Source: Paenibacillus sp. URB8-2 (lineage in GTDB: Bacteria; Bacillota; Bacilli; Paenibacillales; Paenibacillaceae). Taken from it: a DNA stretch of 64,000 bases. The first letter of the stretch is position 1, and every line of letters begins with the position of its first letter. The translations under genes and the position numbers were made by a program. Below are positions 1 to 64,000 of the stretch, piece after piece. The stretch covers positions 5,394,001-5,458,000 of the forward strand of contig NZ_AP023239.1 in the NCBI RefSeq assembly GCF_013393385.1, given 5' to 3'. Below the pieces are notes generated by a model. The model did not search any database. It was not told the DNA's origin and saw nothing but the letters and a program-made list of their open reading frames with translations.

Positions 1-283
1 GGGCCGGATCGAAACCGTATTTTGCCGCCGCCTCATCCAGAAAGGCTTTCACCTCATGTGTACGAGCGATCAGATCGGCTTCGTCGAATACCCCTTCCGA
101 CAAGCGCCGGAAGAAACGGGGCATCCCGTTCTCCAGCACATTGCCGCGTATTCCGAGCAGGGAAGAGCCCGGTGAGAGCATTTCGGCGAGCGGCAGCAGA
201 TCATGCTCGTTGCCGCCCGTCCCGTGAAACAGTACCAGCGTCGGCTTGTTCGGGTCGGAACCTTGCCGGAAAATATGAATCAT
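1..283 (-). CDS. Carboxylesterase/phospholipase-like alpha/beta hydrolase, MhqD-like (partial)
   Basis: The window edge cuts off the 3' part of this gene; 94 N-terminal residues are visible. They begin MIHIFRQGSD and contain LVLFHGTGGNEHDL, the oxyanion-hole HGxGG region of small dienelactone-hydrolase-type esterases; the catalytic GxSxG Ser lies beyond the edge. The ATG overlaps the TGA of the upstream dioxygenase as ATGA, so the two are translationally coupled. In Bacillus subtilis the MhqD and MhqO/MhqE proteins are controlled together by MhqR, and the same partners occur here. The role is inferred to be hydrolysis of ester or ring-cleavage products during quinone or electrophile detoxification. 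Confidence 0.75.
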   Translation of the reverse strand, partial: MIHIFRQGSDPNKPTLVLFHGTGGNEHDLLPLAEMLSPGSSLLGIRGNVLENGMPRFFRRLSEGVFDEADLIARTHEVKAFLDEAAAKYGFDPA

Positions 284-1230
284 TTCGTCTTCACCTCAAT
301 TTCCCGTACTTGAAATGGAGCCAGATTGCTCTCAATCTCCGCCCGGTGCGGCTCATACCATGCCGGGAGCATCAGCTTTTCGCCCAGGTGATCCTGATCT
401 TCATCGTTCGCAAAGCCTGGAGGATCAGTTGCAATCTCGAACAGGATGCCGCCCTCTTCACGGAAGTAGATGGCGTTGAAGTAATTCCGGTCCTGCACCG
501 GAGTCACATGAAAGCCCCGGCTCTGTACGAATTCTCTCCACTCCAGCTGCTCCGCATCGTCCTTGGCGCGCCATGCGATATGATGCACCGTACCGCTTCC
601 CCCCGCGCCAAAAGGCAGCGGGTCGGTCTTGATATCGATAATGTTGCCGTACGGTCCCTCCGCTCTGAAGCGCACATAACCGTCTCCCTCGGCTACTCTT
701 TCAAAGCCGAGCGTATGGACCAGCGTATCTTCCGTGCTCGCCGGATTTATGCTGTACAGCACTGCTCCGCCAAATCCCTTAATGGCATGCTCTACCGGAA
801 TTCCGCCGAACGACCAAGCACTTAAAGGCCCTTCTTCCCGCTCAACCAGTTCGACCCGCAGGCCGTCATAATCAGCCAGGGAAAGATAGGTCTCCCCGAT
901 GCGATGAACGGTGGTATAGGAGATGCCGTAGGTGTTCAGCCGTTCTTCCCAGAATCCAAGCGAACCGGCAGGCACTGCATAGGTCGTCACGCCGACCATG
1001 CCGCTGCCGATTCTACCTTTCCGCCCTATAGGCGAAGGAAAGAACGTGATGATCGTGCCCGGTGTGCCGCTTTCATTGCCAAAGTACAGGTGATAGACCT
1101 CCGGCGCGTCGAAATTGACTGTTTTTTTCACAAGCCGCAAACCAAGAATGCCTGCATAAAAGTCCGCGTTCCGCTGAGCGTCCTGAACGAACGCTGTAAT
1201 ATGGTGAATACCTGCAGTTTGAAGTGTCAT
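280..1230 (-). CDS. Ring-cleaving dioxygenase, glyoxalase/VOC superfamily (MhqO-like)
   Basis: A 316-residue cytosolic two-domain VOC protein. The N-terminal domain starts TAGIHHITAFVQDAQ and the second repeat contains GTVHHIAWRAKDD, each with a metal-ligand His, and a Glu ligand lies near ILFEIATDPPGF. The family opens catechol or hydroquinone rings with Fe(II). ATG 1230 was chosen over the upstream in-frame ATG 1239 because GAGGAG sits about 10 nt before 1230 and is almost fused to 1239. It lies between a DoxX gene and an esterase on one strand and overlaps the esterase start. The three match the B. subtilis MhqR regulon (mhqNOP, mhqED), so a role in quinone detoxification is inferred. Confidence 0.85.
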   Translation of the reverse strand: MTLQTAGIHHITAFVQDAQRNADFYAGILGLRLVKKTVNFDAPEVYHLYFGNESGTPGTIITFFPSPIGRKGRIGSGMVGVTTYAVPAGSLGFWEERLNTYGISYTTVHRIGETYLSLADYDGLRVELVEREEGPLSAWSFGGIPVEHAIKGFGGAVLYSINPASTEDTLVHTLGFERVAEGDGYVRFRAEGPYGNIIDIKTDPLPFGAGGSGTVHHIAWRAKDDAEQLEWREFVQSRGFHVTPVQDRNYFNAIYFREEGGILFEIATDPPGFANDEDQDHLGEKLMLPAWYEPHRAEIESNLAPFQVREIEVKTK

Positions 1231-1276
1231 AATAATCATTCTCCTCTCGGTATTAGAAATTAGAAGGTCAATCGGA

Positions 1277-1672
1277 TTAGAACAACAGATGATCCAGTGA
1301 AATGGAGCCTGGTCCCGCCAGCGCGACACCCGCCGCCACAACAAGCAACGTCAATGGATATTCATAACCGTTTGCAGTTGCCCAGAAACCATTGGACAAA
1401 TGTACCTTCATCGCTCCGGCCATGGCCAATATCAGCATCACGGCCCCAACCGGTGTGAACAGCCCTGCCGCGAATAACAATCCGCCTCCAAGCTCAAGAA
1501 TTCCAGCCAGCACCGCCATTGCCACACCCGGCTTAATGCCTACCGACTCCATCCAGCCGCCTGTTCCCTTCGGGCCGTAGCCCCCGAACCATCCGAACAG
1601 CTTCTGCGCTCCATGACCGATAAAAGCAACACCGATAAACAAACGAATCAACAACAATCCTACACTAATCAT
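1277..1672 (-). CDS. DoxX family membrane protein (MhqP-like)
   Basis: A 131-residue integral membrane protein with about four hydrophobic segments. The start LLIRLFIGVAFIGHGAQKLF and the later GGYGPKGTGGWMESVG are typical of the DoxX family. GGAGAGG lies about 7 nt before the ATG. It is the first gene of a three-gene operon with the dioxygenase (46-bp gap) and the esterase. DoxX proteins are linked to thiol/oxidant and quinone metabolism, but the biochemical activity is not established. A palindromic operator lies just upstream, within the gap to the MarR gene. Confidence 0.85.
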   Translation of the reverse strand: MISVGLLLIRLFIGVAFIGHGAQKLFGWFGGYGPKGTGGWMESVGIKPGVAMAVLAGILELGGGLLFAAGLFTPVGAVMLILAMAGAMKVHLSNGFWATANGYEYPLTLLVVAAGVALAGPGSISLDHLLF

Positions 1673-1703
1673 TTTTAAACCTCTCCATTCTCTTGTGTTT
1701 AAT

Positions 1704-1721
1704 AATCTTTACTTTAAGATT
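1704..1721. promoter_or_regulatory. MhqR-like operator, operon copy
   Basis: AATCTTTACTTTAAGATT has AATCTT and AAGATT arms around a 6-bp centre, just upstream of the DoxX-dioxygenase-esterase operon. It shares the core ATCTTTAnnTTAAGAT with the site upstream of the MarR gene (2275-2292). This is the ATCT-n-AGAT layout known for MhqR operators. Confidence 0.7.
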
Positions 1722-1756
1722 TTAGGCAAAAAATTGCGGGCCTCCCGGCAATCATG

Positions 1757-2233
1757 CTAGGAACCGGCCCCTTTTCCCAGCAGCTTCAACCATTCGGTCG
1801 CCTGCTCCTTCTCCTCCGTGTTCAGTCCGCCCATCATCCCGTGAAGCATCGATACATGCTTCGGAAAAATTTCGTCGAACAGCTTCCGGCCCTCTTCGGT
1901 AATCTCCGCGTACGTCACGCGGCGGTCCTCGCTGCAGGGAACGCGCTTCAGCAGCCCCTTCTTCTCCAGCTTGTCGATGTTATAGGTGATGCTTCCGCTC
2001 GTGACCAGAATCTTCTCTCCGATCTGCTGCAGCGGAATGCGGGTTCTGTGATAGAGCACCTCAAGCACCATAAACTCGGCGGAGGACAGCCCGTAGGTCT
2101 TCATATCCTTGACCGCCCGGTCCATCAGACTCCGGTAAGCTTTGGACAGGACGACGAACAGCTTCAGCGACGCCGCTTCATCCCTACCGCATACATCTCC
2201 GGCTACGATCAGTTCCTCTTTCGGTCCGCTCAT
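1757..2233 (-). CDS. mhqR: MarR-family repressor, MhqR-like
   Basis: A 158-residue winged-helix regulator. Segments SLKLFVVLSKAYRSLMDRA, PLQQIGEKILVTSGSITYNI and DKLEKKGLLKRVPCSEDRR (wing) match MhqR/YkvE of Bacillus closely. Three in-frame ATGs stand close together (2248, 2239, 2233); 2233 is preferred because GGAGGTG lies 6-8 nt upstream of it. The protein probably represses itself and the adjacent DoxX-dioxygenase-esterase operon, since matching palindromes precede both transcription units. The inducer is inferred to be quinones or similar electrophiles. The symbol rests on remembered family similarity and gene context. Confidence 0.8.
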   Translation of the reverse strand: MSGPKEELIVAGDVCGRDEAASLKLFVVLSKAYRSLMDRAVKDMKTYGLSSAEFMVLEVLYHRTRIPLQQIGEKILVTSGSITYNIDKLEKKGLLKRVPCSEDRRVTYAEITEEGRKLFDEIFPKHVSMLHGMMGGLNTEEKEQATEWLKLLGKGAGS

Positions 2234-2259
2234 TTCCATCACCTCCATCTTAGTTGACG

Positions 2260-2292
2260 TATCTTTAAGTTGATTATCTTTAAGTTAAGATA
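2260..2292. promoter_or_regulatory. MhqR-like operator, autoregulatory copy
   Basis: TATCTTTAAGTTAAGATA at 2275-2292 is a near-perfect palindrome with TATCTT/AAGATA arms. An additional direct copy of TATCTTTAAGTT begins at 2260, 15 bp earlier. The element sits directly upstream of the MarR gene start. Confidence 0.7.
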
Positions 2293-2522
2293 AATATACA
2301 TCTTTAATTTTAGTTTGTCAACACTTCTGCAAAAATAAACCTGCGGCATTTTATCCGCTCGCCCTGTGGAAATTGACCTGATCTGCAAAAGGGCGTATCC
2401 TGTTCTTTGCAATATAAGATTGTATACGCCGCAGGACAGGCCCATTAAGCAAGGCATAGCCATTTCTTCTTGCTGAAAAAATCTTTCTAAAAAAAATCTT
2501 TCTATATAAGGAGGGCTGCGCT

Positions 2523-3230
2523 ATGACTTCCCGCTTGAACCCCGGCCATGCCGAAGATCAAGTTCATAAGGAGCAGGAACAGGCATCCCTCGGCGTCCTG
2601 ATCGTCACGGCCGTGGACGCCGAGGCGGAAGCCGTCCGGCGCGGCCTCGGCGGCGCGGCCGGCTTCACCGTCATTGCCGCGGGCGCGGGCCCCGCCGCAA
2701 GCGCGGCCGGGACCGCCGCGGCCCTTGCGGCCGGCTCCTACGGCTGCGTCGTCAGCGCCGGGATCGGCGGCGGCTTCCCCGGCAGGGCGGCGCTCGGCTC
2801 GCTGGTCGTTGCCAGCGAGCTGATCTTCGCCGACCTCGGGGCCGAGACGCCGGAGGGCTTCCGCAGCGCAGCCGAGCTCGGCTTCGGCCGCGTCGGATAC
2901 CCGGCTGACTCAGGCCGGGTACAGCGGCTCGCCGCCGGGCTTGCGGCGGCGGGGCTTGCCGTGAGCACGGGACCGGTGCTCACAGTTTCGACGGCGACCG
3001 GTTCCGCGGAGACGGCCGCCGCTCTTGCGGCGCGCGTGCCCGGCGCGGCCGCCGAAGCCATGGAAGGCTGCGGGGTCGCCGCAGCCGCCCTGGCGCGGAA
3101 TCTCCCGGTGCTGGAGATTCGCGCGATCTCGAACCCGGTCGGTCCCCGCGACCGGGCGGCCTGGCGCATCGGCGAGGCGCTGGAAGCGCTCGCCGCCGCC
3201 GGGCCCATACTATCGGAGGTGCTGAAATGA
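2523..3230 (+). CDS. mqnB: Futalosine hydrolase
   Basis: A 235-residue nucleosidase of the MTA/SAH phosphorylase fold. Signatures are VLIVTAVDAEAEAV near the N terminus, the glycine-rich VVSAGIGGGFPG and the acidic EAMEGCGVAAAAL segment where the purine/ribose Glu lies. It cleaves futalosine (or aminodeoxyfutalosine) to release hypoxanthine (adenine) and dehypoxanthine futalosine in the alternative menaquinone pathway. GGAGGG precedes the ATG by 7 nt. It overlaps mqnD by 4 bp (ATGA). The gene is strikingly GC-rich compared with its neighbours. Other pathway genes (mqnA, mqnC, mqnE) are not in the window. Confidence 0.88.
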   Translation: MTSRLNPGHAEDQVHKEQEQASLGVLIVTAVDAEAEAVRRGLGGAAGFTVIAAGAGPAASAAGTAAALAAGSYGCVVSAGIGGGFPGRAALGSLVVASELIFADLGAETPEGFRSAAELGFGRVGYPADSGRVQRLAAGLAAAGLAVSTGPVLTVSTATGSAETAAALAARVPGAAAEAMEGCGVAAAALARNLPVLEIRAISNPVGPRDRAAWRIGEALEALAAAGPILSEVLK

Positions 3231-4081
3231 CCGCAGAACTGAACATTGCTTATTCGCCTTGCCCCAACGATACGTTTGTCTTTCATGCTTGGGCGCATGG
3301 CCTTATACCCGGCGCCCCGAAGCTCAATGTCACCTACGCCGACATTGACGTTACGAACGGTCTCGCCGCCGAAGGGACAGGCCCCGAAATCCTCAAAATC
3401 TCCTACGCCGCCCTGCCCTGGGTGCTGGACCGGTACGCGCTGCTGCCCTGCGGCGGCGCACTTGGCCGCGGCTGTGGGACCGCTCCTGCTGACCAAGGGG
3501 GCCCGCAGGATGCGAAGAGCCCGGCTGCGCTGTCTGGCCGCCGGGTCGCTGTGCCGAGCGAGCGTTCCACCGCCTATCTGCTGTTCCGGTTGTGGGCGGC
3601 GAACCATGTCCCCGGAGGCGTCGGCGAAATCGTCGTCATGCCTTTCAACGAAATTATGCCCGCTGTGCAGGCCGGGAAGATTGACGCCGGACTCGTCATC
3701 CACGAGGCCCGGTTCACCTATACTTCATATGGGCTGCATATGCTGGTCGACCTCGGGAACTGGTGGGAGAGCGACACGGGACTTCCTATTCCGCTCGGGG
3801 CGATTGTCGCCCGCCGTGATCTGCTGGACAAGGACACCATCAGCGGGTGGATTCGCGGCTCGCTCCGGCACGCCTGGGACAACCCTGCGGCTTCGCGGAA
3901 ATATGTTCTGGGGCACGCCCAAGAGCTGTCGCCGCAGGTGGCCAAATCGCACATCGATCTCTACGTGAACGACTTTACTATGGATCTGGGCGACAGCGGC
4001 TATGCCGCCATTTCATCCCTGCTGGGCAGGGCGGCGGCCGAAGGCCTCGTTCCCCCGATAGATCCCGCGCTGCTGCGTTAA
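3227..4081 (+). CDS. mqnD: 1,4-dihydroxy-6-naphthoate synthase
   Basis: A 284-residue periplasmic-binding-protein-fold enzyme that makes 1,4-dihydroxy-6-naphthoate from cyclic dehypoxanthine futalosine. NIAYSPCPNDTFVFHAWAHG, GGALGRGCG, RVAVPSERSTAYLLFRLW and DAGLVIHEARFTY (catalytic His region) are diagnostic. After GGALGRGCG the frame reads TAPADQGGPQ, whereas the +1 frame reads PLLLTKGAR, the sequence expected for the family. Two compensating indels at about 3479 and 3505-3512 are therefore likely. The start overlaps the mqnB stop, so the two genes are translationally coupled, and a strong terminator follows. Confidence 0.88.
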   Translation: MTAELNIAYSPCPNDTFVFHAWAHGLIPGAPKLNVTYADIDVTNGLAAEGTGPEILKISYAALPWVLDRYALLPCGGALGRGCGTAPADQGGPQDAKSPAALSGRRVAVPSERSTAYLLFRLWAANHVPGGVGEIVVMPFNEIMPAVQAGKIDAGLVIHEARFTYTSYGLHMLVDLGNWWESDTGLPIPLGAIVARRDLLDKDTISGWIRGSLRHAWDNPAASRKYVLGHAQELSPQVAKSHIDLYVNDFTMDLGDSGYAAISSLLGRAAAEGLVPPIDPALLR

Positions 4082-4108
4082 TTGTTGCTGCAGCCCCAAA
4101 CCTAAGTT

Positions 4109-4155
4109 AATCCCCGGGAATGCTTCCTGTCTGAAGCGCTCCCGGGGATTTTTTG
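4109..4155 (+). terminator. Intrinsic terminator after mqnBD
   Basis: AATCCCCGGGA (4109-4119) pairs with TCCCGGGGATT (4140-4150), followed by TTTT. Confidence 0.85.
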
Positions 4156-4355
4156 CACAAAATTCTGTAAGCTCTTTCTTTTAAAATTGGTTCCTCCGTT
4201 CTTGAATGCAGAGCAAATTGGTGTCTTCAAGCAAATGGCTTGGAAAGTTCATCGACTATTTTTCAGCCGTCAAAAACACCGCGTCACTTACTGCGGTTTC
4301 CGTCATAAACTGGTATAATATCCATCAAAATACTTGGTAAACGGAGAGTGAACCC

Positions 4356-5177
4356 ATGATTCCCGAAGGAAACCGCCTATCCAATATTGTACGCTTTACG
4401 GGCTTTCAGAACGAGTACGACCGTTACCGTCCCGAAGCGCCCAAGCTCGTGACCGAACTGCTTACGGGCTATTTAAAGCGCAGGCCCTCCCTAGTGGTGG
4501 ATCTCGGCTGCGGCACCGGACTGTCTACCTTTTTATGGCGGACGGCCGCCGATGCCGTCATCGGTATTGAGCCGGGCGATGATATGCGCGGGAAGGCGCT
4601 GGAGAAGTGGGAAGCTCTCGGCAGTCCGGACAGCATTTCGTTCATCCCGGGATATTCCAATGCGCTTGGCCTGCCGCCCGGGAGCGCCGAAATCGTGACC
4701 TGCTCCCAGTCGTTCCACTGGATGGAGCCTTCAAGCACACTGAAGGAAGCTGCGCGGGTGCTGAGACCGGGCGGGATCTTCGCCGCCTACGACTGCGACT
4801 GGCCACCAGTGCTCGAACCGTCGATTGAAACCCTCTACCACGAACTGATCGAACAGTCCGAAGCGATTATCGAGCACCGGATACCGGACGGGGAGCGGGC
4901 TGTCAAATGGAACAAGGATGAGCATCTTCGCCGAATTAAGGAAAGCGGGGAGTTTACCTTCGCCCGCGAAATTGTCTTCCATAACATCGAGCGCTGCGAC
5001 GCAGAGCGGTATGTTGGCCTTACGCTCAGCCAAGGCGGCGTCCAGACCGTGCTCAGGCTCGGCGGAGGCGAGCTCGATGAGAGAATTGCCGTCTACCGGG
5101 AAGAGGTAGAGCGTTATTTTAACGGCCGCACATTGGAGACGCTGTTCGGCTACCGCATGAAACTCGGGATCAAGTAA
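4356..5177 (+). CDS. Class I SAM-dependent methyltransferase
   Basis: A 273-residue cytosolic methyltransferase. The SAM-binding motif I is VVDLGCGTGLSTF (about residues 48-60). It is followed by IGIEPGDDM (motif II acidic residue) and the post-motif SFHWMEPSSTLKEAARVLRP, typical of the Methyltransf_11 (UbiE-like) fold. The substrate cannot be told. It is a single-gene unit: a TATAAT hexamer lies at 4314-4319, CGGAGAG precedes the ATG, and a hairpin follows the stop. The start is supported by the N-terminal FTGFQNEYDRYRP, conserved in related methyltransferases. Confidence 0.8.
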   Translation: MIPEGNRLSNIVRFTGFQNEYDRYRPEAPKLVTELLTGYLKRRPSLVVDLGCGTGLSTFLWRTAADAVIGIEPGDDMRGKALEKWEALGSPDSISFIPGYSNALGLPPGSAEIVTCSQSFHWMEPSSTLKEAARVLRPGGIFAAYDCDWPPVLEPSIETLYHELIEQSEAIIEHRIPDGERAVKWNKDEHLRRIKESGEFTFAREIVFHNIERCDAERYVGLTLSQGGVQTVLRLGGGELDERIAVYREEVERYFNGRTLETLFGYRMKLGIK

Positions 5178-5196
5178 GAACTTAGGCTGTAAACAT

Positions 5197-5236
5197 AAAG
5201 CCTCCAAAAACGCGACATCGTGTTCCGGAGGCTTTG
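5197..5236 (+). terminator. Hairpin after methyltransferase gene
   Basis: AAAGCCTCC (5197-5205) pairs with GGAGGCTTT (5227-5235). The trailing T-run is short (TTT), so termination may be weak. Confidence 0.5.
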
Positions 5237-5385
5237 CTGCGCACAGACGTCGTTATTTCCAGCTGCGTTCATGTTCGTAATGTTGTAAAAACTGCCTCGC
5301 TCCCCTCTGTCTCCAGGGTGTTATAATGAAAATATCTGAAAACCTTATATTTTTTCTAAAATTTTTCGAAAAGAGATGACAAAAC

Positions 5386-6483
5386 ATGAACGAGGGGCTG
5401 CAGGAGCGCCTTGAAAAATACGGTTTTTCGCTTTATATGATACGGGTTACGCTCGCAGCCTCGCTTTCCTGGATGGCTGTTCACGCCATGTACGGCAACG
5501 AGTTTTCGTATTTCGCGCCGCTGGCTGCCATTCTGATTACTCAGGGCAGTGTCAAGGCTTCGCTGGAGAAGGGGCTGTGCCGGCTGCTCGGCATTGTTCT
5601 CGGCGGATCGGTCAGTCTGATGATCGGCCACTTTTTCAATGTCGGCCCGCTGTCCATCCTGCTGATTCTGCTGATCGGCCTCGGCGTGGCGACCGCCTGC
5701 CGGATCAACTTTCAGGCCATTACACAGGTAGGCGTCACTTCGGTACTGGCGCTGACCTTTATCCAGGATCATTATGTAATGTTTAGAGCCACCGAGACGC
5801 TGATTGGCGTGGCCTTCGCTCTGCTCTTCAATATGATTATTGTGCCGCCCAAGGGCTTCGTCAACGTTAAGGGTACAGCCTTCGCCGGCACCCTGCTGCT
5901 TGCCGACGGACTGAGCGGGCTCGCGCCGGGACGGGATGAGAAAGGCCAGGCTGAAGCTTTGAAGCGGGCCGGACAGCTGCTTAAGGAGAGCTCGCAGAAG
6001 CAAAGCGAGCTGCTCTATACTCTGTCCCATGTTCCCTGCCGGAATGATTTGTCCGTAATGAAGCAGTCGATCGCCCATTTACAAACCATGCATGACTATG
6101 TGAAAGAAATTGCAACCGAGCTGCGGCTTCTGCCGCCGCATTACGCCTCCGCCGATTGGATGAAGCAGACGCTGACCGCCACGTCCGACTGCATCGCCAT
6201 CTTCGGGGCCAAGGCTTTGTCGGATACGGAATGCCACAGCTCGCTTCCTGAAACCCTGCGCCGCGCTCGTGAGCTTCAGCTCGCCAGCTTCGCCGAACTT
6301 CAGGGGAGCTGCCCATTGACCGCCATCCGCGATCTCGGCGCCGTCTTCTCGCACCTGAACCGGCTGCTGGATGAAGTGGAGCGAGCCGACCACGCCGTCT
6401 GCTCCGCCGCTCCGCAGCGTGCACGGGCTCATGCAAGCCGCGCCGTGCGCTTAGTGAAAAAGGGACTCTCCCACAAGCTTTAA
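5386..6483 (+). CDS. FUSC / aromatic acid exporter-family membrane protein
   Basis: A 365-residue protein with an N-terminal membrane domain of about four to six helices (residues 15-160). Landmarks are FAPLAAILITQGSVKASLEKG and FNMIIVPPKGF. A soluble helical C-terminal half follows. This is the architecture of Bacillus YqjA-type ArAE_1/DUF939 proteins, which are related to aromatic acid efflux proteins. The exported substrate is unknown. A TATAAT hexamer stands at 5322-5327. The gene is monocistronic; its stop codon lies inside the loop of the terminator that follows. Confidence 0.75.
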   Translation: MNEGLQERLEKYGFSLYMIRVTLAASLSWMAVHAMYGNEFSYFAPLAAILITQGSVKASLEKGLCRLLGIVLGGSVSLMIGHFFNVGPLSILLILLIGLGVATACRINFQAITQVGVTSVLALTFIQDHYVMFRATETLIGVAFALLFNMIIVPPKGFVNVKGTAFAGTLLLADGLSGLAPGRDEKGQAEALKRAGQLLKESSQKQSELLYTLSHVPCRNDLSVMKQSIAHLQTMHDYVKEIATELRLLPPHYASADWMKQTLTATSDCIAIFGAKALSDTECHSSLPETLRRARELQLASFAELQGSCPLTAIRDLGAVFSHLNRLLDEVERADHAVCSAAPQRARAHASRAVRLVKKGLSHKL

Positions 6484-6504
6484 GCTTGGGAGCGTCCCTT
6501 TTTC
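6457..6504 (+). terminator. Intrinsic terminator overlapping the end of the exporter gene
   Basis: AAAAAGGGACTCTCCCA, then AAGCTT, pairs with AAGCTTGGGAGCGTCCCTTT. The stem starts inside the coding sequence and places the TAA stop near the loop. A T-run follows on the + strand and A's precede it, so it could also stop leftward transcripts. Confidence 0.8.
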
Positions 6505-6528
6505 ACACCCTGTATACTTCGCCATTCA

Positions 6529-7131
6529 TTACCCCTCGTAAACCGGCCGCTCCAGATCGAAGATCCGTCCAACCGCGCTATACGACGATCCGGCCAGGCG
6601 GCTGACCGGCTTCAGCTTGCCGATGTCGATCCGGCCGTTATGAATAAGGTCGTCCCGCACATAGAAGCTCAGCACCTCGCCGATAATAACATCAAATTTC
6701 CCCAGCTCCACATACTGCGCAAGGCGGCATTCCATCGCAACCGGACTTTCCTGCACCCGCGGCACCGCCACCGTGCTGCCGGGAACGGCAGTCAGTCCCG
6801 CAAGCTCCAGCTCACTGATATGCGCAGGCGCACTGATGGACGTGTGATTGATCGCCTCAATGTTATCCTCGTCCGTGATATGGACGACAAACTCCTGATT
6901 CGCCAGAATATTGCGCGCCGTATCCTTCAGCGTGCCGTCCGCATGCCGTCCGCAGGAGAACATGAGCATCGGCGGATCATTGTTCACAATGTTGAAATAG
7001 CTGAATGGAGCCGCGTTGACGACCCCCTCCGCACCCACCGAGGTGACAAACGCAATGGGTCTCGGGACCACGCTGCCGATCAGCAGCTTGTAATTGTCAT
7101 GGGCCGTCTGTTCGTTCATTTTAAAAATCAT
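6529..7131 (-). CDS. Flavin reductase family (FMN-binding split-barrel) protein
   Basis: A 200-residue cytosolic protein. SVVPRPIAFVTSVGAEGVVNAAPFS (about residues 18-42), the FSCGRHADGTLKDTARNI segment and EFVVHITDE match flavoproteins of the flavin reductase/DIM6-NTAB family, which bind FMN and use NAD(P)H. GGAGGAGG lies a few nt before the ATG. The first 11 bases overlap the end of the EamA transporter gene, so the two are probably translationally coupled. Reduction of an exported or imported aromatic compound is a guess; the substrate is unknown. Confidence 0.8.
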   Translation of the reverse strand: MIFKMNEQTAHDNYKLLIGSVVPRPIAFVTSVGAEGVVNAAPFSYFNIVNNDPPMLMFSCGRHADGTLKDTARNILANQEFVVHITDEDNIEAINHTSISAPAHISELELAGLTAVPGSTVAVPRVQESPVAMECRLAQYVELGKFDVIIGEVLSFYVRDDLIHNGRIDIGKLKPVSRLAGSSYSAVGRIFDLERPVYEG

Positions 7132-8047
7132 AGTTCCCCTCCTCCAAGGCTCTGATTTCTGTCACTACAGACGCCGGGCTGCGCCGGAACCGGACATTGA
7201 CCAGCACGATGCTGATGACGACCAGAATCAGACCTATCACCAGATTAACCGTTATTTCCTCATTTAAAAAGAGGACGCTCGAACCGATGGAGACGAGCGG
7301 GATCAGAAAAGTATAGGAACCGACCTTCCCGGCCTCCCCCTCGTTGATCAGCTTAAAATAGACAAGCCAGCCCAGCGCGATTACAAAAACGGCAATGAAC
7401 AGGGTGGCAGCAATAAAAGCGGCGTTCCAGGTTATCGTCTCCCACGGTTCAGCAGCACAGCCGGCTGCAAGCAGAATGAAACCACCGATCGTAATCTGCA
7501 TGGCTGTCATCCACAGCGTATCGACCCGATCCGCATTCTTCTTGATGTATACCGTCCCCAGAGCCCAGCACAGCGCGCTGGCCAGCGCCAGAAGGATGCC
7601 CCGCACGGAAATGCTGCCCGTTAGCCCGCCGGCGCTTAGGCAAGCGACGCCCAGAAATCCGAGAGCGAGCCCCACTATTTTTTGCCCGTACATCTCTTCC
7701 CCAAGCCACATCCACGAAAAAACTCCTAGCAGCACCGGCTGAAGAAATACAATCGCCGAGAACAGCCCCGCCGGAACATACTGCAGGCCAATCGTCTGGG
7801 TGCCGTAATACAGCACGATACTTAATATGGCCGAACCCAGATAGACCGGCCACAGTGCTTTGAACCGCAGCTGCCGCACTTTGGGCAGCGCGATCAGAAT
7901 CAGCAGCACACCGCCGATTACGGTGCGGATACCGGAGAACAGCAGCGGCGGCGCGTAAGCTAGCGCGATTTTGGATAGAGGCCAGTTAATGCCCCAGACG
8001 AACACGAGAAAAGCTAATAATAGAACAGCAGATTTTTGCCGTGTCAT
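7121..8047 (-). CDS. EamA-family (DMT superfamily) transporter
   Basis: A 308-residue integral membrane protein with ten predicted helices in two EamA repeats. The first is VFVWGINWPLSKIALAYAPP and the second starts near GILLALASALCWALGTVYIKK. Such proteins export amino acids, drugs or metabolites; the substrate is unknown here. GGGGAG precedes the ATG. It is cotranscribed with the flavin reductase gene and lies divergent from a LysR gene 97 bp away, the usual arrangement of a LysR-controlled efflux cassette. Confidence 0.82.
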   Translation of the reverse strand: MTRQKSAVLLLAFLVFVWGINWPLSKIALAYAPPLLFSGIRTVIGGVLLILIALPKVRQLRFKALWPVYLGSAILSIVLYYGTQTIGLQYVPAGLFSAIVFLQPVLLGVFSWMWLGEEMYGQKIVGLALGFLGVACLSAGGLTGSISVRGILLALASALCWALGTVYIKKNADRVDTLWMTAMQITIGGFILLAAGCAAEPWETITWNAAFIAATLFIAVFVIALGWLVYFKLINEGEAGKVGSYTFLIPLVSIGSSVLFLNEEITVNLVIGLILVVISIVLVNVRFRRSPASVVTEIRALEEGNYDF

Positions 8048-8144
8048 ACGGTACTCCCCTTGTTTTTAATTCTTTCCTAATGATACAATACTTCCATGCA
8101 TAAATGAAATGAATTTTTCTTATAAGGAGCATACCATATTTGTT

Positions 8145-9053
8145 ATGAATAAAGTACAAATTGAGCTGTTCGTCAAAATTGCCGAAAGCGGCAGCTTCAC
8201 GCGGGCCGGACAGGAGATGAACATGACCCAGCCCGCGGTCAGCCGGGCGATTTCTACACTTGAAGCCGAGCTGGATGTGCAGCTGCTGGTGCGGGACCGG
8301 CGCGGTATTGCGCTGACGGAGGTGGGCAAGCGGATTCTTGTCGCCTTTCGCGACATTCTCAAAGGTTTCGGCAAGGTGGAACAGGAAATCGCAGCGGAAA
8401 AAGGGCTCGAAAAGGGCCTGATTTCCATCGGCGCTTTTCCCGCAGCCTCGTCCTATTTCATTCCGAAGATTATCGGCGCCATTAACCGGCAGTATCCCCA
8501 GCTTGAATTCCGTCTCCATGAGGGAACGATCGCCGAAGTGAAGGAATGGCTGGAGACAGGAGTGATCGATGTCGGCATTTTGATTCCGCCCGCTGACGAA
8601 TTCGACTCTTTTCCTCTGTTCCGAGAGAAGCTGTACGCGGTTCTGCACGCCGGGCATCCTCTCGCGGAGAAGCCTGTCGTTAAGGTGCGGGATTTCGAGA
8701 GCGAGGCGATGCTGATCTGCAAATCGGGCTACGAGCCTCCCGTCGTCGAGTTGTTCCAGAAAACGGGGGTGAACCTAAACCCGAAATACGTGATCAACAG
8801 CTATCACACCGCCCTGAATATGGTGCGGGAGGGACTGGCCTCCGCCGTTATGTCCCGCCTGTCCCTGCTGTCCCCGCCGGACGGCGTAGCCATCCGGGAG
8901 CTTGAGCCTGCGGCATACCGGGACATCCACCTTGCGGTGAACTCAGCCGAAAGCTGTTCCATTGCGGTCAGGCTCTTTATCGACACGGCGCTGAAGCTGT
9001 TTGCCGGGACGGAAACGGAAGGCTTAAACCGGGACGGGCATAGACCGTATTGA
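8145..9053 (+). CDS. LysR-family transcriptional regulator
   Basis: About 302 residues. The N-terminal winged helix contains ELFVKIAESGSFTRAGQEM, MTQPAVSRAISTLEAEL and LLVRDRRGIALTEVGKR. A periplasmic-binding-like effector domain follows from about residue 90. It probably controls the divergent EamA/flavin-reductase operon. The start is uncertain. ATG 8145 fits the family length, but AAGGAG at 8123-8128 is 16 nt upstream; the first family-compatible codon at normal spacing would be an in-frame ATA (8136). A further in-frame ATG at 8109 has no ribosome binding site. Confidence 0.85.
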   Translation: MNKVQIELFVKIAESGSFTRAGQEMNMTQPAVSRAISTLEAELDVQLLVRDRRGIALTEVGKRILVAFRDILKGFGKVEQEIAAEKGLEKGLISIGAFPAASSYFIPKIIGAINRQYPQLEFRLHEGTIAEVKEWLETGVIDVGILIPPADEFDSFPLFREKLYAVLHAGHPLAEKPVVKVRDFESEAMLICKSGYEPPVVELFQKTGVNLNPKYVINSYHTALNMVREGLASAVMSRLSLLSPPDGVAIRELEPAAYRDIHLAVNSAESCSIAVRLFIDTALKLFAGTETEGLNRDGHRPY

Positions 9054-9090
9054 TCGAGGTGCTGGCCTATTCAGAGCGAATCATCATTTC

Positions 9091-9110
9091 GCCGCGCTGC
9101 ACAGCGCGGC
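9091..9110. terminator. Perfect hairpin between LysR and aldo/keto reductase genes
   Basis: GCCGCGCTG pairs with CAGCGCGGC around a CA loop. No T-run follows, so it may be an mRNA 5' stabilising or protein-binding hairpin rather than a terminator. It lies 14 nt upstream of the next Shine-Dalgarno. Confidence 0.5.
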
Positions 9111-9138
9111 AATATTAATATTTGAGGAGGATTGAAGC

Positions 9139-10116
9139 ATGAAATATGAACGTCTCGGAGCAAGCGGGCTTCAAGTATCGCAGCTGGGGCTCGGCACCAA
9201 CGCCTTCGGCAAGCGGGCGAATCAGGCCGCTTCCACGGCGGTGCTGCATACGGCCCTGGACAACGGGATTAACTTCATCGACACCGCCAATATATACGCC
9301 GGAACGGAGTCGGAGCGGATCATTGGAGAAGCGCTCGCGGGCAGGAGGCATGAAGCCGTACTCGCTACAAAGGCCGGTCTGGTGAGAAGCCCCGGACCCG
9401 GGGGCAGCGGTTCGTCCAGATTTCATCTCATACGGGAGCTGGAGGAAAGCCTCCGGCGTCTGAAGACGGATTATGTGGATCTGTACCAGATTCACACCTT
9501 CGATCCCCATACGCCGCTGGAGGAAACGCTACGCACGCTGGATGACATGGTATCCTCCGGCAAGGTGCGCTACATCGGCGCCTCGAATTATGCCGCATGG
9601 GAGCTGGTAAAGGCGCTCGGCATCAGCGAACGGATGGGCTATGAGCGCTATGTATCGCTCCAGTGCAGCTATTCGCTGGCCGACCGCACGCCGGAACGGG
9701 AACTGGTTCCGGCCTGCCTGGACCAGGGCGTCGGCATTATCCCGTACTTCCCGCTGGCCGGCGGCATCCTGACCGGCAAATACGGCGCGGGAAAAGAAGC
9801 CCCTACAGGCTCCAGAGCGGACACCGATCCGAACTTCGCCCGGTTCCTGACCGATGAACGGATCACTCTGGGGCGGGAGACGGCCGCGCTCGCGGCGGAG
9901 CTGGAGACAACGCCCGCCGCTCTGTCCCTGGCCTGGCTCATAAGCCGTCCGTCTGTGTCCACCGTTATCGTCGGCGCCACCCGGGCGGAGCAGTTGAAAG
10001 AGAGCCTGAAGAGCGTTTCCCTTGCTCTGAGCGCCGAGACGCTGGAGAAGCTTGACACCATAAGCCGCCCTTTCATCCACGGCGAGCCTTTTGCCGTGTA
10101 CCGTCTGCCGGAGTGA
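9139..10116 (+). CDS. Aldo/keto reductase
   Basis: A 325-residue NADPH-dependent oxidoreductase with a TIM barrel. The catalytic tetrad can be read: Asp and Tyr in NFIDTANIYAG, Lys in LATKAG and His in DLYQIHTFDP. The NADP-binding C-terminal part includes VSTVIVGATRAEQLKES. It resembles the YghZ/GPR group acting on aldehydes and ketones; the exact substrate is unknown. GAGGAGG precedes the ATG. It is a single gene, possibly part of the window's run of aldehyde and quinone detoxification genes. Confidence 0.88.
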   Translation: MKYERLGASGLQVSQLGLGTNAFGKRANQAASTAVLHTALDNGINFIDTANIYAGTESERIIGEALAGRRHEAVLATKAGLVRSPGPGGSGSSRFHLIRELEESLRRLKTDYVDLYQIHTFDPHTPLEETLRTLDDMVSSGKVRYIGASNYAAWELVKALGISERMGYERYVSLQCSYSLADRTPERELVPACLDQGVGIIPYFPLAGGILTGKYGAGKEAPTGSRADTDPNFARFLTDERITLGRETAALAAELETTPAALSLAWLISRPSVSTVIVGATRAEQLKESLKSVSLALSAETLEKLDTISRPFIHGEPFAVYRLPE

Positions 10117-10302
10117 CGGGCGGGCAGCAGCTTACTGCCAGGTCAATTCCTTTTTTTCACCCTATGTTGCCTATTGGAAAATCAATATAAATCTTCCTTT
10201 GGCATCGACAAATTAGGACAAGTTATTTACTCCAAAGCTGATATACTACAAGGCAAAATCGGCATATATCCGGTTTATACCATTTTCAGGGAGGAACAGA
10301 AT

Positions 10303-11769
10303 TTGAGAACAAAGGTCGCTGCTGTCGTAGGTTCAATGCTGATTGCCACCAGCCTGTTAGCGGGGTCCGGGTATGCCAAGCAGGCCAACCAGGCCAACCA
10401 GGCGCCTCAGAAACAAAAGTATGTGATTGCGTTTCAATTTTCACTTCCGGTAGACTATGAAACAATAGTGACGAAAGCGGGCGGTACAGTGCTTCGGGCC
10501 ATCCCGGAATTAGGCGGACTCGAAGCTGAATCCGAAAGACCGGACTTTCTTTCAAATCTGAACGGGATTTCCGGCATTCAAGCGGCCAACCCCGAATTGG
10601 AGTACAAGCTGGATGAAGATACCGCAGCCGCCGACGGCCAGCCGGTGACCGATATTCCGCAGGACGCCGATACGTATTGGTCCTATCAATGGGACATCCA
10701 GCGGATTACGAATAACGGCGCCTCCTACAATCTGGAAACAGGCGGCACGACGAACCCCGACGGAACAGTCACGCACAAGGCGGTTGTAGGCGTCATCGAT
10801 ACGGGAATCGACGCCGACCACCCGGACCTGAAGGCGAATTTCCTCGGTGGCGTGAACTTTGTCCCGGCAGGTGTCGACGCCAGTGAAACAGGCGATCCGA
10901 GCGACATCAGGGACCGCGAAGGCCACGGCACGCATGTTGCCGGCTCCATAGCGGCCAGCGGCAAGGTCAAGGGTGTAGGTCCAGGCCTTGGCATCCGGTC
11001 GTACCGTGTATTTGCGGCCGAGGGCGGCGCGCCGACCTCATGGATTGCCGCGGCCATCGTCCAGGCAGCCAAGGACAAGGTCGACGTCATCAATATGTCG
11101 ATCGGAGGCTACGACGGCATTGCCAGATACACCTATAACGGTATCAAGTACAACGACGTGGCGGATTTCCTTCTCTGGAAGCGCGCGCTGCAGTATGCCG
11201 TAGGCCGCAACGTTACGGTCGTCGCGGCCGCAGGCAACGAGTCGCTGGATTTGAACGACTCGAAAGCTGTGGTCAACTATATAAACCAGACGTACGGCTA
11301 CCTCGGCCTGACCTTCAAAAGCGCCGTTAGAGAAGTGCCGGGCACGCTCCCGGGCGTCATCAACGTCTCTTCGTCGAATCAGTGGTCTTCGGACAAGATC
11401 GCGTTCTATTCCAACTACGGCAGCGCGATCGACGTCGCCGCTCCCGGCGGGGACAACGGGCCGGTCTATGATGCAAGCCGAAATCTCGACGAGCGGGATT
11501 TCCATTACCGCACGCTCAGCACATGGCCGACCTACCTGGAGCCATACTTCACATCGAACTTGAGGGGCTATGCGCTCCTGCACGGCACTTCGATGGCGGC
11601 TCCGAAGGTTGCTGGCATTGCGGGCGTCATCAAGGCTGCGCATCCGGAATATACGCCGGCTCAGGTGCAAGCGCTCATCAAGCAGACGGCCAACGATCTG
11701 GGTAAGCCGGGGCAAGATCCCCTGTTCGGCTCGGGCGAAGCCAATATCTTCAATGCCTTAAGCCGGTAA
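10303..11769 (+). CDS. Secreted subtilisin-like serine protease (peptidase S8)
   Basis: A 488-residue preproprotein read from a TTG start with AGGGAGG 8 nt upstream; in-frame codons further upstream are AT-rich leader. A Sec signal peptide (RTKVAAVVGSMLIATSLLAG, cut near SGYAKQ) precedes an inhibitor-I9-like propeptide (about residues 40-100). The catalytic triad is Asp in VIDTGID (about 166), His in GHGTHVAGS (about 208) and Ser in GTSMAAPKVAG (about 430). The oxyanion Asn lies in AAAGNES. It is inferred to be an extracellular protease. A terminator follows directly. Confidence 0.9.
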   Translation: MRTKVAAVVGSMLIATSLLAGSGYAKQANQANQAPQKQKYVIAFQFSLPVDYETIVTKAGGTVLRAIPELGGLEAESERPDFLSNLNGISGIQAANPELEYKLDEDTAAADGQPVTDIPQDADTYWSYQWDIQRITNNGASYNLETGGTTNPDGTVTHKAVVGVIDTGIDADHPDLKANFLGGVNFVPAGVDASETGDPSDIRDREGHGTHVAGSIAASGKVKGVGPGLGIRSYRVFAAEGGAPTSWIAAAIVQAAKDKVDVINMSIGGYDGIARYTYNGIKYNDVADFLLWKRALQYAVGRNVTVVAAAGNESLDLNDSKAVVNYINQTYGYLGLTFKSAVREVPGTLPGVINVSSSNQWSSDKIAFYSNYGSAIDVAAPGGDNGPVYDASRNLDERDFHYRTLSTWPTYLEPYFTSNLRGYALLHGTSMAAPKVAGIAGVIKAAHPEYTPAQVQALIKQTANDLGKPGQDPLFGSGEANIFNALSR

Positions 11770-11826
11770 TCACGCCTCCGGCCTGAATGGCTAAGCACCC
11801 TAATGTTCAAGCGGCATCACGGCATC

Positions 11827-11862
11827 AATCCCCTCTCTTCTTAGAGGCGGGATGTTTTTCTT
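11827..11862 (+). terminator. Terminator after subtilase gene
   Basis: ATCCCCTCT pairs with AGAGGCGGGAT (with a small bulge), followed by GTTTTTCTTTT. Confidence 0.7.
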
Positions 11863-11881
11863 TTACTCCAAAGAGAGCGGT

Positions 11882-11887
11882 TATAAT
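11882..11887 (+). promoter_or_regulatory. -10 box of the acetyltransferase gene
   Basis: A TATAAT hexamer directly overlaps an in-frame ATG at 11886. Transcription would begin near 11894, which argues against that ATG and for the TTG start at 11973. The -35 region is poor (TTCTTT). Confidence 0.45.
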
Positions 11888-11972
11888 GAAAGAACGCCGC
11901 CAATTAGGGCTGCGGGGGGCTCCCCGGATTCGGAACAGGAAAACGAAAGCTGATTATGGAGATGATGCCGTT

Positions 11973-12380
11973 TTGGATATTAGGATGATTCATAAAGACC
12001 AGGCATGGCGGCTGCGTCATGAAGTCATGTGGCCGGAAAAGGATCTCGATTATGTAAAGCTTAAAGATGATGATGAGGGGACTCACTTCGGGCTTTTTGA
12101 AGGGGAAGCGCTGATTTCAGCCGTCTCTCTTTTTGTACATGGATCGGAAGCGCAGTTCCGCAAGTTTGCGACATTAACCTCGCATCAAAATCAGGGGTAC
12201 GGGAGCCGATTACTGTTCCATATCCTCGGGGAAGCAGAGCAGGCCGGCGTGAAACGGATTTACTGCAATGCCAGGAGCGGAAAAGTTTCGTTCTATGAAA
12301 AGTTTGGATTAACCCCAACAGCAAGCACGTTTACTAAAGGCGGCAAAGATTATATAGTGATGGAACGGTTCTTCGGGTGA
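11973..12380 (+). CDS. GNAT-family N-acetyltransferase
   Basis: A 135-residue acyltransferase using acetyl-CoA. The CoA-binding motif A is FRKFATLTSHQNQGYGSRLL (Q-x-x-G-x-G/A as HQNQGYGSR). FYEKFGLTPTASTF is the usual C-terminal motif B. The substrate is unknown; it resembles the YjcF/ElaA type. TTG 11973 is preferred, with GGAG 11 nt upstream. ATG 11886 would add 29 basic residues without family resemblance and coincides with a TATAAT box. It is followed by a strong bidirectional terminator. Confidence 0.75.
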   Translation: MDIRMIHKDQAWRLRHEVMWPEKDLDYVKLKDDDEGTHFGLFEGEALISAVSLFVHGSEAQFRKFATLTSHQNQGYGSRLLFHILGEAEQAGVKRIYCNARSGKVSFYEKFGLTPTASTFTKGGKDYIVMERFFG

Positions 12381-12414
12381 GAGAATAAAATCATTGATAA
12401 GTCCTAAAACAGGA

Positions 12415-12451
12415 GCAGGCCAGCCGGTATTTCGGCTGGCCTGCTTTGTTT
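12415..12451. terminator. Bidirectional terminator between acetyltransferase gene and hcp
   Basis: GCAGGCCAGCCG (12415-12426) pairs perfectly with CGGCTGGCCTGC (12433-12444), followed by TTTGTTT. It serves the convergent genes on both sides. Confidence 0.85.
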
Positions 12452-12496
12452 AGGTTTGGACTTGAGGTCCGCTCTTTTCTAACCTTGACGGTTCGG

Positions 12497-14152
12497 TTAC
12501 ACCGCGGACAGGAAACGTTCCATGTCTTCATTCACGGTCGTGATTCCGCCGATGCCGAACGTCTCGACCAGAACCTTCGCCACATTCGGGGACAGGAAGG
12601 CCGGCAGCGTTGGGCCGAGGTGAATGTTTTTGACGCCCAGGTACAGCAGCGCCAGCAGCACGATTACCGCTTTTTGCTCATACCAGGCAATGTTGTAGGA
12701 AATCGGCAGGTCATTGATGTCCTCCAAGCCGAATACTTCCTTAAGCTTCAGCGCGATCACGGCGAGTGAATAAGAGTCGTTGCACTGGCCCGCATCGAGT
12801 ACGCGCGGAATGCCACCAATGTCGCCAAGGTCAAGCTTGTTGTACTTGTATTTGGCACAGCCAGCAGTCAGGATCACCGTATCGCTAGGCAGCGCCTCGG
12901 CAAAATCGGTATAATAGTTCCGGCTCTTCATCCGTCCGTCGCAGCCTGCCATGACGAAGAAGCGCTTGATCGCACCGGTCTTTACCGCGTCGACCACCTT
13001 GTCGGCCACTCCCATCACGGCCGCATGGGCAAAGCCGCCGACAATTTCGCCGCTCTCGATTTCGACCGGAGCCGCGCAGGTCTTAGCCTGCTCGATGATG
13101 GTGGAGAAGTCTTTCGGAGCGCCGTCTTTACCTTCCCCGATATGCTTGATGCCGGGATAGCCCGTGTTGCCTGTCGTGTACAGACGGTCCTTATAGCTGT
13201 CCTTCGGCGGCACCACGCAGTTGGTCGTCATCAGAATCGGACCGTTGAAGCTATCGAATTCCTCATTTTGTTTCCACCATGCGTTGCCATAGTTGCCGAC
13301 AAAATGGCTGTATTTTTTGAAAGCCGGGTAGTAGTGGGCTGGCAGCATTTCGCTGTGCGTGTACACGTCGATGCCCGTTCCCTCCGTCTGCTTGAGCAGC
13401 TCTTCCATGTCCTTCAGGTCGTGGCCGCTGATGAGAATGCCCGGGCGGTCGCCGACGCCGATGTTCACCTTCGTAATTTCCGGGCTGCCGTACGTCTCCG
13501 TATTGGCACGGTCCAGCAGCGCCATAACGTCAACACCGTACTTGCCGCATTCCATAACGAGACCGACCAGCTCATCCGCGGTCAGCTCATCGTTCAGCGT
13601 GGCGGCAAGTCCGCGCTCAAGGAAAGCCTGCGCGCCGGCTTCATGGTAGCCGAGCACTGCGGCATGCTCCAAATAAGCGGCCATGCCCTTCAGACCGTAG
13701 GTGAGCAGCTCGCGCAGGGAGCGGACGTCCTCGTTCTCGGTTGCAAGCACGCCGACAGCCGCCGCTTTGGCTTCCAGTTCTTCGTCTGTGCCTGGCGTCC
13801 ATTGCGCGGCGTCATGGCCTCCGAGCGACACATCTGCAAGCGAGCCGGCCAGCCGTTTTTTCCAGCCATCACGAATGACGATCCCTTCTCTGACTCTCGC
13901 AATAAATCCGTCGCGGTCGAAGTTGGCGTTGGTGATCGTTGCGAACAGGCTCTTGATGATGAAATGCTCTGAAGCAATGTCAGTCACGCCGAGTTCCCGG
14001 CCCTTTACCGCATAAATGGAGATGCCCTTCACCGTGTACAGCAGAAGATCCTGCAGATTGGCGACATCGCTCGTCTTGCCGCAGACCCCCTGAATCGTGC
14101 ACCCCGTTCCTTTAGCCGCCTCTTGGCACTGAAAACAAAACATACTGCTCAT
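12497..14152 (-). CDS. hcp: Hydroxylamine reductase (hybrid cluster protein)
   Basis: A 551-residue prismane protein. The N-terminal Fe-S cysteines are in [15 protein letters not shown] and VCGK. Hybrid-cluster ligands lie in [48 protein letters not shown] and [10 protein letters not shown]. The family reduces hydroxylamine and NO under anaerobic nitrosative stress. ATG 14152 follows AAAGGAG by about 10 nt and gives the family's standard length. It is divergent from a Crp/Fnr regulator, with a perfect palindrome at the inferred class II activator position. No separate hcr reductase gene is adjacent. Confidence 0.93.
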
Positions 14153-14217
14153 TGAATAATCGCTCCTTTTATTCATTTTCATCCGTCTGCCATCTGTGTC
14201 TTTACTTGTTACTATTG

Positions 14218-14264
14218 ATTGTAGTAGACTGACGTCGAACAATCGGTAACGGATGTTACCGATT
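14218..14264 (-). promoter_or_regulatory. hcp promoter with Crp/Fnr-type operator
   Basis: AATCGGTAAC-GGAT-GTTACCGATT (14241-14264) is a perfect 10-bp-arm palindrome. On the minus strand a TACAAT -10 box lies at 14223-14218, giving an expected start near 14211 and putting the palindrome centre at -41.5. That is the classical class II activation position of Crp/Fnr proteins. No good -35 box exists, as expected for an activator-dependent promoter. Confidence 0.75.
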
Positions 14265-14298
14265 ATCTAAAATTATTGTCAAAAATCGGAGGAATCCC

Positions 14299-14985
14299 AT
14301 GAAGCCGGAGCCCGGTGTGCTGCAGACCTGTCTGTTTTTCCGCGGGAAGAGTGTAGAGGAGCTTGACGCCATCCTGGAGACGATGCGTTACACCGTCCGG
14401 GACTGCCGCAAGTCGGAAATGATTATCAGCGAAGGCGAGACCGCCGATCGGCTGGGGATTGTTCTCTCCGGAGTGGTCGAGGTTCACAAGATTCATCCCG
14501 GCGGAGGCGGTGTAACCATCGCCAGGCTGGGAAGGGGGCAGACCTTCGGGGAAGCGGTGCTGTTCCGGAGGGAGAATGTATATCCGGCCACCATTATTTC
14601 TAAGGGGCCCAGCACCGTAATGTTCATCGGTAAGCAGGAGCTGCTGCGCCTGTTCGCTGCCGATACCGACATGCTGTCCAGATACATGGAGAACCTGTCC
14701 GAGCGGCTCGTTATGGTCAACCGCAAGCTTGAAATCCTGTCGGCCGGTTCGCTGCGCCGCCGGGTGGTGCATGATTTGCTGCATCAAGCGGACAGGCAGG
14801 GCACGGATATTATCCGGCTGCCCTTCAGCCGCAAGGAATGGGCCGAGCATCTGAATGCCGCCCGTCCTTCGCTGTCCAGGGAAATGGGCCTGCTGCGCGA
14901 CAACGGCTGGATTGCGTTCAAAGGAAACACGGTCACGCTGCTGGACCGGAGGAAGCTGGAGGGGATGATGGAGCGGGAGGAATAA
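14299..14985 (+). CDS. Crp/Fnr-family regulator of hcp (HcpR-type candidate)
   Basis: A 228-residue protein. Its N-terminal cyclic-nucleotide-binding-like beta-roll (about residues 10-125) contains MIISEGETADRLGIVLSGVV. The C-terminal Crp winged helix has RKEWAEHLNAARPSLSREMG as the recognition region. It lacks the four-cysteine cluster motif of Fnr, so it probably does not hold a 4Fe-4S centre like Fnr; haem or another ligand is possible. GGAGG precedes the ATG. It is divergent from hcp and shares the palindromic operator, so it is inferred to activate hcp under nitrosative or anaerobic conditions. Confidence 0.85.
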   Translation: MKPEPGVLQTCLFFRGKSVEELDAILETMRYTVRDCRKSEMIISEGETADRLGIVLSGVVEVHKIHPGGGGVTIARLGRGQTFGEAVLFRRENVYPATIISKGPSTVMFIGKQELLRLFAADTDMLSRYMENLSERLVMVNRKLEILSAGSLRRRVVHDLLHQADRQGTDIIRLPFSRKEWAEHLNAARPSLSREMGLLRDNGWIAFKGNTVTLLDRRKLEGMMEREE

Positions 14986-15028
14986 GGCTGCAGCCCCAGG
15001 AGTTTGCCGAGTATGCACAATAGAGATG

Positions 15029-15061
15029 AAAAAATGACCTTCCTTATTCAGGAAGGTCATT
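15029..15061 (-). terminator. Terminator at the 3' end of the HD-GYP gene
   Basis: AATGACCTTCCT (15033-15044) pairs with AGGAAGGTCATT (15050-15061). A T-run follows on the minus strand. The stem contains the gene's last codons, with the TAA at the loop. Confidence 0.8.
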
Positions 15062-15976
15062 CTCCTCGGTCTTCAGCAGCCTGTCGGCAATTAACGCTTG
15101 TTCAAACAACAGAACCAGTTCGCCGTCATAATGGATGCCCGACAGCCGCTTGAGCTCGTCCATCGCGACTTCGGCTGGAAGCCCCTTCCGGTAAGGCCGG
15201 TCAGAGGTCATCGCATCAAAGGTATCGGCAATGCCGATAATTTTGGCCTCGAACAGAATCTCTTCCTCCTTGATCCCGTAAGGGTAGCCGGAACCATCCA
15301 ACCGCTCATGATGCTGCAGGATAATGATGCAAATATTGTTGTAATATAAATCCTTAACCATAACATAGCCGTCATAAGAATGACGTTTCACAATCTCGAA
15401 TTCCTCTGCCGTCAATCGCCCCGGATTGTTCAGAATTTCTTCCGGCGTATGGATTTTACCAACATCGTGAAATGCGGCCGCAAAATATAAATCTTCCAGC
15501 TTGTCCTTAGGCATTCTTAACATTCTGGCCATCATCAGGCAGTATTTTTGTACTCGGCCGCTGTGCTGGTACGTATAGTTATCTTTCTCTTCTACCTGTT
15601 TAAGAACATTCTGCAGCTTTCTGATCCGATGACTTATGAGATGAAACGCCGGCTTGGTGGTGTACCACAGCAGCTTCATCTCTGTCAGACTGCTGAAATA
15701 CACCGCTTCCTGCAGATAGTGGGTGTAGAAATAATCGCCTTCACCCAGGATGACATTCCCATTATCGCCTTTATAACTGCACTCGCCTTCCAGTATGTAG
15801 AAGAACTCCATCGTATCGGCTTCTTCGCCGGGATAAATATAGAATTGCTTATCTTGCTTAATCGTCTGCAAAATTACTTCAGAGCCGTCACCTCTTGCCA
15901 GTAGCAGGTGGTCAGTGGATAACTGATGTTCTTGCGCAATGCTGTCTCCTTCCCTTCCCAAGTTCAGGCCCTTCAT
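15044..15976 (-). CDS. Cupin-like / HD-GYP c-di-GMP phosphodiesterase candidate
   Basis: A 310-residue protein. The N-terminal third is cupin-like (FYILEGECSYKGDNGNVILG). From about residue 130 there is an HD-GYP domain with HDVGKIHTPEEIL, KRHSYDGY and HHERLDGSGYP, the metal-binding His/Asp set and the GYP triplet. The family hydrolyses cyclic di-GMP. AAAGGG lies 8 nt before the ATG. It follows a secreted-protein gene by 15 bp on the same strand and is near a GGDEF-EAL protein, forming a c-di-GMP cluster. No transmembrane segment is seen. Confidence 0.85.
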   Translation of the reverse strand: MKGLNLGREGDSIAQEHQLSTDHLLLARGDGSEVILQTIKQDKQFYIYPGEEADTMEFFYILEGECSYKGDNGNVILGEGDYFYTHYLQEAVYFSSLTEMKLLWYTTKPAFHLISHRIRKLQNVLKQVEEKDNYTYQHSGRVQKYCLMMARMLRMPKDKLEDLYFAAAFHDVGKIHTPEEILNNPGRLTAEEFEIVKRHSYDGYVMVKDLYYNNICIIILQHHERLDGSGYPYGIKEEEILFEAKIIGIADTFDAMTSDRPYRKGLPAEVAMDELKRLSGIHYDGELVLLFEQALIADRLLKTEENDLPE

Positions 15977-15991
15977 AATTTCAACCCTTTC

Positions 15992-16597
15992 TTATAACTC
16001 TATAGCGATAGGATCGATCCAAACCTCGCGATCTGCGATCTTCACAAGCTTCCAGAAACGTTCGGCAACCACGCCCAGTTCAGCCGCTTGAGCGATGGCT
16101 GTGTCGGCGATTTGCAAGGTTTCGTTATATAGATCCGTAACCAGCTTGTCCAGAGCGCTGGTGTAAATTTTGGTGCGTTCAGCGATCAAAGTGCCTTCCG
16201 AAGCTGCTTCCGCATTAAATTCGGCGATTTGGTCCTTCGCAGCCTCCGAATCCGCTCCCCCGGGGGTGAACAACTGATCGACCAGCTCATCGGAAGCCGT
16301 CTTCACTTCCGCTACATCCGCCGATACTTGGGCATTGTCCGGATTCAGCTCCGCTGCAGCCTTGAGCTGCTGGATTACTTGAATATCTCTCAAGTAGGCC
16401 TCTTGTAGTATATCGGCTTCCGCGACAGCTTTTTCAATCTTTTCGTCAATTTCTTGGTTGGCATTCTCAATAATTTGGAGCGCTTTCTGCTGATCTTGGG
16501 TGAGGTTGTCCGCCGCCGGCGATGCAAAGACCGCGCCGCTGACCAGAAACAGCGCCAGCATAAAGATCGAGCCGCTTGCCAATAGCTTCTTTAACAT
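15992..16597 (-). CDS. Secreted alpha-helical protein of unknown function
   Basis: 201 residues. The signal peptide (LKKLLASGSIFMLALFLVSG, cut near AVFASPAA) is followed by a Glu/Ala-rich, strongly helical, coiled-coil-like region rich in NANQEIDEKIEKAVAEADIL-type heptads. No known domain was recognised. ATG 16597 is preferred to the upstream GTG 16603, because AAGGA is 8 nt from the ATG and only 2 nt from the GTG. It is the first gene before the HD-GYP gene (15-bp gap), so it may be an extracytoplasmic partner or simply an operon neighbour. Confidence 0.6.
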   Translation of the reverse strand: MLKKLLASGSIFMLALFLVSGAVFASPAADNLTQDQQKALQIIENANQEIDEKIEKAVAEADILQEAYLRDIQVIQQLKAAAELNPDNAQVSADVAEVKTASDELVDQLFTPGGADSEAAKDQIAEFNAEAASEGTLIAERTKIYTSALDKLVTDLYNETLQIADTAIAQAAELGVVAERFWKLVKIADREVWIDPIAIEL

Positions 16598-16715
16598 GTC
16601 CACTATCCTTCCGCGAATGGGTTGAATTTCAGTTTAATTATAGTATCGAAGGTTGCCGTTTGCCAGTTTTATCCGTCGAAAAATGCGCGGAATCGACGGA
16701 TTATTAGGAATTTTT

Positions 16716-19700
16716 CTAACACTTTTCAACATTGATGATCCGGCGGGCATACTGGCGGGTCCAAGCCTGCACCTGACTCTCGGCAATCGGACGGCTGATA
16801 TAGTAGCCCTGTACCTTGTCGCAGTTCACTCGTCTCAGGAAATCGAGCTGCTCCTCGGTTTCGACTCCCTCCGCGGTAACGTTCAGGCCCATATCATGTC
16901 CGATGGCGACGATGGAGCCGGCCAGCGGCATGCTGCTCCCTTCGCCCGGAAGGCCGTCAATAAACGATTTGTCGATCTTCAGCGTCGTGATCGGCAGCTG
17001 CTTCAGATAGCTGAGGGAGGAATAGCCTGTCCCGAAATCATCCAATGCGATGCCGATGCCCTGCTGCTTCAAATACTCCAACTTGATGCTGATCTCTTCA
17101 AAAGACTCCATAATGATGGACTCCGTAATCTCCAGCTCCAGGTACCGGGGGTTCAGCCCCGTTTCGCGCAAAATAGCCAGCACCGTATCCGCAAAATTGT
17201 CCATCAGCAGCTGGATTACCGATATATTGACCGAAATATGATACGGTCCCAGCCCCTGGCGGTGAAGTCCGGCAAGAAAAAGGCAAGCTTTGCGCAGCAC
17301 CCATTCCCCTATCGGGATAATCAGGCGGCAGTCTTCCGCAATCCCTATGAAGGATAAAGGGGAGACAAAGCCGAGAACCGGGCTGTTCCAGCGAATCAGC
17401 GCCTCGAATCCCCACAGTTCTCCGGTGCGAAGAGTCACCTTGGGCTGGTATTGCAAGGACAGCTCGTTGTTATCGATGGCCTCCCGCAAATGCTTCTCGA
17501 TGATCACCCGCTCGTCAAAATACTGCTGCATATTCTGTCCGTACAGCATGTACGTTCCCTTGCCCGCCTGCTTGGCCCGGTACATGGCTATATCGGCGTT
17601 CTTGAGCAGTGCCTCGGCGGTATTGCCGTCCCGCGGATACTGGGCGATCCCGATGCTGATCGAGACATGCACAGTGCTGTCGCCCAGCTGAAACGGCTCG
17701 TTGAAGCTCTGGATCAGCGCCTCGGCGTACAAAACCGTCTGCTCCTGCCGCTCCGTGTCCTTTAACAGAATGACGAATTCGTCTCCGCCGAAACGGTAGT
17801 GTCTGCTGCTGCCGGTGGTCAGCGCCAGCAGCCGCTCCCCAGCCTGTGTAAGCAGCTGATCGCCGAACGTATGCCCCATCGTGTCGTTAATATATTTGAA
17901 ATTGTCGAGATCCAGAAAAAACAATGCCGCCTGGCCGCTCTCATTCTCCTCGATGAACGCCTTCAGTTCTTCCGTCAGCGACAACCGGTTCGGCAGTCCG
18001 CTGAGTTCGTCATTGAAAGCAAGGACCCGGTATTTCTCCTCACTTGCCTGAAGCAGCGCCTGGTTCTCGACCACCTTGTTGTACTGCTCCAGCAGTTCAT
18101 CCTGCAGGGCGGTCAGTTCCTCATACGTCGATTCCAGCTCCTGATAGCTCATCTGAAGCTTGCTCTCATAGCCTTTGCGGTCGGTGATATCCGTCATCGA
18201 GCCTGCAAACCGGACATAGCCGCCCTCCTCGTTCCGCTGCACCTTGCCTCTGGCCTGAAACCACTTGTATTCCCCGGATTTGGCGCGTATCCGGTATTCG
18301 CTGTAATAGTATACCGTTCGTCCTGACAGGTGTTCTTTCCGCTGCCGGTCCTCCTGTTCAAGGTCGTCGGGATGAATAATACTGCTCCAACCGATATAGT
18401 GCTCGTCAATCTCCCCGATTTCATAACCCAGAAGCTCGTACCATCTGTCCGAGAAGTAATAAGTCATCGTCGTCATATCGAGGTCCCAGATAACCGCATC
18501 GGCGCCGAACGCCGCCAGGCTGAATCTCTCGTTGCTCTCCATCAGCTGTTTGCGGATTCTTCTGACCACCCCGGCATGGAACAGCAGAACGAAAATAAAG
18601 ATAAGCAGCACGGCAAACGCCCCGATAAGGGTGATCACAAGGCTTCTATACGTTTCATAAAAGGAAAACGGCTTATTGACCAATTCGCTGCCTGAAGGAA
18701 GGTCCTTTAGCGCAATCCCAAAATGATTCAGCTGATTAAAGTCGAACACGTCGCGGCTCGTGCCGGCGTAAGAGACGGGAATGCGGTTCGGACTTTCTCC
18801 CCGGAGCACGCGCAGCGCCACATTCGCAGCCTTCTCCCCCTGCAGTTTCCCGCTGAGCAGGCTTCCGCCGAACGCACCGTGATTCAGCCCGAAATCATAC
18901 GTATGATAGACCGGAACGGCGCTGACGGCCGTAAGCTCGCTTGAAAAACGGTCAAATTCGGTAATTCGGCCCGTAGAATCGCTGTAATAGGTCGTCATCA
19001 GCAAAATGCTGTCCGGTTTAAGCGATGCCGCCGTCTGTTCCATTTCTTCTTTGGACATCCGGTTCATCGGAAAGACCCGCAGTCCAAGACCAAGCGACTC
19101 CAGCTTGTTCATGACCAGTTGGCCGGTGGACAAGCCGCTTTCCGAATTGTCGTAAATGACATAGACGTTGCGGATGGAGGGATTGAGGTAAAGCGCCATT
19201 TTCATCGTTTCGGAAGGATCGATGTTCTCGATGATGCCGGTCATGTTCCGCCGGTCCTTGATCCGATTGAAACCGACCTGATTCACGCCACTGAAAATAA
19301 TGGGGGCGTCGTTTAACAGTTCTTTCCGGTGACGTATGGCAAAATCAAGCGCGATATCGTCCGTCGCCAAGATGGCGTCAAAATGTTTGTCCGCATATTT
19401 CCCCTTGATCATCTCGTAGAAACGCTGCAAATTGTCCTCTTCCGGATATCGCTTCCAGTCCAGATACTCCGTATAGATGACGGGCGGCGCCATCGCATTC
19501 TTCAGCCGGTCCACAATGCCGTCATTCTGATCATCGGTCCAGGCGAAGCCTTTATGGTAGGAATGGAGAATCAGGACATTTTGCTGGGGAGGTTCCACTG
19601 CTCCTTCGGCCAATGGCGGGCAGAGCCCCGTCAAGAACAGAACGAGCAGTAATAACCACCCTATCCGCTGCTTTGTTGTATAAGCCATTCCTGATCCCAT
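16716..19700 (-). CDS. Membrane sensor with PAS, GGDEF and EAL domains
   Basis: 994 residues. A signal/TM segment (residues 13-32) is followed by an extracytoplasmic ABC-substrate-binding-like domain (about 38-330, QQNVLILHSYHKGFAWTDDQ), a TM helix near 355-378 and a PAS/PAC domain (about 390-510). GGDEF (RFGGDEFVILL, about 637) and EAL (GFEALIRWNSP, about 767; DDFGTGYSSLSYLKQLP) follow. Both catalytic signatures are intact, so it may make and break c-di-GMP. No RxxD inhibitory site precedes GGDEF. It is likely to sense a small ligand outside the cell. Its start follows GGAGTGGGGTGAG. Confidence 0.9.
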   Translation of the reverse strand: MGSGMAYTTKQRIGWLLLLVLFLTGLCPPLAEGAVEPPQQNVLILHSYHKGFAWTDDQNDGIVDRLKNAMAPPVIYTEYLDWKRYPEEDNLQRFYEMIKGKYADKHFDAILATDDIALDFAIRHRKELLNDAPIIFSGVNQVGFNRIKDRRNMTGIIENIDPSETMKMALYLNPSIRNVYVIYDNSESGLSTGQLVMNKLESLGLGLRVFPMNRMSKEEMEQTAASLKPDSILLMTTYYSDSTGRITEFDRFSSELTAVSAVPVYHTYDFGLNHGAFGGSLLSGKLQGEKAANVALRVLRGESPNRIPVSYAGTSRDVFDFNQLNHFGIALKDLPSGSELVNKPFSFYETYRSLVITLIGAFAVLLIFIFVLLFHAGVVRRIRKQLMESNERFSLAAFGADAVIWDLDMTTMTYYFSDRWYELLGYEIGEIDEHYIGWSSIIHPDDLEQEDRQRKEHLSGRTVYYYSEYRIRAKSGEYKWFQARGKVQRNEEGGYVRFAGSMTDITDRKGYESKLQMSYQELESTYEELTALQDELLEQYNKVVENQALLQASEEKYRVLAFNDELSGLPNRLSLTEELKAFIEENESGQAALFFLDLDNFKYINDTMGHTFGDQLLTQAGERLLALTTGSSRHYRFGGDEFVILLKDTERQEQTVLYAEALIQSFNEPFQLGDSTVHVSISIGIAQYPRDGNTAEALLKNADIAMYRAKQAGKGTYMLYGQNMQQYFDERVIIEKHLREAIDNNELSLQYQPKVTLRTGELWGFEALIRWNSPVLGFVSPLSFIGIAEDCRLIIPIGEWVLRKACLFLAGLHRQGLGPYHISVNISVIQLLMDNFADTVLAILRETGLNPRYLELEITESIIMESFEEISIKLEYLKQQGIGIALDDFGTGYSSLSYLKQLPITTLKIDKSFIDGLPGEGSSMPLAGSIVAIGHDMGLNVTAEGVETEEQLDFLRRVNCDKVQGYYISRPIAESQVQAWTRQYARRIINVEKC

Positions 19701-19900
19701 ATGCTCACCCCACTCCTCAATGCCTGTATCCAGCTACCAAAAGCTGCCGGTAAATTTCGACAATATATTAATTCGAGGCCTAATTCTCCCCTCCTTCTAT
19801 TGTCGGAAGAAAGTCTGAAATTTTAAATGCAAGTTTTCACATTTGTCGTAAGAAGCCTCGGAAATATTTTTTAAAAAAGGACTGAAAACTCGCGTATGCT

Positions 19901-19936
19901 AACCGGTTGACATATGCAGTTCCCGACTCTTATACT
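19901..19936 (+). promoter_or_regulatory. Promoter and LacI-type operator for sucrose phosphorylase
   Basis: TTGACA (19907-19912), an 18-bp spacer and TATACT (19931-19936). The palindrome AACCGGTT (19901-19908; CTAACCGGTTGA with imperfect flanks) overlaps the -35 box. A CG-centred palindrome is typical of LacI-family operators, and the downstream gene encodes one. Confidence 0.65.
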
Positions 19937-19998
19937 GAATGTATCTTCCTTGTCTTACCGATCTGCCCACCATTCCAATTGAACAGGAGCCGATTGAA

Positions 19999-21453
19999 TT
20001 GACCATCAAAAATGAGATTATGCTGATTACGTATGCCGACAGCCTAGGCAAGAATTTGCAGGAGACCGCCGAACTGCTCTCCCGGCATTTTAACGGTATT
20101 GTGGGAGGCGTGCATATTCTGCCCTTTTACCCCTCCTCGGCTGACCGCGGATTCGCTCCGCTCACTTACGAGGAAGTAGACCCTGAGTTCGGCACATGGG
20201 ATGACGTCGCCAAAATAGAAAGCGGTTTCTACTTAATGTACGACTTCATGATCAACCATATCTCGCGCAGCTCCGCCTACTTCAAAGACTTTCAGCAGAA
20301 CAAGGATGCCTCTCCCTACCGCGACCTGTTTATCCGCTACAAAGACTTCTGGCCGGGCGGCGAGCCTACGCAGGAAGATGTGGACGCCATTTACAAGCGC
20401 AAGCCGCGCGCGCCTTATATCGATGTAACCTTCGCGGACGGAACAACCGAAAAAATCTGGTGCACGTTCGACGAGGAGCAGATCGACCTCAATTTGTATA
20501 CGGAAACGACCAAACAGTTCGTGAGGGAGCAACTACGGGGATTGGCCGAACGGGGCGCTTCGATTATCCGTCTGGACGCTTTTGCATACGCTACCAAAAA
20601 GCCGGGCACCAGCTGCTTCTTTATCGAACCGGACACTTGGGAAATGCTCGATGAAGTTAAAGCCATTCTGGAGCCGTACGGAACCGAGCTTCTCCCGGAA
20701 ATACACGAGCATTACAGCATTCAGCTGAAGCTTGCGGACAAGGGCTATTGGGTATATGACTTCGCGCTGCCGATGCTTGTGCTGCATGCGCTGTACAGCG
20801 GAAAGGCGGAACGGCTGACACACTGGCTGAACATCTGCCCTCGCAAGCAGTTCACCACGCTGGACACGCATGACGGCATTGGCGTTGTCGACGCCGCCGA
20901 TCTGATGACTCCCGAAGAAATCGAGGAAACGAAAAACAATCTGTTCTCCCAAGGCGCCAATGTGAAACGGGTCTACAATACGATGGCTTACAACAATCTG
21001 GACATCTACCAGCTCAACTGCACGTACTATTCGGCCCTGGGCGACGATGACGACGCCTATGTGCTGGCCCGCGCCATCCAGTTCTTCGCGCCGGGCATTC
21101 CGCAGGTCTATTACGTCGGGCTGCTGGCCGGCAAGAACGATATCGAGCTGCTGGAGCAAACAAAGGTCGGCCGCAACATCAACCGCCATTATTATACGAA
21201 GGAAGAAGTCGAAGAGAATCTGGAGCGTCCCGTGCTGAAACGGCTGTTCGCGCTGATGAAGTTCCGCAACAGCTGCCGCGCTTTTGACGGCGACCTGACC
21301 GTAATGGACACAGGCGAGGCGTCTACGTTAGAATTGATTTGGACGAACAGCCCGCTTCGGGCTGCGCTGCGCGCCGACCTTGCGGCACGGACATTCACCG
21401 TGCATTACACGGATGAGCATACCGGCGAAGAGACGCTGCTTACCGGCGTATAA
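19999..21453 (+). CDS. gtfA: Sucrose phosphorylase (GH13_18)
   Basis: A 484-residue cytosolic TIM-barrel phosphorylase. It starts TIKNEIMLITYADSLGKNLQ. The nucleophile Asp is in IIRLDAFAYATK, the acid/base Glu in LLPEIHEHYS and the stabilising Asp in FTTLDTHDGIGVVD. It converts sucrose and phosphate to glucose-1-phosphate and fructose; related GH13_18 enzymes use glucosylglycerate or glucosylglycerol, so the substrate is probable, not proven. The TTG start follows AGGAG by 9 nt. The ATG at 19939 falls before the expected transcription start and is rejected. A LacI regulator gene follows. Confidence 0.85.
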   Translation: MTIKNEIMLITYADSLGKNLQETAELLSRHFNGIVGGVHILPFYPSSADRGFAPLTYEEVDPEFGTWDDVAKIESGFYLMYDFMINHISRSSAYFKDFQQNKDASPYRDLFIRYKDFWPGGEPTQEDVDAIYKRKPRAPYIDVTFADGTTEKIWCTFDEEQIDLNLYTETTKQFVREQLRGLAERGASIIRLDAFAYATKKPGTSCFFIEPDTWEMLDEVKAILEPYGTELLPEIHEHYSIQLKLADKGYWVYDFALPMLVLHALYSGKAERLTHWLNICPRKQFTTLDTHDGIGVVDAADLMTPEEIEETKNNLFSQGANVKRVYNTMAYNNLDIYQLNCTYYSALGDDDDAYVLARAIQFFAPGIPQVYYVGLLAGKNDIELLEQTKVGRNINRHYYTKEEVEENLERPVLKRLFALMKFRNSCRAFDGDLTVMDTGEASTLELIWTNSPLRAALRADLAARTFTVHYTDEHTGEETLLTGV

Positions 21454-21552
21454 CATTTTTCCTAATATAAAACCAAGTTCCTACGGGGCGCGTTTCATCT
21501 TAAGGGATGAGGCGCGTTCCTTTTCAAGGAGCCTGCAGGCAGGAGCGATTGC

Positions 21553-22530
21553 ATGCCCACCATTAAAGATGTGGCTTTAAAGGCCGGGGTTTCCGTTACC
21601 ACCGTATCCCGGGTGCTGAATAACAGGGGATATTTGAGCGAAGAGCTGAAGAAAAAAGTTTACGGCGCCATGGAGGAGCTGAACTATCGGCCCAATGAGC
21701 TGGCCCGTTCGCTAAGCCGCTCCAAGTCGAATATTATCGGACTGATTATTCCGCATGCGGCGCATCCCTTCTTCGGAGAATTGGTCAGCCACATCGAGGA
21801 GCATGCCTACCTGCACGGGTACAGGCTGCTGCTGTGCAACTCCCATCTGGACAGGCAGAAGGAAGCGGAATACATCGATATGCTGCGCTCCAGCCGCGTC
21901 GACGGCATTATTCTGGGCAGCCACACGCTGGAGGTCGAAGACTACCGCCAGATTCATCTGCCCGTGGTCACGTTCGACCGGCGGATCAGCACCGACATCC
22001 CCTATATTTGCTCTGATAACTACCGGGGCGGGGAACTGGCAACGGCGCTGCTGGCCGACAAGGGCTGCCGCAAAATCGCTCATATCGGCGGTCATCCCCA
22101 TCCCGATCTGCTGGCGCTGAAGAGACTTGACGCCTTCAAGGAGATTGCTAAGCAGCGCGGCCTGCAGCATGTCGAGGTGCATACCGACTTAGATGGGTTT
22201 AACTTCGAGGGCTATGAGCGCCTGGTCAACCGGCTGCTGGAGGAGCATCCCGACGTGGATGGCATTTTTGCCAGCAGCGATGTGATTGCCGCCTATGCGC
22301 TTAAAGCTTGCCTGGCCAGGGAACGACGGGTGCCCCAGGATATCAAAATCGTCGGCTACGACGGCATTTCGCTCCGCGGGTTGCTCTCTCCCGTTCTCAC
22401 AACCGTTGCCCAGCCGATTGCCGGGATGGGCCAAAAGGCGGTCGATCTCATCATGGAGCAGGTGCAGGGCAACACGGTGCCGATGGAAAATATCTTTCCG
22501 GTAGAGCTGATTCAGGGAGAAACGACGTAA
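21553..22530 (+). CDS. LacI-family transcriptional regulator
   Basis: 325 residues. The N-terminal helix-turn-helix is TIKDVALKAGVSVTTVSRVL, with hinge helix NYRPNELARSLSRSKS. A periplasmic-binding-like ligand domain follows (SNIIGLIIPHAAHPFFGELV to the end). AGGAG precedes the ATG by 7 nt. The gene lies 100 bp after the sucrose phosphorylase gene and probably represses it through the AACCGGTT palindrome. The effector is likely to be sucrose or a product. Confidence 0.87.
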   Translation: MPTIKDVALKAGVSVTTVSRVLNNRGYLSEELKKKVYGAMEELNYRPNELARSLSRSKSNIIGLIIPHAAHPFFGELVSHIEEHAYLHGYRLLLCNSHLDRQKEAEYIDMLRSSRVDGIILGSHTLEVEDYRQIHLPVVTFDRRISTDIPYICSDNYRGGELATALLADKGCRKIAHIGGHPHPDLLALKRLDAFKEIAKQRGLQHVEVHTDLDGFNFEGYERLVNRLLEEHPDVDGIFASSDVIAAYALKACLARERRVPQDIKIVGYDGISLRGLLSPVLTTVAQPIAGMGQKAVDLIMEQVQGNTVPMENIFPVELIQGETT

Positions 22531-22586
22531 ACGGCAGCTGGACGCCTAGTCGAGAGGACGTGGCGTCTGGTGATTGTATGTAGACG

Positions 22587-22625
22587 AAGGGCTAACCGGG
22601 AATTTCTGGCCAGCCCTTTGTTTGT
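22587..22625 (+). terminator. Terminator after LacI gene
   Basis: AAGGGCT (22587-22593) pairs with AGCCCTT (22612-22618), with GGCC/GGTT-type pairing inside, followed by TTGTTTGTTGTTTG. Confidence 0.75.
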
Positions 22626-22741
22626 TGTTTGTAGAAAATAAAGTCTTGTTCTGCCACTGAATGTTTAAACGATCGTGTCCTGTTTGCTTAATCAACTAAT
22701 TTTTAATCAATATCAGTCCGAAATTTAGCTTTTCCTCACAA

Positions 22742-23032
22742 CGCGCTTCTGTGGCCTGCTTTCGGGCTTTCGGAGCGCTTTTTTATTGAACCCTAAACCT
22801 TATTTGGATTCCCCAATTCTCCAATTGGGGGACCAAGCGAACTTACCGGCTTTAAGAGGGTAAGTTCCATTACCTCTAGATCGTCCTACATAGGGCATTA
22901 TTGCCTCTGCGCTTCTCTCCAATCATGCCCTGTCAAGAAAAAACCGCGTGATTGCCTCCGCTGTGCTTGCGACAATATACGTTGAAAAAGGAGCAACTCC
23001 GCCAGGATCATTCTCAATTTGCCACAGCGGAG
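22742..23032. other. Non-coding segment with a series of hairpins
   Basis: No gene is visible. Successive inverted repeats are GCGCTTCTG/CGGAGCGC followed by TTTTTT (about 22750-22788), CCCCAATT-CTCC-AATTGGGG (22811-22830), GAACTTACC/GGTAAGTTC (about 22839-22868), GGGCAT/ATGCCC (about 22896-22930) and CTCCGCTGTG/CACAGCGGAG (22956-22965 with 23023-23032, enclosing a GGAG-CAA-CTCC hairpin). It could be a structured RNA or the decayed end of a mobile element. Confidence 0.45.
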
Positions 23033-23101
23033 TCGCACATCCTTGTTCTGTTTAACCAATAAGTTCAATAAATTGACATAAAATTACTTATTGAAGAAAA
23101 G

Positions 23102-23356
23102 GTGACAGTTACTTTCACACCAGCTGAAGGTGGGAAACCAACACCTATCTTTACAACGCAGGATCAAACAATACCCCTTGGTATCGGCAGTACATATTAC
23201 ATGCAAGGTTCAAGCTGGATGATTTTGTACGGATCAAATGTGGTGAGTCTTTCTGGAAATAAGGCTACCATGATTGGATATGGAACCGCCCAAGTTGAAG
23301 CGTTCAAATCCAATGGTGCTGCGTTGGGAGTTTATACTTTCGTCGTTCAAAGATAG
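23102..23356 (+). CDS. Short surface-protein-like domain (Big_2-type fragment)
   Basis: 84 residues from a GTG start with a poor ribosome binding site. SSWMILYGSNVVSLSGNKAT and MIGYGTAQVEAFKSNGAAL resemble a bacterial Ig-like (Big_2) repeat, which normally sits inside large secreted proteins. There is no signal peptide, and an in-frame stop lies 10 codons upstream. The likeliest reading is the surviving 3' end of a degraded surface-protein gene in an AT-rich island; a genuine small protein cannot be excluded. A strong terminator follows. Confidence 0.4.
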   Translation: MTVTFTPAEGGKPTPIFTTQDQTIPLGIGSTYYMQGSSWMILYGSNVVSLSGNKATMIGYGTAQVEAFKSNGAALGVYTFVVQR

Positions 23357-23369
23357 TTCTCCAAAAATG

Positions 23370-23408
23370 AAGGAAGAAAACGAGGTTCTCCTTGTTTTCT
23401 TCCTTTTT
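23370..23408. terminator. Bidirectional terminator
   Basis: AAGGAAGAAAAC (23370-23381) pairs with GTTTTCTTCCTT (23394-23405), followed by TTT. It separates the Big_2 fragment from the convergent DUF4179 gene. Confidence 0.85.
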
Positions 23409-23418
23409 ATTCCTAATT

Positions 23419-24543
23419 CTATTTAACAGGAATAGTAATTTCTAAATCCGAAAGGTACTCAATTTTTGGATTTCCCTTGTCGTCTAGCTGAAACTGACTC
23501 GGATCATTAGTTTGATAAAGATATATATATGGTTTGATAGTGATAAATTCAGGGAGAGATTTAAACGGTTCAAATCTTGAATCGGTTACCAATACATCCC
23601 CGCCTGTCGCATTCCACCCATTCCCGGTAATGAACTTGAGTTTATTCCCGTCAGCATCCAAAATATCGTATCCGATAGGAGACTGAGTGAAAGTTTTAGC
23701 GGATTTTCCAGTAAAATTAATCCTTGTTGTGATGCTTGTTGTAATCGGCGTAAACTCTACCTTTTCCAAACTTAGGCTGATGTCACCATAGGTCCGTTGT
23801 ACGGAAGGGGTCAGAACTACGTTGTTGGCCGTGTTCTTTTTAACAGGAATATGGATTACAAATGGCTCCTGCACATCTGTTAAGGTTATATCCATCGTTA
23901 ATTCAAATTCATCGGGAAAAGCTTGCCCCCCCTGATTGCGTAAATCCGAGAACTCCAGAATCGCAGAATTTGCATTTTCGTTTGGAAAAATATAAGGTCC
24001 GATAGTGTTGCTGGTATTGGCAGGCGCAAACGAGTTAATGTCTTTCCCGTCTATAGACAAATGTACGTTCTTAATTTGTTCCTGCACGCTGTATGGTAAA
24101 GCTTTGTCTCCGAACTCTTTACGTTCAATGCCAACCGAAACACGTGTTCCATCAAACATAATAACCGGAATTTCCAAGGTCACTCCTTCGTGAGTAGTCT
24201 CCATATTCAGAGCCGTCAGCATCCCTTTTTCATCTGCTGTTCTTAGTCCCAAATCACCCGCCAAGCGAAATATCGAATCCATCCCTGGAATTTGCTTCAA
24301 AGAATCCGCCATTACGGGGGAGACAAATCCAGAGCCAAACACAAGAACAAGGGCCATAGTTGCGGAAGCAATAACCCACACCGATCTGCGTCTTCGCCCA
24401 CTTTTTTTGTGACTTCCAGACTCTTTTATGGCGTCATAGTTTTGTAGGGTACGTTCCACCAAATCAACGGTAACAGGCGTCTCACGGATTTGCTGCTTTA
24501 ATCTCATGATTTCCTTATCTTCCGCTATCGGCATATTTCGCAT
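23419..24543 (-). CDS. DUF4179-type membrane protein, putative anti-sigma factor
   Basis: 374 residues. A cytosolic N terminus of about 50 residues (ETPVTVDLVERTLQNYDAI) is followed by one TM helix (VWVIASATMALVLVFGSGF) and a large extracytoplasmic beta-rich region. The latter has the DUF4179 start (DSLKQIPGMDSIFRLAGDLG) and a DUF5643-like C-terminal part. This is the usual architecture of Paenibacillus anti-sigma factors paired with ECF sigma genes. The gene overlaps the sigma gene by 29 bp. The function is inferred from topology and pairing. The region is AT-rich compared with the flanks. Confidence 0.7.
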   Translation of the reverse strand: MRNMPIAEDKEIMRLKQQIRETPVTVDLVERTLQNYDAIKESGSHKKSGRRRRSVWVIASATMALVLVFGSGFVSPVMADSLKQIPGMDSIFRLAGDLGLRTADEKGMLTALNMETTHEGVTLEIPVIMFDGTRVSVGIERKEFGDKALPYSVQEQIKNVHLSIDGKDINSFAPANTSNTIGPYIFPNENANSAILEFSDLRNQGGQAFPDEFELTMDITLTDVQEPFVIHIPVKKNTANNVVLTPSVQRTYGDISLSLEKVEFTPITTSITTRINFTGKSAKTFTQSPIGYDILDADGNKLKFITGNGWNATGGDVLVTDSRFEPFKSLPEFITIKPYIYLYQTNDPSQFQLDDKGNPKIEYLSDLEITIPVK

Positions 24544-25084
24544 AGATACTCATCCCCTTTTTTTGAATTAATTTCTTACGGAGCCGTTCATACTTTTTCC
24601 TGACCGTTGTGGGATTTAAGTCCATAATGTCCGCAATTTCGTCATAACTGTATTCTTCGAGTGCACGTAAGAGTAAGATTTGTTTTTCTTCCAGACTTAG
24701 GTGGTCCAATAACTCATTAATATAATCCGAATATTGGTATGTTTTGTCCTGCTTCATATTCATTTTGTACTTCAAGTATGTTTTGTAATTTCTGCTTTTC
24801 TTTTTTAATAGGTCGGTGCAGTGATTGTAAGCAATTTTGTAAAGCCAGGCTGAGAAGGAAACCGTTGGGACAAAACCGTGGATATTCTGAAGTCCTTTTA
24901 TGAAAATATCCTGAGCGGCGTCTTCTGCTTCTTGTTGATTTTTCATCAAATAAAAGCAATAAATAAAAATTGGCTTTTGAAAACGAGACACTATAAATGT
25001 ATAAGCTTGAATATCTCCTGACTTAACCTTTTCTATTGCATCACCAATCTCAGCGTTCTTTTCTGAAGTGTCGAAACTGCTCAT
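24515..25084 (-). CDS. ECF-type RNA polymerase sigma factor
   Basis: 189 residues. Region 2 runs from AYTFIVSRFQKPIFIYCFYL through EAEDAAQDIFIKGLQNI and FSAWLYKIAYNHCTDLLKKK. Region 4 has LSLEEKQILLLRALEEYSYD and EIADIMDLNPTTVRKKYERL. GGGGGG lies just before the ATG. It is coupled to the downstream DUF4179 anti-sigma gene. The family normally controls its own promoter in response to envelope signals. The small inverted repeat GGTTGT/ACAACC at 25124-25140 lies about 40 bp upstream of the gene and may belong to its promoter. Confidence 0.85.
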   Translation of the reverse strand: MSSFDTSEKNAEIGDAIEKVKSGDIQAYTFIVSRFQKPIFIYCFYLMKNQQEAEDAAQDIFIKGLQNIHGFVPTVSFSAWLYKIAYNHCTDLLKKKSRNYKTYLKYKMNMKQDKTYQYSDYINELLDHLSLEEKQILLLRALEEYSYDEIADIMDLNPTTVRKKYERLRKKLIQKKGMSIYAKYADSGR

Positions 25085-25272
25085 TTGAGCTCCCCCCTTT
25101 CAGCCTATATAACTGAAATTGACGGTTGTTTGTGACAACCAACCAAAATAAATTTTTTTGCACTATTGGAATTTTACTCAACATCAACCACGAATACGAT
25201 TCCAAGACACCAGGGCAACCAGAACTCCGAAGAGCTGCCGCTCGCTCCAGTCTACAACTTTATATTTCTATC

Positions 25273-26411
25273 TATATAAATTGAACTCGTAATATTAAGG
25301 ACCGCCAGAATCGGGTAAAAGGTAAGAAAGAACCTGAAAAGGCGGAGATTTAAATGACTACAGAACAAGAGATCGGAAAACTGACAGAAGCCATGAAGGA
25401 AACGGAAAGTACCCGGATGTATGAAAGATATTTGGCGATAAGGCTGCATCTAGAGGGCCGGACCCTCACCGAAATTGCCGATATTTTGGGCAGATCCTTT
25501 CCGGCCATCAGCGGATACTGGAAGAACTACCGTAAGAACGGACTGCAAGGTCTTGAATTGGGTGAATATCCGGGTGGTTCCAAGCGACTTTCGAATGAGC
25601 AAGAGGAACGGCTGAAGCAAGTCATCGCTGAGAAACGCCCTGTCGATGTTGGCTTTGAAGCGAAGTATACCTGGACGTTAAAACTCATTCGTGCCTGGAT
25701 TCTTCGGGAGTATAGCGAAGACTACACGCTCAAAGGCGTCTCCAAAATGCTGAACCGCCTTGGCTTCAGCTACACGAAGGCCACCTATACTTTGGCAAAG
25801 GCCAATCCAGAGGAGCAAGAGCAGTTTCGCCAAGTCACGCTACCTGAGCTCAAAGACCAGTTAGATCAAGGAAAAGTGGATCATCTGCTGTTTGAAGACG
25901 AATCGGCTATTCGGGCCTATCTAGCCTTACAGTACAATTGGTTTCCGAGAGGACAACAGCGAAAAATCAAGACGTATGGCCAGCATCAGGGTGCCAAGCT
26001 GTTTGCAGCGATCGATTACGAAACCGGCCATGTCCTTCACCGGGAAGAAGAAAAACTGGATGCGAAAGCGTTCCAACGCTTCTTGACCGATATTTTACAG
26101 ACGTATTCCGGCAAGGTCGTGGTTGTACTGGATAATGCCCACATTCATCATGCCGATGAAATTCAGCCTTTTCTCAAGGAGCACGCCCGATTGCAGTTGG
26201 TTTATTTACCCAAGTACAGCCCGGAACTCAATCCCACGGAAGGTTTGTGGAAATGGCTAAAGCACGATGTCGTGAACAATGTGTTTTTCCAAAAGTTCTA
26301 CGTCATTCGTTCCCATGTGGCCGCTTTTATGAAAAGCATCAACCGAACTCCTCAAGCCGTAATTGACCGCTTACTTCTTCAGGTATAAAGATTTTCAGTT
26401 CAACTTATATA
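25273..26411. mobile_element. IS630-family insertion sequence
   Basis: Ends are TATATAAATTGAACT (25273-25287) and AGTTCAACTTATATA (26397-26411), a 15-bp inverted repeat with one mismatch. They flank a single intact transposase. IS630/Tc1 elements insert at TA and duplicate it, and TA is present at both ends, so the exact boundary may lie 2 bp inward. The length is about 1.14 kb. Confidence 0.8.
25354..26388 (+). CDS. IS630-family transposase
   Basis: 344 residues in one uninterrupted frame, so possibly active. The N-terminal helix-turn-helix region contains LTEIADILGRSFPAISGYWK. The DDE catalytic domain has Asp in LLFEDESAIRAY, Asp in VVVVLDNAHIHHADEI and Glu in YSPELNPTEGLWKWLK. GGCGGAG lies upstream of the ATG. 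No second frame or programmed frameshift is needed, unlike many IS630 members. Confidence 0.9.
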   Translation: MTTEQEIGKLTEAMKETESTRMYERYLAIRLHLEGRTLTEIADILGRSFPAISGYWKNYRKNGLQGLELGEYPGGSKRLSNEQEERLKQVIAEKRPVDVGFEAKYTWTLKLIRAWILREYSEDYTLKGVSKMLNRLGFSYTKATYTLAKANPEEQEQFRQVTLPELKDQLDQGKVDHLLFEDESAIRAYLALQYNWFPRGQQRKIKTYGQHQGAKLFAAIDYETGHVLHREEEKLDAKAFQRFLTDILQTYSGKVVVVLDNAHIHHADEIQPFLKEHARLQLVYLPKYSPELNPTEGLWKWLKHDVVNNVFFQKFYVIRSHVAAFMKSINRTPQAVIDRLLLQV

Positions 26412-26555
26412 ATATTATATTTTTTAGTCTAGACTCAAACTTACTTTAAGTATGTAAATGATGTTTCGTTATGGTATAATTCCTGTACTGCGCTGGTTTG
26501 CAGCTGTAAATACTGCTTTATGATATATAAACCGTGTTGTATAGGAGGCTCGTAC

Positions 26556-27566
26556 ATGAACAAGCTCCAAGATATACCCCTTTCCGTGCTTGATCTGGCT
26601 CCGATTGCGGAAGGCCGCACGGCGGCGGACTCATTGCGAAATTCGCTGGATCTGGCGCAGCATGCCGAACGATGGGGATACCGCCGCTATTGGCTGGCAG
26701 AGCATCATAATATGCCCGGCATCGCCAGCTCGGCCACCTCGGTCGTGATCGGGCATGTCGCGGCCGGAACAAAGAGCATCCGTGTCGGCTCGGGAGGCAT
26801 TATGCTGCCCAACCATGCCCCGCTGATGATCGCCGAGCAGTTCGGCACGCTGGAATCCCTGTTCCCGGGCCGGATCGATCTCGGCCTGGGCCGCGCGCCC
26901 GGCTCGGACCAGCCGGCTTCCCGGGCGATCCGGCGCGGCCTCGGCAGCGACGGAAGCGACTTCCCGGAGCAGCTGGCCGAGCTGCGCGCCTATTTCGATC
27001 CCGAAGCGGCGGACTCGCGCCCTCCGGGCGTATGGGCCACTCCCGGCGAGGGCCTGAACGTGCCGATCTGGCTGCTCGGCTCCAGCGGCTTCAGCGCAAG
27101 GCTTGCCGGCCAGCTCGGTCTGCCCTTCGCCTTTGCCAGCCATTTCGCGCCCGACTATCTGTTGCCCGCGCTTCACCTGTACCGCAGCAGCTTCCAGCCC
27201 TCCGGTGTGCTGGACAAGCCGTACGCCATGGTCGGCCTCAGCGCCGTAGCTGCGGACTCGTCCGAGGAAGCCCGGCGGCTCGCGACTTCCTCACAGCAGC
27301 AGGCGCTGGGCCTTATCCGAGGCCGTCCCGGCAAGCTGAAGCCTCCGGTTGACAGCATGGAAGAGCTGTGGAGTCCGCAGGAGCGGGCCCTTGTCCTCGG
27401 CAGACAGCAGTATGCCGTAGTCGGCGACAAAGCTGCCGTACGGGAACGGATGCAGCAGATTCTGGAGGAGACCGAAGCCGACGAATGGATCATCGCCTCT
27501 CAAATTTACGATCATGCCGCCCGTCTGCGCTCCTATGAAATTCTCGCCGAGGTCCTTCACAAGTGA
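26556..27566 (+). CDS. LLM-class flavin-dependent oxidoreductase
   Basis: A 336-residue luciferase-like monooxygenase of the MsnO8/YwcH group. Features are [12 protein letters not shown] at the N terminus, [40 protein letters not shown] and [11 protein letters not shown]. These proteins use FMNH2 supplied by a partner reductase to oxidise small organic compounds; the substrate is unknown. ATG 26556 is preferred to ATG 26520 because GGAGG stands 6 nt upstream and the family motif begins soon after. A TATAAT box lies at 26475-26480. Only the IS630 element separates it from the AT-rich island. Confidence 0.85.
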
Positions 27567-27656
27567 AGATCGGACGGAAATCGCCCAAAATAGGGTTTGC
27601 CTTCCGAACATGATAAAATAAAAGGCAGCAATGAAGCTGCAGAGGAGATGAAGAGG

Positions 27657-28889
27657 TTGAAGCAAGAGGTTATAGAGCGTTTTATTTCGTATGCCCGTAT
27701 GGATACGCAATCCGATGAAGGCAGCGAGACCTGTCCTTCGACGCCTGGACAGCTGGTCCTGGCCCGGAAGCTTGCGGAGGAGCTTGCCGAAATTGGCATG
27801 GAGGAAATTACGGTCGATCAGCACGGCTATGTGTTCGCCTCGCTTCCGTCCAACAGCGGCAAAGACGTTCCCGTCATCGGTTTTCTCGCCCATTTGGACA
27901 CCGCTACCGAGATCACGGGCGCAGGCGTTCAGCCGCAGATTGTGGAAGCCTATGAAGGCGGCGATATCGTGCTGAACAAGGCGCTAAACGTCGTACTTTC
28001 GCCGGCCAGCTTTCCGGAGCTTGGCGGATATGTAGGGCAGACGCTGATTACGACCGACGGCACCACTCTGCTCGGCGCGGACGACAAGGCCGGAATCGCC
28101 GAAATTATGACGGCCATGCATTACTTAAAGCAGCACCCGGAAATCAAGCACGGCAAAATCCGGGTCGCCTTTACGCCGGACGAGGAAATCGGCCGCGGCG
28201 CCCACAAATTCGATGTCGAAGCCTTCGGCGCAAAGTACGCGTACACGATGGACGGGGGACCGCTGGGAGAACTGGAGTACGAAAGCTTCAACGCGGCGGC
28301 GGCGAAGATTATTTTCCACGGCGTCAACGTCCATCCCGGAACGGCCAAGGGGAAAATGATCAACTCCGCCAAAATCGCCATGGCTTTCCACGAGCGGCTG
28401 CCCGCCGGAGAAGCGCCGGAGTTCACGGAAGACAAGGAAGGCTTCTATCATCTGAATTCGTTCCAGGGGACCGTGGAGATCAGCCGGCTGAATTACATTA
28501 TCCGCGACTTTGACCGCGAGCGGTTCGAGGAACGAAAGGCATACATCCAGGGCTTGGCCGACGAATTCAGACAGACGTACGGGGAGCACAGCATCGTGCT
28601 GGAGCTGAAGGACCAATATTACAACATGCGCGAAAAAATCGAGCCCGTAAGCCATATCGTCGATATCGCCCATACGGCCATGACGAATCTCGGCATTACG
28701 CCGATTGTCCGTCCGATTCGCGGAGGCACCGACGGTTCCCAGCTGTCCTATATGGGTCTGCCGACGCCGAATATTTTTGCCGGCGGGGAGAACTTCCACG
28801 GCAAGTTCGAATATATCTCGGCCGATTCGATGGTCAAAGCGACCGAAGTGATTATCGAGATTGCGCAGCTGTTCGAGCGCCGGGCCTGA
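27657..28889 (+). CDS. pepT: Peptidase T (tripeptide aminopeptidase)
   Basis: A 410-residue M20 zinc aminopeptidase that removes N-terminal residues from tripeptides in the cytosol. Metal and catalytic motifs are [57 protein letters not shown] and [20 protein letters not shown] 27657 was chosen because GAGGAG lies about 9 nt upstream and the protein then starts (M)KQEVIERF, like B. subtilis PepT at the same length. ATG 27648 stands directly on the Shine-Dalgarno. Confidence 0.93.
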
Positions 28890-28920
28890 TCTCCCGAGCA
28901 GCTTATCACTCCTTTATATA

Positions 28921-28967
28921 AAAGCCTCCGAAGCCTGGCGTGAATTGCCAAGCCCGGAGGCTTCTTT
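28921..28967 (+). terminator. Terminator after pepT
   Basis: AAGCCTCCG (28922-28930) pairs with CGGAGGCTT (28955-28963), with further CTTGG/CCTGG-type pairing inside, then CTTT. Confidence 0.8.
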
Positions 28968-29000
28968 ATGCGTAATGGAGGGTTGTTCAGACGGTTTCAT

Positions 29001-29366
29001 TTATAATCGTCCGTCTTTCCAAATGACATTTTCCCCGTAGTTTTTGCCCCAGTCGTACATCATGCGCAGGACGGGCATCAGACTTTGGCCATATTCCGTC
29101 AAAGAGTATTCCACTCTCGGAGGGACCTCCGCATACACTTTGCGCAGAACAAGCTGATCCTCCTCCAGCTCCCGGAGCTGGTTTGTCAGCATCTTTTGCG
29201 TGATATGGGGAATGAGCTTTTTCAGCTCGCTGAACCGTTTCGTGCCGTCAAGGCCGAGATGCCATAGAATAATTAGCTTCCACTTTCCGCCGATGACGGC
29301 CAGAGTCAACTCTTTTTCACAGTTAATTTCCATAAGATTGATCCGGTCCTTGATCTCCGTTGCCAT
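29001..29366 (-). CDS. hxlR: HxlR-type regulator of formaldehyde fixation
   Basis: A 121-residue winged-helix protein of the HxlR (DUF24) family. [20 protein letters not shown], with the conserved redox-sensing-type Cys, [20 protein letters not shown] and [19 protein letters not shown] are very close to B. subtilis HxlR. GGAGG precedes the ATG. In B. subtilis hxlR is divergent from hxlAB and activates it in response to formaldehyde. Here it lies downstream of hxlB on the same strand, separated by a terminator and a structured repeat, so it is expected to have its own promoter. Confidence 0.85.
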
Positions 29367-29399
29367 GTTTGCAGCCTCCTCTCGTTGATATCATACTAT

Positions 29400-29508
29400 A
29401 AGAAGAAACGCCTGACGGCGTCTTTTTTAAGACGCAGGTACGTTTCTCGTAAAAATATAAGGCCAAAGATAAGCGCGAAGCTTATACTTTCTTATATTTC
29501 AAAAAAAG
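29400..29508 (+). repeat. Structured repeat, copy 1 (subtype A)
   Basis: Begins AAGAAGAAACG and ends in AAAAAAAG. Stems are AGAAACG/CGTTTCT (outer), GCC-TGAC-GGC and GCGTCTT/AAGACGC (inner), AAATATAAG/CTTATATTT and ATAAGC-GCGAA-GCTTAT. Its A-tract is the complement of the T-tract of the hxlAB terminator, so the repeat abuts that terminator. Confidence 0.85.
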
Positions 29509-29544
29509 AAACGCATGCCGCCCCGGATAGGGCCGATGCGTTTC
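29501..29544 (-). terminator. Terminator after hxlAB
   Basis: On the minus strand GAAACGCAT pairs with ATGCGTTTC, followed by TTTTTTT. The T-tract is shared with repeat copy 1. Confidence 0.85.
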
Positions 29545-29607
29545 CCATAGAAATGGAAGAACAAGGCATTTCTTTTTAATGAAAATCAGGCGGCAGTCCG
29601 CGCGCAA

Positions 29608-30165
29608 CTACTCCAGATTGGCATGCTTGCCGAACATTTGAGTTGTCGTTTGCCCCGTTTTATCCATTAGCCGCAATATAACGGCATCATAGAACAGGAG
29701 GAGCGTCTGCTCAAACAGCGAGGCCATCGGCTGAATCGTCGAGCCATTTCCTGCCGCCTGATCTTTCGGCGCTCCGGGGAGCTTCACCGTACCATCGGCC
29801 AGACGTCCAATCATCGACTCCGGGTTGATTGTAAGCACGGCTACGCCCGCGCCCAATGCCTTGGCTTTTTGCGCCATCGCAATCAAGCTCTGCGTCTCAC
29901 CCGAGCCGGAGCCGAGGATAAGCAAATCTCCCTCGGCGATACCGGGAGTCACCGTTTCTCCGACCACATAAGCATCCTTACCCGCATGCATCAGCCGCAT
30001 GGCAAACGCCCGTCCCATTAGACCGGATCTTCCTGCTCCTGCAAGGAATATCCGTTTTGCGCAAAGAACCTGTTCGGCGAGTTCCTCCGCTTCCTGCACG
30101 GGAATCCGGGATACGGACCGCTGCAGCTCATTGATAATTTCCTCTGCGTATTGTACGGTGTTCAT
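29608..30165 (-). CDS. hxlB: 6-phospho-3-hexuloisomerase
   Basis: A 185-residue SIS-domain isomerase that converts hexulose-6-phosphate to fructose-6-phosphate in the ribulose monophosphate pathway. Signature segments are FLAGAGRSGLMGRAFAMRLM, LLILGSGSGETQSLI, LTINPESMIGRLAD and SLFEQTLLLFYDAVILRLMD. ATG 30165 aligns with the start of B. subtilis HxlB; the in-frame TTG at 30189, which would overlap hxlA, has no better ribosome binding site. It is separated from hxlA by only 7 bp. With hxlA it removes formaldehyde by fixing it onto ribulose-5-phosphate. Confidence 0.92.
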   Translation of the reverse strand: MNTVQYAEEIINELQRSVSRIPVQEAEELAEQVLCAKRIFLAGAGRSGLMGRAFAMRLMHAGKDAYVVGETVTPGIAEGDLLILGSGSGETQSLIAMAQKAKALGAGVAVLTINPESMIGRLADGTVKLPGAPKDQAAGNGSTIQPMASLFEQTLLLFYDAVILRLMDKTGQTTTQMFGKHANLE

Positions 30166-30172
30166 CGGCCGC

Positions 30173-30805
30173 TTAAGACTGACTGACAAGACGCTTCATT
30201 TCAGCAGCAACTGCCTTTTTGTCAACTTGTCCGGTAATGCCTCCGCCTACGATGACAAGGTCCGGTTTCGCATCGATCACTTCAGGCAGCGTGTCAAGCT
30301 TAATGCCTCCCGCGATGGCCGTCTTGGCCTGCTTAACCACACTCTTGATCGCCTGCAGATCCTCAAAGGAGTTCTTGCCTGCGGCTTGATGATCGTAGCC
30401 GGAATGAACGCAGATGTAGTCAGCACCGAGAGCGTCCACTTCCGCCGCTCTGCCTTTGATGTCCTTGACGTTAATCAGGTCAACGAGAACTTCCTTCCCG
30501 CTTTTCTTGGCTTCTTCAACCGCGCCTCTGATCGTAGAGTCGTCGGAAACACCGAGTACGGTAATAATATCCGCGCCCGCTTCAGAGGCTTTCATCACTT
30601 CGTAACCGCCCGCGTCCATAATCTTCAGGTCGGCCAATACCGTGAGCTGCGGAAAAGCGTCCTTGATCGCTTTTACAGCGTGCAGCCCTTCATTAATCAC
30701 GATCGGAGTTCCAATTTCAACAATATCTATATAGTCGGCAACTTCCGCCACCACTTCTTTCGCTCCGGGGATGTCTACCAAATCAAGCGCCAATTGCAAT
30801 TTCAT
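30173..30805 (-). CDS. hxlA: 3-hexulose-6-phosphate synthase
   Basis: A 210-residue TIM-barrel enzyme of the OMP decarboxylase superfamily. It condenses formaldehyde with ribulose-5-phosphate. MKLQLALDLVD, DYIDIVEIGTPIVINEGLHA, LADLKIMDAGGYE (catalytic Asp/Lys), DYICVHSGYDHQ and LVIVGGGITGQVDKK (phosphate loop) are diagnostic. GAAGGAG precedes the ATG. It is the first gene of hxlAB. The upstream region has TACAAT with a palindrome across the -35 position, which fits control by an HxlR activator. Confidence 0.93.
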   Translation of the reverse strand: MKLQLALDLVDIPGAKEVVAEVADYIDIVEIGTPIVINEGLHAVKAIKDAFPQLTVLADLKIMDAGGYEVMKASEAGADIITVLGVSDDSTIRGAVEEAKKSGKEVLVDLINVKDIKGRAAEVDALGADYICVHSGYDHQAAGKNSFEDLQAIKSVVKQAKTAIAGGIKLDTLPEVIDAKPDLVIVGGGITGQVDKKAVAAEMKRLVSQS

Positions 30806-30848
30806 AGGTCATAGCTCCTTCGTGGTTATATAATTTATTGCTACGCCT

Positions 30849-30877
30849 ATTGTAGAGAGTACATTTCCTTTTAGGAA
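30849..30877 (-). promoter_or_regulatory. hxlAB promoter with palindrome over the -35 region
   Basis: On the minus strand TACAAT (30854-30849) is preceded, after 17 bp, by a poor -35. TTCCT-TTT-AGGAA (30865-30877) overlaps that position. It is inferred to be an HxlR binding site. Confidence 0.5.
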
Positions 30878-31058
30878 GTAGGCACTTTGCCGTGGTGTAG
30901 TCACCTGGAGGATACTATTGTTCCGTGCCGGGATTTTTCAGGAAAATCATAATCTTTTGGTTACACGGGAAAAAGGGGTGATTTCATCCAAAAGCTGTGC
31001 TATATTGTCCTTTGGAATCAACAGAGAATCCTGACTTTACAAAAAGAAGGTGACCCTC

Positions 31059-32471
31059 ATGGCTGCTGACACCGCTGTGAACAAGACAGAAATTGAAAGC
31101 CCCACTCATGAAAAAATCAGTCTCGTCAAACTGACCTGGCCGATCTTCCTTGAACTGTTTTTGTTCATGCTGATGGGCACGGTAGACACGTTCATGATCA
31201 GTTCCGTTTCGGACGATGCCGTGTCCGGTGTAGGAGCGGCGAACCAGATTATTCAAACCGGCATTCTCGTGCTCAGCGTGGTCGGAAATGGCGCAGCCGT
31301 TGTCGTCTCTCAATATTTGGGCTCCAAAAAGCCGCTCGAAGCGGCAGAGGTTACCGCTAACTCCATTACGCTAAGCACAATTATAGGCGTGATCATGAGC
31401 TTGATTCTGCTGGTGTTTGGGGGAAGCCTGCTGTCGCTGCTGAATGTCCAGGGGGACATTTTGGTACACGGCCGGACGTATATGCATATTGTCGGCAGCT
31501 TTATTTTTTTTCAGGCGCTGATCAATGCCCTTGCTGCCACAGTCCGAACCTATGGCTTCACCGTACAAACGATGCTGCTGTCGCTGCTGATGAACATCCT
31601 GCATGTGGTCGGCAACTATATTTTGATCTTCGGCCATTTCGGCTTTCCGGCGCTCGGCGTGCAAGGCGCGGCCATTTCGACCGTTGTCAGCCGCCTGATC
31701 TGCGTGTTCCTGTTCTTCCTGCTGATGTACCGGATTATGGAGATCCGCGTAAAGTGGTCTTATTACATTTCTCTTAGCAAAAACTATGTGCTGAAAATAC
31801 TGAAAATCGGTATCCCTTCCGCCTTCGAATCGATCATTTATCAGGCCTGCCAACTGGTGTTCACGCTGTATATTACTTATTTGGGCGCGGAGGCAATGGC
31901 AACCCGCCAATATGCGCTTAACATTTCGAACTATATTTATCTGTTCAGCATGGCGGTGGCTATGGGCACTTCCATTATCGTCGGCCATCTGGTAGGCGGG
32001 CGGAATCCGCAGGAGGCGTACAAGCGGGTGTTCCAGAGCGCCAAATGGGCGCTGCTCGCCACGGTAATTATTGACGCGATCGCCATCGTGTTCCGCGTCC
32101 CGCTCTTCGGACTGTTCACGGACAACGAGAACATTATTGTGATGGGCGCCCAGGTCATTCTGCTCAGCTTCTTCCTCGAAACGGGGCGGACCACCAACCT
32201 GATCATCATCAATGCCCTGCGGGCCTCGGGGGACGCCAAATTCCCGGTATACATGGGGCTGATCTCTATGGTATGTATGAGCCTGCCATTGGCCTATGTG
32301 CTTGTCTTCCAGTTTCATCTCGGGCTTGCCGGGGTCTGGCTGGCGAATGCCGCCGACGAATGGACCCGGGCGGTCATTATGTATTTCCGCTGGCGCAGCC
32401 GTGCCTGGGAGAAATACGCCCTGGTCGAGCAGGGCCCTGCCGAGGGCGAAGCAAAGTCCGTGCTGACTTGA
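31059..32471 (+). CDS. MATE-family efflux transporter
   Basis: A 470-residue membrane protein with about 12 helices. SLVKLTWPIFLELFLFMLMG and TVDTFMISSVSDDAVSGVGA open the first MATE repeat. GIPSAFESIIYQACQLVFTL opens the second. Such proteins export cationic drugs or metabolites using Na+ or H+. ATG 31059 is used rather than GTG 31050, because GAAGGTG serves as its ribosome binding site. It is divergent from hxlAB and ends at a strong terminator. Confidence 0.88.
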   Translation: MAADTAVNKTEIESPTHEKISLVKLTWPIFLELFLFMLMGTVDTFMISSVSDDAVSGVGAANQIIQTGILVLSVVGNGAAVVVSQYLGSKKPLEAAEVTANSITLSTIIGVIMSLILLVFGGSLLSLLNVQGDILVHGRTYMHIVGSFIFFQALINALAATVRTYGFTVQTMLLSLLMNILHVVGNYILIFGHFGFPALGVQGAAISTVVSRLICVFLFFLLMYRIMEIRVKWSYYISLSKNYVLKILKIGIPSAFESIIYQACQLVFTLYITYLGAEAMATRQYALNISNYIYLFSMAVAMGTSIIVGHLVGGRNPQEAYKRVFQSAKWALLATVIIDAIAIVFRVPLFGLFTDNENIIVMGAQVILLSFFLETGRTTNLIIINALRASGDAKFPVYMGLISMVCMSLPLAYVLVFQFHLGLAGVWLANAADEWTRAVIMYFRWRSRAWEKYALVEQGPAEGEAKSVLT

Positions 32472-32555
32472 TAACACCCCGATACCCGGCGGTTCCCCGG
32501 CAAGTGCCGCTTCTTCGGTCCTGGCTGAAACAGAAATAAGGCAGACAATCAAACA

Positions 32556-32600
32556 AGCGGGACCGGGAAAGGATAACTCCTTCCCCGGTCCCGCTCTTTT
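32556..32600 (+). terminator. Terminator after MATE gene
   Basis: AGCGGGACCGGG (32556-32567) pairs with CCCGGTCCCGCT (32584-32595), with AAGG/CCTT inside, followed by CTTTTC. Confidence 0.85.
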
Positions 32601-32664
32601 CATTGCCAAAGCTCATGGGAACGGCGCCCCCCACCAGGACAAGACCTGAAGACTCGCCTCCCGG

Positions 32665-32943
32665 TTAATCCAGATAACCGGCCAATCCTTTATCCATCAG
32701 GTAGTCCATCTCCGCATCCAGGATGCGTTCGACCGTCAGCTCGTCCAGCTTAACGTCGCTGCGGCTGAGCACAAAATCAACCAGATCGTCGCTGTCGATG
32801 TCGACCTCTCCCTTGGCGTTGGCCTTGGCGCTGTTAATAAACGCCTGTTCATGCTTCAGAATGAGCGTGATCACTTTAGGGTCGGCTTTCGTTTGGCCTG
32901 CGATGAATGCGATCATTTCCTGTTCGTTTATGGCTTGATTCAT
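32665..32943 (-). CDS. Conserved hypothetical helical protein
   Basis: 92 residues, acidic and almost wholly helical, with no signal peptide or TM segment. VKLDELTVERILDAEMDYLM is a clear amphipathic stretch. No known domain was recognised. GGATG lies near the ATG. Codon usage and the good start support a real gene. It stands alone, leftward, convergent with the MATE gene. Confidence 0.6.
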   Translation of the reverse strand: MNQAINEQEMIAFIAGQTKADPKVITLILKHEQAFINSAKANAKGEVDIDSDDLVDFVLSRSDVKLDELTVERILDAEMDYLMDKGLAGYLD

Positions 32944-33088
32944 ATATGTTCATCCTTCCCGCTTGGACCTGCAAACCCATTGTAGCATAAGCCCCCGGCT
33001 TGCATACAGCGAAGCTTGAAGGAAATCCGGACAGAAGAGGACGAAACGAACATTGTGTTTAAAGGCAGCGGTTCGGTACCGCCGGTTT

Positions 33089-33193
33089 CTATTTCTGCCG
33101 CAGACACAGGATCATCACCGTAAGATACGCGATATTTACCAGCAAAAACAGCATTAGCGTTTGATTAGACATATCCTCTAATAGAATCCACAT
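33089..33193 (-). CDS. 34-residue single-span membrane microprotein
   Basis: Starts MWILLEDMSNQ, followed by the hydrophobic span TLMLFLLVNIAYLTVMILCL and ends LRQK. AAAGGTGAGG stands 2-8 nt before the ATG. A GCGGT-accga-ACCGC hairpin lies right after the stop. A possible -10 box (TATAAT on the minus strand) lies about 50 bp upstream of the start. The short acidic N terminus, one helix and basic C terminus are typical of small membrane regulators. Function unknown. Confidence 0.55.
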   Translation of the reverse strand: MWILLEDMSNQTLMLFLLVNIAYLTVMILCLRQK

Positions 33194-33357
33194 TTCCTCA
33201 CCTTTCGTAAATACCATAATTTTCTTTCTTGTGGAAAATTATACCTCGATAATAAGGAGGGAATAAAGCTTTTTTTGAAAAAATACGCTATACGACCAAG
33301 TCTTCCCATAAAAAAGTCAAGGTCTCTTTTCCAGGAATGGATGGCTTGGGACGTAAA

Positions 33358-33386
33358 TTGCGTCTCTTTTTTCGATTGCTTATAAT
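33358..33386 (+). promoter_or_regulatory. Sigma-A promoter of the AAA-TPR operon
   Basis: TTGCGT (33358-33363), a 17-bp spacer and TATAAT (33381-33386). The transcript should start near 33393, leaving a leader of about 78 nt. Confidence 0.65.
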
Positions 33387-33398
33387 ACTAGATAAGCT

Positions 33399-33459
33399 GC
33401 GTCTTCTGTACTGTCACTCGTCCTAATGGGAGCTTTTCAGTATCAAGAAGACGCTTTTT
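33399..33459 (+). terminator. Leader terminator upstream of the AAA ATPase gene
   Basis: GCGTCTTC (33399-33406) pairs with GAAGACGC (33447-33454), followed by TTTTT. An inner TACTG/CAGTA helix extends the stem. It lies between the promoter and the start codon, in attenuator position. Confidence 0.6.
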
Positions 33460-33470
33460 GGTGAAAGGGC

Positions 33471-34436
33471 GTGAATGCCGTGCCTCATGACGAGCAGGAT
33501 AAGAACCGGATCAGACCGAAGCTCAAGGTCATTTCGTTCAACGGGGACGAGAGCAGCCTTGTCGAAACCGAGCAATCGCAAGTCACCTTTCAGGACGTCG
33601 GCGGGATGGAAGAATTGAAGAAAAAAATCCGCCTGAACTTTATTCTGCCGCTTCAGCAGCCGGAAATGTTCCAGGCCTTCGGGAAGTCGGCCGGAGGCAG
33701 TCTGCTGCTGTACGGCCCTCCGGGCTGCGGCAAGACGTTTCTCGCCCGGGCGATTGCCGGAGAGATCAACGCCAACTTCCTGCATGTCGAGCTGCAGGCT
33801 ATTCTCTCCATGTACATCGGGGAAAGCGAGCATAACCTGCATGATTTCTTTGAAAAAGCGCGCCAGGAAAAGCCCTGCGTCATGTTCATCGACGAGCTCG
33901 ACGCGCTTGGCGGAAGCCGCCACCACATGCATCAGCATCATAACCGCATGCTGGTCAATCAGCTGCTGATCGAACTGGACGGCCTGCAGTCCTTTAACCA
34001 TGAGGTGCTCGTCGTCGGCGCGACGAATACCCCCTGGTACCTCGATTCGGCGCTGCGGCGGCCGGGACGGTTCAACCATCTGTTCTTTGTCCCGCCGCCC
34101 GAACCGGCGGAAAGAGAACTAATCCTCGGCCTGAAGCTTCAAGGCAAGCCGCAGGACGGGCTGCACCTGAAACGCTGGGCCGAGATGACGACGCATTTCT
34201 CGGGCGCCGATCTGGAGCAAATCGTAAGGGATGCGGTGGAGCGGGCAATCGAGCGTTCTCTCGAGAGCGGCAGCATCCAGCCGATCACGGACAAAGATAT
34301 GAAGGCGAGCATCGAGGGACGCAAGCCGACGACGCTGGACTGGTTCTCCACAGCCAAGAACTACGCTACCTTCAGCGATATCAACAAAGATTACGAGCAG
34401 GTGCTTGAATACGTGAAGACCCACCGAATCAAATGA
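33471..34436 (+). CDS. AAA+ ATPase
   Basis: 321 residues with one AAA domain. QVTFQDVGGMEELKKKIRLN starts the domain, Walker A is LLLYGPPGCGKTFLARAIAG, Walker B is CVMFIDELDALGG, and sensor/arginine finger residues are in VVGATNTPWYLDSALRRPGR. It resembles classic (FtsH/Cdc48-like) AAA modules without a protease domain or a TM segment. The start is GTG 33471. It is followed 10 bp later by a TPR membrane protein, so the pair probably works together as a remodelling ATPase with a membrane adaptor. The role is unknown. Confidence 0.85.
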   Translation: MNAVPHDEQDKNRIRPKLKVISFNGDESSLVETEQSQVTFQDVGGMEELKKKIRLNFILPLQQPEMFQAFGKSAGGSLLLYGPPGCGKTFLARAIAGEINANFLHVELQAILSMYIGESEHNLHDFFEKARQEKPCVMFIDELDALGGSRHHMHQHHNRMLVNQLLIELDGLQSFNHEVLVVGATNTPWYLDSALRRPGRFNHLFFVPPPEPAERELILGLKLQGKPQDGLHLKRWAEMTTHFSGADLEQIVRDAVERAIERSLESGSIQPITDKDMKASIEGRKPTTLDWFSTAKNYATFSDINKDYEQVLEYVKTHRIK

Positions 34437-34446
34437 ACAGGCGGTG

Positions 34447-35334
34447 ATGCCCGTGAGCTTGCATGGCCCTGATGCCTTCCACTATGAGCGGGCGTTTCAG
34501 CTGATGAACTGGCGGCGCTTTGCGGAGGCGATTGAGGAAACCGAGAAGTGGATACTGGAAGATCCGGAGAATGCCGATGCGTACGGAATGCTGGCGCAAA
34601 TTCATATGAAAGCCGGCAGTTATGACCATGCGCTGCATTGGTCGGCCGAGGCGCTAAGATGCGATCCGGAGAACGCGCTGGCCTGGTTCGTGCGGGCCGT
34701 GTCGCTGTACTCGCAGGGCAATGAGGCGCTGTTTCTGGAAGCGGCGGCGGAAGGGCAGCGGATTGATCCGCTGGAAAGCTATTATCCTTTTCTCAAATTC
34801 AATATTTATCATAAAAAAGGGGATTTCCAAGCGGCGCGGGAGGAAATGGACCGGGCGCTCCGGTTTGCGCCGGACCGCTCCCTGTTCCTCGCGGCGGACA
34901 GCTATCTGCGGGCCAACTCGCGGGATTTCGAAGGCTCGCTCTCTTCGGAGAGCATGGCGCTGTTTCACGATCCCGAGGACGACCAGACCTATCTGTACCT
35001 TGCCTGGGCGGCGGACAGACGGGGCGATTACGGCAAAGAGATCGAGTTCATGAAGAACGCGATCCGGATCGACCCCACGGACGAGCAAATCCGCAACGAG
35101 TATTTAAACAGCCTGCAAAAGAAATACTGGTTCTACCGCGTGCTGCTCCTGCCGTTTATGGTGAAGAAGCGGTTCAGCAAGTGGCAGTTTTTTCTCGTCT
35201 GGGTTGTGCTCTGGCTCGTATTCCGCCCCTTCGTGCTGCTGTTTCTGCTCCTGTACGTACTGGCGTACTGGTTGAGCAAGCTGCTCGTCAGAGTTCAGGT
35301 GTTCGGCTGGAGGTCGCTGTTCCGCAAAATATAA
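34447..35334 (+). CDS. TPR-repeat membrane protein
   Basis: About 295 residues. Tetratricopeptide repeats fill residues 10-220 (for example FAEAIEETEKWILEDPENAD, YDHALHWSAEALRCDPENAL and YGKEIEFMKNAIRIDPTDEQ). Two closely spaced hydrophobic segments follow near the C terminus (WQFFLVWVVLWLVFRPFVLL and LFLLLYVLAYWL), with basic residues between and after them. The TPR part is therefore likely cytosolic and membrane-anchored. GTG 34444, ATG 34447 and GTG 34453 are all possible starts behind AGGCGGTG. It is cotranscribed with the AAA ATPase. Confidence 0.75.
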   Translation: MPVSLHGPDAFHYERAFQLMNWRRFAEAIEETEKWILEDPENADAYGMLAQIHMKAGSYDHALHWSAEALRCDPENALAWFVRAVSLYSQGNEALFLEAAAEGQRIDPLESYYPFLKFNIYHKKGDFQAAREEMDRALRFAPDRSLFLAADSYLRANSRDFEGSLSSESMALFHDPEDDQTYLYLAWAADRRGDYGKEIEFMKNAIRIDPTDEQIRNEYLNSLQKKYWFYRVLLLPFMVKKRFSKWQFFLVWVVLWLVFRPFVLLFLLLYVLAYWLSKLLVRVQVFGWRSLFRKI

Positions 35335-35353
35335 ATAATGATGAACAATACCT

Positions 35354-35461
35354 AAGAAGAAACGGCTACGCCGTCCTCTGGAAGAGGAAGGCATCCGTTT
35401 CTCGTAAAAATATCAGGTTAAGGATAGCGCGAAGCTTATACTTTCTGATATTTCGAAAAAG
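35354..35461 (+). repeat. Structured repeat, copy 2 (subtype B)
   Basis: Same ends and folding as the other copies, with AGAAACGG/CCGTTTCT, ACGGC-TAC-GCCGT, CCTCT-GGA-AGAGG and AAATATCAG/CTGATATTT. One base is missing in the inner GATAGC/GCTTAT stem. It abuts the terminator between the TPR gene and rpmE2. Confidence 0.85.
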
Positions 35462-35505
35462 GACCCATTGCAGAAGGCCGAAGCCCGCTGCGATTGGTCC
35501 TTTTT
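35456..35505. terminator. Bidirectional terminator between TPR gene and rpmE2
   Basis: AAAAAGGACC (35456-35465) pairs with GGTCCTTTTT (35496-35505), with a TTGCAG/CTGCGA helix inside. The left A-tract is shared with repeat copy 2. Confidence 0.85.
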
Positions 35506-35524
35506 GGCGTTACGATACGTTGCG

Positions 35525-35773
35525 TTATTTCTTGTAGTTCAGACGCTGATTGAAGCGGTCGATACGGCCGCCCGTGTCGATATTCTTCTGTCTGCCCGTA
35601 TAGAATGGATGGGAAGCCGAGCTGGAATCGACCCGGATCACCGGATACGTATTGCCGTCCTCCCACTGCATCGTCTCTCCCGAAGACTTGGTGGAAGCGC
35701 TCAGGAATTTAAAATCCGCACTCGCATCATAGAAAATGACCGGCTGGTATTTCGGATGAATACCTTCTCTCAT
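35525..35773 (-). CDS. rpmE2: Ribosomal protein L31 type B
   Basis: 82 residues. [40 protein letters not shown] and [13 protein letters not shown] are diagnostic of the zinc-free (type B, YtiA-like) L31, which lacks the CxxC zinc ligands of the main form. In bacilli the type B form replaces zinc-containing L31 when zinc is scarce, usually under Zur control. No convincing Zur box was recognised upstream; instead there is a TTACCC-7-GGGTAA inverted repeat. GAGGGA precedes the ATG. Confidence 0.93.
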
Positions 35774-35816
35774 CGTTAATCCCTCTTTCTGAATAAAATA
35801 GACATCTTGTATTAAC

Positions 35817-35835
35817 TTACCCTACTTTTGGGTAA
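35817..35835. promoter_or_regulatory. Inverted repeat upstream of rpmE2
   Basis: TTACCC-TACTTTT-GGGTAA, about 45 bp upstream of the rpmE2 start. It is a candidate operator. Confidence 0.4.
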
Positions 35836-35892
35836 AGCTTTCAACAAAATGACCACTTCAGTGAAAAATTCCGGTAAAACACTGAGGCGGGC

Positions 35893-36102
35893 TTATGATG
35901 GAACGGTATCCGTCAACGAAAGCTCCATATACAGCAGTTCATGTGTGGGGACAAGACCGGCCCGCTCCAATGAAGCTGTAAAGAAGGCGCCTGTGGCCGG
36001 AATATGAACGGCTCTTACTCCTACGCCTTCCGGGACACCGGAGAGCAGCTGGGATAACAGCGTATCTGCGATCGCCTCCGCGTCCAAGACGCCGTCAATC
36101 AC
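35893..36102 (-). CDS. Small hypothetical protein with GNAT-like C-terminal motif
   Basis: 69 residues from a GTG start behind AAAGGAG. VRAVHIPATGAFFTASLERA followed by GLVPTHELLYMELSL looks like the last strand-helix-strand of a GNAT acetyltransferase, but the acetyl-CoA motif is absent. Reading on upstream in the same frame (QLGKGALWGVIDGVLDAEA) leads directly to the stop of the potassium channel gene. It may be a truncated acetyltransferase remnant or a genuine tail gene of the envelope operon. Confidence 0.4.
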   Translation of the reverse strand: MIDGVLDAEAIADTLLSQLLSGVPEGVGVRAVHIPATGAFFTASLERAGLVPTHELLYMELSLTDTVPS

Positions 36103-36144
36103 GCCCCATAATGCTCCTTTCCCAAGCTGGATTTCCTTTTCCGG

Positions 36145-37176
36145 TTATCCCATTTTGCCCGCGATCTTCCGGTAGGTTGCCTCATCGGAGACGATATACA
36201 GCCTCGCTTCCGCAGGGATAGGATCAGTCAGCCTGCGGTTGATGCCCAAATCGTGGCGGTCGGCGATCAGGGTGGCGCCTTGGCGCAGCAGGCCCTGGAA
36301 AGCATCCCCGTAGGTCTTCCATGACCGGTCGACCGGCACCTCGTAAATATCGTCGCCATGGGAGCGGCTGATAAGCTGCGTAATGACTTCCGGATTTCCC
36401 TCCTGCAGCGCGGCTCTTACCGCCAGCCGAGAAACGGCATCATGCGACAGGACGAAGTCGTTGACCCGGACATGCCGGAAGTTCTGCACGTTCTTCTCTT
36501 GCATGATTTCCACTGTTGTATGTACATCCGGCGCGATCCGCTCGATGCTTGAGGCGATCAGCAGCGATTTGCCGTCCACCAGCGCAGCCTCGTCGATCCG
36601 GACATCGCCGAAGATAATGGCCGCCCTCGCCTTGGCGAGACCTGCCTTCACCAGAATATCGTCGGAGGAAGGGTCCCCGCTGATGAAATGAACCTGTTTC
36701 ATCTGCTCCAGCGGATGCTGACCCGATTCGTCGATAATGATGATCTGACAGTCCGGCGTATAGCTGAGAATTTCCCCAACAGCCGCCTGCGCCTTTTTGC
36801 TCCAGTTGATGAGAATAACATGATCCTCTCCCAAAAATGGCAACTTTCCCGCCCTCCTCTGCCTTCCGATTTCCGCGATGGCATCAATAATCTTTCCGAT
36901 TACCAAGCTAAGCAGCCCGATGCCGAAAATGTATAGAAAAATCGTAAATATTTTGCCGATGACGGTCTTCGCAAAAAAGTCGCCGTATCCGACCGTCGCC
37001 ATGGTCGTCATGACCCAGTAGAACGAGTTGAACCAGCTGCCGAACGTATCCGGCTCAAGGATGTAGGCGACCGTCGCACTGAGCGCGACAAACAGGAGAA
37101 TACTCAGACCGATCGTTCTTTTCTTGATGTGGTTCATCATGGTCGACAGCTTTAACAAAAAGTGAATGGCAGTCAC
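36145..37176 (-). CDS. Two-TM potassium channel with RCK/TrkA domain (YugO-like)
   Basis: About 343 residues. TM1 is TIGLSILLFVALSATVAYIL, the pore loop SFYWVMTTMATVGYGDFF has the TVGYGD selectivity filter, and TM2 is IFTIFLYIFGIGLLSLVIG. A cytosolic RCK/TrkA-N domain (EDHVILINWSKKAQAAVGEI onward) follows. It should be a tetrameric K+ channel gated by a cytosolic ligand. The start is uncertain: GTG 37176 and ATG 37140 both lack well-spaced signals, and an ATT at 37167 (IHFLLKL) has the best-spaced GGGGGG. It is the distal main gene of the DUF350/ATP-grasp operon. Confidence 0.85.
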   Translation of the reverse strand: MTAIHFLLKLSTMMNHIKKRTIGLSILLFVALSATVAYILEPDTFGSWFNSFYWVMTTMATVGYGDFFAKTVIGKIFTIFLYIFGIGLLSLVIGKIIDAIAEIGRQRRAGKLPFLGEDHVILINWSKKAQAAVGEILSYTPDCQIIIIDESGQHPLEQMKQVHFISGDPSSDDILVKAGLAKARAAIIFGDVRIDEAALVDGKSLLIASSIERIAPDVHTTVEIMQEKNVQNFRHVRVNDFVLSHDAVSRLAVRAALQEGNPEVITQLISRSHGDDIYEVPVDRSWKTYGDAFQGLLRQGATLIADRHDLGINRRLTDPIPAEARLYIVSDEATYRKIAGKMG

Positions 37177-37250
37177 CCCCCCGGATGTCCTGCAAAGGCC
37201 CGCAAAGCCGCCCGCCGCTTCGAGGACAGCCCTGCGGGCCTTCGAGATAG

Positions 37251-37652
37251 TTAAATGATCAGACTGCTGACCGCAAACGCGGTTCCGACAAAGACCATGC
37301 ACAGCAGCGTCCCCACCGCGACATTGCCCTGTTTCAGATGATCTGAGATTTTAAAGCCGATCGTGACCAGCTCGAAAATCCAGTAAGACGCCACCAGACA
37401 GACATAGCCGACCGCGAACCAGATTGCCATAAACCAGATCGACGAGTTCGTATAGGCCGCCACTCCGAGAATAATCGCCGTCGCCAGGAATTTCCCGCCC
37501 AGCGCCAGACCTACGGCGACATTGCCGTTCTTCAGCTCCTCCATATCTTTGAACGGAGTCATCCAGCTGAAGATCAGCATGCCCAGCAATTGAAGCACGA
37601 TAATGAAAATTACACTAACCAGAATATTGATAACGACCGTCAATTCGCCCAC
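37251..37652 (-). CDS. DUF350 (YjfL-type) membrane protein
   Basis: 133 residues with four hydrophobic helices in two repeats, each carrying a conserved xxxGNxAVG motif (ELKNGNVAVGLALGGKF and HLKQGNVAVGTLLCMVF). This is the DUF350 family signature. In E. coli the YjfL member is encoded with the glutathionylspermidine-synthase-like YjfC, and the same pairing occurs here. It overlaps the lipoprotein gene by 13 bp. The function is unknown; a membrane-stress role is inferred. Confidence 0.82.
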   Translation of the reverse strand: MGELTVVINILVSVIFIIVLQLLGMLIFSWMTPFKDMEELKNGNVAVGLALGGKFLATAIILGVAAYTNSSIWFMAIWFAVGYVCLVASYWIFELVTIGFKISDHLKQGNVAVGTLLCMVFVGTAFAVSSLII

Positions 37653-38320
37653 CCCCGAAATTTTGCATAAGCCAAATCGTAATCCGCAAAATCATGAACC
37701 TCTTCCAGCACGACCTGCACCGTCTTCTTCTTCTCCATCGCGGTGTAGCGCTTATCGTCGATCGGCTGCTTGATCCGGTTCCCCGAAGGCAGCTCCACTA
37801 CGGCAAAGTTTCTTGTCTTGTCCTTATACTTCGTCTTGTACACGCCGATCAGATCGACGTCCGTCGTCACCGACACCTTCAGATTCTTCAGGTCCTCTGT
37901 GGCCGATTTCAAATCCTTGTAGGATTTGATCGTGGACCATGAAGACAGTCGAACCTGGTTCTTCTGATCGGCATCCGTCGTAATTTCGGCGTCCATGTAC
38001 TGAAGCGTATAGATTTTATCCCCTGTCGCATAATTGCCGTCATTGGGAAGCATCTCGTTGTTCGGCAGGATGGTCATATCGCTGCCGATCAAGTCACCGA
38101 CCGTACCCTCGACAACCCGGTAATCCCACGGCACCCGCGCCACATCGCTGGTCGACGTCGCACCGGAATCCGTGGAAAATACGCTGTCCGGATTATCGGA
38201 GCAGCCGGCCAGAGCCAGCACCGCCGCGATAATCAGCAGCAGGACGGCCGAGCGAAGCGCCCGCTTTCCCCCAAGCCCGCGGCGGCGCGCTCCCGGCGTC
38301 TTATAATAGTTCTCGCGCAA
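37640..38320 (-). CDS. Putative lipoprotein, DUF4247-like
   Basis: 226 residues. A basic N terminus precedes a hydrophobic stretch (SAVLLLIIAAVLALAGC) that ends in the lipobox LAGC, so lipid attachment outside the membrane is expected. The mature part has no recognised catalytic motif. DUF4247 proteins are, as recalled, encoded beside DUF350 and ATP-grasp genes in Gram-positives; this assignment is tentative. The TTG start (38320) follows GGAG by 9 nt. Its start lies 1 bp from the stop of the ATP-grasp gene. Confidence 0.65.
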   Translation of the reverse strand: MRENYYKTPGARRRGLGGKRALRSAVLLLIIAAVLALAGCSDNPDSVFSTDSGATSTSDVARVPWDYRVVEGTVGDLIGSDMTILPNNEMLPNDGNYATGDKIYTLQYMDAEITTDADQKNQVRLSSWSTIKSYKDLKSATEDLKNLKVSVTTDVDLIGVYKTKYKDKTRNFAVVELPSGNRIKQPIDDKRYTAMEKKKTVQVVLEEVHDFADYDLAYAKFRGWAN

Positions 38321-38321
38321 T

Positions 38322-39518
38322 TTATCTCACTCCCATGGCAATAAAATGGCTTGTATTTCCGGTAATGGGGCCTCCGCCCCGCCCCAGCAATCCGCAGGGC
38401 CGACCGTTGATCATGAACATGCCCGAAAGCAGGTGAAGCTCGCCCGCAGAGGTTTGAATCTTCGAGAGCTCCGCTCTCTTCTGATATACGGAAGGAAACA
38501 GCACGCTGCTGTCGAAGCCGTCCTCATCCTCAATCTCCAGGCTACCGGATTCGTCATAGAGACGCACAGAACCGCCTTCGCGGCCGAACATCGATTTGGA
38601 CACGAAGTTTCCCGAGAACACAGGCTTGTTGTACGTGGGCAGAACGTATTTGGCGATGGTCTCCCGCTCTTCACCGCTGAACAGAAAGCCCAGCTCATAC
38701 ATGCCCCAGACCGCTGCCATCAGCCCTTTGGACTGGAGCAAAATGCTGTGCGGCGGGTTGAACAGCGTAAGCCGGCCGGTCTCCACCGCATAGGCCAACG
38801 CCTCGCCGCCCTCATCCACCGCCATCCACTCTTTCGGGTACAGGGCAAACATTCGGTTCACGACGCGCCCCTGCCCGTCTTTCACCGTTCCTTCGTCAAT
38901 TGTAAGCTCCAGGCAGTCGACGCACCCAATATCCAGACCGCTGTGCCTAGCCAGCGCTTCGATCGTGCCGGAATCCTCCAGATGGCTTCCGTAGTTCACG
39001 CAGGCCGCTGTATCCGGCCGCTCCTCGCCCCAAGCCGCGGCAACAAGCTCCGGCATGCTGCCGTTAACCGTCGGAATGCCGGCTTGCTCGCATACCCATG
39101 GCGTCGCAATGGACGCCTCCACGTAACCGGTCGGCGTGTCGGCGTTCAGCTCCAGCAGCTTGATGCTTCCCCTTTCGTCGATGGCGAAGTCAAACCGCGC
39201 ATACCGGCTGATGAGCCCGGGCGGAGCAAGCGGCGCGGCGTCCAGCATCTCCCACAGGACTTCCGGGATGGCAAGCAGATCGTAGAGGTCATGCCTGCGG
39301 TGGATATAGCGCGCCGCCTTGTCGAGAATGGCCCATAGCCGGGAAGAAGCCTCCTCAAGCTCCCGGTATGTCTCCTCTCTCATAACGGCGACTCCGTCCA
39401 GCCAATATTCTTCGTCTTCAAGGTCAGCCCAGGCAAAGCCCAGGCGCCCCAGTTCCTCCACCCTGGAGACCCGGTCTTCGCCTGAATGCTCCAGCCACTG
39501 AAATACGGGCTCCGTCAT
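38322..39518 (-). CDS. Glutathionylspermidine synthase-family ATP-grasp protein (YjfC/YgiC-like)
   Basis: 398 residues. RYARFDFAIDERGSIKLLEL and NADTPTGYVEASIATPWVCE are the signature of the GSP_synth ATP-grasp domain. FGREGGSVRLYDESG and a C-terminal GRGGGPITGNTSHFIAM are also typical. Family members form amide bonds between a peptide carboxylate and an amine; E. coli YgiC and YjfC homologues are not true glutathionylspermidine synthases, so the substrate is unknown. It overlaps the upstream Ser-rich gene by 4 bp (ATGA). Confidence 0.85.
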   Translation of the reverse strand: MTEPVFQWLEHSGEDRVSRVEELGRLGFAWADLEDEEYWLDGVAVMREETYRELEEASSRLWAILDKAARYIHRRHDLYDLLAIPEVLWEMLDAAPLAPPGLISRYARFDFAIDERGSIKLLELNADTPTGYVEASIATPWVCEQAGIPTVNGSMPELVAAAWGEERPDTAACVNYGSHLEDSGTIEALARHSGLDIGCVDCLELTIDEGTVKDGQGRVVNRMFALYPKEWMAVDEGGEALAYAVETGRLTLFNPPHSILLQSKGLMAAVWGMYELGFLFSGEERETIAKYVLPTYNKPVFSGNFVSKSMFGREGGSVRLYDESGSLEIEDEDGFDSSVLFPSVYQKRAELSKIQTSAGELHLLSGMFMINGRPCGLLGRGGGPITGNTSHFIAMGVR

Positions 39519-40234
39519 CCGCCGAACCCGCTGCTCTTGCTTGAACTGGACCGCGAGCTTGAGCCGAGGCTCGATTTGGAACTGGATTTCGAGCTGGACG
39601 ACGAACTGGACGAGCTCAGGCCGCTCGACTTTCCGCCGATCCCGCCAGCCGTGGAAGACGTCGACCGTCTCGTAATGGTGCCCGTCGTGGAGGTCGAGGT
39701 CTTCGGCTTCACCACGGAGCCGGTCACCGGCTTGTTCTGAAACTTCGTGTTGTCATAAGTACGCGGTTTATAGACCGTCCGTGTGCCTCCATAATAGGTT
39801 GGACGGTGGTCATACCATCTGCTCGGCGAATAGCTGGAGCCGCCGCCAAACAGCATGTGGTACAGCAGCAGATCATCCCAGCCAAAACCGGAGTTATACC
39901 CGCCGTAATTGTTAATGATCGTTGTCCCGTTCGATGTAGCGACGCCCGGAGCCTGGGTCGGCTGGGCCGTTTCTTTCCCCGTCTCCTCCGGATACGGGAT
40001 GTTCCAGTCCACATTTTTGTCGAAATAGGCTTTAACCTCTTCCGTGGACCAGGACACCAGCGTCGGCTCATCCGCAGATGAGCTGCCGCTTGCGACCGAG
40101 GCGCCCGGAACAAACAGCGCATTGGCCAGCAGGGCGATACCCAGCGAGGTCGACAGCACTCTAACCGGTTTGCCGCTTAAGTCAAACCCTTTTTCCCCTA
40201 GCGATTCATTTCCTGTTTCTTTTTCTCTACCCAA
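39515..40234 (-). CDS. Membrane-anchored Ser-rich protein
   Basis: 239 residues read from a TTG with AAGGAGG 8 nt upstream. One hydrophobic segment (LSTSLGIALLANALFVPGAS) probably anchors or exports it. The middle region is Gly/Tyr/Asn-rich, and the last 60 residues are a low-complexity Ser/Lys tail ending KSSGFGG. E. coli YgiB/YjfM, encoded next to the YgiC/YjfC ATP-grasp proteins, likewise carry low-complexity Ser/Gly tails. This may be the substrate of the adjacent ATP-grasp ligase, which is inference only. Confidence 0.6.
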   Translation of the reverse strand: MGREKETGNESLGEKGFDLSGKPVRVLSTSLGIALLANALFVPGASVASGSSSADEPTLVSWSTEEVKAYFDKNVDWNIPYPEETGKETAQPTQAPGVATSNGTTIINNYGGYNSGFGWDDLLLYHMLFGGGSSYSPSRWYDHRPTYYGGTRTVYKPRTYDNTKFQNKPVTGSVVKPKTSTSTTGTITRRSTSSTAGGIGGKSSGLSSSSSSSSSKSSSKSSLGSSSRSSSSKSSGFGG

Positions 40235-40265
40235 AGCGGGTGCCTCCTTAATAATAATCTTCTGC

Positions 40266-40481
40266 CTATTCGGTGCGCATCGGAACGAGCAGCAGTTCAA
40301 GCTTGCCCTCATCCACATTCAGCCTGCCCTCCACCGTTTCGAACTCGCGGCCGCCGACTACCAAATAGTTGACATGCTCCAGCGCGGCGACCATATTGGC
40401 GCTCCATACGCGCTCTTCGATCTTGTTCAGTTCGCCATCCGGCATTTTTTCATATAAAATAACGCTCATCCCATTGTCCAA
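40266..40481 (-). CDS. Small conserved hypothetical protein, first gene of the envelope operon
   Basis: 71 residues (DNGMSVILYEKMPDGELNKI...), soluble, alpha/beta, ending LNVDEGKLELLLVPMRTE. No domain was recognised. TTG 40481 is preferred, with GGAAGGGAAGGA upstream. The longer in-frame TTG at 40508 would leave no leader behind the ECF-type promoter at 40547-40521. Together with the next five genes it forms a leftward operon with overlaps or gaps of 31-74 bp at most. Confidence 0.55.
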   Translation of the reverse strand: MDNGMSVILYEKMPDGELNKIEERVWSANMVAALEHVNYLVVGGREFETVEGRLNVDEGKLELLLVPMRTE

Positions 40482-40520
40482 GAGAATTTCCTTCCCTTCC
40501 TGATTCAATTGTACCTTTAA

Positions 40521-40547
40521 TACGGGAAATGCCGGTCTAATGTTTCA
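40521..40547 (-). promoter_or_regulatory. ECF (sigma-W-like) promoter of the envelope operon
   Basis: On the minus strand TGAAAC (40547-40542), a 17-bp spacer and CGTA (40524-40521). This matches the consensus TGAAAC-n16/17-CGTA of Bacillus sigma-W-type ECF sigma factors. Confidence 0.65.
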
Positions 40548-40659
40548 TTTGGAAACTGCGGGGGAATGTCAAACCTTCCCATAACAGAATAAAGCGTCCT
40601 GCCCTTCAGAGGCAATCTTTTTTCTTTGGCAGAAACGGCAGAATCTGCGCTTCATTTTT

Positions 40660-40689
40660 TTGACAAAAGCACCGCCACCGGAATAAAAT
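40660..40689 (+). promoter_or_regulatory. Sigma-A promoter of the TetR-SMR-SDR operon
   Basis: TTGACA (40660-40665), an 18-bp spacer and TAAAAT (40684-40689). The AT-rich palindromic stretch AAAATATT...AATATTTT (about 40685-40708) directly follows and is a candidate TetR operator. Confidence 0.65.
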
Positions 40690-40742
40690 ATTGAAAACAA
40701 AATATTTTCCGCATTTTCCGGCAAGGGAAGGGAGGCCTATTT

Positions 40743-41297
40743 TTGAAGCAAAGAATACTCGCGGAGGCCCGGCAGGAGATTTACAAGTCCGGTTTCCGTT
40801 TTACAATGGCGGATATGGCAAGACGCTGCGGGCTTAGTACGAAAACGATTTACGAGTGTTATTCTTCCAAAGAAGATTTAATTCTGGATATGGTTCAGCA
40901 GGCTATTGATGAACTCACGGAGCGGGAACAGTCGATCGTGAATGACCCAAAGCTTGGAACGATGGACAAACTGAGAGCTCTGCTCGTGCTTCTTCCACGG
41001 GATTTCCAGTTTTTTGATATCAAGCGTCTGCACGAACTGCAACGTTATTACACGAATGTGTGGAACATTATGGATTCCTTTTTGACGGAACAGTGGGACG
41101 GTGTGACCCAAATGCTTGCGGCGGCTCAGGCGGAAGGACTGCTGGAGAAGTTCAATACGGCGCTGTTCATTCAGCTGTATATCGGGGGACTGTACCGGTT
41201 AATGGAGCAAGCCTCCACGGGTGCGGCCCAGATGACTCTCCGGCAAGCACTGGACGAAATGGTTGACATTATGTTAAACGGGATCAGAAAGAGGTGA
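40743..41297 (+). CDS. TetR/AcrR-family regulator
   Basis: 184 residues. The N-terminal helix-turn-helix FTMADMARRCGLSTKTIYEC, followed by YSSKEDLILDMV, is typical; the C-terminal ligand domain is family-specific. The TTG start has GGGAGG 8 nt upstream. It is the first gene of an operon with an SMR efflux protein (4 bp away) and an NAD(P)-binding protein, so it most likely represses its own efflux operon and responds to a toxic compound. Confidence 0.85.
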   Translation: MKQRILAEARQEIYKSGFRFTMADMARRCGLSTKTIYECYSSKEDLILDMVQQAIDELTEREQSIVNDPKLGTMDKLRALLVLLPRDFQFFDIKRLHELQRYYTNVWNIMDSFLTEQWDGVTQMLAAAQAEGLLEKFNTALFIQLYIGGLYRLMEQASTGAAQMTLRQALDEMVDIMLNGIRKR

Positions 41298-41301
41298 TAC
41301 C

Positions 41302-41688
41302 ATGCATTGGTTGCTGCTGCTCGCCGCAATAGCCGCAGAGGTGGCTGGGACAACATTCATGAAGCTGTCTATGGGTTTTACGAAACTTGGTCCTTCCATT
41401 CTGCTCGCAGTCTGTTATCTGCTTAGCCTGACCATGCTGAATCTGGCGCTGAAAAGCGTCTCCATGAGTGTGGCCTACGCCGTTTGGTCCGGTGCGGGAA
41501 CCGCCTTAGTGGCGGGTATCGGCTGGGTGCTGTTCGGTGAACGGATGTCCTTATTGAAGATCGTCTGCATTCTGCTCATCATAGCGGGTGTAGCGGGGCT
41601 GAACCTGGTGGAGGAAAGCCATGGAGAGCCGAAGAATTCAGGCAGTCCGCAGCTTTCAACTCGCTCATCCGAGGGGACGGAGGTTTGA
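41302..41688 (+). CDS. SMR-family multidrug efflux protein
   Basis: 128 residues with four TM helices. WLLLLAAIAAEVAGTTFMKL contains the essential membrane-embedded Glu of EmrE-type transporters, and VSMSVAYAVWSGAGTALVAG is the third-helix signature. A hydrophilic tail of about 25 residues is unusual for the family. SMR proteins act as dimers exchanging H+ for cationic drugs or guanidinium. GAGGTG precedes the ATG. Confidence 0.9.
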   Translation: MHWLLLLAAIAAEVAGTTFMKLSMGFTKLGPSILLAVCYLLSLTMLNLALKSVSMSVAYAVWSGAGTALVAGIGWVLFGERMSLLKIVCILLIIAGVAGLNLVEESHGEPKNSGSPQLSTRSSEGTEV

Positions 41689-41740
41689 GTCATTAATGGG
41701 GGAGCTTTGACGATGACGATTTTATTTTTGTAGGAGGGAC

Positions 41741-42382
41741 ATGCTTTTGGAAACATTGAATCGGATAGCCATCATAGGTGGAACAGGCAGAGCGGGCCGT
41801 TACCTTGCGCAAAAAGCGTTGGAAAGCGGCTATCACGTTCGTATGCTTGCCAGAAATCCGGACAAAGCATTCATTAAAGATGACAGATTACAGGTGATTG
41901 CCGGAGATGCCCGAAACATACAAGACCTTCGTTCTCTGCTGGAAGGCTGCCATGCCGTTATTAATACCTTCGGGCAACCCGCAAAAGATACACCGCTGTA
42001 CAGCAGCGTAACCCATACTGTTCTCACGGTCATGCAGGAGTATGGAATCACAAGGTATATTGGCGTTGCAGGCGGGTCGCTGAATGTTCAGGGCGACAGG
42101 AAGTCATTTCTAAACCGAATAGCGTCCACCCTGTTCTACATTCTGTTCGGCAAGATGATCGCAGACAGAAAAAAAGAACTGGATCTGCTTATGAAAAGCG
42201 ATATCCAATGGACCCTCGTGCGTCTGCCATTTGTAGTTGAGGGTTTGGAAACGGGCCATATCAAGGAAAATTTAAGGGATATCCCGGGAAGAAACATTAC
42301 GAATTCCGACATAGCCAAATTCCTCGTCAGTCAGGTTAATGAAATGAAATATGTAAAAAGAACGCCTTGTATCTCAAATTGA
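41741..42382 (+). CDS. NAD(P)-binding protein (NmrA/SDR-like)
   Basis: 213 residues. The Rossmann signature is RIAIIGGTGRAGRYLAQKAL (GxxGxxG), with VRMLARNPDKAF and VIAGDARNIQDLRSLLEGCH. This is an atypical SDR5-type (YwnB/YesF-like) fold without a clear YxxxK catalytic pair. GGAGG precedes ATG 41741 by only 3 nt; TTG 41747 at about 9 nt spacing is a possible alternative. It is the third gene of the TetR-SMR operon. Confidence 0.8.
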   Translation: MLLETLNRIAIIGGTGRAGRYLAQKALESGYHVRMLARNPDKAFIKDDRLQVIAGDARNIQDLRSLLEGCHAVINTFGQPAKDTPLYSSVTHTVLTVMQEYGITRYIGVAGGSLNVQGDRKSFLNRIASTLFYILFGKMIADRKKELDLLMKSDIQWTLVRLPFVVEGLETGHIKENLRDIPGRNITNSDIAKFLVSQVNEMKYVKRTPCISN

Positions 42383-42532
42383 CGCAAAAGGAACCCAGCC
42401 TTGAATAGACGAGGTTCCCTGATTGGCTATTACGTTTCAACCGACGCCGACGACCCGGTCAAAGAACCGGTGCTCGGGTGGGCGGGGCAAACATTTTGGT
42501 TATTTGAGCAATGCGGAACATCCATATCCGGT

Positions 42533-43672
42533 TTATTTGGGCGACAAGCTGTACGTCACCGTTCTGCCTTTGTCGTCCGCAAGCGAACGGTACGTCAGCG
42601 TCAGCCGGTTCCCGTCGCGCTTGGTCAGAATAAGCATTCTTGCCAGCACGTAGGGATCCTGGCCGTCGGACTTCTCCCAGTCCTTCCAATCCTCCGGCGT
42701 TGCCACTTCCTTGTTCAGATTAACGGTGGCATCCGTGCCGGTATGGATTAAATACAAGTGGGACGTATCGACGAAGCGGATGATCAGCACGTCGGGAGCG
42801 GCATATTTAACGGTGAACGCGCCGCTCTGTCCGGTAAGCGCCTCTATGTCGTACAGCTTGCCGAGACTGCCGTCGCCGTTAATATACTGCACGCTGTCGT
42901 CGCCACTCATATACAGCTGCGTGGACGCGACCTTCGGATTTTCCGAATAAGCCGGAACCATGAGATGAAAGTCCATCTGCTTGACGATTTTGCCGTCCCG
43001 GATCAGCGCCTGGTATACATTGCTGAAATTAGTGAACATGGCATAGTGGTTGTCGCTTAATACAAGCAGATGCGTGCCCCCAGCCACTGTCTTAATCTCC
43101 AAGTTATGCATATACGGCGATACAATCAGAGGCAGCTTGCCCAGAAGCGCCGGCTTTCCCGAGGCGGAGCGGGAGGCGTAGACTTCGCCTGTATGCTGTG
43201 ATACCCAATACGTCATGTCCGGAACGGCTGCCGTGGTAAACCGGGTCTCATCGCTGATGCTCAGACTGCCGCTGCCCGGTTCACGCGCAATTTTGCCCCC
43301 AAGCACGCCTGTTCCGCTTACAAGCGGGATTTGGACAGTGCCTGCCGCAATGCGGACCGGCTTCGCGAGCTGAAATACGGTTCCGTTCACCGTAGCGGCT
43401 TTGGAGCCGGCCGTTACCGCAATCTGCCGTCCGGGACGCGTCAGAACGGCCGTTTTGGATGCCTGATTCCATACGACCGAATATCCCATATTGATCGCCA
43501 AGGTTTTGAGGGGCACCCATGTTGTTCCCGCCGAAACGATTGCCTTGCTTGCAAGATCCAAATTCTTATAATTCAGCAAAATCGGGGAAACCTCTGCTCC
43601 AAACGCCGTACTTGCGCCCCAGCCGAGCACCGCCGCCAGAACAACGGCTGCCAGTTTGCCAGTTCTCATCAT
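42533..43672 (-). CDS. Secreted copper-amine-oxidase-N-like (stalk domain) protein
   Basis: 379 residues. The signal peptide (MRTGKLAAVVLAAVLGWGAS, cut near AFGAE) is followed by a stalk domain (about residues 30-140: ILLNYKNLDLASKAIVSAGT, TWVPLKTLAINMGYSVVWN). A beta-rich region that looks like a propeller or WD-type fold comes next (ETRFTTAAVPDMTYWVSQHT onward). GGAGG precedes the ATG. Stalk domains are abundant in Paenibacillus surface proteins; the function is unknown. It is monocistronic. Confidence 0.75.
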   Translation of the reverse strand: MMRTGKLAAVVLAAVLGWGASTAFGAEVSPILLNYKNLDLASKAIVSAGTTWVPLKTLAINMGYSVVWNQASKTAVLTRPGRQIAVTAGSKAATVNGTVFQLAKPVRIAAGTVQIPLVSGTGVLGGKIAREPGSGSLSISDETRFTTAAVPDMTYWVSQHTGEVYASRSASGKPALLGKLPLIVSPYMHNLEIKTVAGGTHLLVLSDNHYAMFTNFSNVYQALIRDGKIVKQMDFHLMVPAYSENPKVASTQLYMSGDDSVQYINGDGSLGKLYDIEALTGQSGAFTVKYAAPDVLIIRFVDTSHLYLIHTGTDATVNLNKEVATPEDWKDWEKSDGQDPYVLARMLILTKRDGNRLTLTYRSLADDKGRTVTYSLSPK

Positions 43673-43786
43673 TACAAGCCTCCTCTTCGTGTCTTTTCCT
43701 TAATAGTTGGACGAAATTACCTGGAAAAAGTTTCATAATCCGGGGAATCAGCAGCAAATGGATGTTTATACGATTTGTATAGTACG

Positions 43787-43827
43787 ACAAAAAAACGGAT
43801 ACCGTCCTTAAGGGGACGATATCCGTT
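43787..43827 (-). terminator. Terminator after pbuX
   Basis: On the minus strand AACGGATA-TCGTCC pairs with GGACGG-TATCCGTT (arms 43794-43801 and 43820-43827), followed by TTTTTTT. Confidence 0.85.
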
Positions 43828-43871
43828 GATTTTAATCGGGCCGCTCAGCTTCTCCATGTCTTTGCGGATAA

Positions 43872-45185
43872 TCAGGCCTGCTGCTGCGCTTCCTGCGCGG
43901 CGGCAGGAGCCGGCATTTCCCGGGCATCCTTTGTCTTCGACAGGAAGATATTCGGGACAATCGCGGTCAGCGAGCCGGACACGATGCCGTTCTGCAGCAG
44001 CATTCTGGCGAACTCCGGAAGCTGGTCGAACATTTGCGGAATCGTGGCCGAACCGAGACCGACGGCGATGCTGCAAGCGGCGATCAGCAGATTGCCATCC
44101 TTGCGCAGGTCGACCTCGGAGAGAATCGATATGCCGGAAGCCGCCACCGAACCGAACATCACAATCATGGCTCCGCCGAGCACGGCGTTCGGAACGACCG
44201 TCGTCAGCGCGGCCAATTTGGGCAACAGGCCGAGAACGACCATAATGCCGCCGGCCGCGAAGATCACATTGCGCGTCTTCACGCGGGTAAGCGAAATCAG
44301 GCCGACATTTTGCGAGAAGGCGGTATATGGAAAAGCGTTAAACAGGCCGCCGAGCATAATCGCCAGACCTTCGGATCGGAGGCCGTTAACGACCTGCTTC
44401 GGCTCCACCTTCTGCTCCGTCACCCGGCCAACGGCAAAGTATACGCCCGTCGATTCCACCATGCTGACGATATTGACGATAATCATCGTAAAGATCGCGG
44501 TAAGACTGAATTCCGGACGGCCGAAGTAGAACGGCTGGGCGACGCTGACCCAGGAGGCACTGCCGACGGAAGTAAAATGGACCATGCCAAGAAAATAAGC
44601 AACCGCCGTTCCGGCCACAAGGCCCACCAGCACGGAAACGGAACGCAGAAATCCGGTGGCGAAGCGGTTCACAAGCAGTATGACCACAAGCGTAATCAGC
44701 GCCAGCAGCAGATTGCGAGGCTGTCCGAAATCGGCGCTGCCTTCGCCGCCTGCGGCGTTCTTCATCGCTACCGGAATCAGCGACAGACCGATAATCGTGA
44801 CGACCGAGCCGGTTACGATGGTGGGAAAGAACTTAAGCAGCCGGCCGTACAGCGGCGCGGCCAGCACGACGAACAGGCCGGAGAGAATAATCGCCCCATA
44901 GGCCGTTGCCAGATTGGAGCTGGAGGCGACGGCGATAATCGGACCGACCGCCGTAAACGTGCAGCCGAGGATGACCGGCAGTCGGCTGCCGAAATATTTG
45001 GTGCCCATAACCTGGAGCAGCGTCGCCAGCCCGCAGGTGAACAGGTCGGCGGCAATCAGATAGGCCATCTGCTCGCCGGTAAGTTTCAGCGCGCCGCCGA
45101 CAATCAGCGGAACGACGACCGCGCCCGCATACATTGCCAGCACATGCTGGAGTCCGAGTGTAAATACTTTGCGCTTGCTTAACAT
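43872..45185 (-). CDS. pbuX: Xanthine permease (NCS2 family)
   Basis: A 437-residue membrane protein with about 14 helices. LGLQHVLAMYAGAVVVPLIV opens the family. The conserved NCS2 region near helix 10 is FAAGGIMVVLGLLPKLAALT, with VVPNAVLGGAMIVMFGSVAA, and the signature Glu lies in SMVESTGVYFAVGR. It imports xanthine with protons. It overlaps xpt by 7 bp and shares its guanine riboswitch control. Confidence 0.9.
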   Translation of the reverse strand: MLSKRKVFTLGLQHVLAMYAGAVVVPLIVGGALKLTGEQMAYLIAADLFTCGLATLLQVMGTKYFGSRLPVILGCTFTAVGPIIAVASSSNLATAYGAIILSGLFVVLAAPLYGRLLKFFPTIVTGSVVTIIGLSLIPVAMKNAAGGEGSADFGQPRNLLLALITLVVILLVNRFATGFLRSVSVLVGLVAGTAVAYFLGMVHFTSVGSASWVSVAQPFYFGRPEFSLTAIFTMIIVNIVSMVESTGVYFAVGRVTEQKVEPKQVVNGLRSEGLAIMLGGLFNAFPYTAFSQNVGLISLTRVKTRNVIFAAGGIMVVLGLLPKLAALTTVVPNAVLGGAMIVMFGSVAASGISILSEVDLRKDGNLLIAACSIAVGLGSATIPQMFDQLPEFARMLLQNGIVSGSLTAIVPNIFLSKTKDAREMPAPAAAQEAQQQA

Positions 45186-45784
45186 GATGCACTCTCCTTG
45201 ATGCTTTCTTCACTGTCTATAAAATGTACTTCTCCCGGCGCCATCGCCGAAATCCGGGCCAGCGAATGAACCTCCACGCCCATGTCCTCCAGCAGCCCGC
45301 GGCCTTCCTGAAAGCTCTTCTCAATGACGCAGCCGACGCCCAGCAGCTCCGCTCCCGCTTCGCGCACGATATCGACCAGGCCCACCAGGGCCGCGCCCGT
45401 GGCGAGAAAATCGTCGACGATAAGCACCTTGTCGCCGGGGCCGAGGTATTTTTGCGAAATGCTGATTTGATACGATTCCTGACGCGTAAACGAATGGACC
45501 GGAGCCGAATACACCTGCTCGGAGAGGGTTATGACCTTCTTCTTCTTGGCATATACAAACGGAACGCCCAGTGCGATTGACGCCGCCATAGCAAACTGGA
45601 TGCCGCTCGCCTCGATCGTCAGCACCTTCGTAATCGGTCTGCCGCCGAATATCCGGCCGAATTCCTTCCCGATTTCGAGCGCCAGGCCGGTATCGACCTG
45701 ATGATTCAGAAACGAGTCCACCTTCAGCACCGTATCGGACAAGATCTGTCCTTCCCGTCTAATGCGTTCTTCCAACACTTTCAT
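45179..45784 (-). CDS. xpt: Xanthine phosphoribosyltransferase
   Basis: A 201-residue purine salvage enzyme that makes XMP from xanthine and PRPP. VLIVDDFLATGAALVGLVDI is the PRPP-binding motif, and VLTIEASGIQFAMAASIALG and YAKKKKVITLSEQVYSAPVH are typical of Xpt. ATG 45784 has GGTGGAAG upstream and matches the family start; in-frame upstream codons are leader. It is the first gene of xpt-pbuX and lies downstream of a guanine riboswitch, its terminator and one structured repeat. Confidence 0.93.
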   Translation of the reverse strand: MKVLEERIRREGQILSDTVLKVDSFLNHQVDTGLALEIGKEFGRIFGGRPITKVLTIEASGIQFAMAASIALGVPFVYAKKKKVITLSEQVYSAPVHSFTRQESYQISISQKYLGPGDKVLIVDDFLATGAALVGLVDIVREAGAELLGVGCVIEKSFQEGRGLLEDMGVEVHSLARISAMAPGEVHFIDSEESIKESASC

Positions 45785-45891
45785 CTTACTTCCACCGCTC
45801 CTTCTTCCTTCCGGAAACATAAAATAGCCCCGCAAAGCGCAGCTTGGGCTCGAAGCCGCTCAGAACATTTGCAAGGACCCTAAAAACCATC

Positions 45892-45998
45892 AAGAAGAAA
45901 CGCCTGACGGCGTCTTTCAAGACGCAAGTGCGTTTCTCGTAGAAATACAAGGTCTTTTATAAGCGTGAAACTTATAAATTCTTGTATTTTAAAAAAGG
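45892..45998 (+). repeat. Structured repeat, copy 3 (subtype A)
   Basis: Stems are AGAAACGC/GCGTTTCT, GCC-TGAC-GGC, GCGTCTT/AAGACGC, AAATACAAG/CTTGTATTT and TATAAG/CTTATA. Base changes relative to copies 1, 2 and 4 keep the pairing. It lies between the riboswitch terminator and xpt, inside the xpt leader. Confidence 0.85.
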
Positions 45999-46035
45999 AC
46001 AGATTCCTTGAGCGTTTCTCTCAAGTGAATCTGTC
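45991..46035 (-). terminator. Expression-platform terminator of the xpt riboswitch
   Basis: On the minus strand GACAGATTC-a-CTTGAG pairs with CTCAAG-g-AATCTGTC, followed by CTTTTTTT. It stands about 75 nt after the aptamer. Confidence 0.75.
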
Positions 46036-46110
46036 ACTCCAGGTTATTATCCCTTATGGTGCAACACGTCAGGCGTGTCCGCGCCGCCTCTAACCCCGGA
46101 CGCGCTGTTC

Positions 46111-46181
46111 ACTCATAGTCGGACAATTGCGATGGTCATCCGGTAGAAACTTATGGGCCGTATCCCCATGATTATATGAGT
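46111..46181 (-). ncRNA. Purine (guanine) riboswitch of xpt-pbuX
   Basis: On the minus strand P1 is ACTCATA/TATGAGT, followed by the conserved TATAATC junction, P2 (GTTTCTACC boundary), and TGTCCGACTATGAGT. The specificity base in CGACTAT is C, which pairs with guanine or hypoxanthine (adenine riboswitches have T). Ligand binding should favour the downstream terminator and shut off xpt-pbuX. Confidence 0.9.
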
Positions 46182-46206
46182 TAAATCATTCTTTTTTTGT
46201 AATATT

Positions 46207-46315
46207 AAGAAGAAACGGCTTCGCCGTCCTCTGGAAGAGGAAGGCATCCGTTTCTCGTAAAAATATCAGGTTAAGGATAAGCGCGAAGCTTATACTTTCT
46301 GATATTTAAAAAAGG
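46207..46315 (+). repeat. Structured repeat, copy 4 (subtype B)
   Basis: Stems are AGAAACGG/CCGTTTCT, ACGGC-TTC-GCCGT, CCTCT-GGA-AGAGG, AAATATCAG/CTGATATTT and ATAAGC-GCGAA-GCTTAT. It lies between the probable xpt promoter and the riboswitch aptamer. The flanking T-tract (minus strand) is preceded only by a weak GCCCT/AGGGC stem. Confidence 0.85.
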
Positions 46316-46325
46316 CACGCCCTCT

Positions 46326-46355
46326 ATATTACACGGTATGTCTTATTCTTGACAA
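46326..46355 (-). promoter_or_regulatory. Probable xpt-pbuX promoter
   Basis: On the minus strand TTGTCA (46355-46350) is followed by TGTAAT at 16 bp or TAATAT at 18 bp. It would place repeat copy 4 within the transcribed leader, upstream of the riboswitch. Confidence 0.5.
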
Positions 46356-46435
46356 GGGCTTTTTTCGGCTGAAAAACACCCGGTTGACCGGCCATCCTTT
46401 AATCTTCACCCCACCCCTAAAGGCTCCCGCCGGAA

Positions 46436-46464
46436 TTGACAGATTACCCGACCGGTTATATACT
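46436..46464 (+). promoter_or_regulatory. Sigma-A promoter of the Gfo/Idh gene
   Basis: TTGACA (46436-46441), an exact 17-bp spacer and TATACT (46459-46464). Confidence 0.75.
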
Positions 46465-46498
46465 CTAGGGAAATGTCAAGCACTTTTTCTGTGAATTC

Positions 46499-46512
46499 TG
46501 CACATATGTGCA
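46499..46512. promoter_or_regulatory. Perfect palindrome in the Gfo/Idh leader
   Basis: TGCACATATGTGCA, about 30 bp after the expected transcription start and 50 bp before the start codon. It is a candidate repressor site; no regulator gene is adjacent. Confidence 0.5.
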
Positions 46513-46564
46513 TTAGGTGAGGGAGTCAAACCCAGGTTCAAACATGCGAAACGGAGGGATTGAT

Positions 46565-47530
46565 TTGAGCACACTCAAATGGGGCATTATCGGACCGGGA
46601 GGAATCGCCCGGGAATTCGCCGAGGCCATACAGAAATACGGCGGCACGCTGTATGCTGTGGGATCGCGCAATCTGGATAAAGCGCAGCACTTCGCCGAAC
46701 AATACGGGGTCACCAAAGCTTACGGCGATTATGATGAAATGCTGCAGGACCCCGAAATTGACGCCGTCTACGTCTCCACCCCGCACAGCAATCACTACGA
46801 ATATATAATAGAAAGCCTGAAACAAGGCAAGCACGTGCTTGCGGAGAAGGCGATCACCGTCAATATCGGCCAGTTGCGGGAAATTGCGTCATTGGCCGAA
46901 GAGAAAGGGCTGGTCGTGGCGGAAGCGATGACGATCTACCACATGCCTTTGTACGCCAAGCTGCGGGAAATTCTGGACAGCGGCAAAATCGGCCCGCTTA
47001 AAATGGTCCAAGTGTCCTTCGGAAGCCATAAGGAATACGATGTGAACAACCGTTTCTTCAATAAAGACCTGGCCGGGGGAGCGCTGCTCGATATCGGCAC
47101 CTATGCCCTGTCGTTCGCCCGTTATTTCCTGTCTGCACAGCCGCATGAAGTTCTAACCACTGTCAAGCCGTTCGAGACCGGCGTCGACGAGCAGTCGGGC
47201 ATTATTCTGAAGAACAAGGCCGACGAGATGGCAGTCGTCTCATTGACGATGCGCGCCAAAATGCCGAAAAGAGGCGTCGTCGCCGGTGAGAACGGGTTTA
47301 TTACCGTAGATAACTTCCCCCGCGCCTCCAAAGCCGTCATTCAATACCTGGACGGAACGACGGAAACAGTCGAAGCCGGAGAGACGGATGCGGCCCTCCA
47401 GTATGAAATCAAGGACATGGAGCAGGCGATCCAGTCGGCCAGAAGCGCCACGCTTCAGCTGTCTCTGGACGTGATGGAAATCATGAGCAATGTCAGAGGT
47501 CAGTGGGGCATAACCTATCCTTTTGAATAA
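46565..47530 (+). CDS. Gfo/Idh/MocA-family oxidoreductase
   Basis: A 321-residue NAD(P)-dependent dehydrogenase. The Rossmann motif is KWGIIGPGGIAREFAEAIQK. The signature Lys is in HVLAEKAITVNIGQLREIA (EKP-like, here EKA). The C-terminal substrate domain contains GALLDIGTYALSFARYFL. TTG 46565 has GGAGGG 6 nt upstream, and the family motif begins within five residues; ATG 46517 and 46544 lie upstream without ribosome binding sites. The substrate, probably a sugar or inositol derivative, is unknown. Confidence 0.85.
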   Translation: MSTLKWGIIGPGGIAREFAEAIQKYGGTLYAVGSRNLDKAQHFAEQYGVTKAYGDYDEMLQDPEIDAVYVSTPHSNHYEYIIESLKQGKHVLAEKAITVNIGQLREIASLAEEKGLVVAEAMTIYHMPLYAKLREILDSGKIGPLKMVQVSFGSHKEYDVNNRFFNKDLAGGALLDIGTYALSFARYFLSAQPHEVLTTVKPFETGVDEQSGIILKNKADEMAVVSLTMRAKMPKRGVVAGENGFITVDNFPRASKAVIQYLDGTTETVEAGETDAALQYEIKDMEQAIQSARSATLQLSLDVMEIMSNVRGQWGITYPFE

Positions 47531-47558
47531 AGGCATTTTCACATTGAGCTGTTCCGCA

Positions 47559-47607
47559 AAAAAATAACCGGTCCATGCACGAAAGCATCGTGGTGGACCG
47601 GTTTTGT
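47559..47607. terminator. Bidirectional terminator between Gfo/Idh and ArsR genes
   Basis: AACCGGTCCA (47566-47575) pairs with TGGACCGGTT (47594-47603). A-rich sequence precedes it and TTGTTT follows. Confidence 0.85.
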
Positions 47608-47928
47608 TTATTTTTCATTTTCGACGATATGCTTCAGGATGGACAGCTTATTGCTCCAGAACCGTTCATAATACGACAGCCACTCCCGAAGCTCCTTCAG
47701 AGGTTCCGGCTGAAGCCGGTACAGCTTCTCCCTGCCGACTTTGCGGCCGCTCACCAGTTCCGCCTCCGACAGAATATGCAGATGCTTGGCAATGGCCGTG
47801 CGGCTTACCGGAAAATGGGCGGCAATTTCGGAGATCGGCCTCTCCTTCTCGGAAAGCAGCCTCAGCACCTGCCTGCGGGTCGGATCGGCAATCGCCTGAA
47901 ACACATCATGCTTCTCCGCCGCCGCCAT
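47608..47928 (-). CDS. ArsR/SdpR-type transcriptional regulator
   Basis: 106 residues. FQAIADPTRRQVLRLLSEKE and ISEIAAHFPVSRTAIAKHLH (recognition helix) are typical of ArsR-type winged-helix repressors. VSGRKVGREKLYRLQPEPLK forms the wing. There are no metal-binding CxC pairs, so it is not a metal sensor of the ArsR/SmtB class. It begins 1 bp after the stop of the SRPBCC gene and is likely to repress this two-gene operon through ACCTTTTGGT sites. Confidence 0.87.
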   Translation of the reverse strand: MAAAEKHDVFQAIADPTRRQVLRLLSEKERPISEIAAHFPVSRTAIAKHLHILSEAELVSGRKVGREKLYRLQPEPLKELREWLSYYERFWSNKLSILKHIVENEK

Positions 47929-47929
47929 A

Positions 47930-48364
47930 TTAAGCCTCGGCCGCCTTTTTCAGCCGCTCCTGCACAATGGATACCCAGCCGCCCGACATCCGGCCATGAA
48001 TAACCGAGCTTTTCTCGTTCGCTTTCCCGATGAGCTCGTCCGGCTGCTTCCAGCCGCCGTGAAGCAGCGTAAACTCCGTCTTATCATCCAGTTCCTTCAA
48101 GAAGAAAGAAACCGTCCAGCCTTCGGTATCCCAAGTGAAAGTCAGGCTGTTCGGCGGATCAAGCTCCGTTACCTTGCACGGCGTCGGGCCGAAAGGCGAC
48201 TGCAGATGAAATTCATGACCGAGCTCCGCCTGAAAGTCGCTGGGCATAAACCACTGTGCGATCCCTTCCGATGTCGATACTTTATCCCATACTTTCCCGA
48301 TCGGCGCATCAATAATGACCGTCTGCACCACGTCCGGCAGATTGTTCCCGCGGTTGTCTTCCAT
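47930..48364 (-). CDS. SRPBCC (AHSA1-like) domain protein
   Basis: 144 residues. [20 protein letters not shown] and [18 protein letters not shown] start an Aha1/START-like fold. [20 protein letters not shown] and [20 protein letters not shown] complete it. It probably binds a hydrophobic ligand; the ligand is unknown. SRPBCC-ArsR pairs are a common one-operon arrangement in which the ArsR regulates the pair. The promoter (TTGACA/TATAAT) is embedded between two copies of a 13-bp repeat. Confidence 0.85.
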
Positions 48365-48399
48365 TGTTTTATCCCTCTTTCACCCTTTTATAAAGTAAC

Positions 48400-48450
48400 A
48401 CCTTTTGGTTTCCCTTTTTGATTATATAAAACCTTTTGGTTTCATGTCAA
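48400..48450 (-). promoter_or_regulatory. Promoter with two ArsR-type operators
   Basis: On the minus strand TTGACA (48450-48445), 18 bp, then TATAAT (48426-48421). ACCTTTTGGTTTC occurs at 48431-48443 (inside the spacer) and again at 48400-48412 (just after the expected start), 31 bp apart. The core ACC-TTTT-GGT is palindromic. Confidence 0.8.
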
Positions 48451-48488
48451 AAAGAAACGGCCTTCCTTCTTCCAGGATGCGCCGTTTC
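48449..48488 (-). terminator. Terminator after AEC carrier gene
   Basis: On the minus strand GAAACGGC (48488-48481) pairs with GCCGTTTC (48461-48454), followed by TTTTT. The T-run touches the -35 box of the SRPBCC-ArsR promoter. Confidence 0.8.
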
Positions 48489-48525
48489 ATCGAAAAACAG
48501 GAGCCGGGAGGCCCCATCGGGAGGT

Positions 48526-49452
48526 TTATCCCGAAACCGCCGCAATAAGCATGGGCAGCACAAGGAAAGAGGACAGCGTCGTCCAAAGGATGCAGCGGGA
48601 AACCACCGAAGGGGACGCGCCATAGCGTTCCGCCAGAACAACCCCGTTAACGGCTACCGGCATGGAGGCAAGAATGAAGAGCACGGAATGGAGCGTCCCC
48701 GTAATGCCGAGCAATGCCAGTATGCCCAGCGCGAGCAGCGGTCCCGCCAGCAACCGGATCACGATTCCCATCCAGAACACCGAACGTTCTCCTTTTATGC
48801 CGGGCATCATGCCGACCTTCATCATCTGCGCACCCAGAATGGCCAGCACAACAGGGGAGTACGCTCCCGCTGCCATCGTCACTCCCTTCTCCACTTCGGC
48901 GGGCAGGTGCAACTGGAATGCTCGGAGCAGCAGGGCCAGAATGGCGGCATAGATCGCGGGGAGGGAAAACACCGATTTGAACGCATTTTTCACGGAAAAA
49001 TGGGACCGGGCCGCAAAATAAATACCCACCGTGTTGACGATAATCACCTGACCTATGACATAAACGGATGCTTTATCAAGCCCCGCTTGTCCAAAGGCGA
49101 GCAGAACGAGCGGAAGTCCGTAATTCACGCTGTTGGTAAAGGTGGAAACCAGCGTCAATCCGGCCCGCTCCGGCGAAGAGAATTTCATCGCTTTTCCAGT
49201 AATGACCGCTACTCCCCACAGCACCAGCAGATTCAATAAGGAGAACGCCAGCGTCAAATAGATGTCATCGAATGAAATTTCCGCGTGGAGCAGCGTATCC
49301 AAAATAATGGCGGGGCTTAAAAAGTACAGATACAGAGTCATGAGCGGCTTCGTGTCCAGGCGCTGAAAACGTTCCAGCAGCGCGCCGGAAATAACCGGAA
49401 TCGACAGGGGGACGATGACTTCGAACAGGGTGGACAGCACGGTTTGGATCAC
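48526..49452 (-). CDS. AEC (auxin efflux carrier)-family transporter
   Basis: A 308-residue membrane protein with about ten helices. VIVPLSIPVISGALLERFQR and YLYFLSPAIILDTLLHAEIS start it, the conserved mid region is TFTNSVNYGLPLVLLAFGQA, and SMPVAVNGVVLAERYGASPS follows near the end. Bacterial AEC proteins transport malate or other organic anions; the substrate is unknown. It stands alone, with its own terminator. Confidence 0.85.
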   Translation of the reverse strand: MIQTVLSTLFEVIVPLSIPVISGALLERFQRLDTKPLMTLYLYFLSPAIILDTLLHAEISFDDIYLTLAFSLLNLLVLWGVAVITGKAMKFSSPERAGLTLVSTFTNSVNYGLPLVLLAFGQAGLDKASVYVIGQVIIVNTVGIYFAARSHFSVKNAFKSVFSLPAIYAAILALLLRAFQLHLPAEVEKGVTMAAGAYSPVVLAILGAQMMKVGMMPGIKGERSVFWMGIVIRLLAGPLLALGILALLGITGTLHSVLFILASMPVAVNGVVLAERYGASPSVVSRCILWTTLSSFLVLPMLIAAVSG

Positions 49453-49597
49453 GGACGGGCACCTCGTTATGTAGAATATTACCTTCTACTATACCGCCGG
49501 GGTTGTTTGCCGTCCAAGACTTGTAAGCAATATTCCCGATAGATACCGCCTATACACACAGCGCTTTATTGCGGAGGTATCCGGTGCAATCAGGAAG

Positions 49598-49888
49598 TTA
49601 CCGCTCCGGCATATGCTCCTTGCAAAAAGCGGCCAGCTCTTCCTCCTCATCGTCCTCCAGATCGAATTCAAGGAGCTTCTGCGTCGTCGTTTCGATCAGA
49701 TCGTAGGTTACGACGCTCACTTCTCCATCATTCTCCTTTACAATGACCCGCACGCTGACCCCGTTCTCCGAATAAAGCTCGTCCTCCTCCGGGATCACTA
49801 GGTTAATCATAAATTCATAACGGTTTCCCGCAATAATGCCGAACGGGTCACGGATCTGCTCCGCTGTGTAATTCGATATTTCAAGCAT
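49598..49888 (-). CDS. Small conserved protein, DUF6509-like
   Basis: 96 residues, very acidic at the C terminus (LLEFDLEDDEEEELAAF). LEISNYTAEQIRDPFGIIAG followed by NRYEFMINLVIPEEDELYSE resembles a small Bacillales family recalled as DUF6509. No catalytic motif, signal peptide or TM segment is visible. AGGAG lies 8-10 nt before the ATG. Function unknown. Confidence 0.65.
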   Translation of the reverse strand: MLEISNYTAEQIRDPFGIIAGNRYEFMINLVIPEEDELYSENGVSVRVIVKENDGEVSVVTYDLIETTTQKLLEFDLEDDEEEELAAFCKEHMPER

Positions 49889-50127
49889 TTTATATCGCTC
49901 CTTTTCATCGTTCAGGAGATCATCATAGCACAGGCCCGGCGGCCTTCGCCAGATGAGCCGGGCGTTTCCGGCACAGCGATTCGGACCTCTTCATTCGTAG
50001 CCTTTCCGCATGCCGCCGCTTGCAAACCAGTAGACGAAAAAAAGACCAAACCAAGCGGACAGGCGCTTCATCTGGTCATGCTCATTTTATCTTCAGCTGG
50101 TATTCTTGGAGTATTGGATTATTAGTA

Positions 50128-50141
50128 GTTCTGTACAGAAC
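50128..50141. promoter_or_regulatory. Perfect 14-bp palindrome in a gene-free stretch
   Basis: GTTCTGTACAGAAC lies in the 330-bp region between the DUF6509-like gene and the permease stop. That region otherwise holds no convincing gene. A possible 26-codon membrane ORF (49991-50071, minus) has no good ribosome binding site. Confidence 0.45.
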
Positions 50142-50219
50142 CATCATTTGTAGAAATCCGTCGCCATGCGTCGCTTTGAGGAGAACGCCGCTGTCGTTTG
50201 AAGGCGGAAAATGATGGAG

Positions 50220-51635
50220 TTACACAAGAAACATAGCGACAACGGTGGTGACCGCAAGGCCGATCAGCACGGGCTTGAGATTGCGGCGCGCCAGCTCGAA
50301 CGGACTGACGCCGCAGATGGCCGCCGCCGGAATCAGCGCCCAGGGGATAAGCGTGCCGCCGCCGACCCAAATGGCGGCGACCTGGCCAAGCGCCGTCAGC
50401 GTATCGGCGCCTGAGCCGATGGCGGCGGCGAACAGGTGCGCTATGGAGCCGGCAAGTGAAATGCCGGAGAAGCCGGAGCCGTCAAGACCGGTGATGGCGC
50501 CGGTGAGGGTCAGCGTGACCGCGCCGACGATGCCGTTCAGCGGCACGGAGTTCGCAAGCGCAACGCCCAGGTCATTGACGATGCCGTGCGAGGCTTCGGG
50601 AAGGACTGTCCCGAACAGCTCGGTGAAAGCCGAGTCGCCGAGGTAGAAGAAGGCGGCGATCGGGATGACGGGGCCGAATACTTTGAAGCCGAAGACGAAG
50701 CCGTCGATGAGGTAGGAGGTGATCTGCTCAAGCCCTTGATTGCGGTGGGCAAGCAGAGTGACGAAGATCAAGATAAGGACTGCGGTGCCGCCGATGAGGG
50801 CGGTAGCATCGCCGCCTTGAAGATGCAGCAGGAACATCGCCGCCACATCGGCAAGAAACAGCGCCGGAATGAGGATGGCCAGGGCTTTCTTCATCCGTGG
50901 ATGAAGGGCGACCAGTTGAAGAGAAGGGGGAGAAGGCTCCCCGAACACGCCGGATGTCCGTCCAGCCGATACAAGGCCGTCTCTCCAGGTCCCATTCTTC
51001 TGATCCCTGCGCATCATCCAGAAGGCGGCGGCGGTCGTCACAATCCCCATGACGACGACCAGCGGAACGCTCGCCTCCATAACGCTGGCGACCGGCAGGC
51101 CCGCGGCGTCCGCCGTCAGTTTCGGCGCCCCCTGAATAATGTAATCGCCGGATAGAGCGATGCCGTGGCCGAACAGATTCATCGCCATCGCGGCTCCGAG
51201 GGCGGGCAAGCCGACCCGGAGCGCAACTGGCAGCAGGACGGCGCCCACCAGAGCCACCGCCGGCGAAGGCCAGAAAAAGAGGGAGGTAAGCAGCATAATA
51301 ATGCCGATTCCCCAATACGCCATGGCCGGGGTGCGGAGAAACCGGGTCAGCGGAGACACCATCGTCTCGTTGATGCCCGTAATCATCAGCACCCGGCTCA
51401 TGGCGACAATAATTGAAATGATCATGATCGTTCCCATCAGTTCCTTGGTCGCGTAGACAAAGGAGTTAAACACTCCGGATATCGAACCGCCGAGCGTCTC
51501 CGTCGCCAGGATTCCCAGGACAAAGATACCGGCCACGCAAATCATCGTCGTATCGCGCCGCTTGATGAGCAGCGCCATGATGAATACGATAAACGCCAGA
51601 TAGACGTAATGGATTGCCGTTAACTGGATTCCCAT
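50220..51635 (-). CDS. Uncharacterised permease (ion-transporter-like)
   Basis: A 471-residue integral membrane protein with about 12 helices. It has re-entrant-loop-like stretches such as LFFWPSPAVALVGAVLLPVA and AMAMNLFGHGIALSGDYIIQ. The second half repeats the pattern (DGSGFSGISLAGSIAHLFAA, GQVAAIWVGGGTLIPWALIP). This layout resembles the ion transporter (IT) superfamily of anion/Na+ symporters, but the exact family was not recognised. GGGAG lies upstream of the ATG. It is monocistronic. Confidence 0.7.
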   Translation of the reverse strand: MGIQLTAIHYVYLAFIVFIMALLIKRRDTTMICVAGIFVLGILATETLGGSISGVFNSFVYATKELMGTIMIISIIVAMSRVLMITGINETMVSPLTRFLRTPAMAYWGIGIIMLLTSLFFWPSPAVALVGAVLLPVALRVGLPALGAAMAMNLFGHGIALSGDYIIQGAPKLTADAAGLPVASVMEASVPLVVVMGIVTTAAAFWMMRRDQKNGTWRDGLVSAGRTSGVFGEPSPPSLQLVALHPRMKKALAILIPALFLADVAAMFLLHLQGGDATALIGGTAVLILIFVTLLAHRNQGLEQITSYLIDGFVFGFKVFGPVIPIAAFFYLGDSAFTELFGTVLPEASHGIVNDLGVALANSVPLNGIVGAVTLTLTGAITGLDGSGFSGISLAGSIAHLFAAAIGSGADTLTALGQVAAIWVGGGTLIPWALIPAAAICGVSPFELARRNLKPVLIGLAVTTVVAMFLV

Positions 51636-51711
51636 GGAAGAAATCGCTCCCTTAACTTATAGCATTGATTCTATAAGTTATGCAGGAGCCCAAAAGGCGG
51701 TTCTTGCGCCT

Positions 51712-52569
51712 CTAAGTAGAGAGGGTGTTCGTTTGACCGTTGTCCGCCAGTCTGGCCAAAATTCTCCGTTTGCGGTACAGCATCATGGCCGCTTCCGCCA
51801 CCGCCTTCAGCATCTCCCGGTTCGTGTAGGCGCCGAAGAACATTCCGGCGACAGGAATTGTCTGCAGCAGCTTCTTCGAGCTCCAGTTATCCCGGTAGGC
51901 GGCAATCACTTCCCGCCATCCCTGAATTTTGGACACCGCCGCGCCCTCGCCGCCCCCAATCCGGCCATCGCTGCCGAGTTCCAGGTCCAGCTCCTCCAGA
52001 ATCGCCCGTTTGCCGACCATGTCGGCGGAAGCCAGCTGCATGACTTTTACAGCGAAGATGCGCTCCTCCTTCTCCAGCGGGTTGTACCCATAGCAAAGGC
52101 CGATCTCCTGAATCACCTTCAGCGACAGTCCGAGGATGGCGGGAATATCCGCCGCCAGCGTAAACACGCCGCCGAAGCCTGTGGTCGCCCCTTGAGCCGT
52201 GGCGAAATTGCTCCGGCTCTTGGACAGGCGGCGCGCCGCTTCGTCCATCACCACCAGCGGGTAGGGCCCTTCCCGCTTCCCTGCGGTCTCGGTGCTCACC
52301 TCGCCCACAAGCTCGCCCACCTTGCGTCCAGCCACAAGGTAGTTGCCGCCATTTTGGATGTAGCTGCCAAGCTCATCCAGCAGCAGTCCTATTTTTTCAT
52401 GAACAATTTTAGGGGTAAGCTTGTCCAGCAGCTTAAAGGGCAGCCGGGTCAGCCGCTCCCAGATCATAAGCTGTCTCTGATCCTTCTCCCATCTCCGTAC
52501 CTCTTCAAGTGCCGCGCGCAGCTCTTCTTGCGTTTCCAGCCTTCCTGAACCAAGCGTGATTTCCGTCAT
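51712..52569 (-). CDS. EcsC-family protein
   Basis: 285 residues. NFATAQGATTGFGGVFTLAA followed by DIPAILGLSLKVIQEIGLCYGYN is the signature of EcsC-like proteins, with two weak hydrophobic helices. B. subtilis EcsC is encoded with an ABC transporter (ecsAB); no such genes are adjacent here, so this is an orphan paralogue. ATG 52569 has GGAGG 8 nt upstream, and the in-frame ATG 52575 is too close to it. Function unknown. Confidence 0.82.
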   Translation of the reverse strand: MTEITLGSGRLETQEELRAALEEVRRWEKDQRQLMIWERLTRLPFKLLDKLTPKIVHEKIGLLLDELGSYIQNGGNYLVAGRKVGELVGEVSTETAGKREGPYPLVVMDEAARRLSKSRSNFATAQGATTGFGGVFTLAADIPAILGLSLKVIQEIGLCYGYNPLEKEERIFAVKVMQLASADMVGKRAILEELDLELGSDGRIGGGEGAAVSKIQGWREVIAAYRDNWSSKKLLQTIPVAGMFFGAYTNREMLKAVAEAAMMLYRKRRILARLADNGQTNTLST

Positions 52570-52686
52570 GATCATACCTCCTTTAACCGAATATACGCGT
52601 TAATGATTTGCCCGTTTCCTAATATATACCCCGAATCCGATTGCCCTGCTTGAAAATAACGATTCAGGGGCATCTTAATATCACTT

Positions 52687-52707
52687 AAAAAGACCTCCGC
52701 CGATGGC
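52687..52707. terminator. Left half of an interrupted terminator
   Basis: AAAAAGAC (52687-52694) would pair with GTCTTTTT (54421-54428) on the other side of the IS1182 element, with GCC/GGC near the loop. The insertion split the hairpin at its loop. Confidence 0.65.
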
Positions 52708-54408
52708 GAGGCCACTGAAAAACTTACGTATTTTTCTTTGACGGCTTATGTCTCAAACAAAAAGACATCCATTTCCCACCTTTTAGGAACGGATGTCTTC
52801 TTTTTTAGGTCAAGTACGGCTCCATCATTCGGTAATTCTTAGTCTGTTAACTTTAAGATTCGTTTTAAATTCACAGCGAAAATTGTCATCGCCCCTTGCA
52901 TTTCCATGCCAAGCAGACCCGAGGATGTCGCGACATCATACCCGTGTCCATGTTTGAGTTCACTGTTCTTCGCTTCAATTTTGTAGCGTTCCTTGGATTT
53001 TTCCTTGAAATACTCTGAATCTTGGAACGTCATTTGCTCGGTGTGCTCATCGGATTTAATACTTACCGAATAGCTTTTGCTTTTAGCGCCTTCTTTGTAG
53101 CACCCTTCCTTGAACGGACAATGCTTGCATAGTTTCACATCAAAATAATAGGTGTCTGTTTGATTTTTGCCGACCCCTTTTTTACCCTGCCGAGCCTTTC
53201 GAATGGCCATATGTCCAGCTGGACATACGTACATGCCTGCATCTTTGTTGAATAAAAATTCGTCTTCTTTCTTACGCGCACCTTGCGTGACGAGGGGATT
53301 TAGTTTGGCCACAAGTTCAATTTCATTTGTTTTCGTGTACGCAATATTATCTTTTTCGGAATATGCAGTATCCCCAATCACCGTTTTGACCTGCATGCCA
53401 GCTGCCTTGCTTTTTTCGATAAGGGTCTGCAATTGCTTGCCGTCATTCTTTTCACCGGTTGTAATGACAGCCGCCGTAATAAGGCGTTCCTCAGTCATCG
53501 CTAGATGAGTTTTGTATCCAAAAAATGCGGAATCTGCGCTCTTGTGGCCAACGCGCGCATCCGGATCCGCCGCCAGGCGAAGTTGCTCGACGTCATCCGC
53601 AACCGTTTCTTTCAGCAGGTTAAGCGGCTCCAGAATTTTTGGCACTTGTGCAATGCCACTCTCATTTTCGATGAAGTTGACGAGTTTTTGGCAGTACGCA
53701 ATTTCATCTTCGAGTTCGCTCGTTGTATTCTTTGCCGGCATTTTGACCTTGACTGACTCATCCATGGTGTACACGGCTTTTCGCAATTTCCGTGCACGGT
53801 CTTGTAGAATTTCTTGAGGCGTTTTCTGGTTGTAACGTGCTTTCGTATGCGTGGCGTCGACGATGATGGAATTGCTCTTTAGGATATTTTGCTCGATGGC
53901 AAGTTCTACGGTCTTGCCGATGAGCATGTCCAAAAGGTTGATATCTTTCAAACGTAGTTTACGGAACTTCGTTAAGGAACTCGGATCGATGACCGGGTCT
54001 TCCGGCGCCATGCCGAGGAAGTACTTGAACGACAGGTCGTACTTTGAACGCTCCACGATGTCGACGTCAGAGAGTTCAAAAATGGCTTTCAGCAGTAAAT
54101 ATTTAAACATGCGCACCGGATCAATGGCGTTGCGTCCATTATCCAAGCAATACTTTGTTTCCAGTTCTTCGTATATGAAAGTGAAATCCACCAATTCATT
54201 GATTTGACGGAGTATATTGTCCTTCGGGACAACGATGTCATACAATGCCGCATAAGGACTCAAAACTAAGGTTTGTTGTTGCCGAATCATCCACTCACAC
54301 CCGCTTTTTTGTTAGATGACTTCAGTATAAAACAAAAAAGGTACAGCCTCTTCAATTTTCTTGAAGATCTGTACCTTTTCCTATGAGACGGACTTTTTCA
54401 GTGGCCTC
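52708..54408. mobile_element. IS1182-family insertion sequence
   Basis: A 1,701-bp element with perfect 15-bp ends: GAGGCCACTGAAAAA (52708-52722) and TTTTTCAGTGGCCTC (54394-54408). The 8-bp direct repeat CCGATGGC flanks it (52700-52707 and 54409-54416). It carries one intact transposase. Hairpins with T-runs flank that gene: GACATCC-type after it (about 52764-52806) and GGTACAG/CTGTACC (about 54338-54378) just inside the right end. Confidence 0.9.
52839..54290 (-). CDS. IS1182-family transposase
   Basis: 483 residues, intact. The DUF772-type N-terminal domain contains AIDPVRMFKYLLLKAIFELS and FKYFLGMAPEDPVIDPSSLT. The DDE domain follows, with SIIVDATHTKARYNQ (Asp), TVIGDTAYSEKDNI (Asp) and KERYKIEAKNSELKHGHGYD (Glu). 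A cysteine-rich insert (YVCPAGHMAI and CKHCPFKEGCY) is characteristic of the IS1182 group. With perfect ends and a target duplication the element looks recently active. Confidence 0.92.
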   Translation of the reverse strand: MIRQQQTLVLSPYAALYDIVVPKDNILRQINELVDFTFIYEELETKYCLDNGRNAIDPVRMFKYLLLKAIFELSDVDIVERSKYDLSFKYFLGMAPEDPVIDPSSLTKFRKLRLKDINLLDMLIGKTVELAIEQNILKSNSIIVDATHTKARYNQKTPQEILQDRARKLRKAVYTMDESVKVKMPAKNTTSELEDEIAYCQKLVNFIENESGIAQVPKILEPLNLLKETVADDVEQLRLAADPDARVGHKSADSAFFGYKTHLAMTEERLITAAVITTGEKNDGKQLQTLIEKSKAAGMQVKTVIGDTAYSEKDNIAYTKTNEIELVAKLNPLVTQGARKKEDEFLFNKDAGMYVCPAGHMAIRKARQGKKGVGKNQTDTYYFDVKLCKHCPFKEGCYKEGAKSKSYSVSIKSDEHTEQMTFQDSEYFKEKSKERYKIEAKNSELKHGHGYDVATSSGLLGMEMQGAMTIFAVNLKRILKLTD

Positions 54409-54466
54409 CCGATGGCAGAAGTCTTTTTATAACCGTATTCGGTTGGGATTGCATCAATCCGCCGGA

Positions 54467-54736
54467 TCAACTCTTCTGCTTCTGCACCAAGGCAAGTCGT
54501 TCCTTCTCCGTTGCCAGCATTTCTTCCGCTAGATCGACGCCATGCCCCTGCACCGATCCTTCCGGTGCGTGGCTGACCGCCTGTTCCGCATGCTTCAGGC
54601 TGTTCTCGGCCTGCTCAATTACTTTTTCCGTAGGATGGCTCATCGCTTGGGTAACGGCGTTATGCAGTTTAGCCGCAGCATCCTCCGCCTGATCGACAGT
54701 GCTGTTCGTACGCATACTGGACTCATAATGTCTCAT
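54467..54736 (-). CDS. Hypothetical helical protein
   Basis: 89 residues, hydrophilic and helical, Ala/Glu/Gln-rich (AEDAAAKLHNAVTQAMSHPT, VIEQAENSLKHAEQAVSHAP). No domain was recognised. AAGGAG lies about 13 nt upstream of the ATG. Its natural terminator was split by the IS1182 insertion; the element's own right-end hairpin probably replaces it. From 54737 to 55191 no convincing gene is visible apart from the downstream terminator hairpin of the DJ-1-like gene. Confidence 0.55.
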   Translation of the reverse strand: MRHYESSMRTNSTVDQAEDAAAKLHNAVTQAMSHPTEKVIEQAENSLKHAEQAVSHAPEGSVQGHGVDLAEEMLATEKERLALVQKQKS

Positions 54737-55066
54737 AAATGAGGACCACTCCTTATTAACGGACTGTTCTTTCCCGTTTAGGATGGCCTGAAGGCGATCG
54801 TTTATGTAGTCAGCCCGGAGGGAAAGTGTGGGGATGAACTCCTCCGTTTGAGATGTGGTTCAGAGGATACATGATAAAAGAATTCCCGGATACCGTCCGC
54901 AGCCGAAAGCGGAATCTTTGGCAAAGGAGCATGATCGAAATGAACGTCCTGCCCTACCTTCATCGAAACCGCCTTTGCAGTCGGCTGCGCCGTCTATACG
55001 GCCGTATGGCTGCTTGCTGAATAAGCCCATTCCCGGCTTCTTGTTCACTGCCGCCCGCCCAGAGCC

Positions 55067-55100
55067 AAAAAAGCAGCAGATAACCAAGTATCCGCTGCTT
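55067..55100 (-). terminator. Terminator after DJ-1/PfpI gene
   Basis: On the minus strand GCAGCGGATA pairs with TATCTGCTGC, followed by TTTTTT. Confidence 0.8.
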
Positions 55101-55191
55101 TATGATGCGGCCCGGCGGCCGCTTTTTCCCGTGTGGACTCGGTCAGCCGGTCAAACCCGTCGAACCGAGTCCGGCACGCCCGCGCCTGTAC

Positions 55192-55710
55192 TCAGGCCAG
55201 CGCCGAAACGAGGCTCTTGCCGAACTCCCGCGCGCCGTCCGGCCCGTCGCTTGTAATCACATCGTCATGCGCCACCACATGCTGCACCACATATTCGGCG
55301 CTGTTGGCTTTCAGCTCATCAATCATAACTTCGACCGGATAGCAGGTCGCTTGGCGCCCGGCGAGCAGGCCCGTCTTCGCAACCACGACGGAGCCAGCGC
55401 AAATGCCGGCGACCAGAATTTTCTGCTCATACGCCTGCTTCAAATATTCGCCCAGCTTCGCGTCGCCCCACAGATAGTCGATCGTGCCAGAGCCGCCAAT
55501 TACAGCTACCACATCATAATCCGAAGCGGAAACGTCGGAGAATACCACCTCCGCATTTGCTTTTCCCTGATTGTCGCCTGTAATCTCCCCCGCCTTCGTA
55601 CTGGCGACCGTTACAGTGATGCCCGCATTCTCCAGTTCGGCTTTCGGATGAAACAACTCGTCTTCGTTGAAGCGGTCCGGCGGTATAATCAGCAGTGCTT
55701 TTTTGCTCAT
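55192..55710 (-). CDS. DJ-1/PfpI family protein
   Basis: 172 residues. ALLIIPPDRFNEDELFHPKA starts the fold, VVAVIGGSGTIDYLWGD gives the acidic partner region, and the nucleophile Cys lies in ILVAGICAGSVVVAKTGLL, with GRQATCYPVEVMIDEL after it. Family members act as glyoxalase III/deglycase-like enzymes, amidases or chaperones against reactive carbonyls. ATG 55710 has GGGAGG 8 nt upstream. It is preceded by an HxlR-type gene, and an operator-like repeat lies next to its promoter. Confidence 0.85.
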   Translation of the reverse strand: MSKKALLIIPPDRFNEDELFHPKAELENAGITVTVASTKAGEITGDNQGKANAEVVFSDVSASDYDVVAVIGGSGTIDYLWGDAKLGEYLKQAYEQKILVAGICAGSVVVAKTGLLAGRQATCYPVEVMIDELKANSAEYVVQHVVAHDDVITSDGPDGAREFGKSLVSALA

Positions 55711-55748
55711 TGGTATTTCCCTCCCAAGGTTATCTTCACGCAACAATC

Positions 55749-55816
55749 ATTGTAGCGCTGCCGACATTCCTTGTGAAGAATGCACTTTTTAGTACAGAGG
55801 TTACCAAAAGGTTACC
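55749..55816 (-). promoter_or_regulatory. DJ-1/PfpI promoter with HxlR-type sites
   Basis: On the minus strand TTCACA (55777-55772), 17 bp, TACAAT (55754-55749). Just upstream is GCACT-TTTT-AGTAC (55782-55795), the ACTnnnnAGT shape of HxlR/YodB-family sites, and a GGTTACC-aaaa-GGTTACC direct repeat (55799-55816). Confidence 0.6.
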
Positions 55817-55854
55817 TGCTCCCGCCTTTCTCCGGTCTCTGTTTCGTGGCTTGT

Positions 55855-56283
55855 TCAGGCTTTTTTGCAGGCTCCCTCGCAGCTGTCCGCTGTTATTTCC
55901 GGCTCGCTTCCGGGCTTCAGTTCCCGTCTGATCCGTTCGATCCGCATTTTCCCCCACTCGTACATCATTTCGACAATCGGCAGAAGCGTCATCCCAAGCT
56001 CGGTCATCGAATATTCCACCTTCGGAGGAATGTCGGGATATACCTCCCGGTGAACAATGCCGTCCTCCATCAATTCTCTGAGCTGCTGAGTCAGTATTTT
56101 ATGCGAAATTTTCGGAAAAAGCTTCTGCAAATCGCTGAACCTATGCGCGCCATCCACGCCAAGATGCCAAAGAATGACGACCTTCCATTTCCCGCTGATG
56201 ATGGACAATGTAAGTTCCTTTTCGCAGTGAAAATCACCGTTCACGATTTTTTGTTTGATTTCCTCTCTTAACGGATCGGACAT
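55855..56283 (-). CDS. HxlR-family transcriptional regulator
   Basis: 142 residues. [20 protein letters not shown] with its conserved Cys, [20 protein letters not shown] and [20 protein letters not shown] define an HxlR (DUF24) winged helix. The tail is longer than usual and adds two cysteines ([10 protein letters not shown]) that could support thiol sensing. It lies 144 bp upstream of the DJ-1/PfpI gene on the same strand, which it probably controls. It is clearly distinct from the hxlR gene at 29 kb. Confidence 0.87.
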
Positions 56284-56416
56284 ACGGCCGTTCCTCCTTA
56301 TTCTATTGGTACGCCATGCTCTTGCGCCGGTCTGCAGCTTCCCAGGCGTCTTCCGTTATTATACACCATAACCGCCGTCGCCTTTGGCGGGCGGCCCATC
56401 GCTACATACATTCACA

Positions 56417-56442
56417 AAAGGGCACCCCGAGGGATGCCCTTT
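56417..56442. terminator. Orphan hairpin
   Basis: AAAGGGCA pairs with TGCCCTTT. It lies in the gene-free 56284-57189 stretch and could end a lost or small transcript. Confidence 0.5.
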
Positions 56443-56629
56443 CTGTACCGGGATTCGACAGCCCGGCAGCTATAGTGTCTGTAACACTTTTCCGCAGCTG
56501 CTTCAAAGCGCCGATTCCCTAATAAGAAATTGAGGCTGCTGAAGAGGCTTGCGGCGGATGCCAATTAAACAAACGGGATAACAGTTCACGTTTAAAGTCA
56601 CGGCAAGGCGTCCGACAGCAGGATAGTTA

Positions 56630-56860
56630 GTAGGCGGGTGGGAGTGGGTCGATGGGTAGGTGGACCGGGGGCGGTGGATGGTGGCTCGGTCAGTGGTTCA
56701 GAGGCTCGGTGGGTTGGTGAACCGGGGGGCGGTGGCTTGGTGGGTCGGTGGGTCGGTGGGTTGGTGGGTCGGTGGGTTGATGGGGCGGTGGTTAGTTGGT
56801 CAGCGGCCCGGGTTGGTCGATGGGTAGGTGGCTTAGTTGGCGGGTTGTCGGGATTCCTGC
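56630..56860. repeat. G-rich low-complexity tract
   Basis: An irregular array of 4-8 bp units built on GGTGGGTC / GGTGGGTT / GGTCGGTG. The + strand is nearly pure G/T, and the densest run is around 56725-56790. On the minus strand it reads as Pro-Thr-His-Arg repeats, but no ribosome binding site or domain supports coding. The rest of 56284-57189 holds no recognisable gene. Confidence 0.7.
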
Positions 56861-57189
56861 GTTGATACATCTTTTTTCCGTGGAAATCCTCCTCCCTGAC
56901 CCAATTCCTACAAAAGTACAGGTATTTCTCCTCCCCTCTCCACGCTTGGCGATATATAAGCTTAAAAACCTGCACAATTGCAGCCATTACTTTTCCTCCC
57001 CGAAATTCACCTGTCAAACCTGCAGGTTTGCAGGAAAATGCCAGCCACCAGCCACCATACACAGACACAGGCACAAACTGAACCGAACTAGTTAGTCAAA
57101 CCGCTTCTTCAGCACGTCCCCTTCTTCAGTGCGTCCCTTCTTCAGCCCCCTTTTTGGCGCATTTCCCTTCTACCGCAGGCTACTCCAGG

Positions 57190-58617
57190 CTACTCCCGAG
57201 CGATTTTCCCATCCCATGCGGTCGCGATCTCGCCCCTTATCCCTTCCAGCAGCTGCTCCTTGTCGTCCCGGTAGAACAAATTATAGGTGTCAAAAGGGAT
57301 GATCCGTCCATCGGGGTGGGCAATATGCACACAGGACTTCTTCACCGACCGCACGTCGAAATTATGCGCATCGAGAAATTGCATCACGATGACCCGGAAC
57401 ACATTGTCGTAGCTAATCTGCTCCGGCACGGCGGCAAACGGCAGACAGCAGAGCAGACTTTTCAGCGACAAGGCGGAGGAGACCGGCGAGTGGCCGGTGG
57501 AGAGCAGTTCGAACATTTTGCCCCGGATTGCCGGGTCCTGCTCGAACACAATCGTATTGCTGCCTCCTTCAAGCAGAATATCCGGGTCGATCAATCCGGT
57601 CAGCGGCAGCACCTCGCTGCCAAGCTTCAGCGCGTAACCCATCGCAAGGCAGTCCGGATGACAGGGCACCGGCAAAATATCCGCCTCACCGAACACGCCC
57701 GACTGGTCAATAATGCTGCGGCGGACCTCGCTTACCGTTAAACGGTCGGACGCTGGATCATAGCCCTCCAGCCTTCCCGCCGCCTGGATCGGCTGAATCG
57801 TCACACCGCGCACGGCTTTTTGCTTCAGTCCGTACTGAATTATCGAGCCGATTTCTCCGTCATTCAGACCTTTTTTCAGCGTGACGACGAGCGTTGTCGA
57901 AATATTGAATTCGTTTAGGTGGCGGATCGCGTCTTCCCTGATGTGCCGCAAATCCGCGCCCCGGAGCTCCTTCAGCACGGACGCCTCCAGGCTGTCGAAC
58001 TGCAGGTAAATCTCGAAACCCGGCATGTACGAAGCGAGCCGCTTTGCGAACTCCCGGTCCCGGGCGATGCGGACGCCGTTCGTGTTCACCATGATATGCT
58101 TGATCGGACGGCTCTTGGCCATGTCCAGAATCTCAAAAAACTGCGGATGCGTCGTCGGCTCGCCGCCGCTGATCTGCACGATGTCCGGTTCACCCTCGTT
58201 CTCAACGATCCGGTCCAGCATAAACTCAATCTGCTCCAGCGACCGGTAGGATGTGCGGTGCGGCGAAGACTCGGCGAAGCAGATCGGGCAGCTTAGGTTG
58301 CAGTGATCCGTAATCTCTAGCAGCGTCAGACAGCTGTGCTGCTCATGGTCCGGGCAGAGGCCGCAGTCATACGGGCAGCCGTATTTAATCGGTGTATTCC
58401 ACTGAAGGGGCATTTCCGAAGGCTTGATAAACTCCCGCGTCTTTTTGTAATAGGGAACGTCCGTGGAGATGAGCACCTTTTCCGGGCCGTGCAGCAGGCA
58501 TCTTTTGACCATGTACATGCGCCCGTCTTCCTCGATGATCTTGGCCTCGACTTTGCGGTAACACACGGAGCAGATGCTGGTGGTCAGCTCATGATAGAGA
58601 TACGGTCGGTTCGGCAT
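57190..58617 (-). CDS. Radical SAM protein of the MJ0619/Tes-like group
   Basis: 475 residues. The radical SAM 4Fe-4S motif is ITDHCNLSCPICFAESSPHR (CxxxCxxC). N-terminal cysteine clusters TTSICSVCYRKVEAK and YGCPYDCGLCPDHEQHSC are shared with MJ0619 pterin methylases and archaeal tetraether synthase Tes. DIVQISGGEPTTHP is the GGE motif for SAM binding. Further C-terminal cysteines (PVPCHPDCLAM) may bind extra clusters. It is the last gene of a three-gene operon after an Lgt paralogue, which suggests a lipid or lipoprotein substrate by inference. Confidence 0.8.
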   Translation of the reverse strand: MPNRPYLYHELTTSICSVCYRKVEAKIIEEDGRMYMVKRCLLHGPEKVLISTDVPYYKKTREFIKPSEMPLQWNTPIKYGCPYDCGLCPDHEQHSCLTLLEITDHCNLSCPICFAESSPHRTSYRSLEQIEFMLDRIVENEGEPDIVQISGGEPTTHPQFFEILDMAKSRPIKHIMVNTNGVRIARDREFAKRLASYMPGFEIYLQFDSLEASVLKELRGADLRHIREDAIRHLNEFNISTTLVVTLKKGLNDGEIGSIIQYGLKQKAVRGVTIQPIQAAGRLEGYDPASDRLTVSEVRRSIIDQSGVFGEADILPVPCHPDCLAMGYALKLGSEVLPLTGLIDPDILLEGGSNTIVFEQDPAIRGKMFELLSTGHSPVSSALSLKSLLCCLPFAAVPEQISYDNVFRVIVMQFLDAHNFDVRSVKKSCVHIAHPDGRIIPFDTYNLFYRDDKEQLLEGIRGEIATAWDGKIARE

Positions 58618-58702
58618 GAAAAGACTCCTTTATGTTGGAATGGTGAATCGATCTGAGCAGCTTCCGGAATTGCCGGAACCGCCGGGCGCCTGCCGCTTTT
58701 AT

Positions 58703-59506
58703 TTATTTATAGCTTCGAGCCTCCGCAGCCGCGGACGAGCGGCGGACACGCCCTCTGACCCACAGCAGCCAGGCGTAATAGACAAGGCCGGCCAGACAGG
58801 CAAGCTGAATATTGTTCAGTCCGAAGTAAGGATGGGGCGTCGGCTTAATGAAATCAACGGCAAACCGGAAAGCCAAGTAGCCAAACATGAACCATTGGAA
58901 CATCCGGCCCGGAAGGTAAATGGAACCGGGGCGGCCGCCCACAGGCGCGCGGCTTCTCCGATATAGGGGGATGAGCAGCAGCGCTAGCACTAGCAGAAAG
59001 AAAATCTCATACAGCTGGGTCGGATGCCGCCGGATTCCGTCGCCAAAGTCGATGCCGGTGAACCAGGTCGTCGGCATGCCGTACGTATGGTCGTCAAGGC
59101 CGGTCAGAAAGCAGCCGATTCGCCCGATGCAGAGGCCCAGAATGAGCGGATAGGCAAAATCGTCGCCGGTTGACCTTGTCCAGCCCACCCATTTCTTGGT
59201 CAGCTCGACGCCGATCAATCCTCCAAGCAGACCGCCGACGATCGTTTTGCCGCCCCAGAGGAAGTGAAGCTGCCGAAGCTGCTCCCACGCAGCGGCCGGG
59301 TCCTCCAGCCAGAACAACAGCTTGGCGCCGAGCGCCGCGCCCAGAATCGTTCCGGCCAGAATTTGCAGGCTCATAAGCCGGGACATTTCGCTCGGACGCC
59401 GGGTCCACAGATACACGCGGAAGCCGATAAAGTAGGAGAGCGACTCAAACAACACATGCGGATGAATCCGCCAGGGACCGAGAACGATATACACGGGAAA
59501 TTCCAT
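58703..59506 (-). CDS. Prolipoprotein diacylglyceryl transferase paralogue (Lgt family)
   Basis: A 267-residue membrane protein with about seven helices. GPWRIHPHVLFESLSYFIGF, LHFLWGGKTIVGGLLGGLIG and LGLCIGRIGCFLTGLDDHTY follow the Lgt pattern. The loop lacks the usual HGG of housekeeping Lgt (it reads WGGKTIVGG), so chemistry or substrate may differ. RRHPTQLYEIFFLLVLALLL matches the Lgt HPTQLYE motif. It lies between a zinc-finger membrane protein and a radical SAM gene, not with the usual lgt neighbours (hprK). Confidence 0.75.
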   Translation of the reverse strand: MEFPVYIVLGPWRIHPHVLFESLSYFIGFRVYLWTRRPSEMSRLMSLQILAGTILGAALGAKLLFWLEDPAAAWEQLRQLHFLWGGKTIVGGLLGGLIGVELTKKWVGWTRSTGDDFAYPLILGLCIGRIGCFLTGLDDHTYGMPTTWFTGIDFGDGIRRHPTQLYEIFFLLVLALLLIPLYRRSRAPVGGRPGSIYLPGRMFQWFMFGYLAFRFAVDFIKPTPHPYFGLNNIQLACLAGLVYYAWLLWVRGRVRRSSAAAEARSYK

Positions 59507-59529
59507 CGGCGCGCTCCTTTGACCTGAGT

Positions 59530-59787
59530 TTACTGAGTGAAGATAAGGGCTCCGCAGATGGTGAGCAGCAGTACCACGAGCGCTCCGATAATCGCCAGTA
59601 TGGCTACGATGACCCGGAAGACCGCGCTTGGCCCTTTAGGCTCAGGCTTAACAAGCGAATCCGCACAGTTCTCCCGGCATCTTCCGAAGTCGGGATTATA
59701 GCATTCCTCACATAATGGCTTGCCGCATCTGGCGCATTGATGAGCCGCTTCGCGTTCGGGGTGGTTCATGCAACGAAAGGCTGCCAT
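59530..59787 (-). CDS. Small B-box-type zinc-finger membrane protein
   Basis: 85 residues. The N-terminal zinc finger is CMNHPEREAAHQCARCGKPL followed by CEECYNPDFGRCRENC; Cys/His spacing resembles B-box or rubredoxin-like knuckles. One TM helix (VFRVIVAILAIIGALVVLLL) follows. ATG 59787 with GAGGTG upstream is preferred to ATG 59805. It is the first gene of the Lgt-paralogue/radical-SAM operon (23-bp gap) and may act as a membrane adaptor. Function unknown. Confidence 0.7.
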   Translation of the reverse strand: MAAFRCMNHPEREAAHQCARCGKPLCEECYNPDFGRCRENCADSLVKPEPKGPSAVFRVIVAILAIIGALVVLLLTICGALIFTQ

Positions 59788-59816
59788 ATCTTCACCTCGG
59801 TTCATGATTTACCCCT

Positions 59817-59846
59817 ATTGTAAACGCTTTTCAAGGGATATGCCAA
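59817..59846 (-). promoter_or_regulatory. Promoter of the zinc-finger/Lgt/radical-SAM operon
   Basis: On the minus strand TTGGCA (59846-59841), 18 bp, then TACAAT (59822-59817). Confidence 0.6.
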
Positions 59847-59902
59847 GCTCAGGACCTCATAAGATGGTGTAATGAGATTCGCGCGAGGAGGCGGAGCCCA
59901 AA

Positions 59903-61957
59903 ATGACAAGCAGGTGGGTTGTTTTTTCACCCGATGGGGATATTCAGACGGAATTCATGCTTAGTAGCGGTATTCCTTATTATTGTGTGTGCTATTGTAA
60001 CCGGCCCTTGATCAGACCTTCGAAACTGGGCTTCACCCTGGAACATGCCGAGCCGCTTAACCGGAACTTCAGGGTCTCCGCCGCCAGGTATGACAGCTTT
60101 GATGAGACGTGGACACAGCCCTGGGGAGAAGTTAAGGAAATACGCAATCATTACAATGAACTTCGCGTGGAGCTCGAAGAGACAACCCCGTGTGCGCGCC
60201 GAATATCCGTCATTTTTCGCGTATATAACGACGGCCTGGGCTTTCGCTACGAGCTGCCCGAACAGGAACATCTCTCCCATTTGGAAATCCGAAGCGAAGA
60301 AACCGAATTTGCCCTGACCGATGTGGACGAGGCCTGGTGGATTCCCGCTTATCAGAAGCTGTATACCGAGGGCCTCTACAACGTTACCCCCATTCACTCC
60401 ATTCCTTACCGCTCCGTCCATACCCCTCTAACGATGAAAATGGCTGATGGATTATACCTGAGCATCCACGAAGCCGAATTATCCCGCTATTCCACCATGA
60501 CCCTGATGCCCCTGGAAAATAATACGCTTGCAGCCGACCTCATCCCCTGGTCCGACGGCGTTAAAGTCAAAGGCTCCACTCCGCTAAAAACGCCCTGGCG
60601 AACGATCCAGATCGCGGAAAAACCGGGGGATTTGATTACCTCCTACTTGATTCTTAATCTCAATGAACCGAACAGGCTGGGAGATGTTTCGTGGGTGACG
60701 CCGGGCAAGTACATCGGCATATGGTGGGGCATGCATCTCGGGATTTACACCTGGAGCTACGGCCCGAAGCATGGCGCAACGACCGAGAATGCCAAGCGGT
60801 ACATTGATTTTGCTGCCAAATACGGCATTCCGATGGTTATGATCGAGGGGTGGAATATCGGGTGGGAGAACGATTGGACCAAGCATGGCGAAAACTTCAG
60901 TTTTACAATCCCCTATCCGGATTATGACCTTGTGGAAGTCACTTCGTATGCCGCCAGCAAGGGCGTGAAAATTATAGGACACATGGAGACGGCTGGAGCT
61001 ATTCAGAATCTGGAGCGTCAAATGGAAGAGGCTTTTACTTTATATAAAAAACTCGGGATAGACGTTGTGAAAACAGGCTATGTCTCCCCTGACCCTGCGC
61101 TTAAGCGCTTTGATGACCAGGGGAATCTTATAAGTATGGAGTGGCTTGGCGGTCAATATAACGTTGATCATCATCTCAAAGTAATCGAGACCGCGGCCAG
61201 GTATCAGATTAGTCTGATCGCCCATGAGCCGGTAAAAGATACGGGAGAACGTCGGACCTACCCGAATATGATGACCCGGGAAGGCGCGCGGGGACAGGAG
61301 TTCGACGCCTCCGCCGAGTATGTCGGGAACCCTCCGGACCATACCACCATCCTGCCTTTCACCCGCATGCTTGCCGGGCCCATCGACTATACGCCGGGGA
61401 TTGTAAGGCTGATTTATAAGGAATTCAGACCGGGCAACCGGGTGCGGGGGACGTTAGCCAAACAGCTCGCGCTGTATGTCGTTCTGTACAGTCCTCTGCA
61501 AATGGCAGCCGACTTGCCGGAAAATTATGAACAGCAGCGTGCGGCTTTTCAATTTATTCTCGATGTTCCTACCGATTGGCAGGACACCAAGGTATTGAAT
61601 GGAGAGATCGGAGATTATGTTACGATTGTCCGCAAAGACAGAAACAGCGAAGAATGGTATCTGGGCAGCATTACCAATGAGAATAGACGCACGCTTGCTG
61701 CGCCGCTCGCTTTTCTAGATCCGGGCAAACCCTATGTGGCTGAAATCTATGCCGATGGCCCATATGCCGACTGGAGGACCAATCCCTATCCTCTGATCAT
61801 TTCAAGGGTATTGGTTGACCGCAGCGTAACCCTGCCGCTGAAGCTTGCCCCGGGAGGCGGGCAGGCCGTTCGGATACGTCCGGCTGCCGCGGACGACATC
61901 AGGTCGCTTCCCAAAATCAGGTCCCTCCCTGGGATGAGGTCTGACCGCCACCGCTGA
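59903..61957 (+). CDS. Glycoside hydrolase family 97 protein
   Basis: 684 residues with no signal peptide, so cytosolic. The N-terminal beta-sandwich (about 1-260) contains RRISVIFRVYNDGLGFRYEL. The catalytic TIM barrel (about 265-530) has IGIWWGMHLGIYTWSYGPKH, MIEGWNIGWENDW and YPNMMTREGARGQEFDASAE with the conserved Glu pair. A C-terminal beta domain follows (VLNGEIGDYVTIVRKDRNSE). GH97 enzymes are alpha-glucosidases or alpha-galactosidases; inverting or retaining type was not decided. GGAGG lies upstream of the ATG. It is divergent from the zinc-finger operon. Confidence 0.88.
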   Translation: MTSRWVVFSPDGDIQTEFMLSSGIPYYCVCYCNRPLIRPSKLGFTLEHAEPLNRNFRVSAARYDSFDETWTQPWGEVKEIRNHYNELRVELEETTPCARRISVIFRVYNDGLGFRYELPEQEHLSHLEIRSEETEFALTDVDEAWWIPAYQKLYTEGLYNVTPIHSIPYRSVHTPLTMKMADGLYLSIHEAELSRYSTMTLMPLENNTLAADLIPWSDGVKVKGSTPLKTPWRTIQIAEKPGDLITSYLILNLNEPNRLGDVSWVTPGKYIGIWWGMHLGIYTWSYGPKHGATTENAKRYIDFAAKYGIPMVMIEGWNIGWENDWTKHGENFSFTIPYPDYDLVEVTSYAASKGVKIIGHMETAGAIQNLERQMEEAFTLYKKLGIDVVKTGYVSPDPALKRFDDQGNLISMEWLGGQYNVDHHLKVIETAARYQISLIAHEPVKDTGERRTYPNMMTREGARGQEFDASAEYVGNPPDHTTILPFTRMLAGPIDYTPGIVRLIYKEFRPGNRVRGTLAKQLALYVVLYSPLQMAADLPENYEQQRAAFQFILDVPTDWQDTKVLNGEIGDYVTIVRKDRNSEEWYLGSITNENRRTLAAPLAFLDPGKPYVAEIYADGPYADWRTNPYPLIISRVLVDRSVTLPLKLAPGGGQAVRIRPAAADDIRSLPKIRSLPGMRSDRHR

Positions 61958-62079
61958 AACAGCGCATGACCATTTTACAACCGGTGTACTTCGCTCGTTG
62001 TTAACCGCAAGGGAACAATAACGCATCTGCATTGGTGGACGCCCAAGAGGATTGCCAGCTGCTGTTGCCAGCATTGCGG

Positions 62080-62664
62080 TCACACCTTGGCAAAATACCG
62101 CTCCACCTTGCTCAGCTTCTTCGCATGGTTCCCCTTCCGGCTTTCCATGGACCCTAATTCGAAGAATTTGACCTTGCGGATGCCGACGTAATGGAATACC
62201 CCTCTCTTCATCAGCACTTTATGCGCATTGTTCAGCGTCAGCAGAGGATAATGGGCCGGACCTTTCATCGTGGAGATGCAGACGACGCTTTTTCCCTTCA
62301 GCAGCCCCTCGGGATAAATGCGGTTCGGCCGGTCCCTGTAAGCAAAGTTCGAGGCAAACAGCCGGTCGAAATAGCCCAGCAGCATCGCCGGCGGCCTTCC
62401 CCAAAAAATCGGATAGATGAACACGATCTGGTCGGCCCGGCGGATTTGCGCTCTGTATTTTTCCAGCTCCGGGTCCTTGTGCATATCTCTTCTTCTGCGG
62501 TCTTTGTTGTACACCAGCGCCGGATTGAACTGCTCTTCATACAAGTCCAGCACCTCTACTTCCCCGGAAGCCGCATTTTGCCTAATCCCCTGCTGAACGG
62601 CGTTCAGGAAGGCCCCATTCAGACTTTCACGGTTCGGGTGGGCATAGACGATCAAAGTGTTCAT
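62080..62664 (-). CDS. Flavodoxin-fold NAD(P)H oxidoreductase
   Basis: 194 residues. TLIVYAHPNRESLNGAFLNA is the phosphate-binding start of the NQO1/MdaB-type family. IVFIYPIFWGRPPAMLLGYF and DRLFASNFAY are the conserved middle motifs, with VCISTMKGPAHYPLLT after them. It is expected to bind FMN or FAD and reduce quinones or similar electrophiles. ATG 62664 has AGGAG 8-9 nt upstream and is preferred to GTG 62667. It is divergent from a MarR gene with two shared palindromes. Confidence 0.85.
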   Translation of the reverse strand: MNTLIVYAHPNRESLNGAFLNAVQQGIRQNAASGEVEVLDLYEEQFNPALVYNKDRRRRDMHKDPELEKYRAQIRRADQIVFIYPIFWGRPPAMLLGYFDRLFASNFAYRDRPNRIYPEGLLKGKSVVCISTMKGPAHYPLLTLNNAHKVLMKRGVFHYVGIRKVKFFELGSMESRKGNHAKKLSKVERYFAKV

Positions 62665-62684
62665 CACTCATCGCTCCTAATTAG

Positions 62685-62750
62685 TTATCAAATGATAATT
62701 TTCATTTCATAACTATATTAAGTCATCACATTTTAGTTGTCAAATGATAA
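62685..62750. promoter_or_regulatory. Two MarR-type operators in the divergent region
   Basis: TTATCA-AA-TGATAA (62685-62698, perfect) and TTGTCA-AA-TGATAA (62737-62750, one mismatch), 52 bp apart centre to centre. One lies close to each gene start. Confidence 0.8.
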
Positions 62751-62809
62751 ATAGATTGCGCGCAAAAAAAATATTTGTCATAATAATCCCACATAGCGAG
62801 GTGATCACC

Positions 62810-63241
62810 ATGCCATTGCCCGAATTCGCTTTCAAACTAAAGACGTTCGGCACCGGATTCTCCAAAATGACCCATCGGCTGCTTGCGGAGATTAAACCGG
62901 AAGACGTAACCCTGCTTCAGTTCGAAATCTTGCACCTTCTGTACACCGAAGACTCCACGACCTTTGGCCGGATCGGCGCCTGCGTCGGCATGTCCCTGCC
63001 CAATACGAGCCGCGAAGTCAAGAAGCTGATGGAGAAGAAGCTGGTAACTAAACGGGCCGATCTCAAGGATAAAAGAGTTCATTTTGTCGAGCTTTCTCCA
63101 GCCGGAATGGAGCTTATGGACGAGTGCTCGGCCAGACTGGAAAAGCTGATCGCCGAACGGTTCGCTCATTTGAATCCGAAGGAGACCGCCGAAGTGATGC
63201 AGGCCCTGGACCTGCTGTCTGAGAAGCTGCTGGGGGAATGA
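62810..63241 (+). CDS. MarR-family transcriptional regulator
   Basis: 143 residues. VTLLQFEILHLLYTEDSTTF, ACVGMSLPNTSREVKKLMEK (recognition helix) and VTKRADLKDKRVHFVELSPA (wing with the DxxDxR-like motif) are typical of MarR. ATG 62810 has GAGGTG 6 nt upstream; the in-frame ATG 62744 lies inside the operator. No cysteine is placed as in OhrR. It is inferred to repress the divergent NAD(P)H oxidoreductase gene and itself. Confidence 0.87.
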   Translation: MPLPEFAFKLKTFGTGFSKMTHRLLAEIKPEDVTLLQFEILHLLYTEDSTTFGRIGACVGMSLPNTSREVKKLMEKKLVTKRADLKDKRVHFVELSPAGMELMDECSARLEKLIAERFAHLNPKETAEVMQALDLLSEKLLGE

Positions 63242-63258
63242 GACAAACGAACGATGGC

Positions 63259-63300
63259 GCAAAAAGGCCGGGATTTCTTTCGAGAAATCCCGGCCTTTTC
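63259..63300. terminator. Strong terminator after MarR gene
   Basis: AAAAGGCCGGGATTTCT pairs perfectly with AGAAATCCCGGCCTTTT around a TTCG loop. Confidence 0.9.
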
Positions 63301-63318
63301 TATTGTGTTCCTCCATTC

Positions 63319-63359
63319 GTAACTCTCAAGTTACTATATGACTTCAAAGTGCGTACTTT
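63319..63359. promoter_or_regulatory. Two palindromes upstream of the SDR gene
   Basis: GTAACT-CTCA-AGTTAC (63319-63334, perfect) and AAAGT-GCGT-ACTTT (about 63346-63359). The second has the AGTnnnnACT shape seen in HxlR/MerR-controlled promoters. They lie about 65-100 bp before the start codon. Confidence 0.55.
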
Positions 63360-63422
63360 TCAGCCGTCGCCCGGCTCCCGCACAATGGTGGTGTAAGCAT
63401 TATAGGGAAGGAGAGGATTTTA

Positions 63423-64000
63423 ATGATAAACACTAAAGATTCAGCGCCGCGCAAAACGGCTCTTGTTATTGGAGCTAACGGGGTGATCGGACGCAATTTG
63501 ATTGATTATCTTATTACGCTTTCTGATTGGGATATCATCGGCGTATCGCGCCGCGGCGGAGAATCATCCGGCCGGGTCCGCTATATCGCCGCGGATTTAC
63601 TGAATCCCTTGGATAGCCGCGAGAAATTAAGCGGCCTGACGGAAGTGACCCATATTTTCTATGCTGCCTACCAGGACCGCCCGACATGGGCGGAGCTCGT
63701 CCCCCCTAACCTCGCTATGCTCGTTAACACCGTTGAGGCTGTCGAGCCGGTTGCCACTAAGCTCCGGCATATCAGTCTCATGCAGGGCTATAAAGTGTAC
63801 GGAGCGCATCTCGGACCTTTCAAGACGCCGGCCCGCGAGAGTGACGCCGATCATATGCCGCCGGAATTCAATATCGACCAACAGAAGTTTCTGGAGAATC
63901 GTCAGCAGGGAAAAAGCTGGACTTGGTCGGCACTCCGCCCTTCCGTCGTGTGCGGCTTCGCTCTCGGTAATCCAATGAATCTGGCTATGGTCATAGCCGT
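63423..64000 (+). CDS. PRISE-type SDR oxidoreductase (partial)
   Basis: 192 residues before the window ends; the 3' part is missing. The Rossmann motif is TALVIGANGVIGRNLIDYLI. IGVSRRGGESSGRVRYIAAD and HISLMQGYKVYGAHLGPFKT match the progesterone 5-beta-reductase/iridoid synthase-like (PRISE) SDR family, in which the GYK(V/H)Y segment carries catalytic Lys/Tyr. LRPSVVCGFALGN follows. It reduces enones or similar carbonyls with NADPH by family analogy. GGAGAGGA precedes the ATG. Confidence 0.8.
   Translation, partial: MINTKDSAPRKTALVIGANGVIGRNLIDYLITLSDWDIIGVSRRGGESSGRVRYIAADLLNPLDSREKLSGLTEVTHIFYAAYQDRPTWAELVPPNLAMLVNTVEAVEPVATKLRHISLMQGYKVYGAHLGPFKTPARESDADHMPPEFNIDQQKFLENRQQGKSWTWSALRPSVVCGFALGNPMNLAMVIA

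What the first reader, a model, noticed from the sequence alone, without database searches (positions are those of the whole stretch)
29400..46315. A family of ~108-bp repeats with compensatory base changes (four copies)
Copies at 29400-29508, 35354-35461, 45892-45998 and 46207-46315, all in the same orientation, share ends (AAGAAGAAACG...AAAAAAG) and a two-domain fold. Helices covary: AAATATAAG/CTTATATTT (copy 1), AAATATCAG/CTGATATTT (copies 2, 4), AAATACAAG/CTTGTATTT (copy 3); the outer helix AGAAACGC/GCGTTTCT (copy 3) against AGAAACGG/CCGTTTCT (copies 2, 4). One inner hairpin is wholly exchanged between subtypes (GCGTCTT/AAGACGC versus CCTCT/AGAGG). Such pair-preserving change means structure is selected, or is copied as structure. 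I recognise no named family.
Basis: seen in the sequence. Interest (0 to 1): 0.82.

Follow-up and report, generated by a model that had tools for sequence, protein, structure and literature searches.

The report
Mobile DNA hairpins parked behind terminators
A 102-base element made of two hairpins sits in more than eighty copies in this Paenibacillus chromosome, mostly just behind predicted transcription terminators and facing one replication direction; it is likely moved as single-stranded DNA by an enzyme that has not been identified.

Summary
The four copies are real and belong to a mobile, gene-less family of about 102 bp (81 copies counted here, a capped sample). Two adjacent hairpins covary in 90 distinct sequences. 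The 'AAAAAAG' end is not part of the element: on the other strand it is the T-tract of the terminator-like hairpin behind which the copy inserted. Filled and empty sites against P. rhizophilus show insertion without target duplication. On the T-tract strand: TTTTNTTR | AAATATMAG...CGTTTCTTCTTR |, so the right end resembles the target. 76 of 81 copies face with replication, against 69% of strong predicted terminators; several, not all, related genomes agree. I read this as replication-coupled, hairpin-guided single-strand DNA transposition in trans, working like IS200/IS605, REPIN or group IIC elements. Membership in these fails: G016 has no Y1 transposase, RAYT or reverse-transcriptase match, yet four copies 99-100% alike at four places. 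The mobiliser is unknown. All same-genus genomes carry the element (12 of 12, own included), 21 of 24, none of 26 from sister genera. An IS110-family IS lands inside the element at one position, 6 of 6 copies found.

The parts
29399..29499 (+). copy 1 of the element (T-tract strand is -)
29500..29546 (-). terminator-like hairpin plus T-tract behind which copy 1 lies
   Evidence: sequence
35353..35453 (+). copy 2 of the element
35454..35505 (-). terminator-like hairpin plus T-tract behind which copy 2 lies, downstream of a type B L31 ribosomal protein gene (35525-35773, -)
   Evidence: sequence
45891..45989 (+). copy 3 of the element, lying between the hairpin downstream of the purine aptamer and the xpt gene (45179-45835, -)
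45990..46035 (-). hairpin and T-tract downstream of the purine aptamer, the target of copy 3
46096..46199 (-). purine riboswitch aptamer (RF00167)
46206..46307 (+). copy 4 of the element; P. rhizophilus lacks it here (empty site)
46308..46366 (-). weak hairpin and T-tract behind which copy 4 lies
   Evidence: sequence
21460..21463 (.). empty site: P. rhizophilus (L031) carries a copy here, this window does not; flanks partly diverged

Best explanation
It is a 102-bp mobile element without a gene of its own that is likely excised and inserted as folded single-stranded DNA during replication, by a trans-acting enzyme that would recognise its two hairpins. Shown: it inserts without target duplication 3' of TTTTNTTR, mostly right behind a stable hairpin; its right end (hairpin plus CTTCTTR) resembles such a target, and copies also insert behind other copies; in this genome orientation follows replication. 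Inferred: the hairpins are terminators; the T-tract strand, the lagging-strand template, is the folded and cut strand; each junction is cut after TTR; the mobiliser is a host-encoded enzyme outside the Y1_Tnp, RAYT and RVT_1 families.
For: Filled/empty pairs without duplication: sites 2, 4, 6 well aligned and sites 1, 5 with diverged flanks, of 7 comparisons. Target logo over 153 copies: -3 T 0.95, -5 T 0.88, -1 A or G 0.79; element ends CTT then A or G 0.98. Stable hairpin at the T-tract in 110 of 139 non-tandem copies (several genomes), against 285 of 960 other T-tracts of G000. Orientation with replication 76 of 81, binomial p 5e-8 against the 69% of strong predicted terminators; 40 of 47 in a catalogue of 1.264 Mb. 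With ori taken at base 1 and ter at half, listed copies follow in G022 23 of 23, G103 15 of 15, G072 10 of 11, G001 8 of 9, G074 3 of 3 (lists; count). Covariation. [quoted passage not shown]
Against: No enzyme was found. Guide sequences like those of IS608 cannot be assigned: the left hairpin starts directly at the cut. 29 of 139 copies lack a strong hairpin at the target. Site 3 is not a T-tract; site 4 differs by one base at the junction, and at site 2 a one-base overlap cannot be excluded. The orientation rule is weak in G007 (20 of 31) and fails in G097 (9 of 22) under the same assumption of ori and ter; the G097 list looks like two blocks, as if its contig did not start at ori, but that was not tested. 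The strand bias is also known for group IIC introns. Strong background terminators already lean 69% the same way. Near-identical copies could in part come from gene conversion.
Confidence: 0.6

Rival explanations
1. It is a PATE, a deletion derivative of an IS200/IS605 transposon, moved in trans by the Y1 transposase of resident IS200 copies.
For: G000 holds 12 Y1_Tnp matches, 7 of them one IS200-like IS of about 749 bp; all 7 sit behind hairpins with a T-rich tail, by eye, and one empty site shows no duplication. The IS and the copy-4 subtype are both expanded in G000. In L080 an element copy abuts the right end of the IS.
Against: The IS200 ends do not resemble the element ends, and none of the loci L190-L228, from Y1 and TnpB matches, carries an element. 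Element-rich G001, G011, G012, G016 and G018 have no Y1_Tnp match; G021 has Y1 and no element match.
Confidence: 0.15
2. It is a retroelement: its RNA is put into the lagging-strand template behind terminators by a group IIC-type reverse transcriptase.
For: Group II introns of the bacterial C type insert right behind rho-independent terminators and prefer the lagging template (PMC8919778, passages). G012 has 18 RVT_1 matches, G000 3.
Against: No RVT_1 match in element-bearing G001, G007, G016, G030, G037. No intron family is matched in Rfam.
Confidence: 0.12
3. It is a functional RNA (sRNA or cis-regulator) spread by selection.
For: Covariation; one copy sits in the xpt leader.
Against: Position is set by hairpin and T-tract of the other strand, sites differ between close species, copies form head-to-tail arrays.
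Confidence: 0.03
4. An IS110-family recombinase moves it, the two looped hairpins acting like a bridge RNA.
For: IS110 matches in 9 of 10 element-bearing genomes tested; one IS110 type inserts into the element.
Against: None in G011, which has a 98% identical pair of copies; the IS110 copies use the element as target, not as donor.
Confidence: 0.03

Closest known systems
PATEs of IS200/IS605 (Haloquadratum; PMC3119063, passages)
   Same: no terminal inverted repeats, palindromes near the ends, no target duplication, too short for a transposase
   Different: hairpins match no IS200/IS605 ends looked at here; targets are terminator-like hairpins; recent copies in genomes with no Y1_Tnp match
REPINs/REPs with RAYT (PMC3116915, PMC6006769, passages)
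   Same: high-copy hairpin units with compensatory changes; target of an IS110-family IS
   Different: two different hairpins head to tail instead of inverted REPs; no RAYT over cut-off in 11 genomes
Group IIC introns (PMC8919778, passages)
   Same: insertion right behind intrinsic terminators, lagging-template bias
   Different: 102 bp, no Rfam ribozyme match, no ORF; RVT_1 absent from several element-bearing genomes
MITEs (definition as in PMC3119063, passages)
   Same: short, no gene, high copy
   Different: no inverted ends, no target duplication

Membership tests
PATE / IS200-IS605 derivative | no target duplication, no terminal inverted repeats, near-terminal palindromes, no room for a transposase | tested here: met
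PATE / IS200-IS605 derivative | palindromes and ends shared with an IS200/IS605 transposon | tested here: not met
   not shared by the IS200 copies of G000, no element in loci L190-L228; not every Y1 locus of the relatives was fetched (one search gave at most 30 loci)
PATE / IS200-IS605 derivative | Y1 transposase available in the genome | tested here: not met
   Y1_Tnp in 15 of 40 genomes (own included); absent from element-rich G001, G011, G012, G016, G018; present in G000
REPIN | two REPs in inverted orientation | tested here: not met
   the two hairpins differ in sequence
REPIN | cognate RAYT in the genome | tested here: not met
   0 of 11 over cut-off; the 12 weak matches in G000, G007 and G013 coincide with Y1_Tnp matches
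Group IIC intron | intron-encoded reverse transcriptase in the genome | tested here: not met
   none in G001, G007, G016, G030, G037; present in G000 and others
Group IIC intron | insertion behind terminators on the lagging template | tested here: met
MITE | terminal inverted repeats and target duplication | tested here: not met
HUH single-strand transposition (mechanism) | circular single-stranded intermediate, phosphotyrosine joint | not testable with these tools
   needs experiment
known RNA family | Rfam match over gathering score | tested here: not met
   whole window; copy 4 at low threshold

The most novel reading that the evidence does not exclude
Paenibacillus harbours a host-encoded, so far unrecognised single-strand DNA transposase, neither Y1/RAYT nor reverse transcriptase, that moves these hairpin pairs into the lagging-strand template behind intrinsic terminators: a REPIN-like system with a new kind of engine.
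Probability: 0.3. Interest if true: 0.85.

Novelty: new variant of a known kind. Interest (0 to 1): 0.62.

Why it matters
Insertion behind terminators on the lagging template is known for group IIC introns, which bring a reverse transcriptase; hairpin-guided single-strand transposition is known for IS200/IS605, which bring a Y1 enzyme. Here a genus-wide family shows the same signature, with near-identical copies in a genome where neither enzyme is matched. It points either to a new mobiliser or to a host function that handles hairpin plus T-tail single-stranded DNA. The close pair of this genome and P. rhizophilus makes it directly testable. The element also enters 3' regions and a riboswitch leader, and is a landing site for an IS110.

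Tried and rejected
Mobiliser hunt: Y1_Tnp in own and in 40 genomes, TnpB in own (43), RVT_1 in 40 (50), IS110 in 10 (79), RAYT model NF047646 in 11 (90): of the four families tested beyond the own genome, none is present in every element-bearing genome tested. Clustering ORFs next to elements in the loci at hand gave families shared by at most 6 genomes; the largest looks like an ABC transporter by eye, and none of the 30 listed looked like a transposase. The densest array (100-120 kb) has no transposase-like ORF by eye. Plasmids and phages (one blastn query each) and viral contigs (two exact patterns): no match. My own terminator scanner is too strict (14 of 47 copies); a folding test replaced it for the copies, but the 69% background still comes from that scanner. 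First attempt at synteny with G013:C1:1-400000 gave almost nothing; named loci of P. rhizophilus served instead. Paper searches that found nothing on this family: (open-licence papers only, search listings). Papers seen in passages only: PMC9208149, PMC3119063, PMC7290912, PMC8919778, PMC3116915, PMC6006769, PMC1525189.

These searches scored only 40 candidates each, so 81 is a sample biased to copies close to copies 3 and 4. One search kept full-length copies with enough flank only (153). Tandem copies (14) were left out of the hairpin test. The strand counts of other genomes use only the rows that searches listed (G022 23 of 29 matches, G103 15 of 41, G072 11 of 19, G001 9 of 36, G007 31 of 84, G097 22 of 41, G074 3 of 38); G016, whose ori I do not know, was not counted.

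Full report
What is there. Four copies on + at 29400, 35354, 45892 and 46207. The genome (G000, 5.58 Mb, one contig) holds many more: two searches that score 40 candidates each gave 47 and 45 rows, the exact hairpin-2 pattern occurs 100 times with control 0, and 1.264 Mb hold 47 full or nearly full copies. Subtypes exist; 40 rows are 96-100% identical to copy 4, the trace of a recent burst.

Distribution. Named genomes with the core pattern are all Paenibacillus (47 stretches). Of 40 genomes, own included, 26 match by DNA: own, 21 of 24 of the same genus (not G017, G019, G021) and 4 of 15 others. With a covariance model and stricter filters, 17 of 99 genomes of the order match at E 1e-6: 12 of 12 of the same genus (own included), 0 of 26 from other genera of the family, 5 of 61 elsewhere. 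No plasmid, phage or viral contig matched.

Structure. Model R1 gave an alignment of 96 copies. Per: helix 1 is almost invariant, helix 2 covaries in 8 of 8 pairs, helix 3 in 2 of 9, helix 4 in 5 of 6 (only 65% of cells paired). The alignment was fitted to the model, which favours the structure, and relatedness is not removed; the slid control falls to 39-53%. RNAalifold by itself on this gappy alignment predicts only 13 pairs, all in hairpin 1. A.C exceeds G.T on the + strand, which suggests that the opposite strand folds; mutational bias could also do this.

Insertion. Comparison with P. rhizophilus (91-98% alike in most aligned stretches) gives filled and empty sites. Site 6 is the clearest: one copy in P. 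rhizophilus, two in G000; the new copy inserted right behind the old one's CTTCTTG and brought its own CTTCTTA. Copy 4 of the window is absent from P. rhizophilus; copy 3 has a counterpart there (L060). The logo over 153 copies is TTTTNTTR before the cut, CTTCTTR at the element's right end. 110 of 139 targets have a stable hairpin at the T-tract, against 285 of 960 T-tract controls, which include true terminators. Copy 3 lies behind the T-tract of the hairpin that follows the purine aptamer and in front of xpt.

Strand. Base 1 of the contig starts an ORF that I recognise as DnaA (by eye); GC skew is +0.066 in 0-0.8 Mb and -0.076 in 4.0-4.4 Mb. In 76 of 81 copies the T-tract strand runs with the fork; 129 of 186 strong predicted terminators and 63-70% of ORFs do. 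The boundary used (2.752 Mb) was set where the copies change strand, close to half the contig. Listed copies of other genomes, with ori at base 1 and ter at half: G022 23 of 23, G103 15 of 15, G072 10 of 11, G001 8 of 9, G074 3 of 3, but G007 20 of 31 and G097 9 of 22. The G097 list looks like two blocks of opposite strand, which a different ori would explain; this was not tested. G007 speaks against a strict rule.

Enzyme. Y1_Tnp: 12 matches in G000, 15 of 40 genomes overall, none in G001, G011, G012, G016, G018. RVT_1: 26 of 40, none in G001, G007, G016. RAYT model: none over cut-off in 11 genomes. G016 nevertheless carries four copies at four places that are 99-100% alike (97 or 98 of 98 bases); G018 and G011 have pairs at 99% and 98%. 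G012 copies look older by eye, and the fetched copies of G001 reach only 85%. A very recent loss of the enzyme, or gene conversion, is not excluded. PF01797 aligns only partly to RAYTs (PMC6006769, passages), which is why the RAYT model was run too.

Nested IS. In G000 an IS110-family IS of about 1.55 kb lies in six element copies at the same base of hairpin 2, all six copies found in the DNA at hand (97.4-99.8% alike to the one at 376029). A second insert breaks two copies of another subtype at nearly the same point. REPs are known targets of IS110 members (PMC1525189, passages).

Verdict. A mobile, genus-wide hairpin element that homes to terminator-like targets; it works like IS200, REPIN and IIC elements in its target and strand rules, is a member of none of them by the tests done, and its mobiliser is unknown. 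No paper on this family turned up, which search open-licence papers only. On rechecking, the IS200 count was corrected to 7 and the weak genomes G007 and G097 were added; I left the odds as they were, because the main case rests on G000 and the empty sites.

Noticed in passing
G000:C1:375935, 1121054, 1581115, 4630909, 4868548, 5068014: An IS110-family IS is inserted at the same position inside hairpin 2 of six element copies (all six copies of that IS found in the DNA at hand).
   Followed up: yes
L328 (G000:C1:2089626) and L329 (G000:C1:3279349): A second insert breaks two copies of another subtype at nearly the same point; IS110 matches lie about 1 kb away.
   Followed up: partly
L079-L085: An IS200-like IS of about 749 bp (7 near-identical copies) also sits behind hairpins with a T-rich tail, without target duplication at the one empty site compared; in L080 an element copy abuts its right end.
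   Followed up: partly
window 45891-45989: The element separates the purine riboswitch and the hairpin behind it from xpt; the effect on xpt control is unknown.
   Followed up: partly
G000:C1:350328, 415377, 1103634, 1190680, 1208712: Copies whose hairpin 2 is a perfect palindrome, as if one arm had been copied from the other, at several places.
   Followed up: no
L064, L003, L034, L041, L094, L095: Variants whose hairpin 1 carries an extra insert of small hairpins (about 35 nt).
   Followed up: no
L305-L311 (G016): A G016 subtype has changed ends (CAAGCATAAACG, linker AAGCGAG) while most of its targets remain T-rich; linker and tail may co-vary.
   Followed up: no
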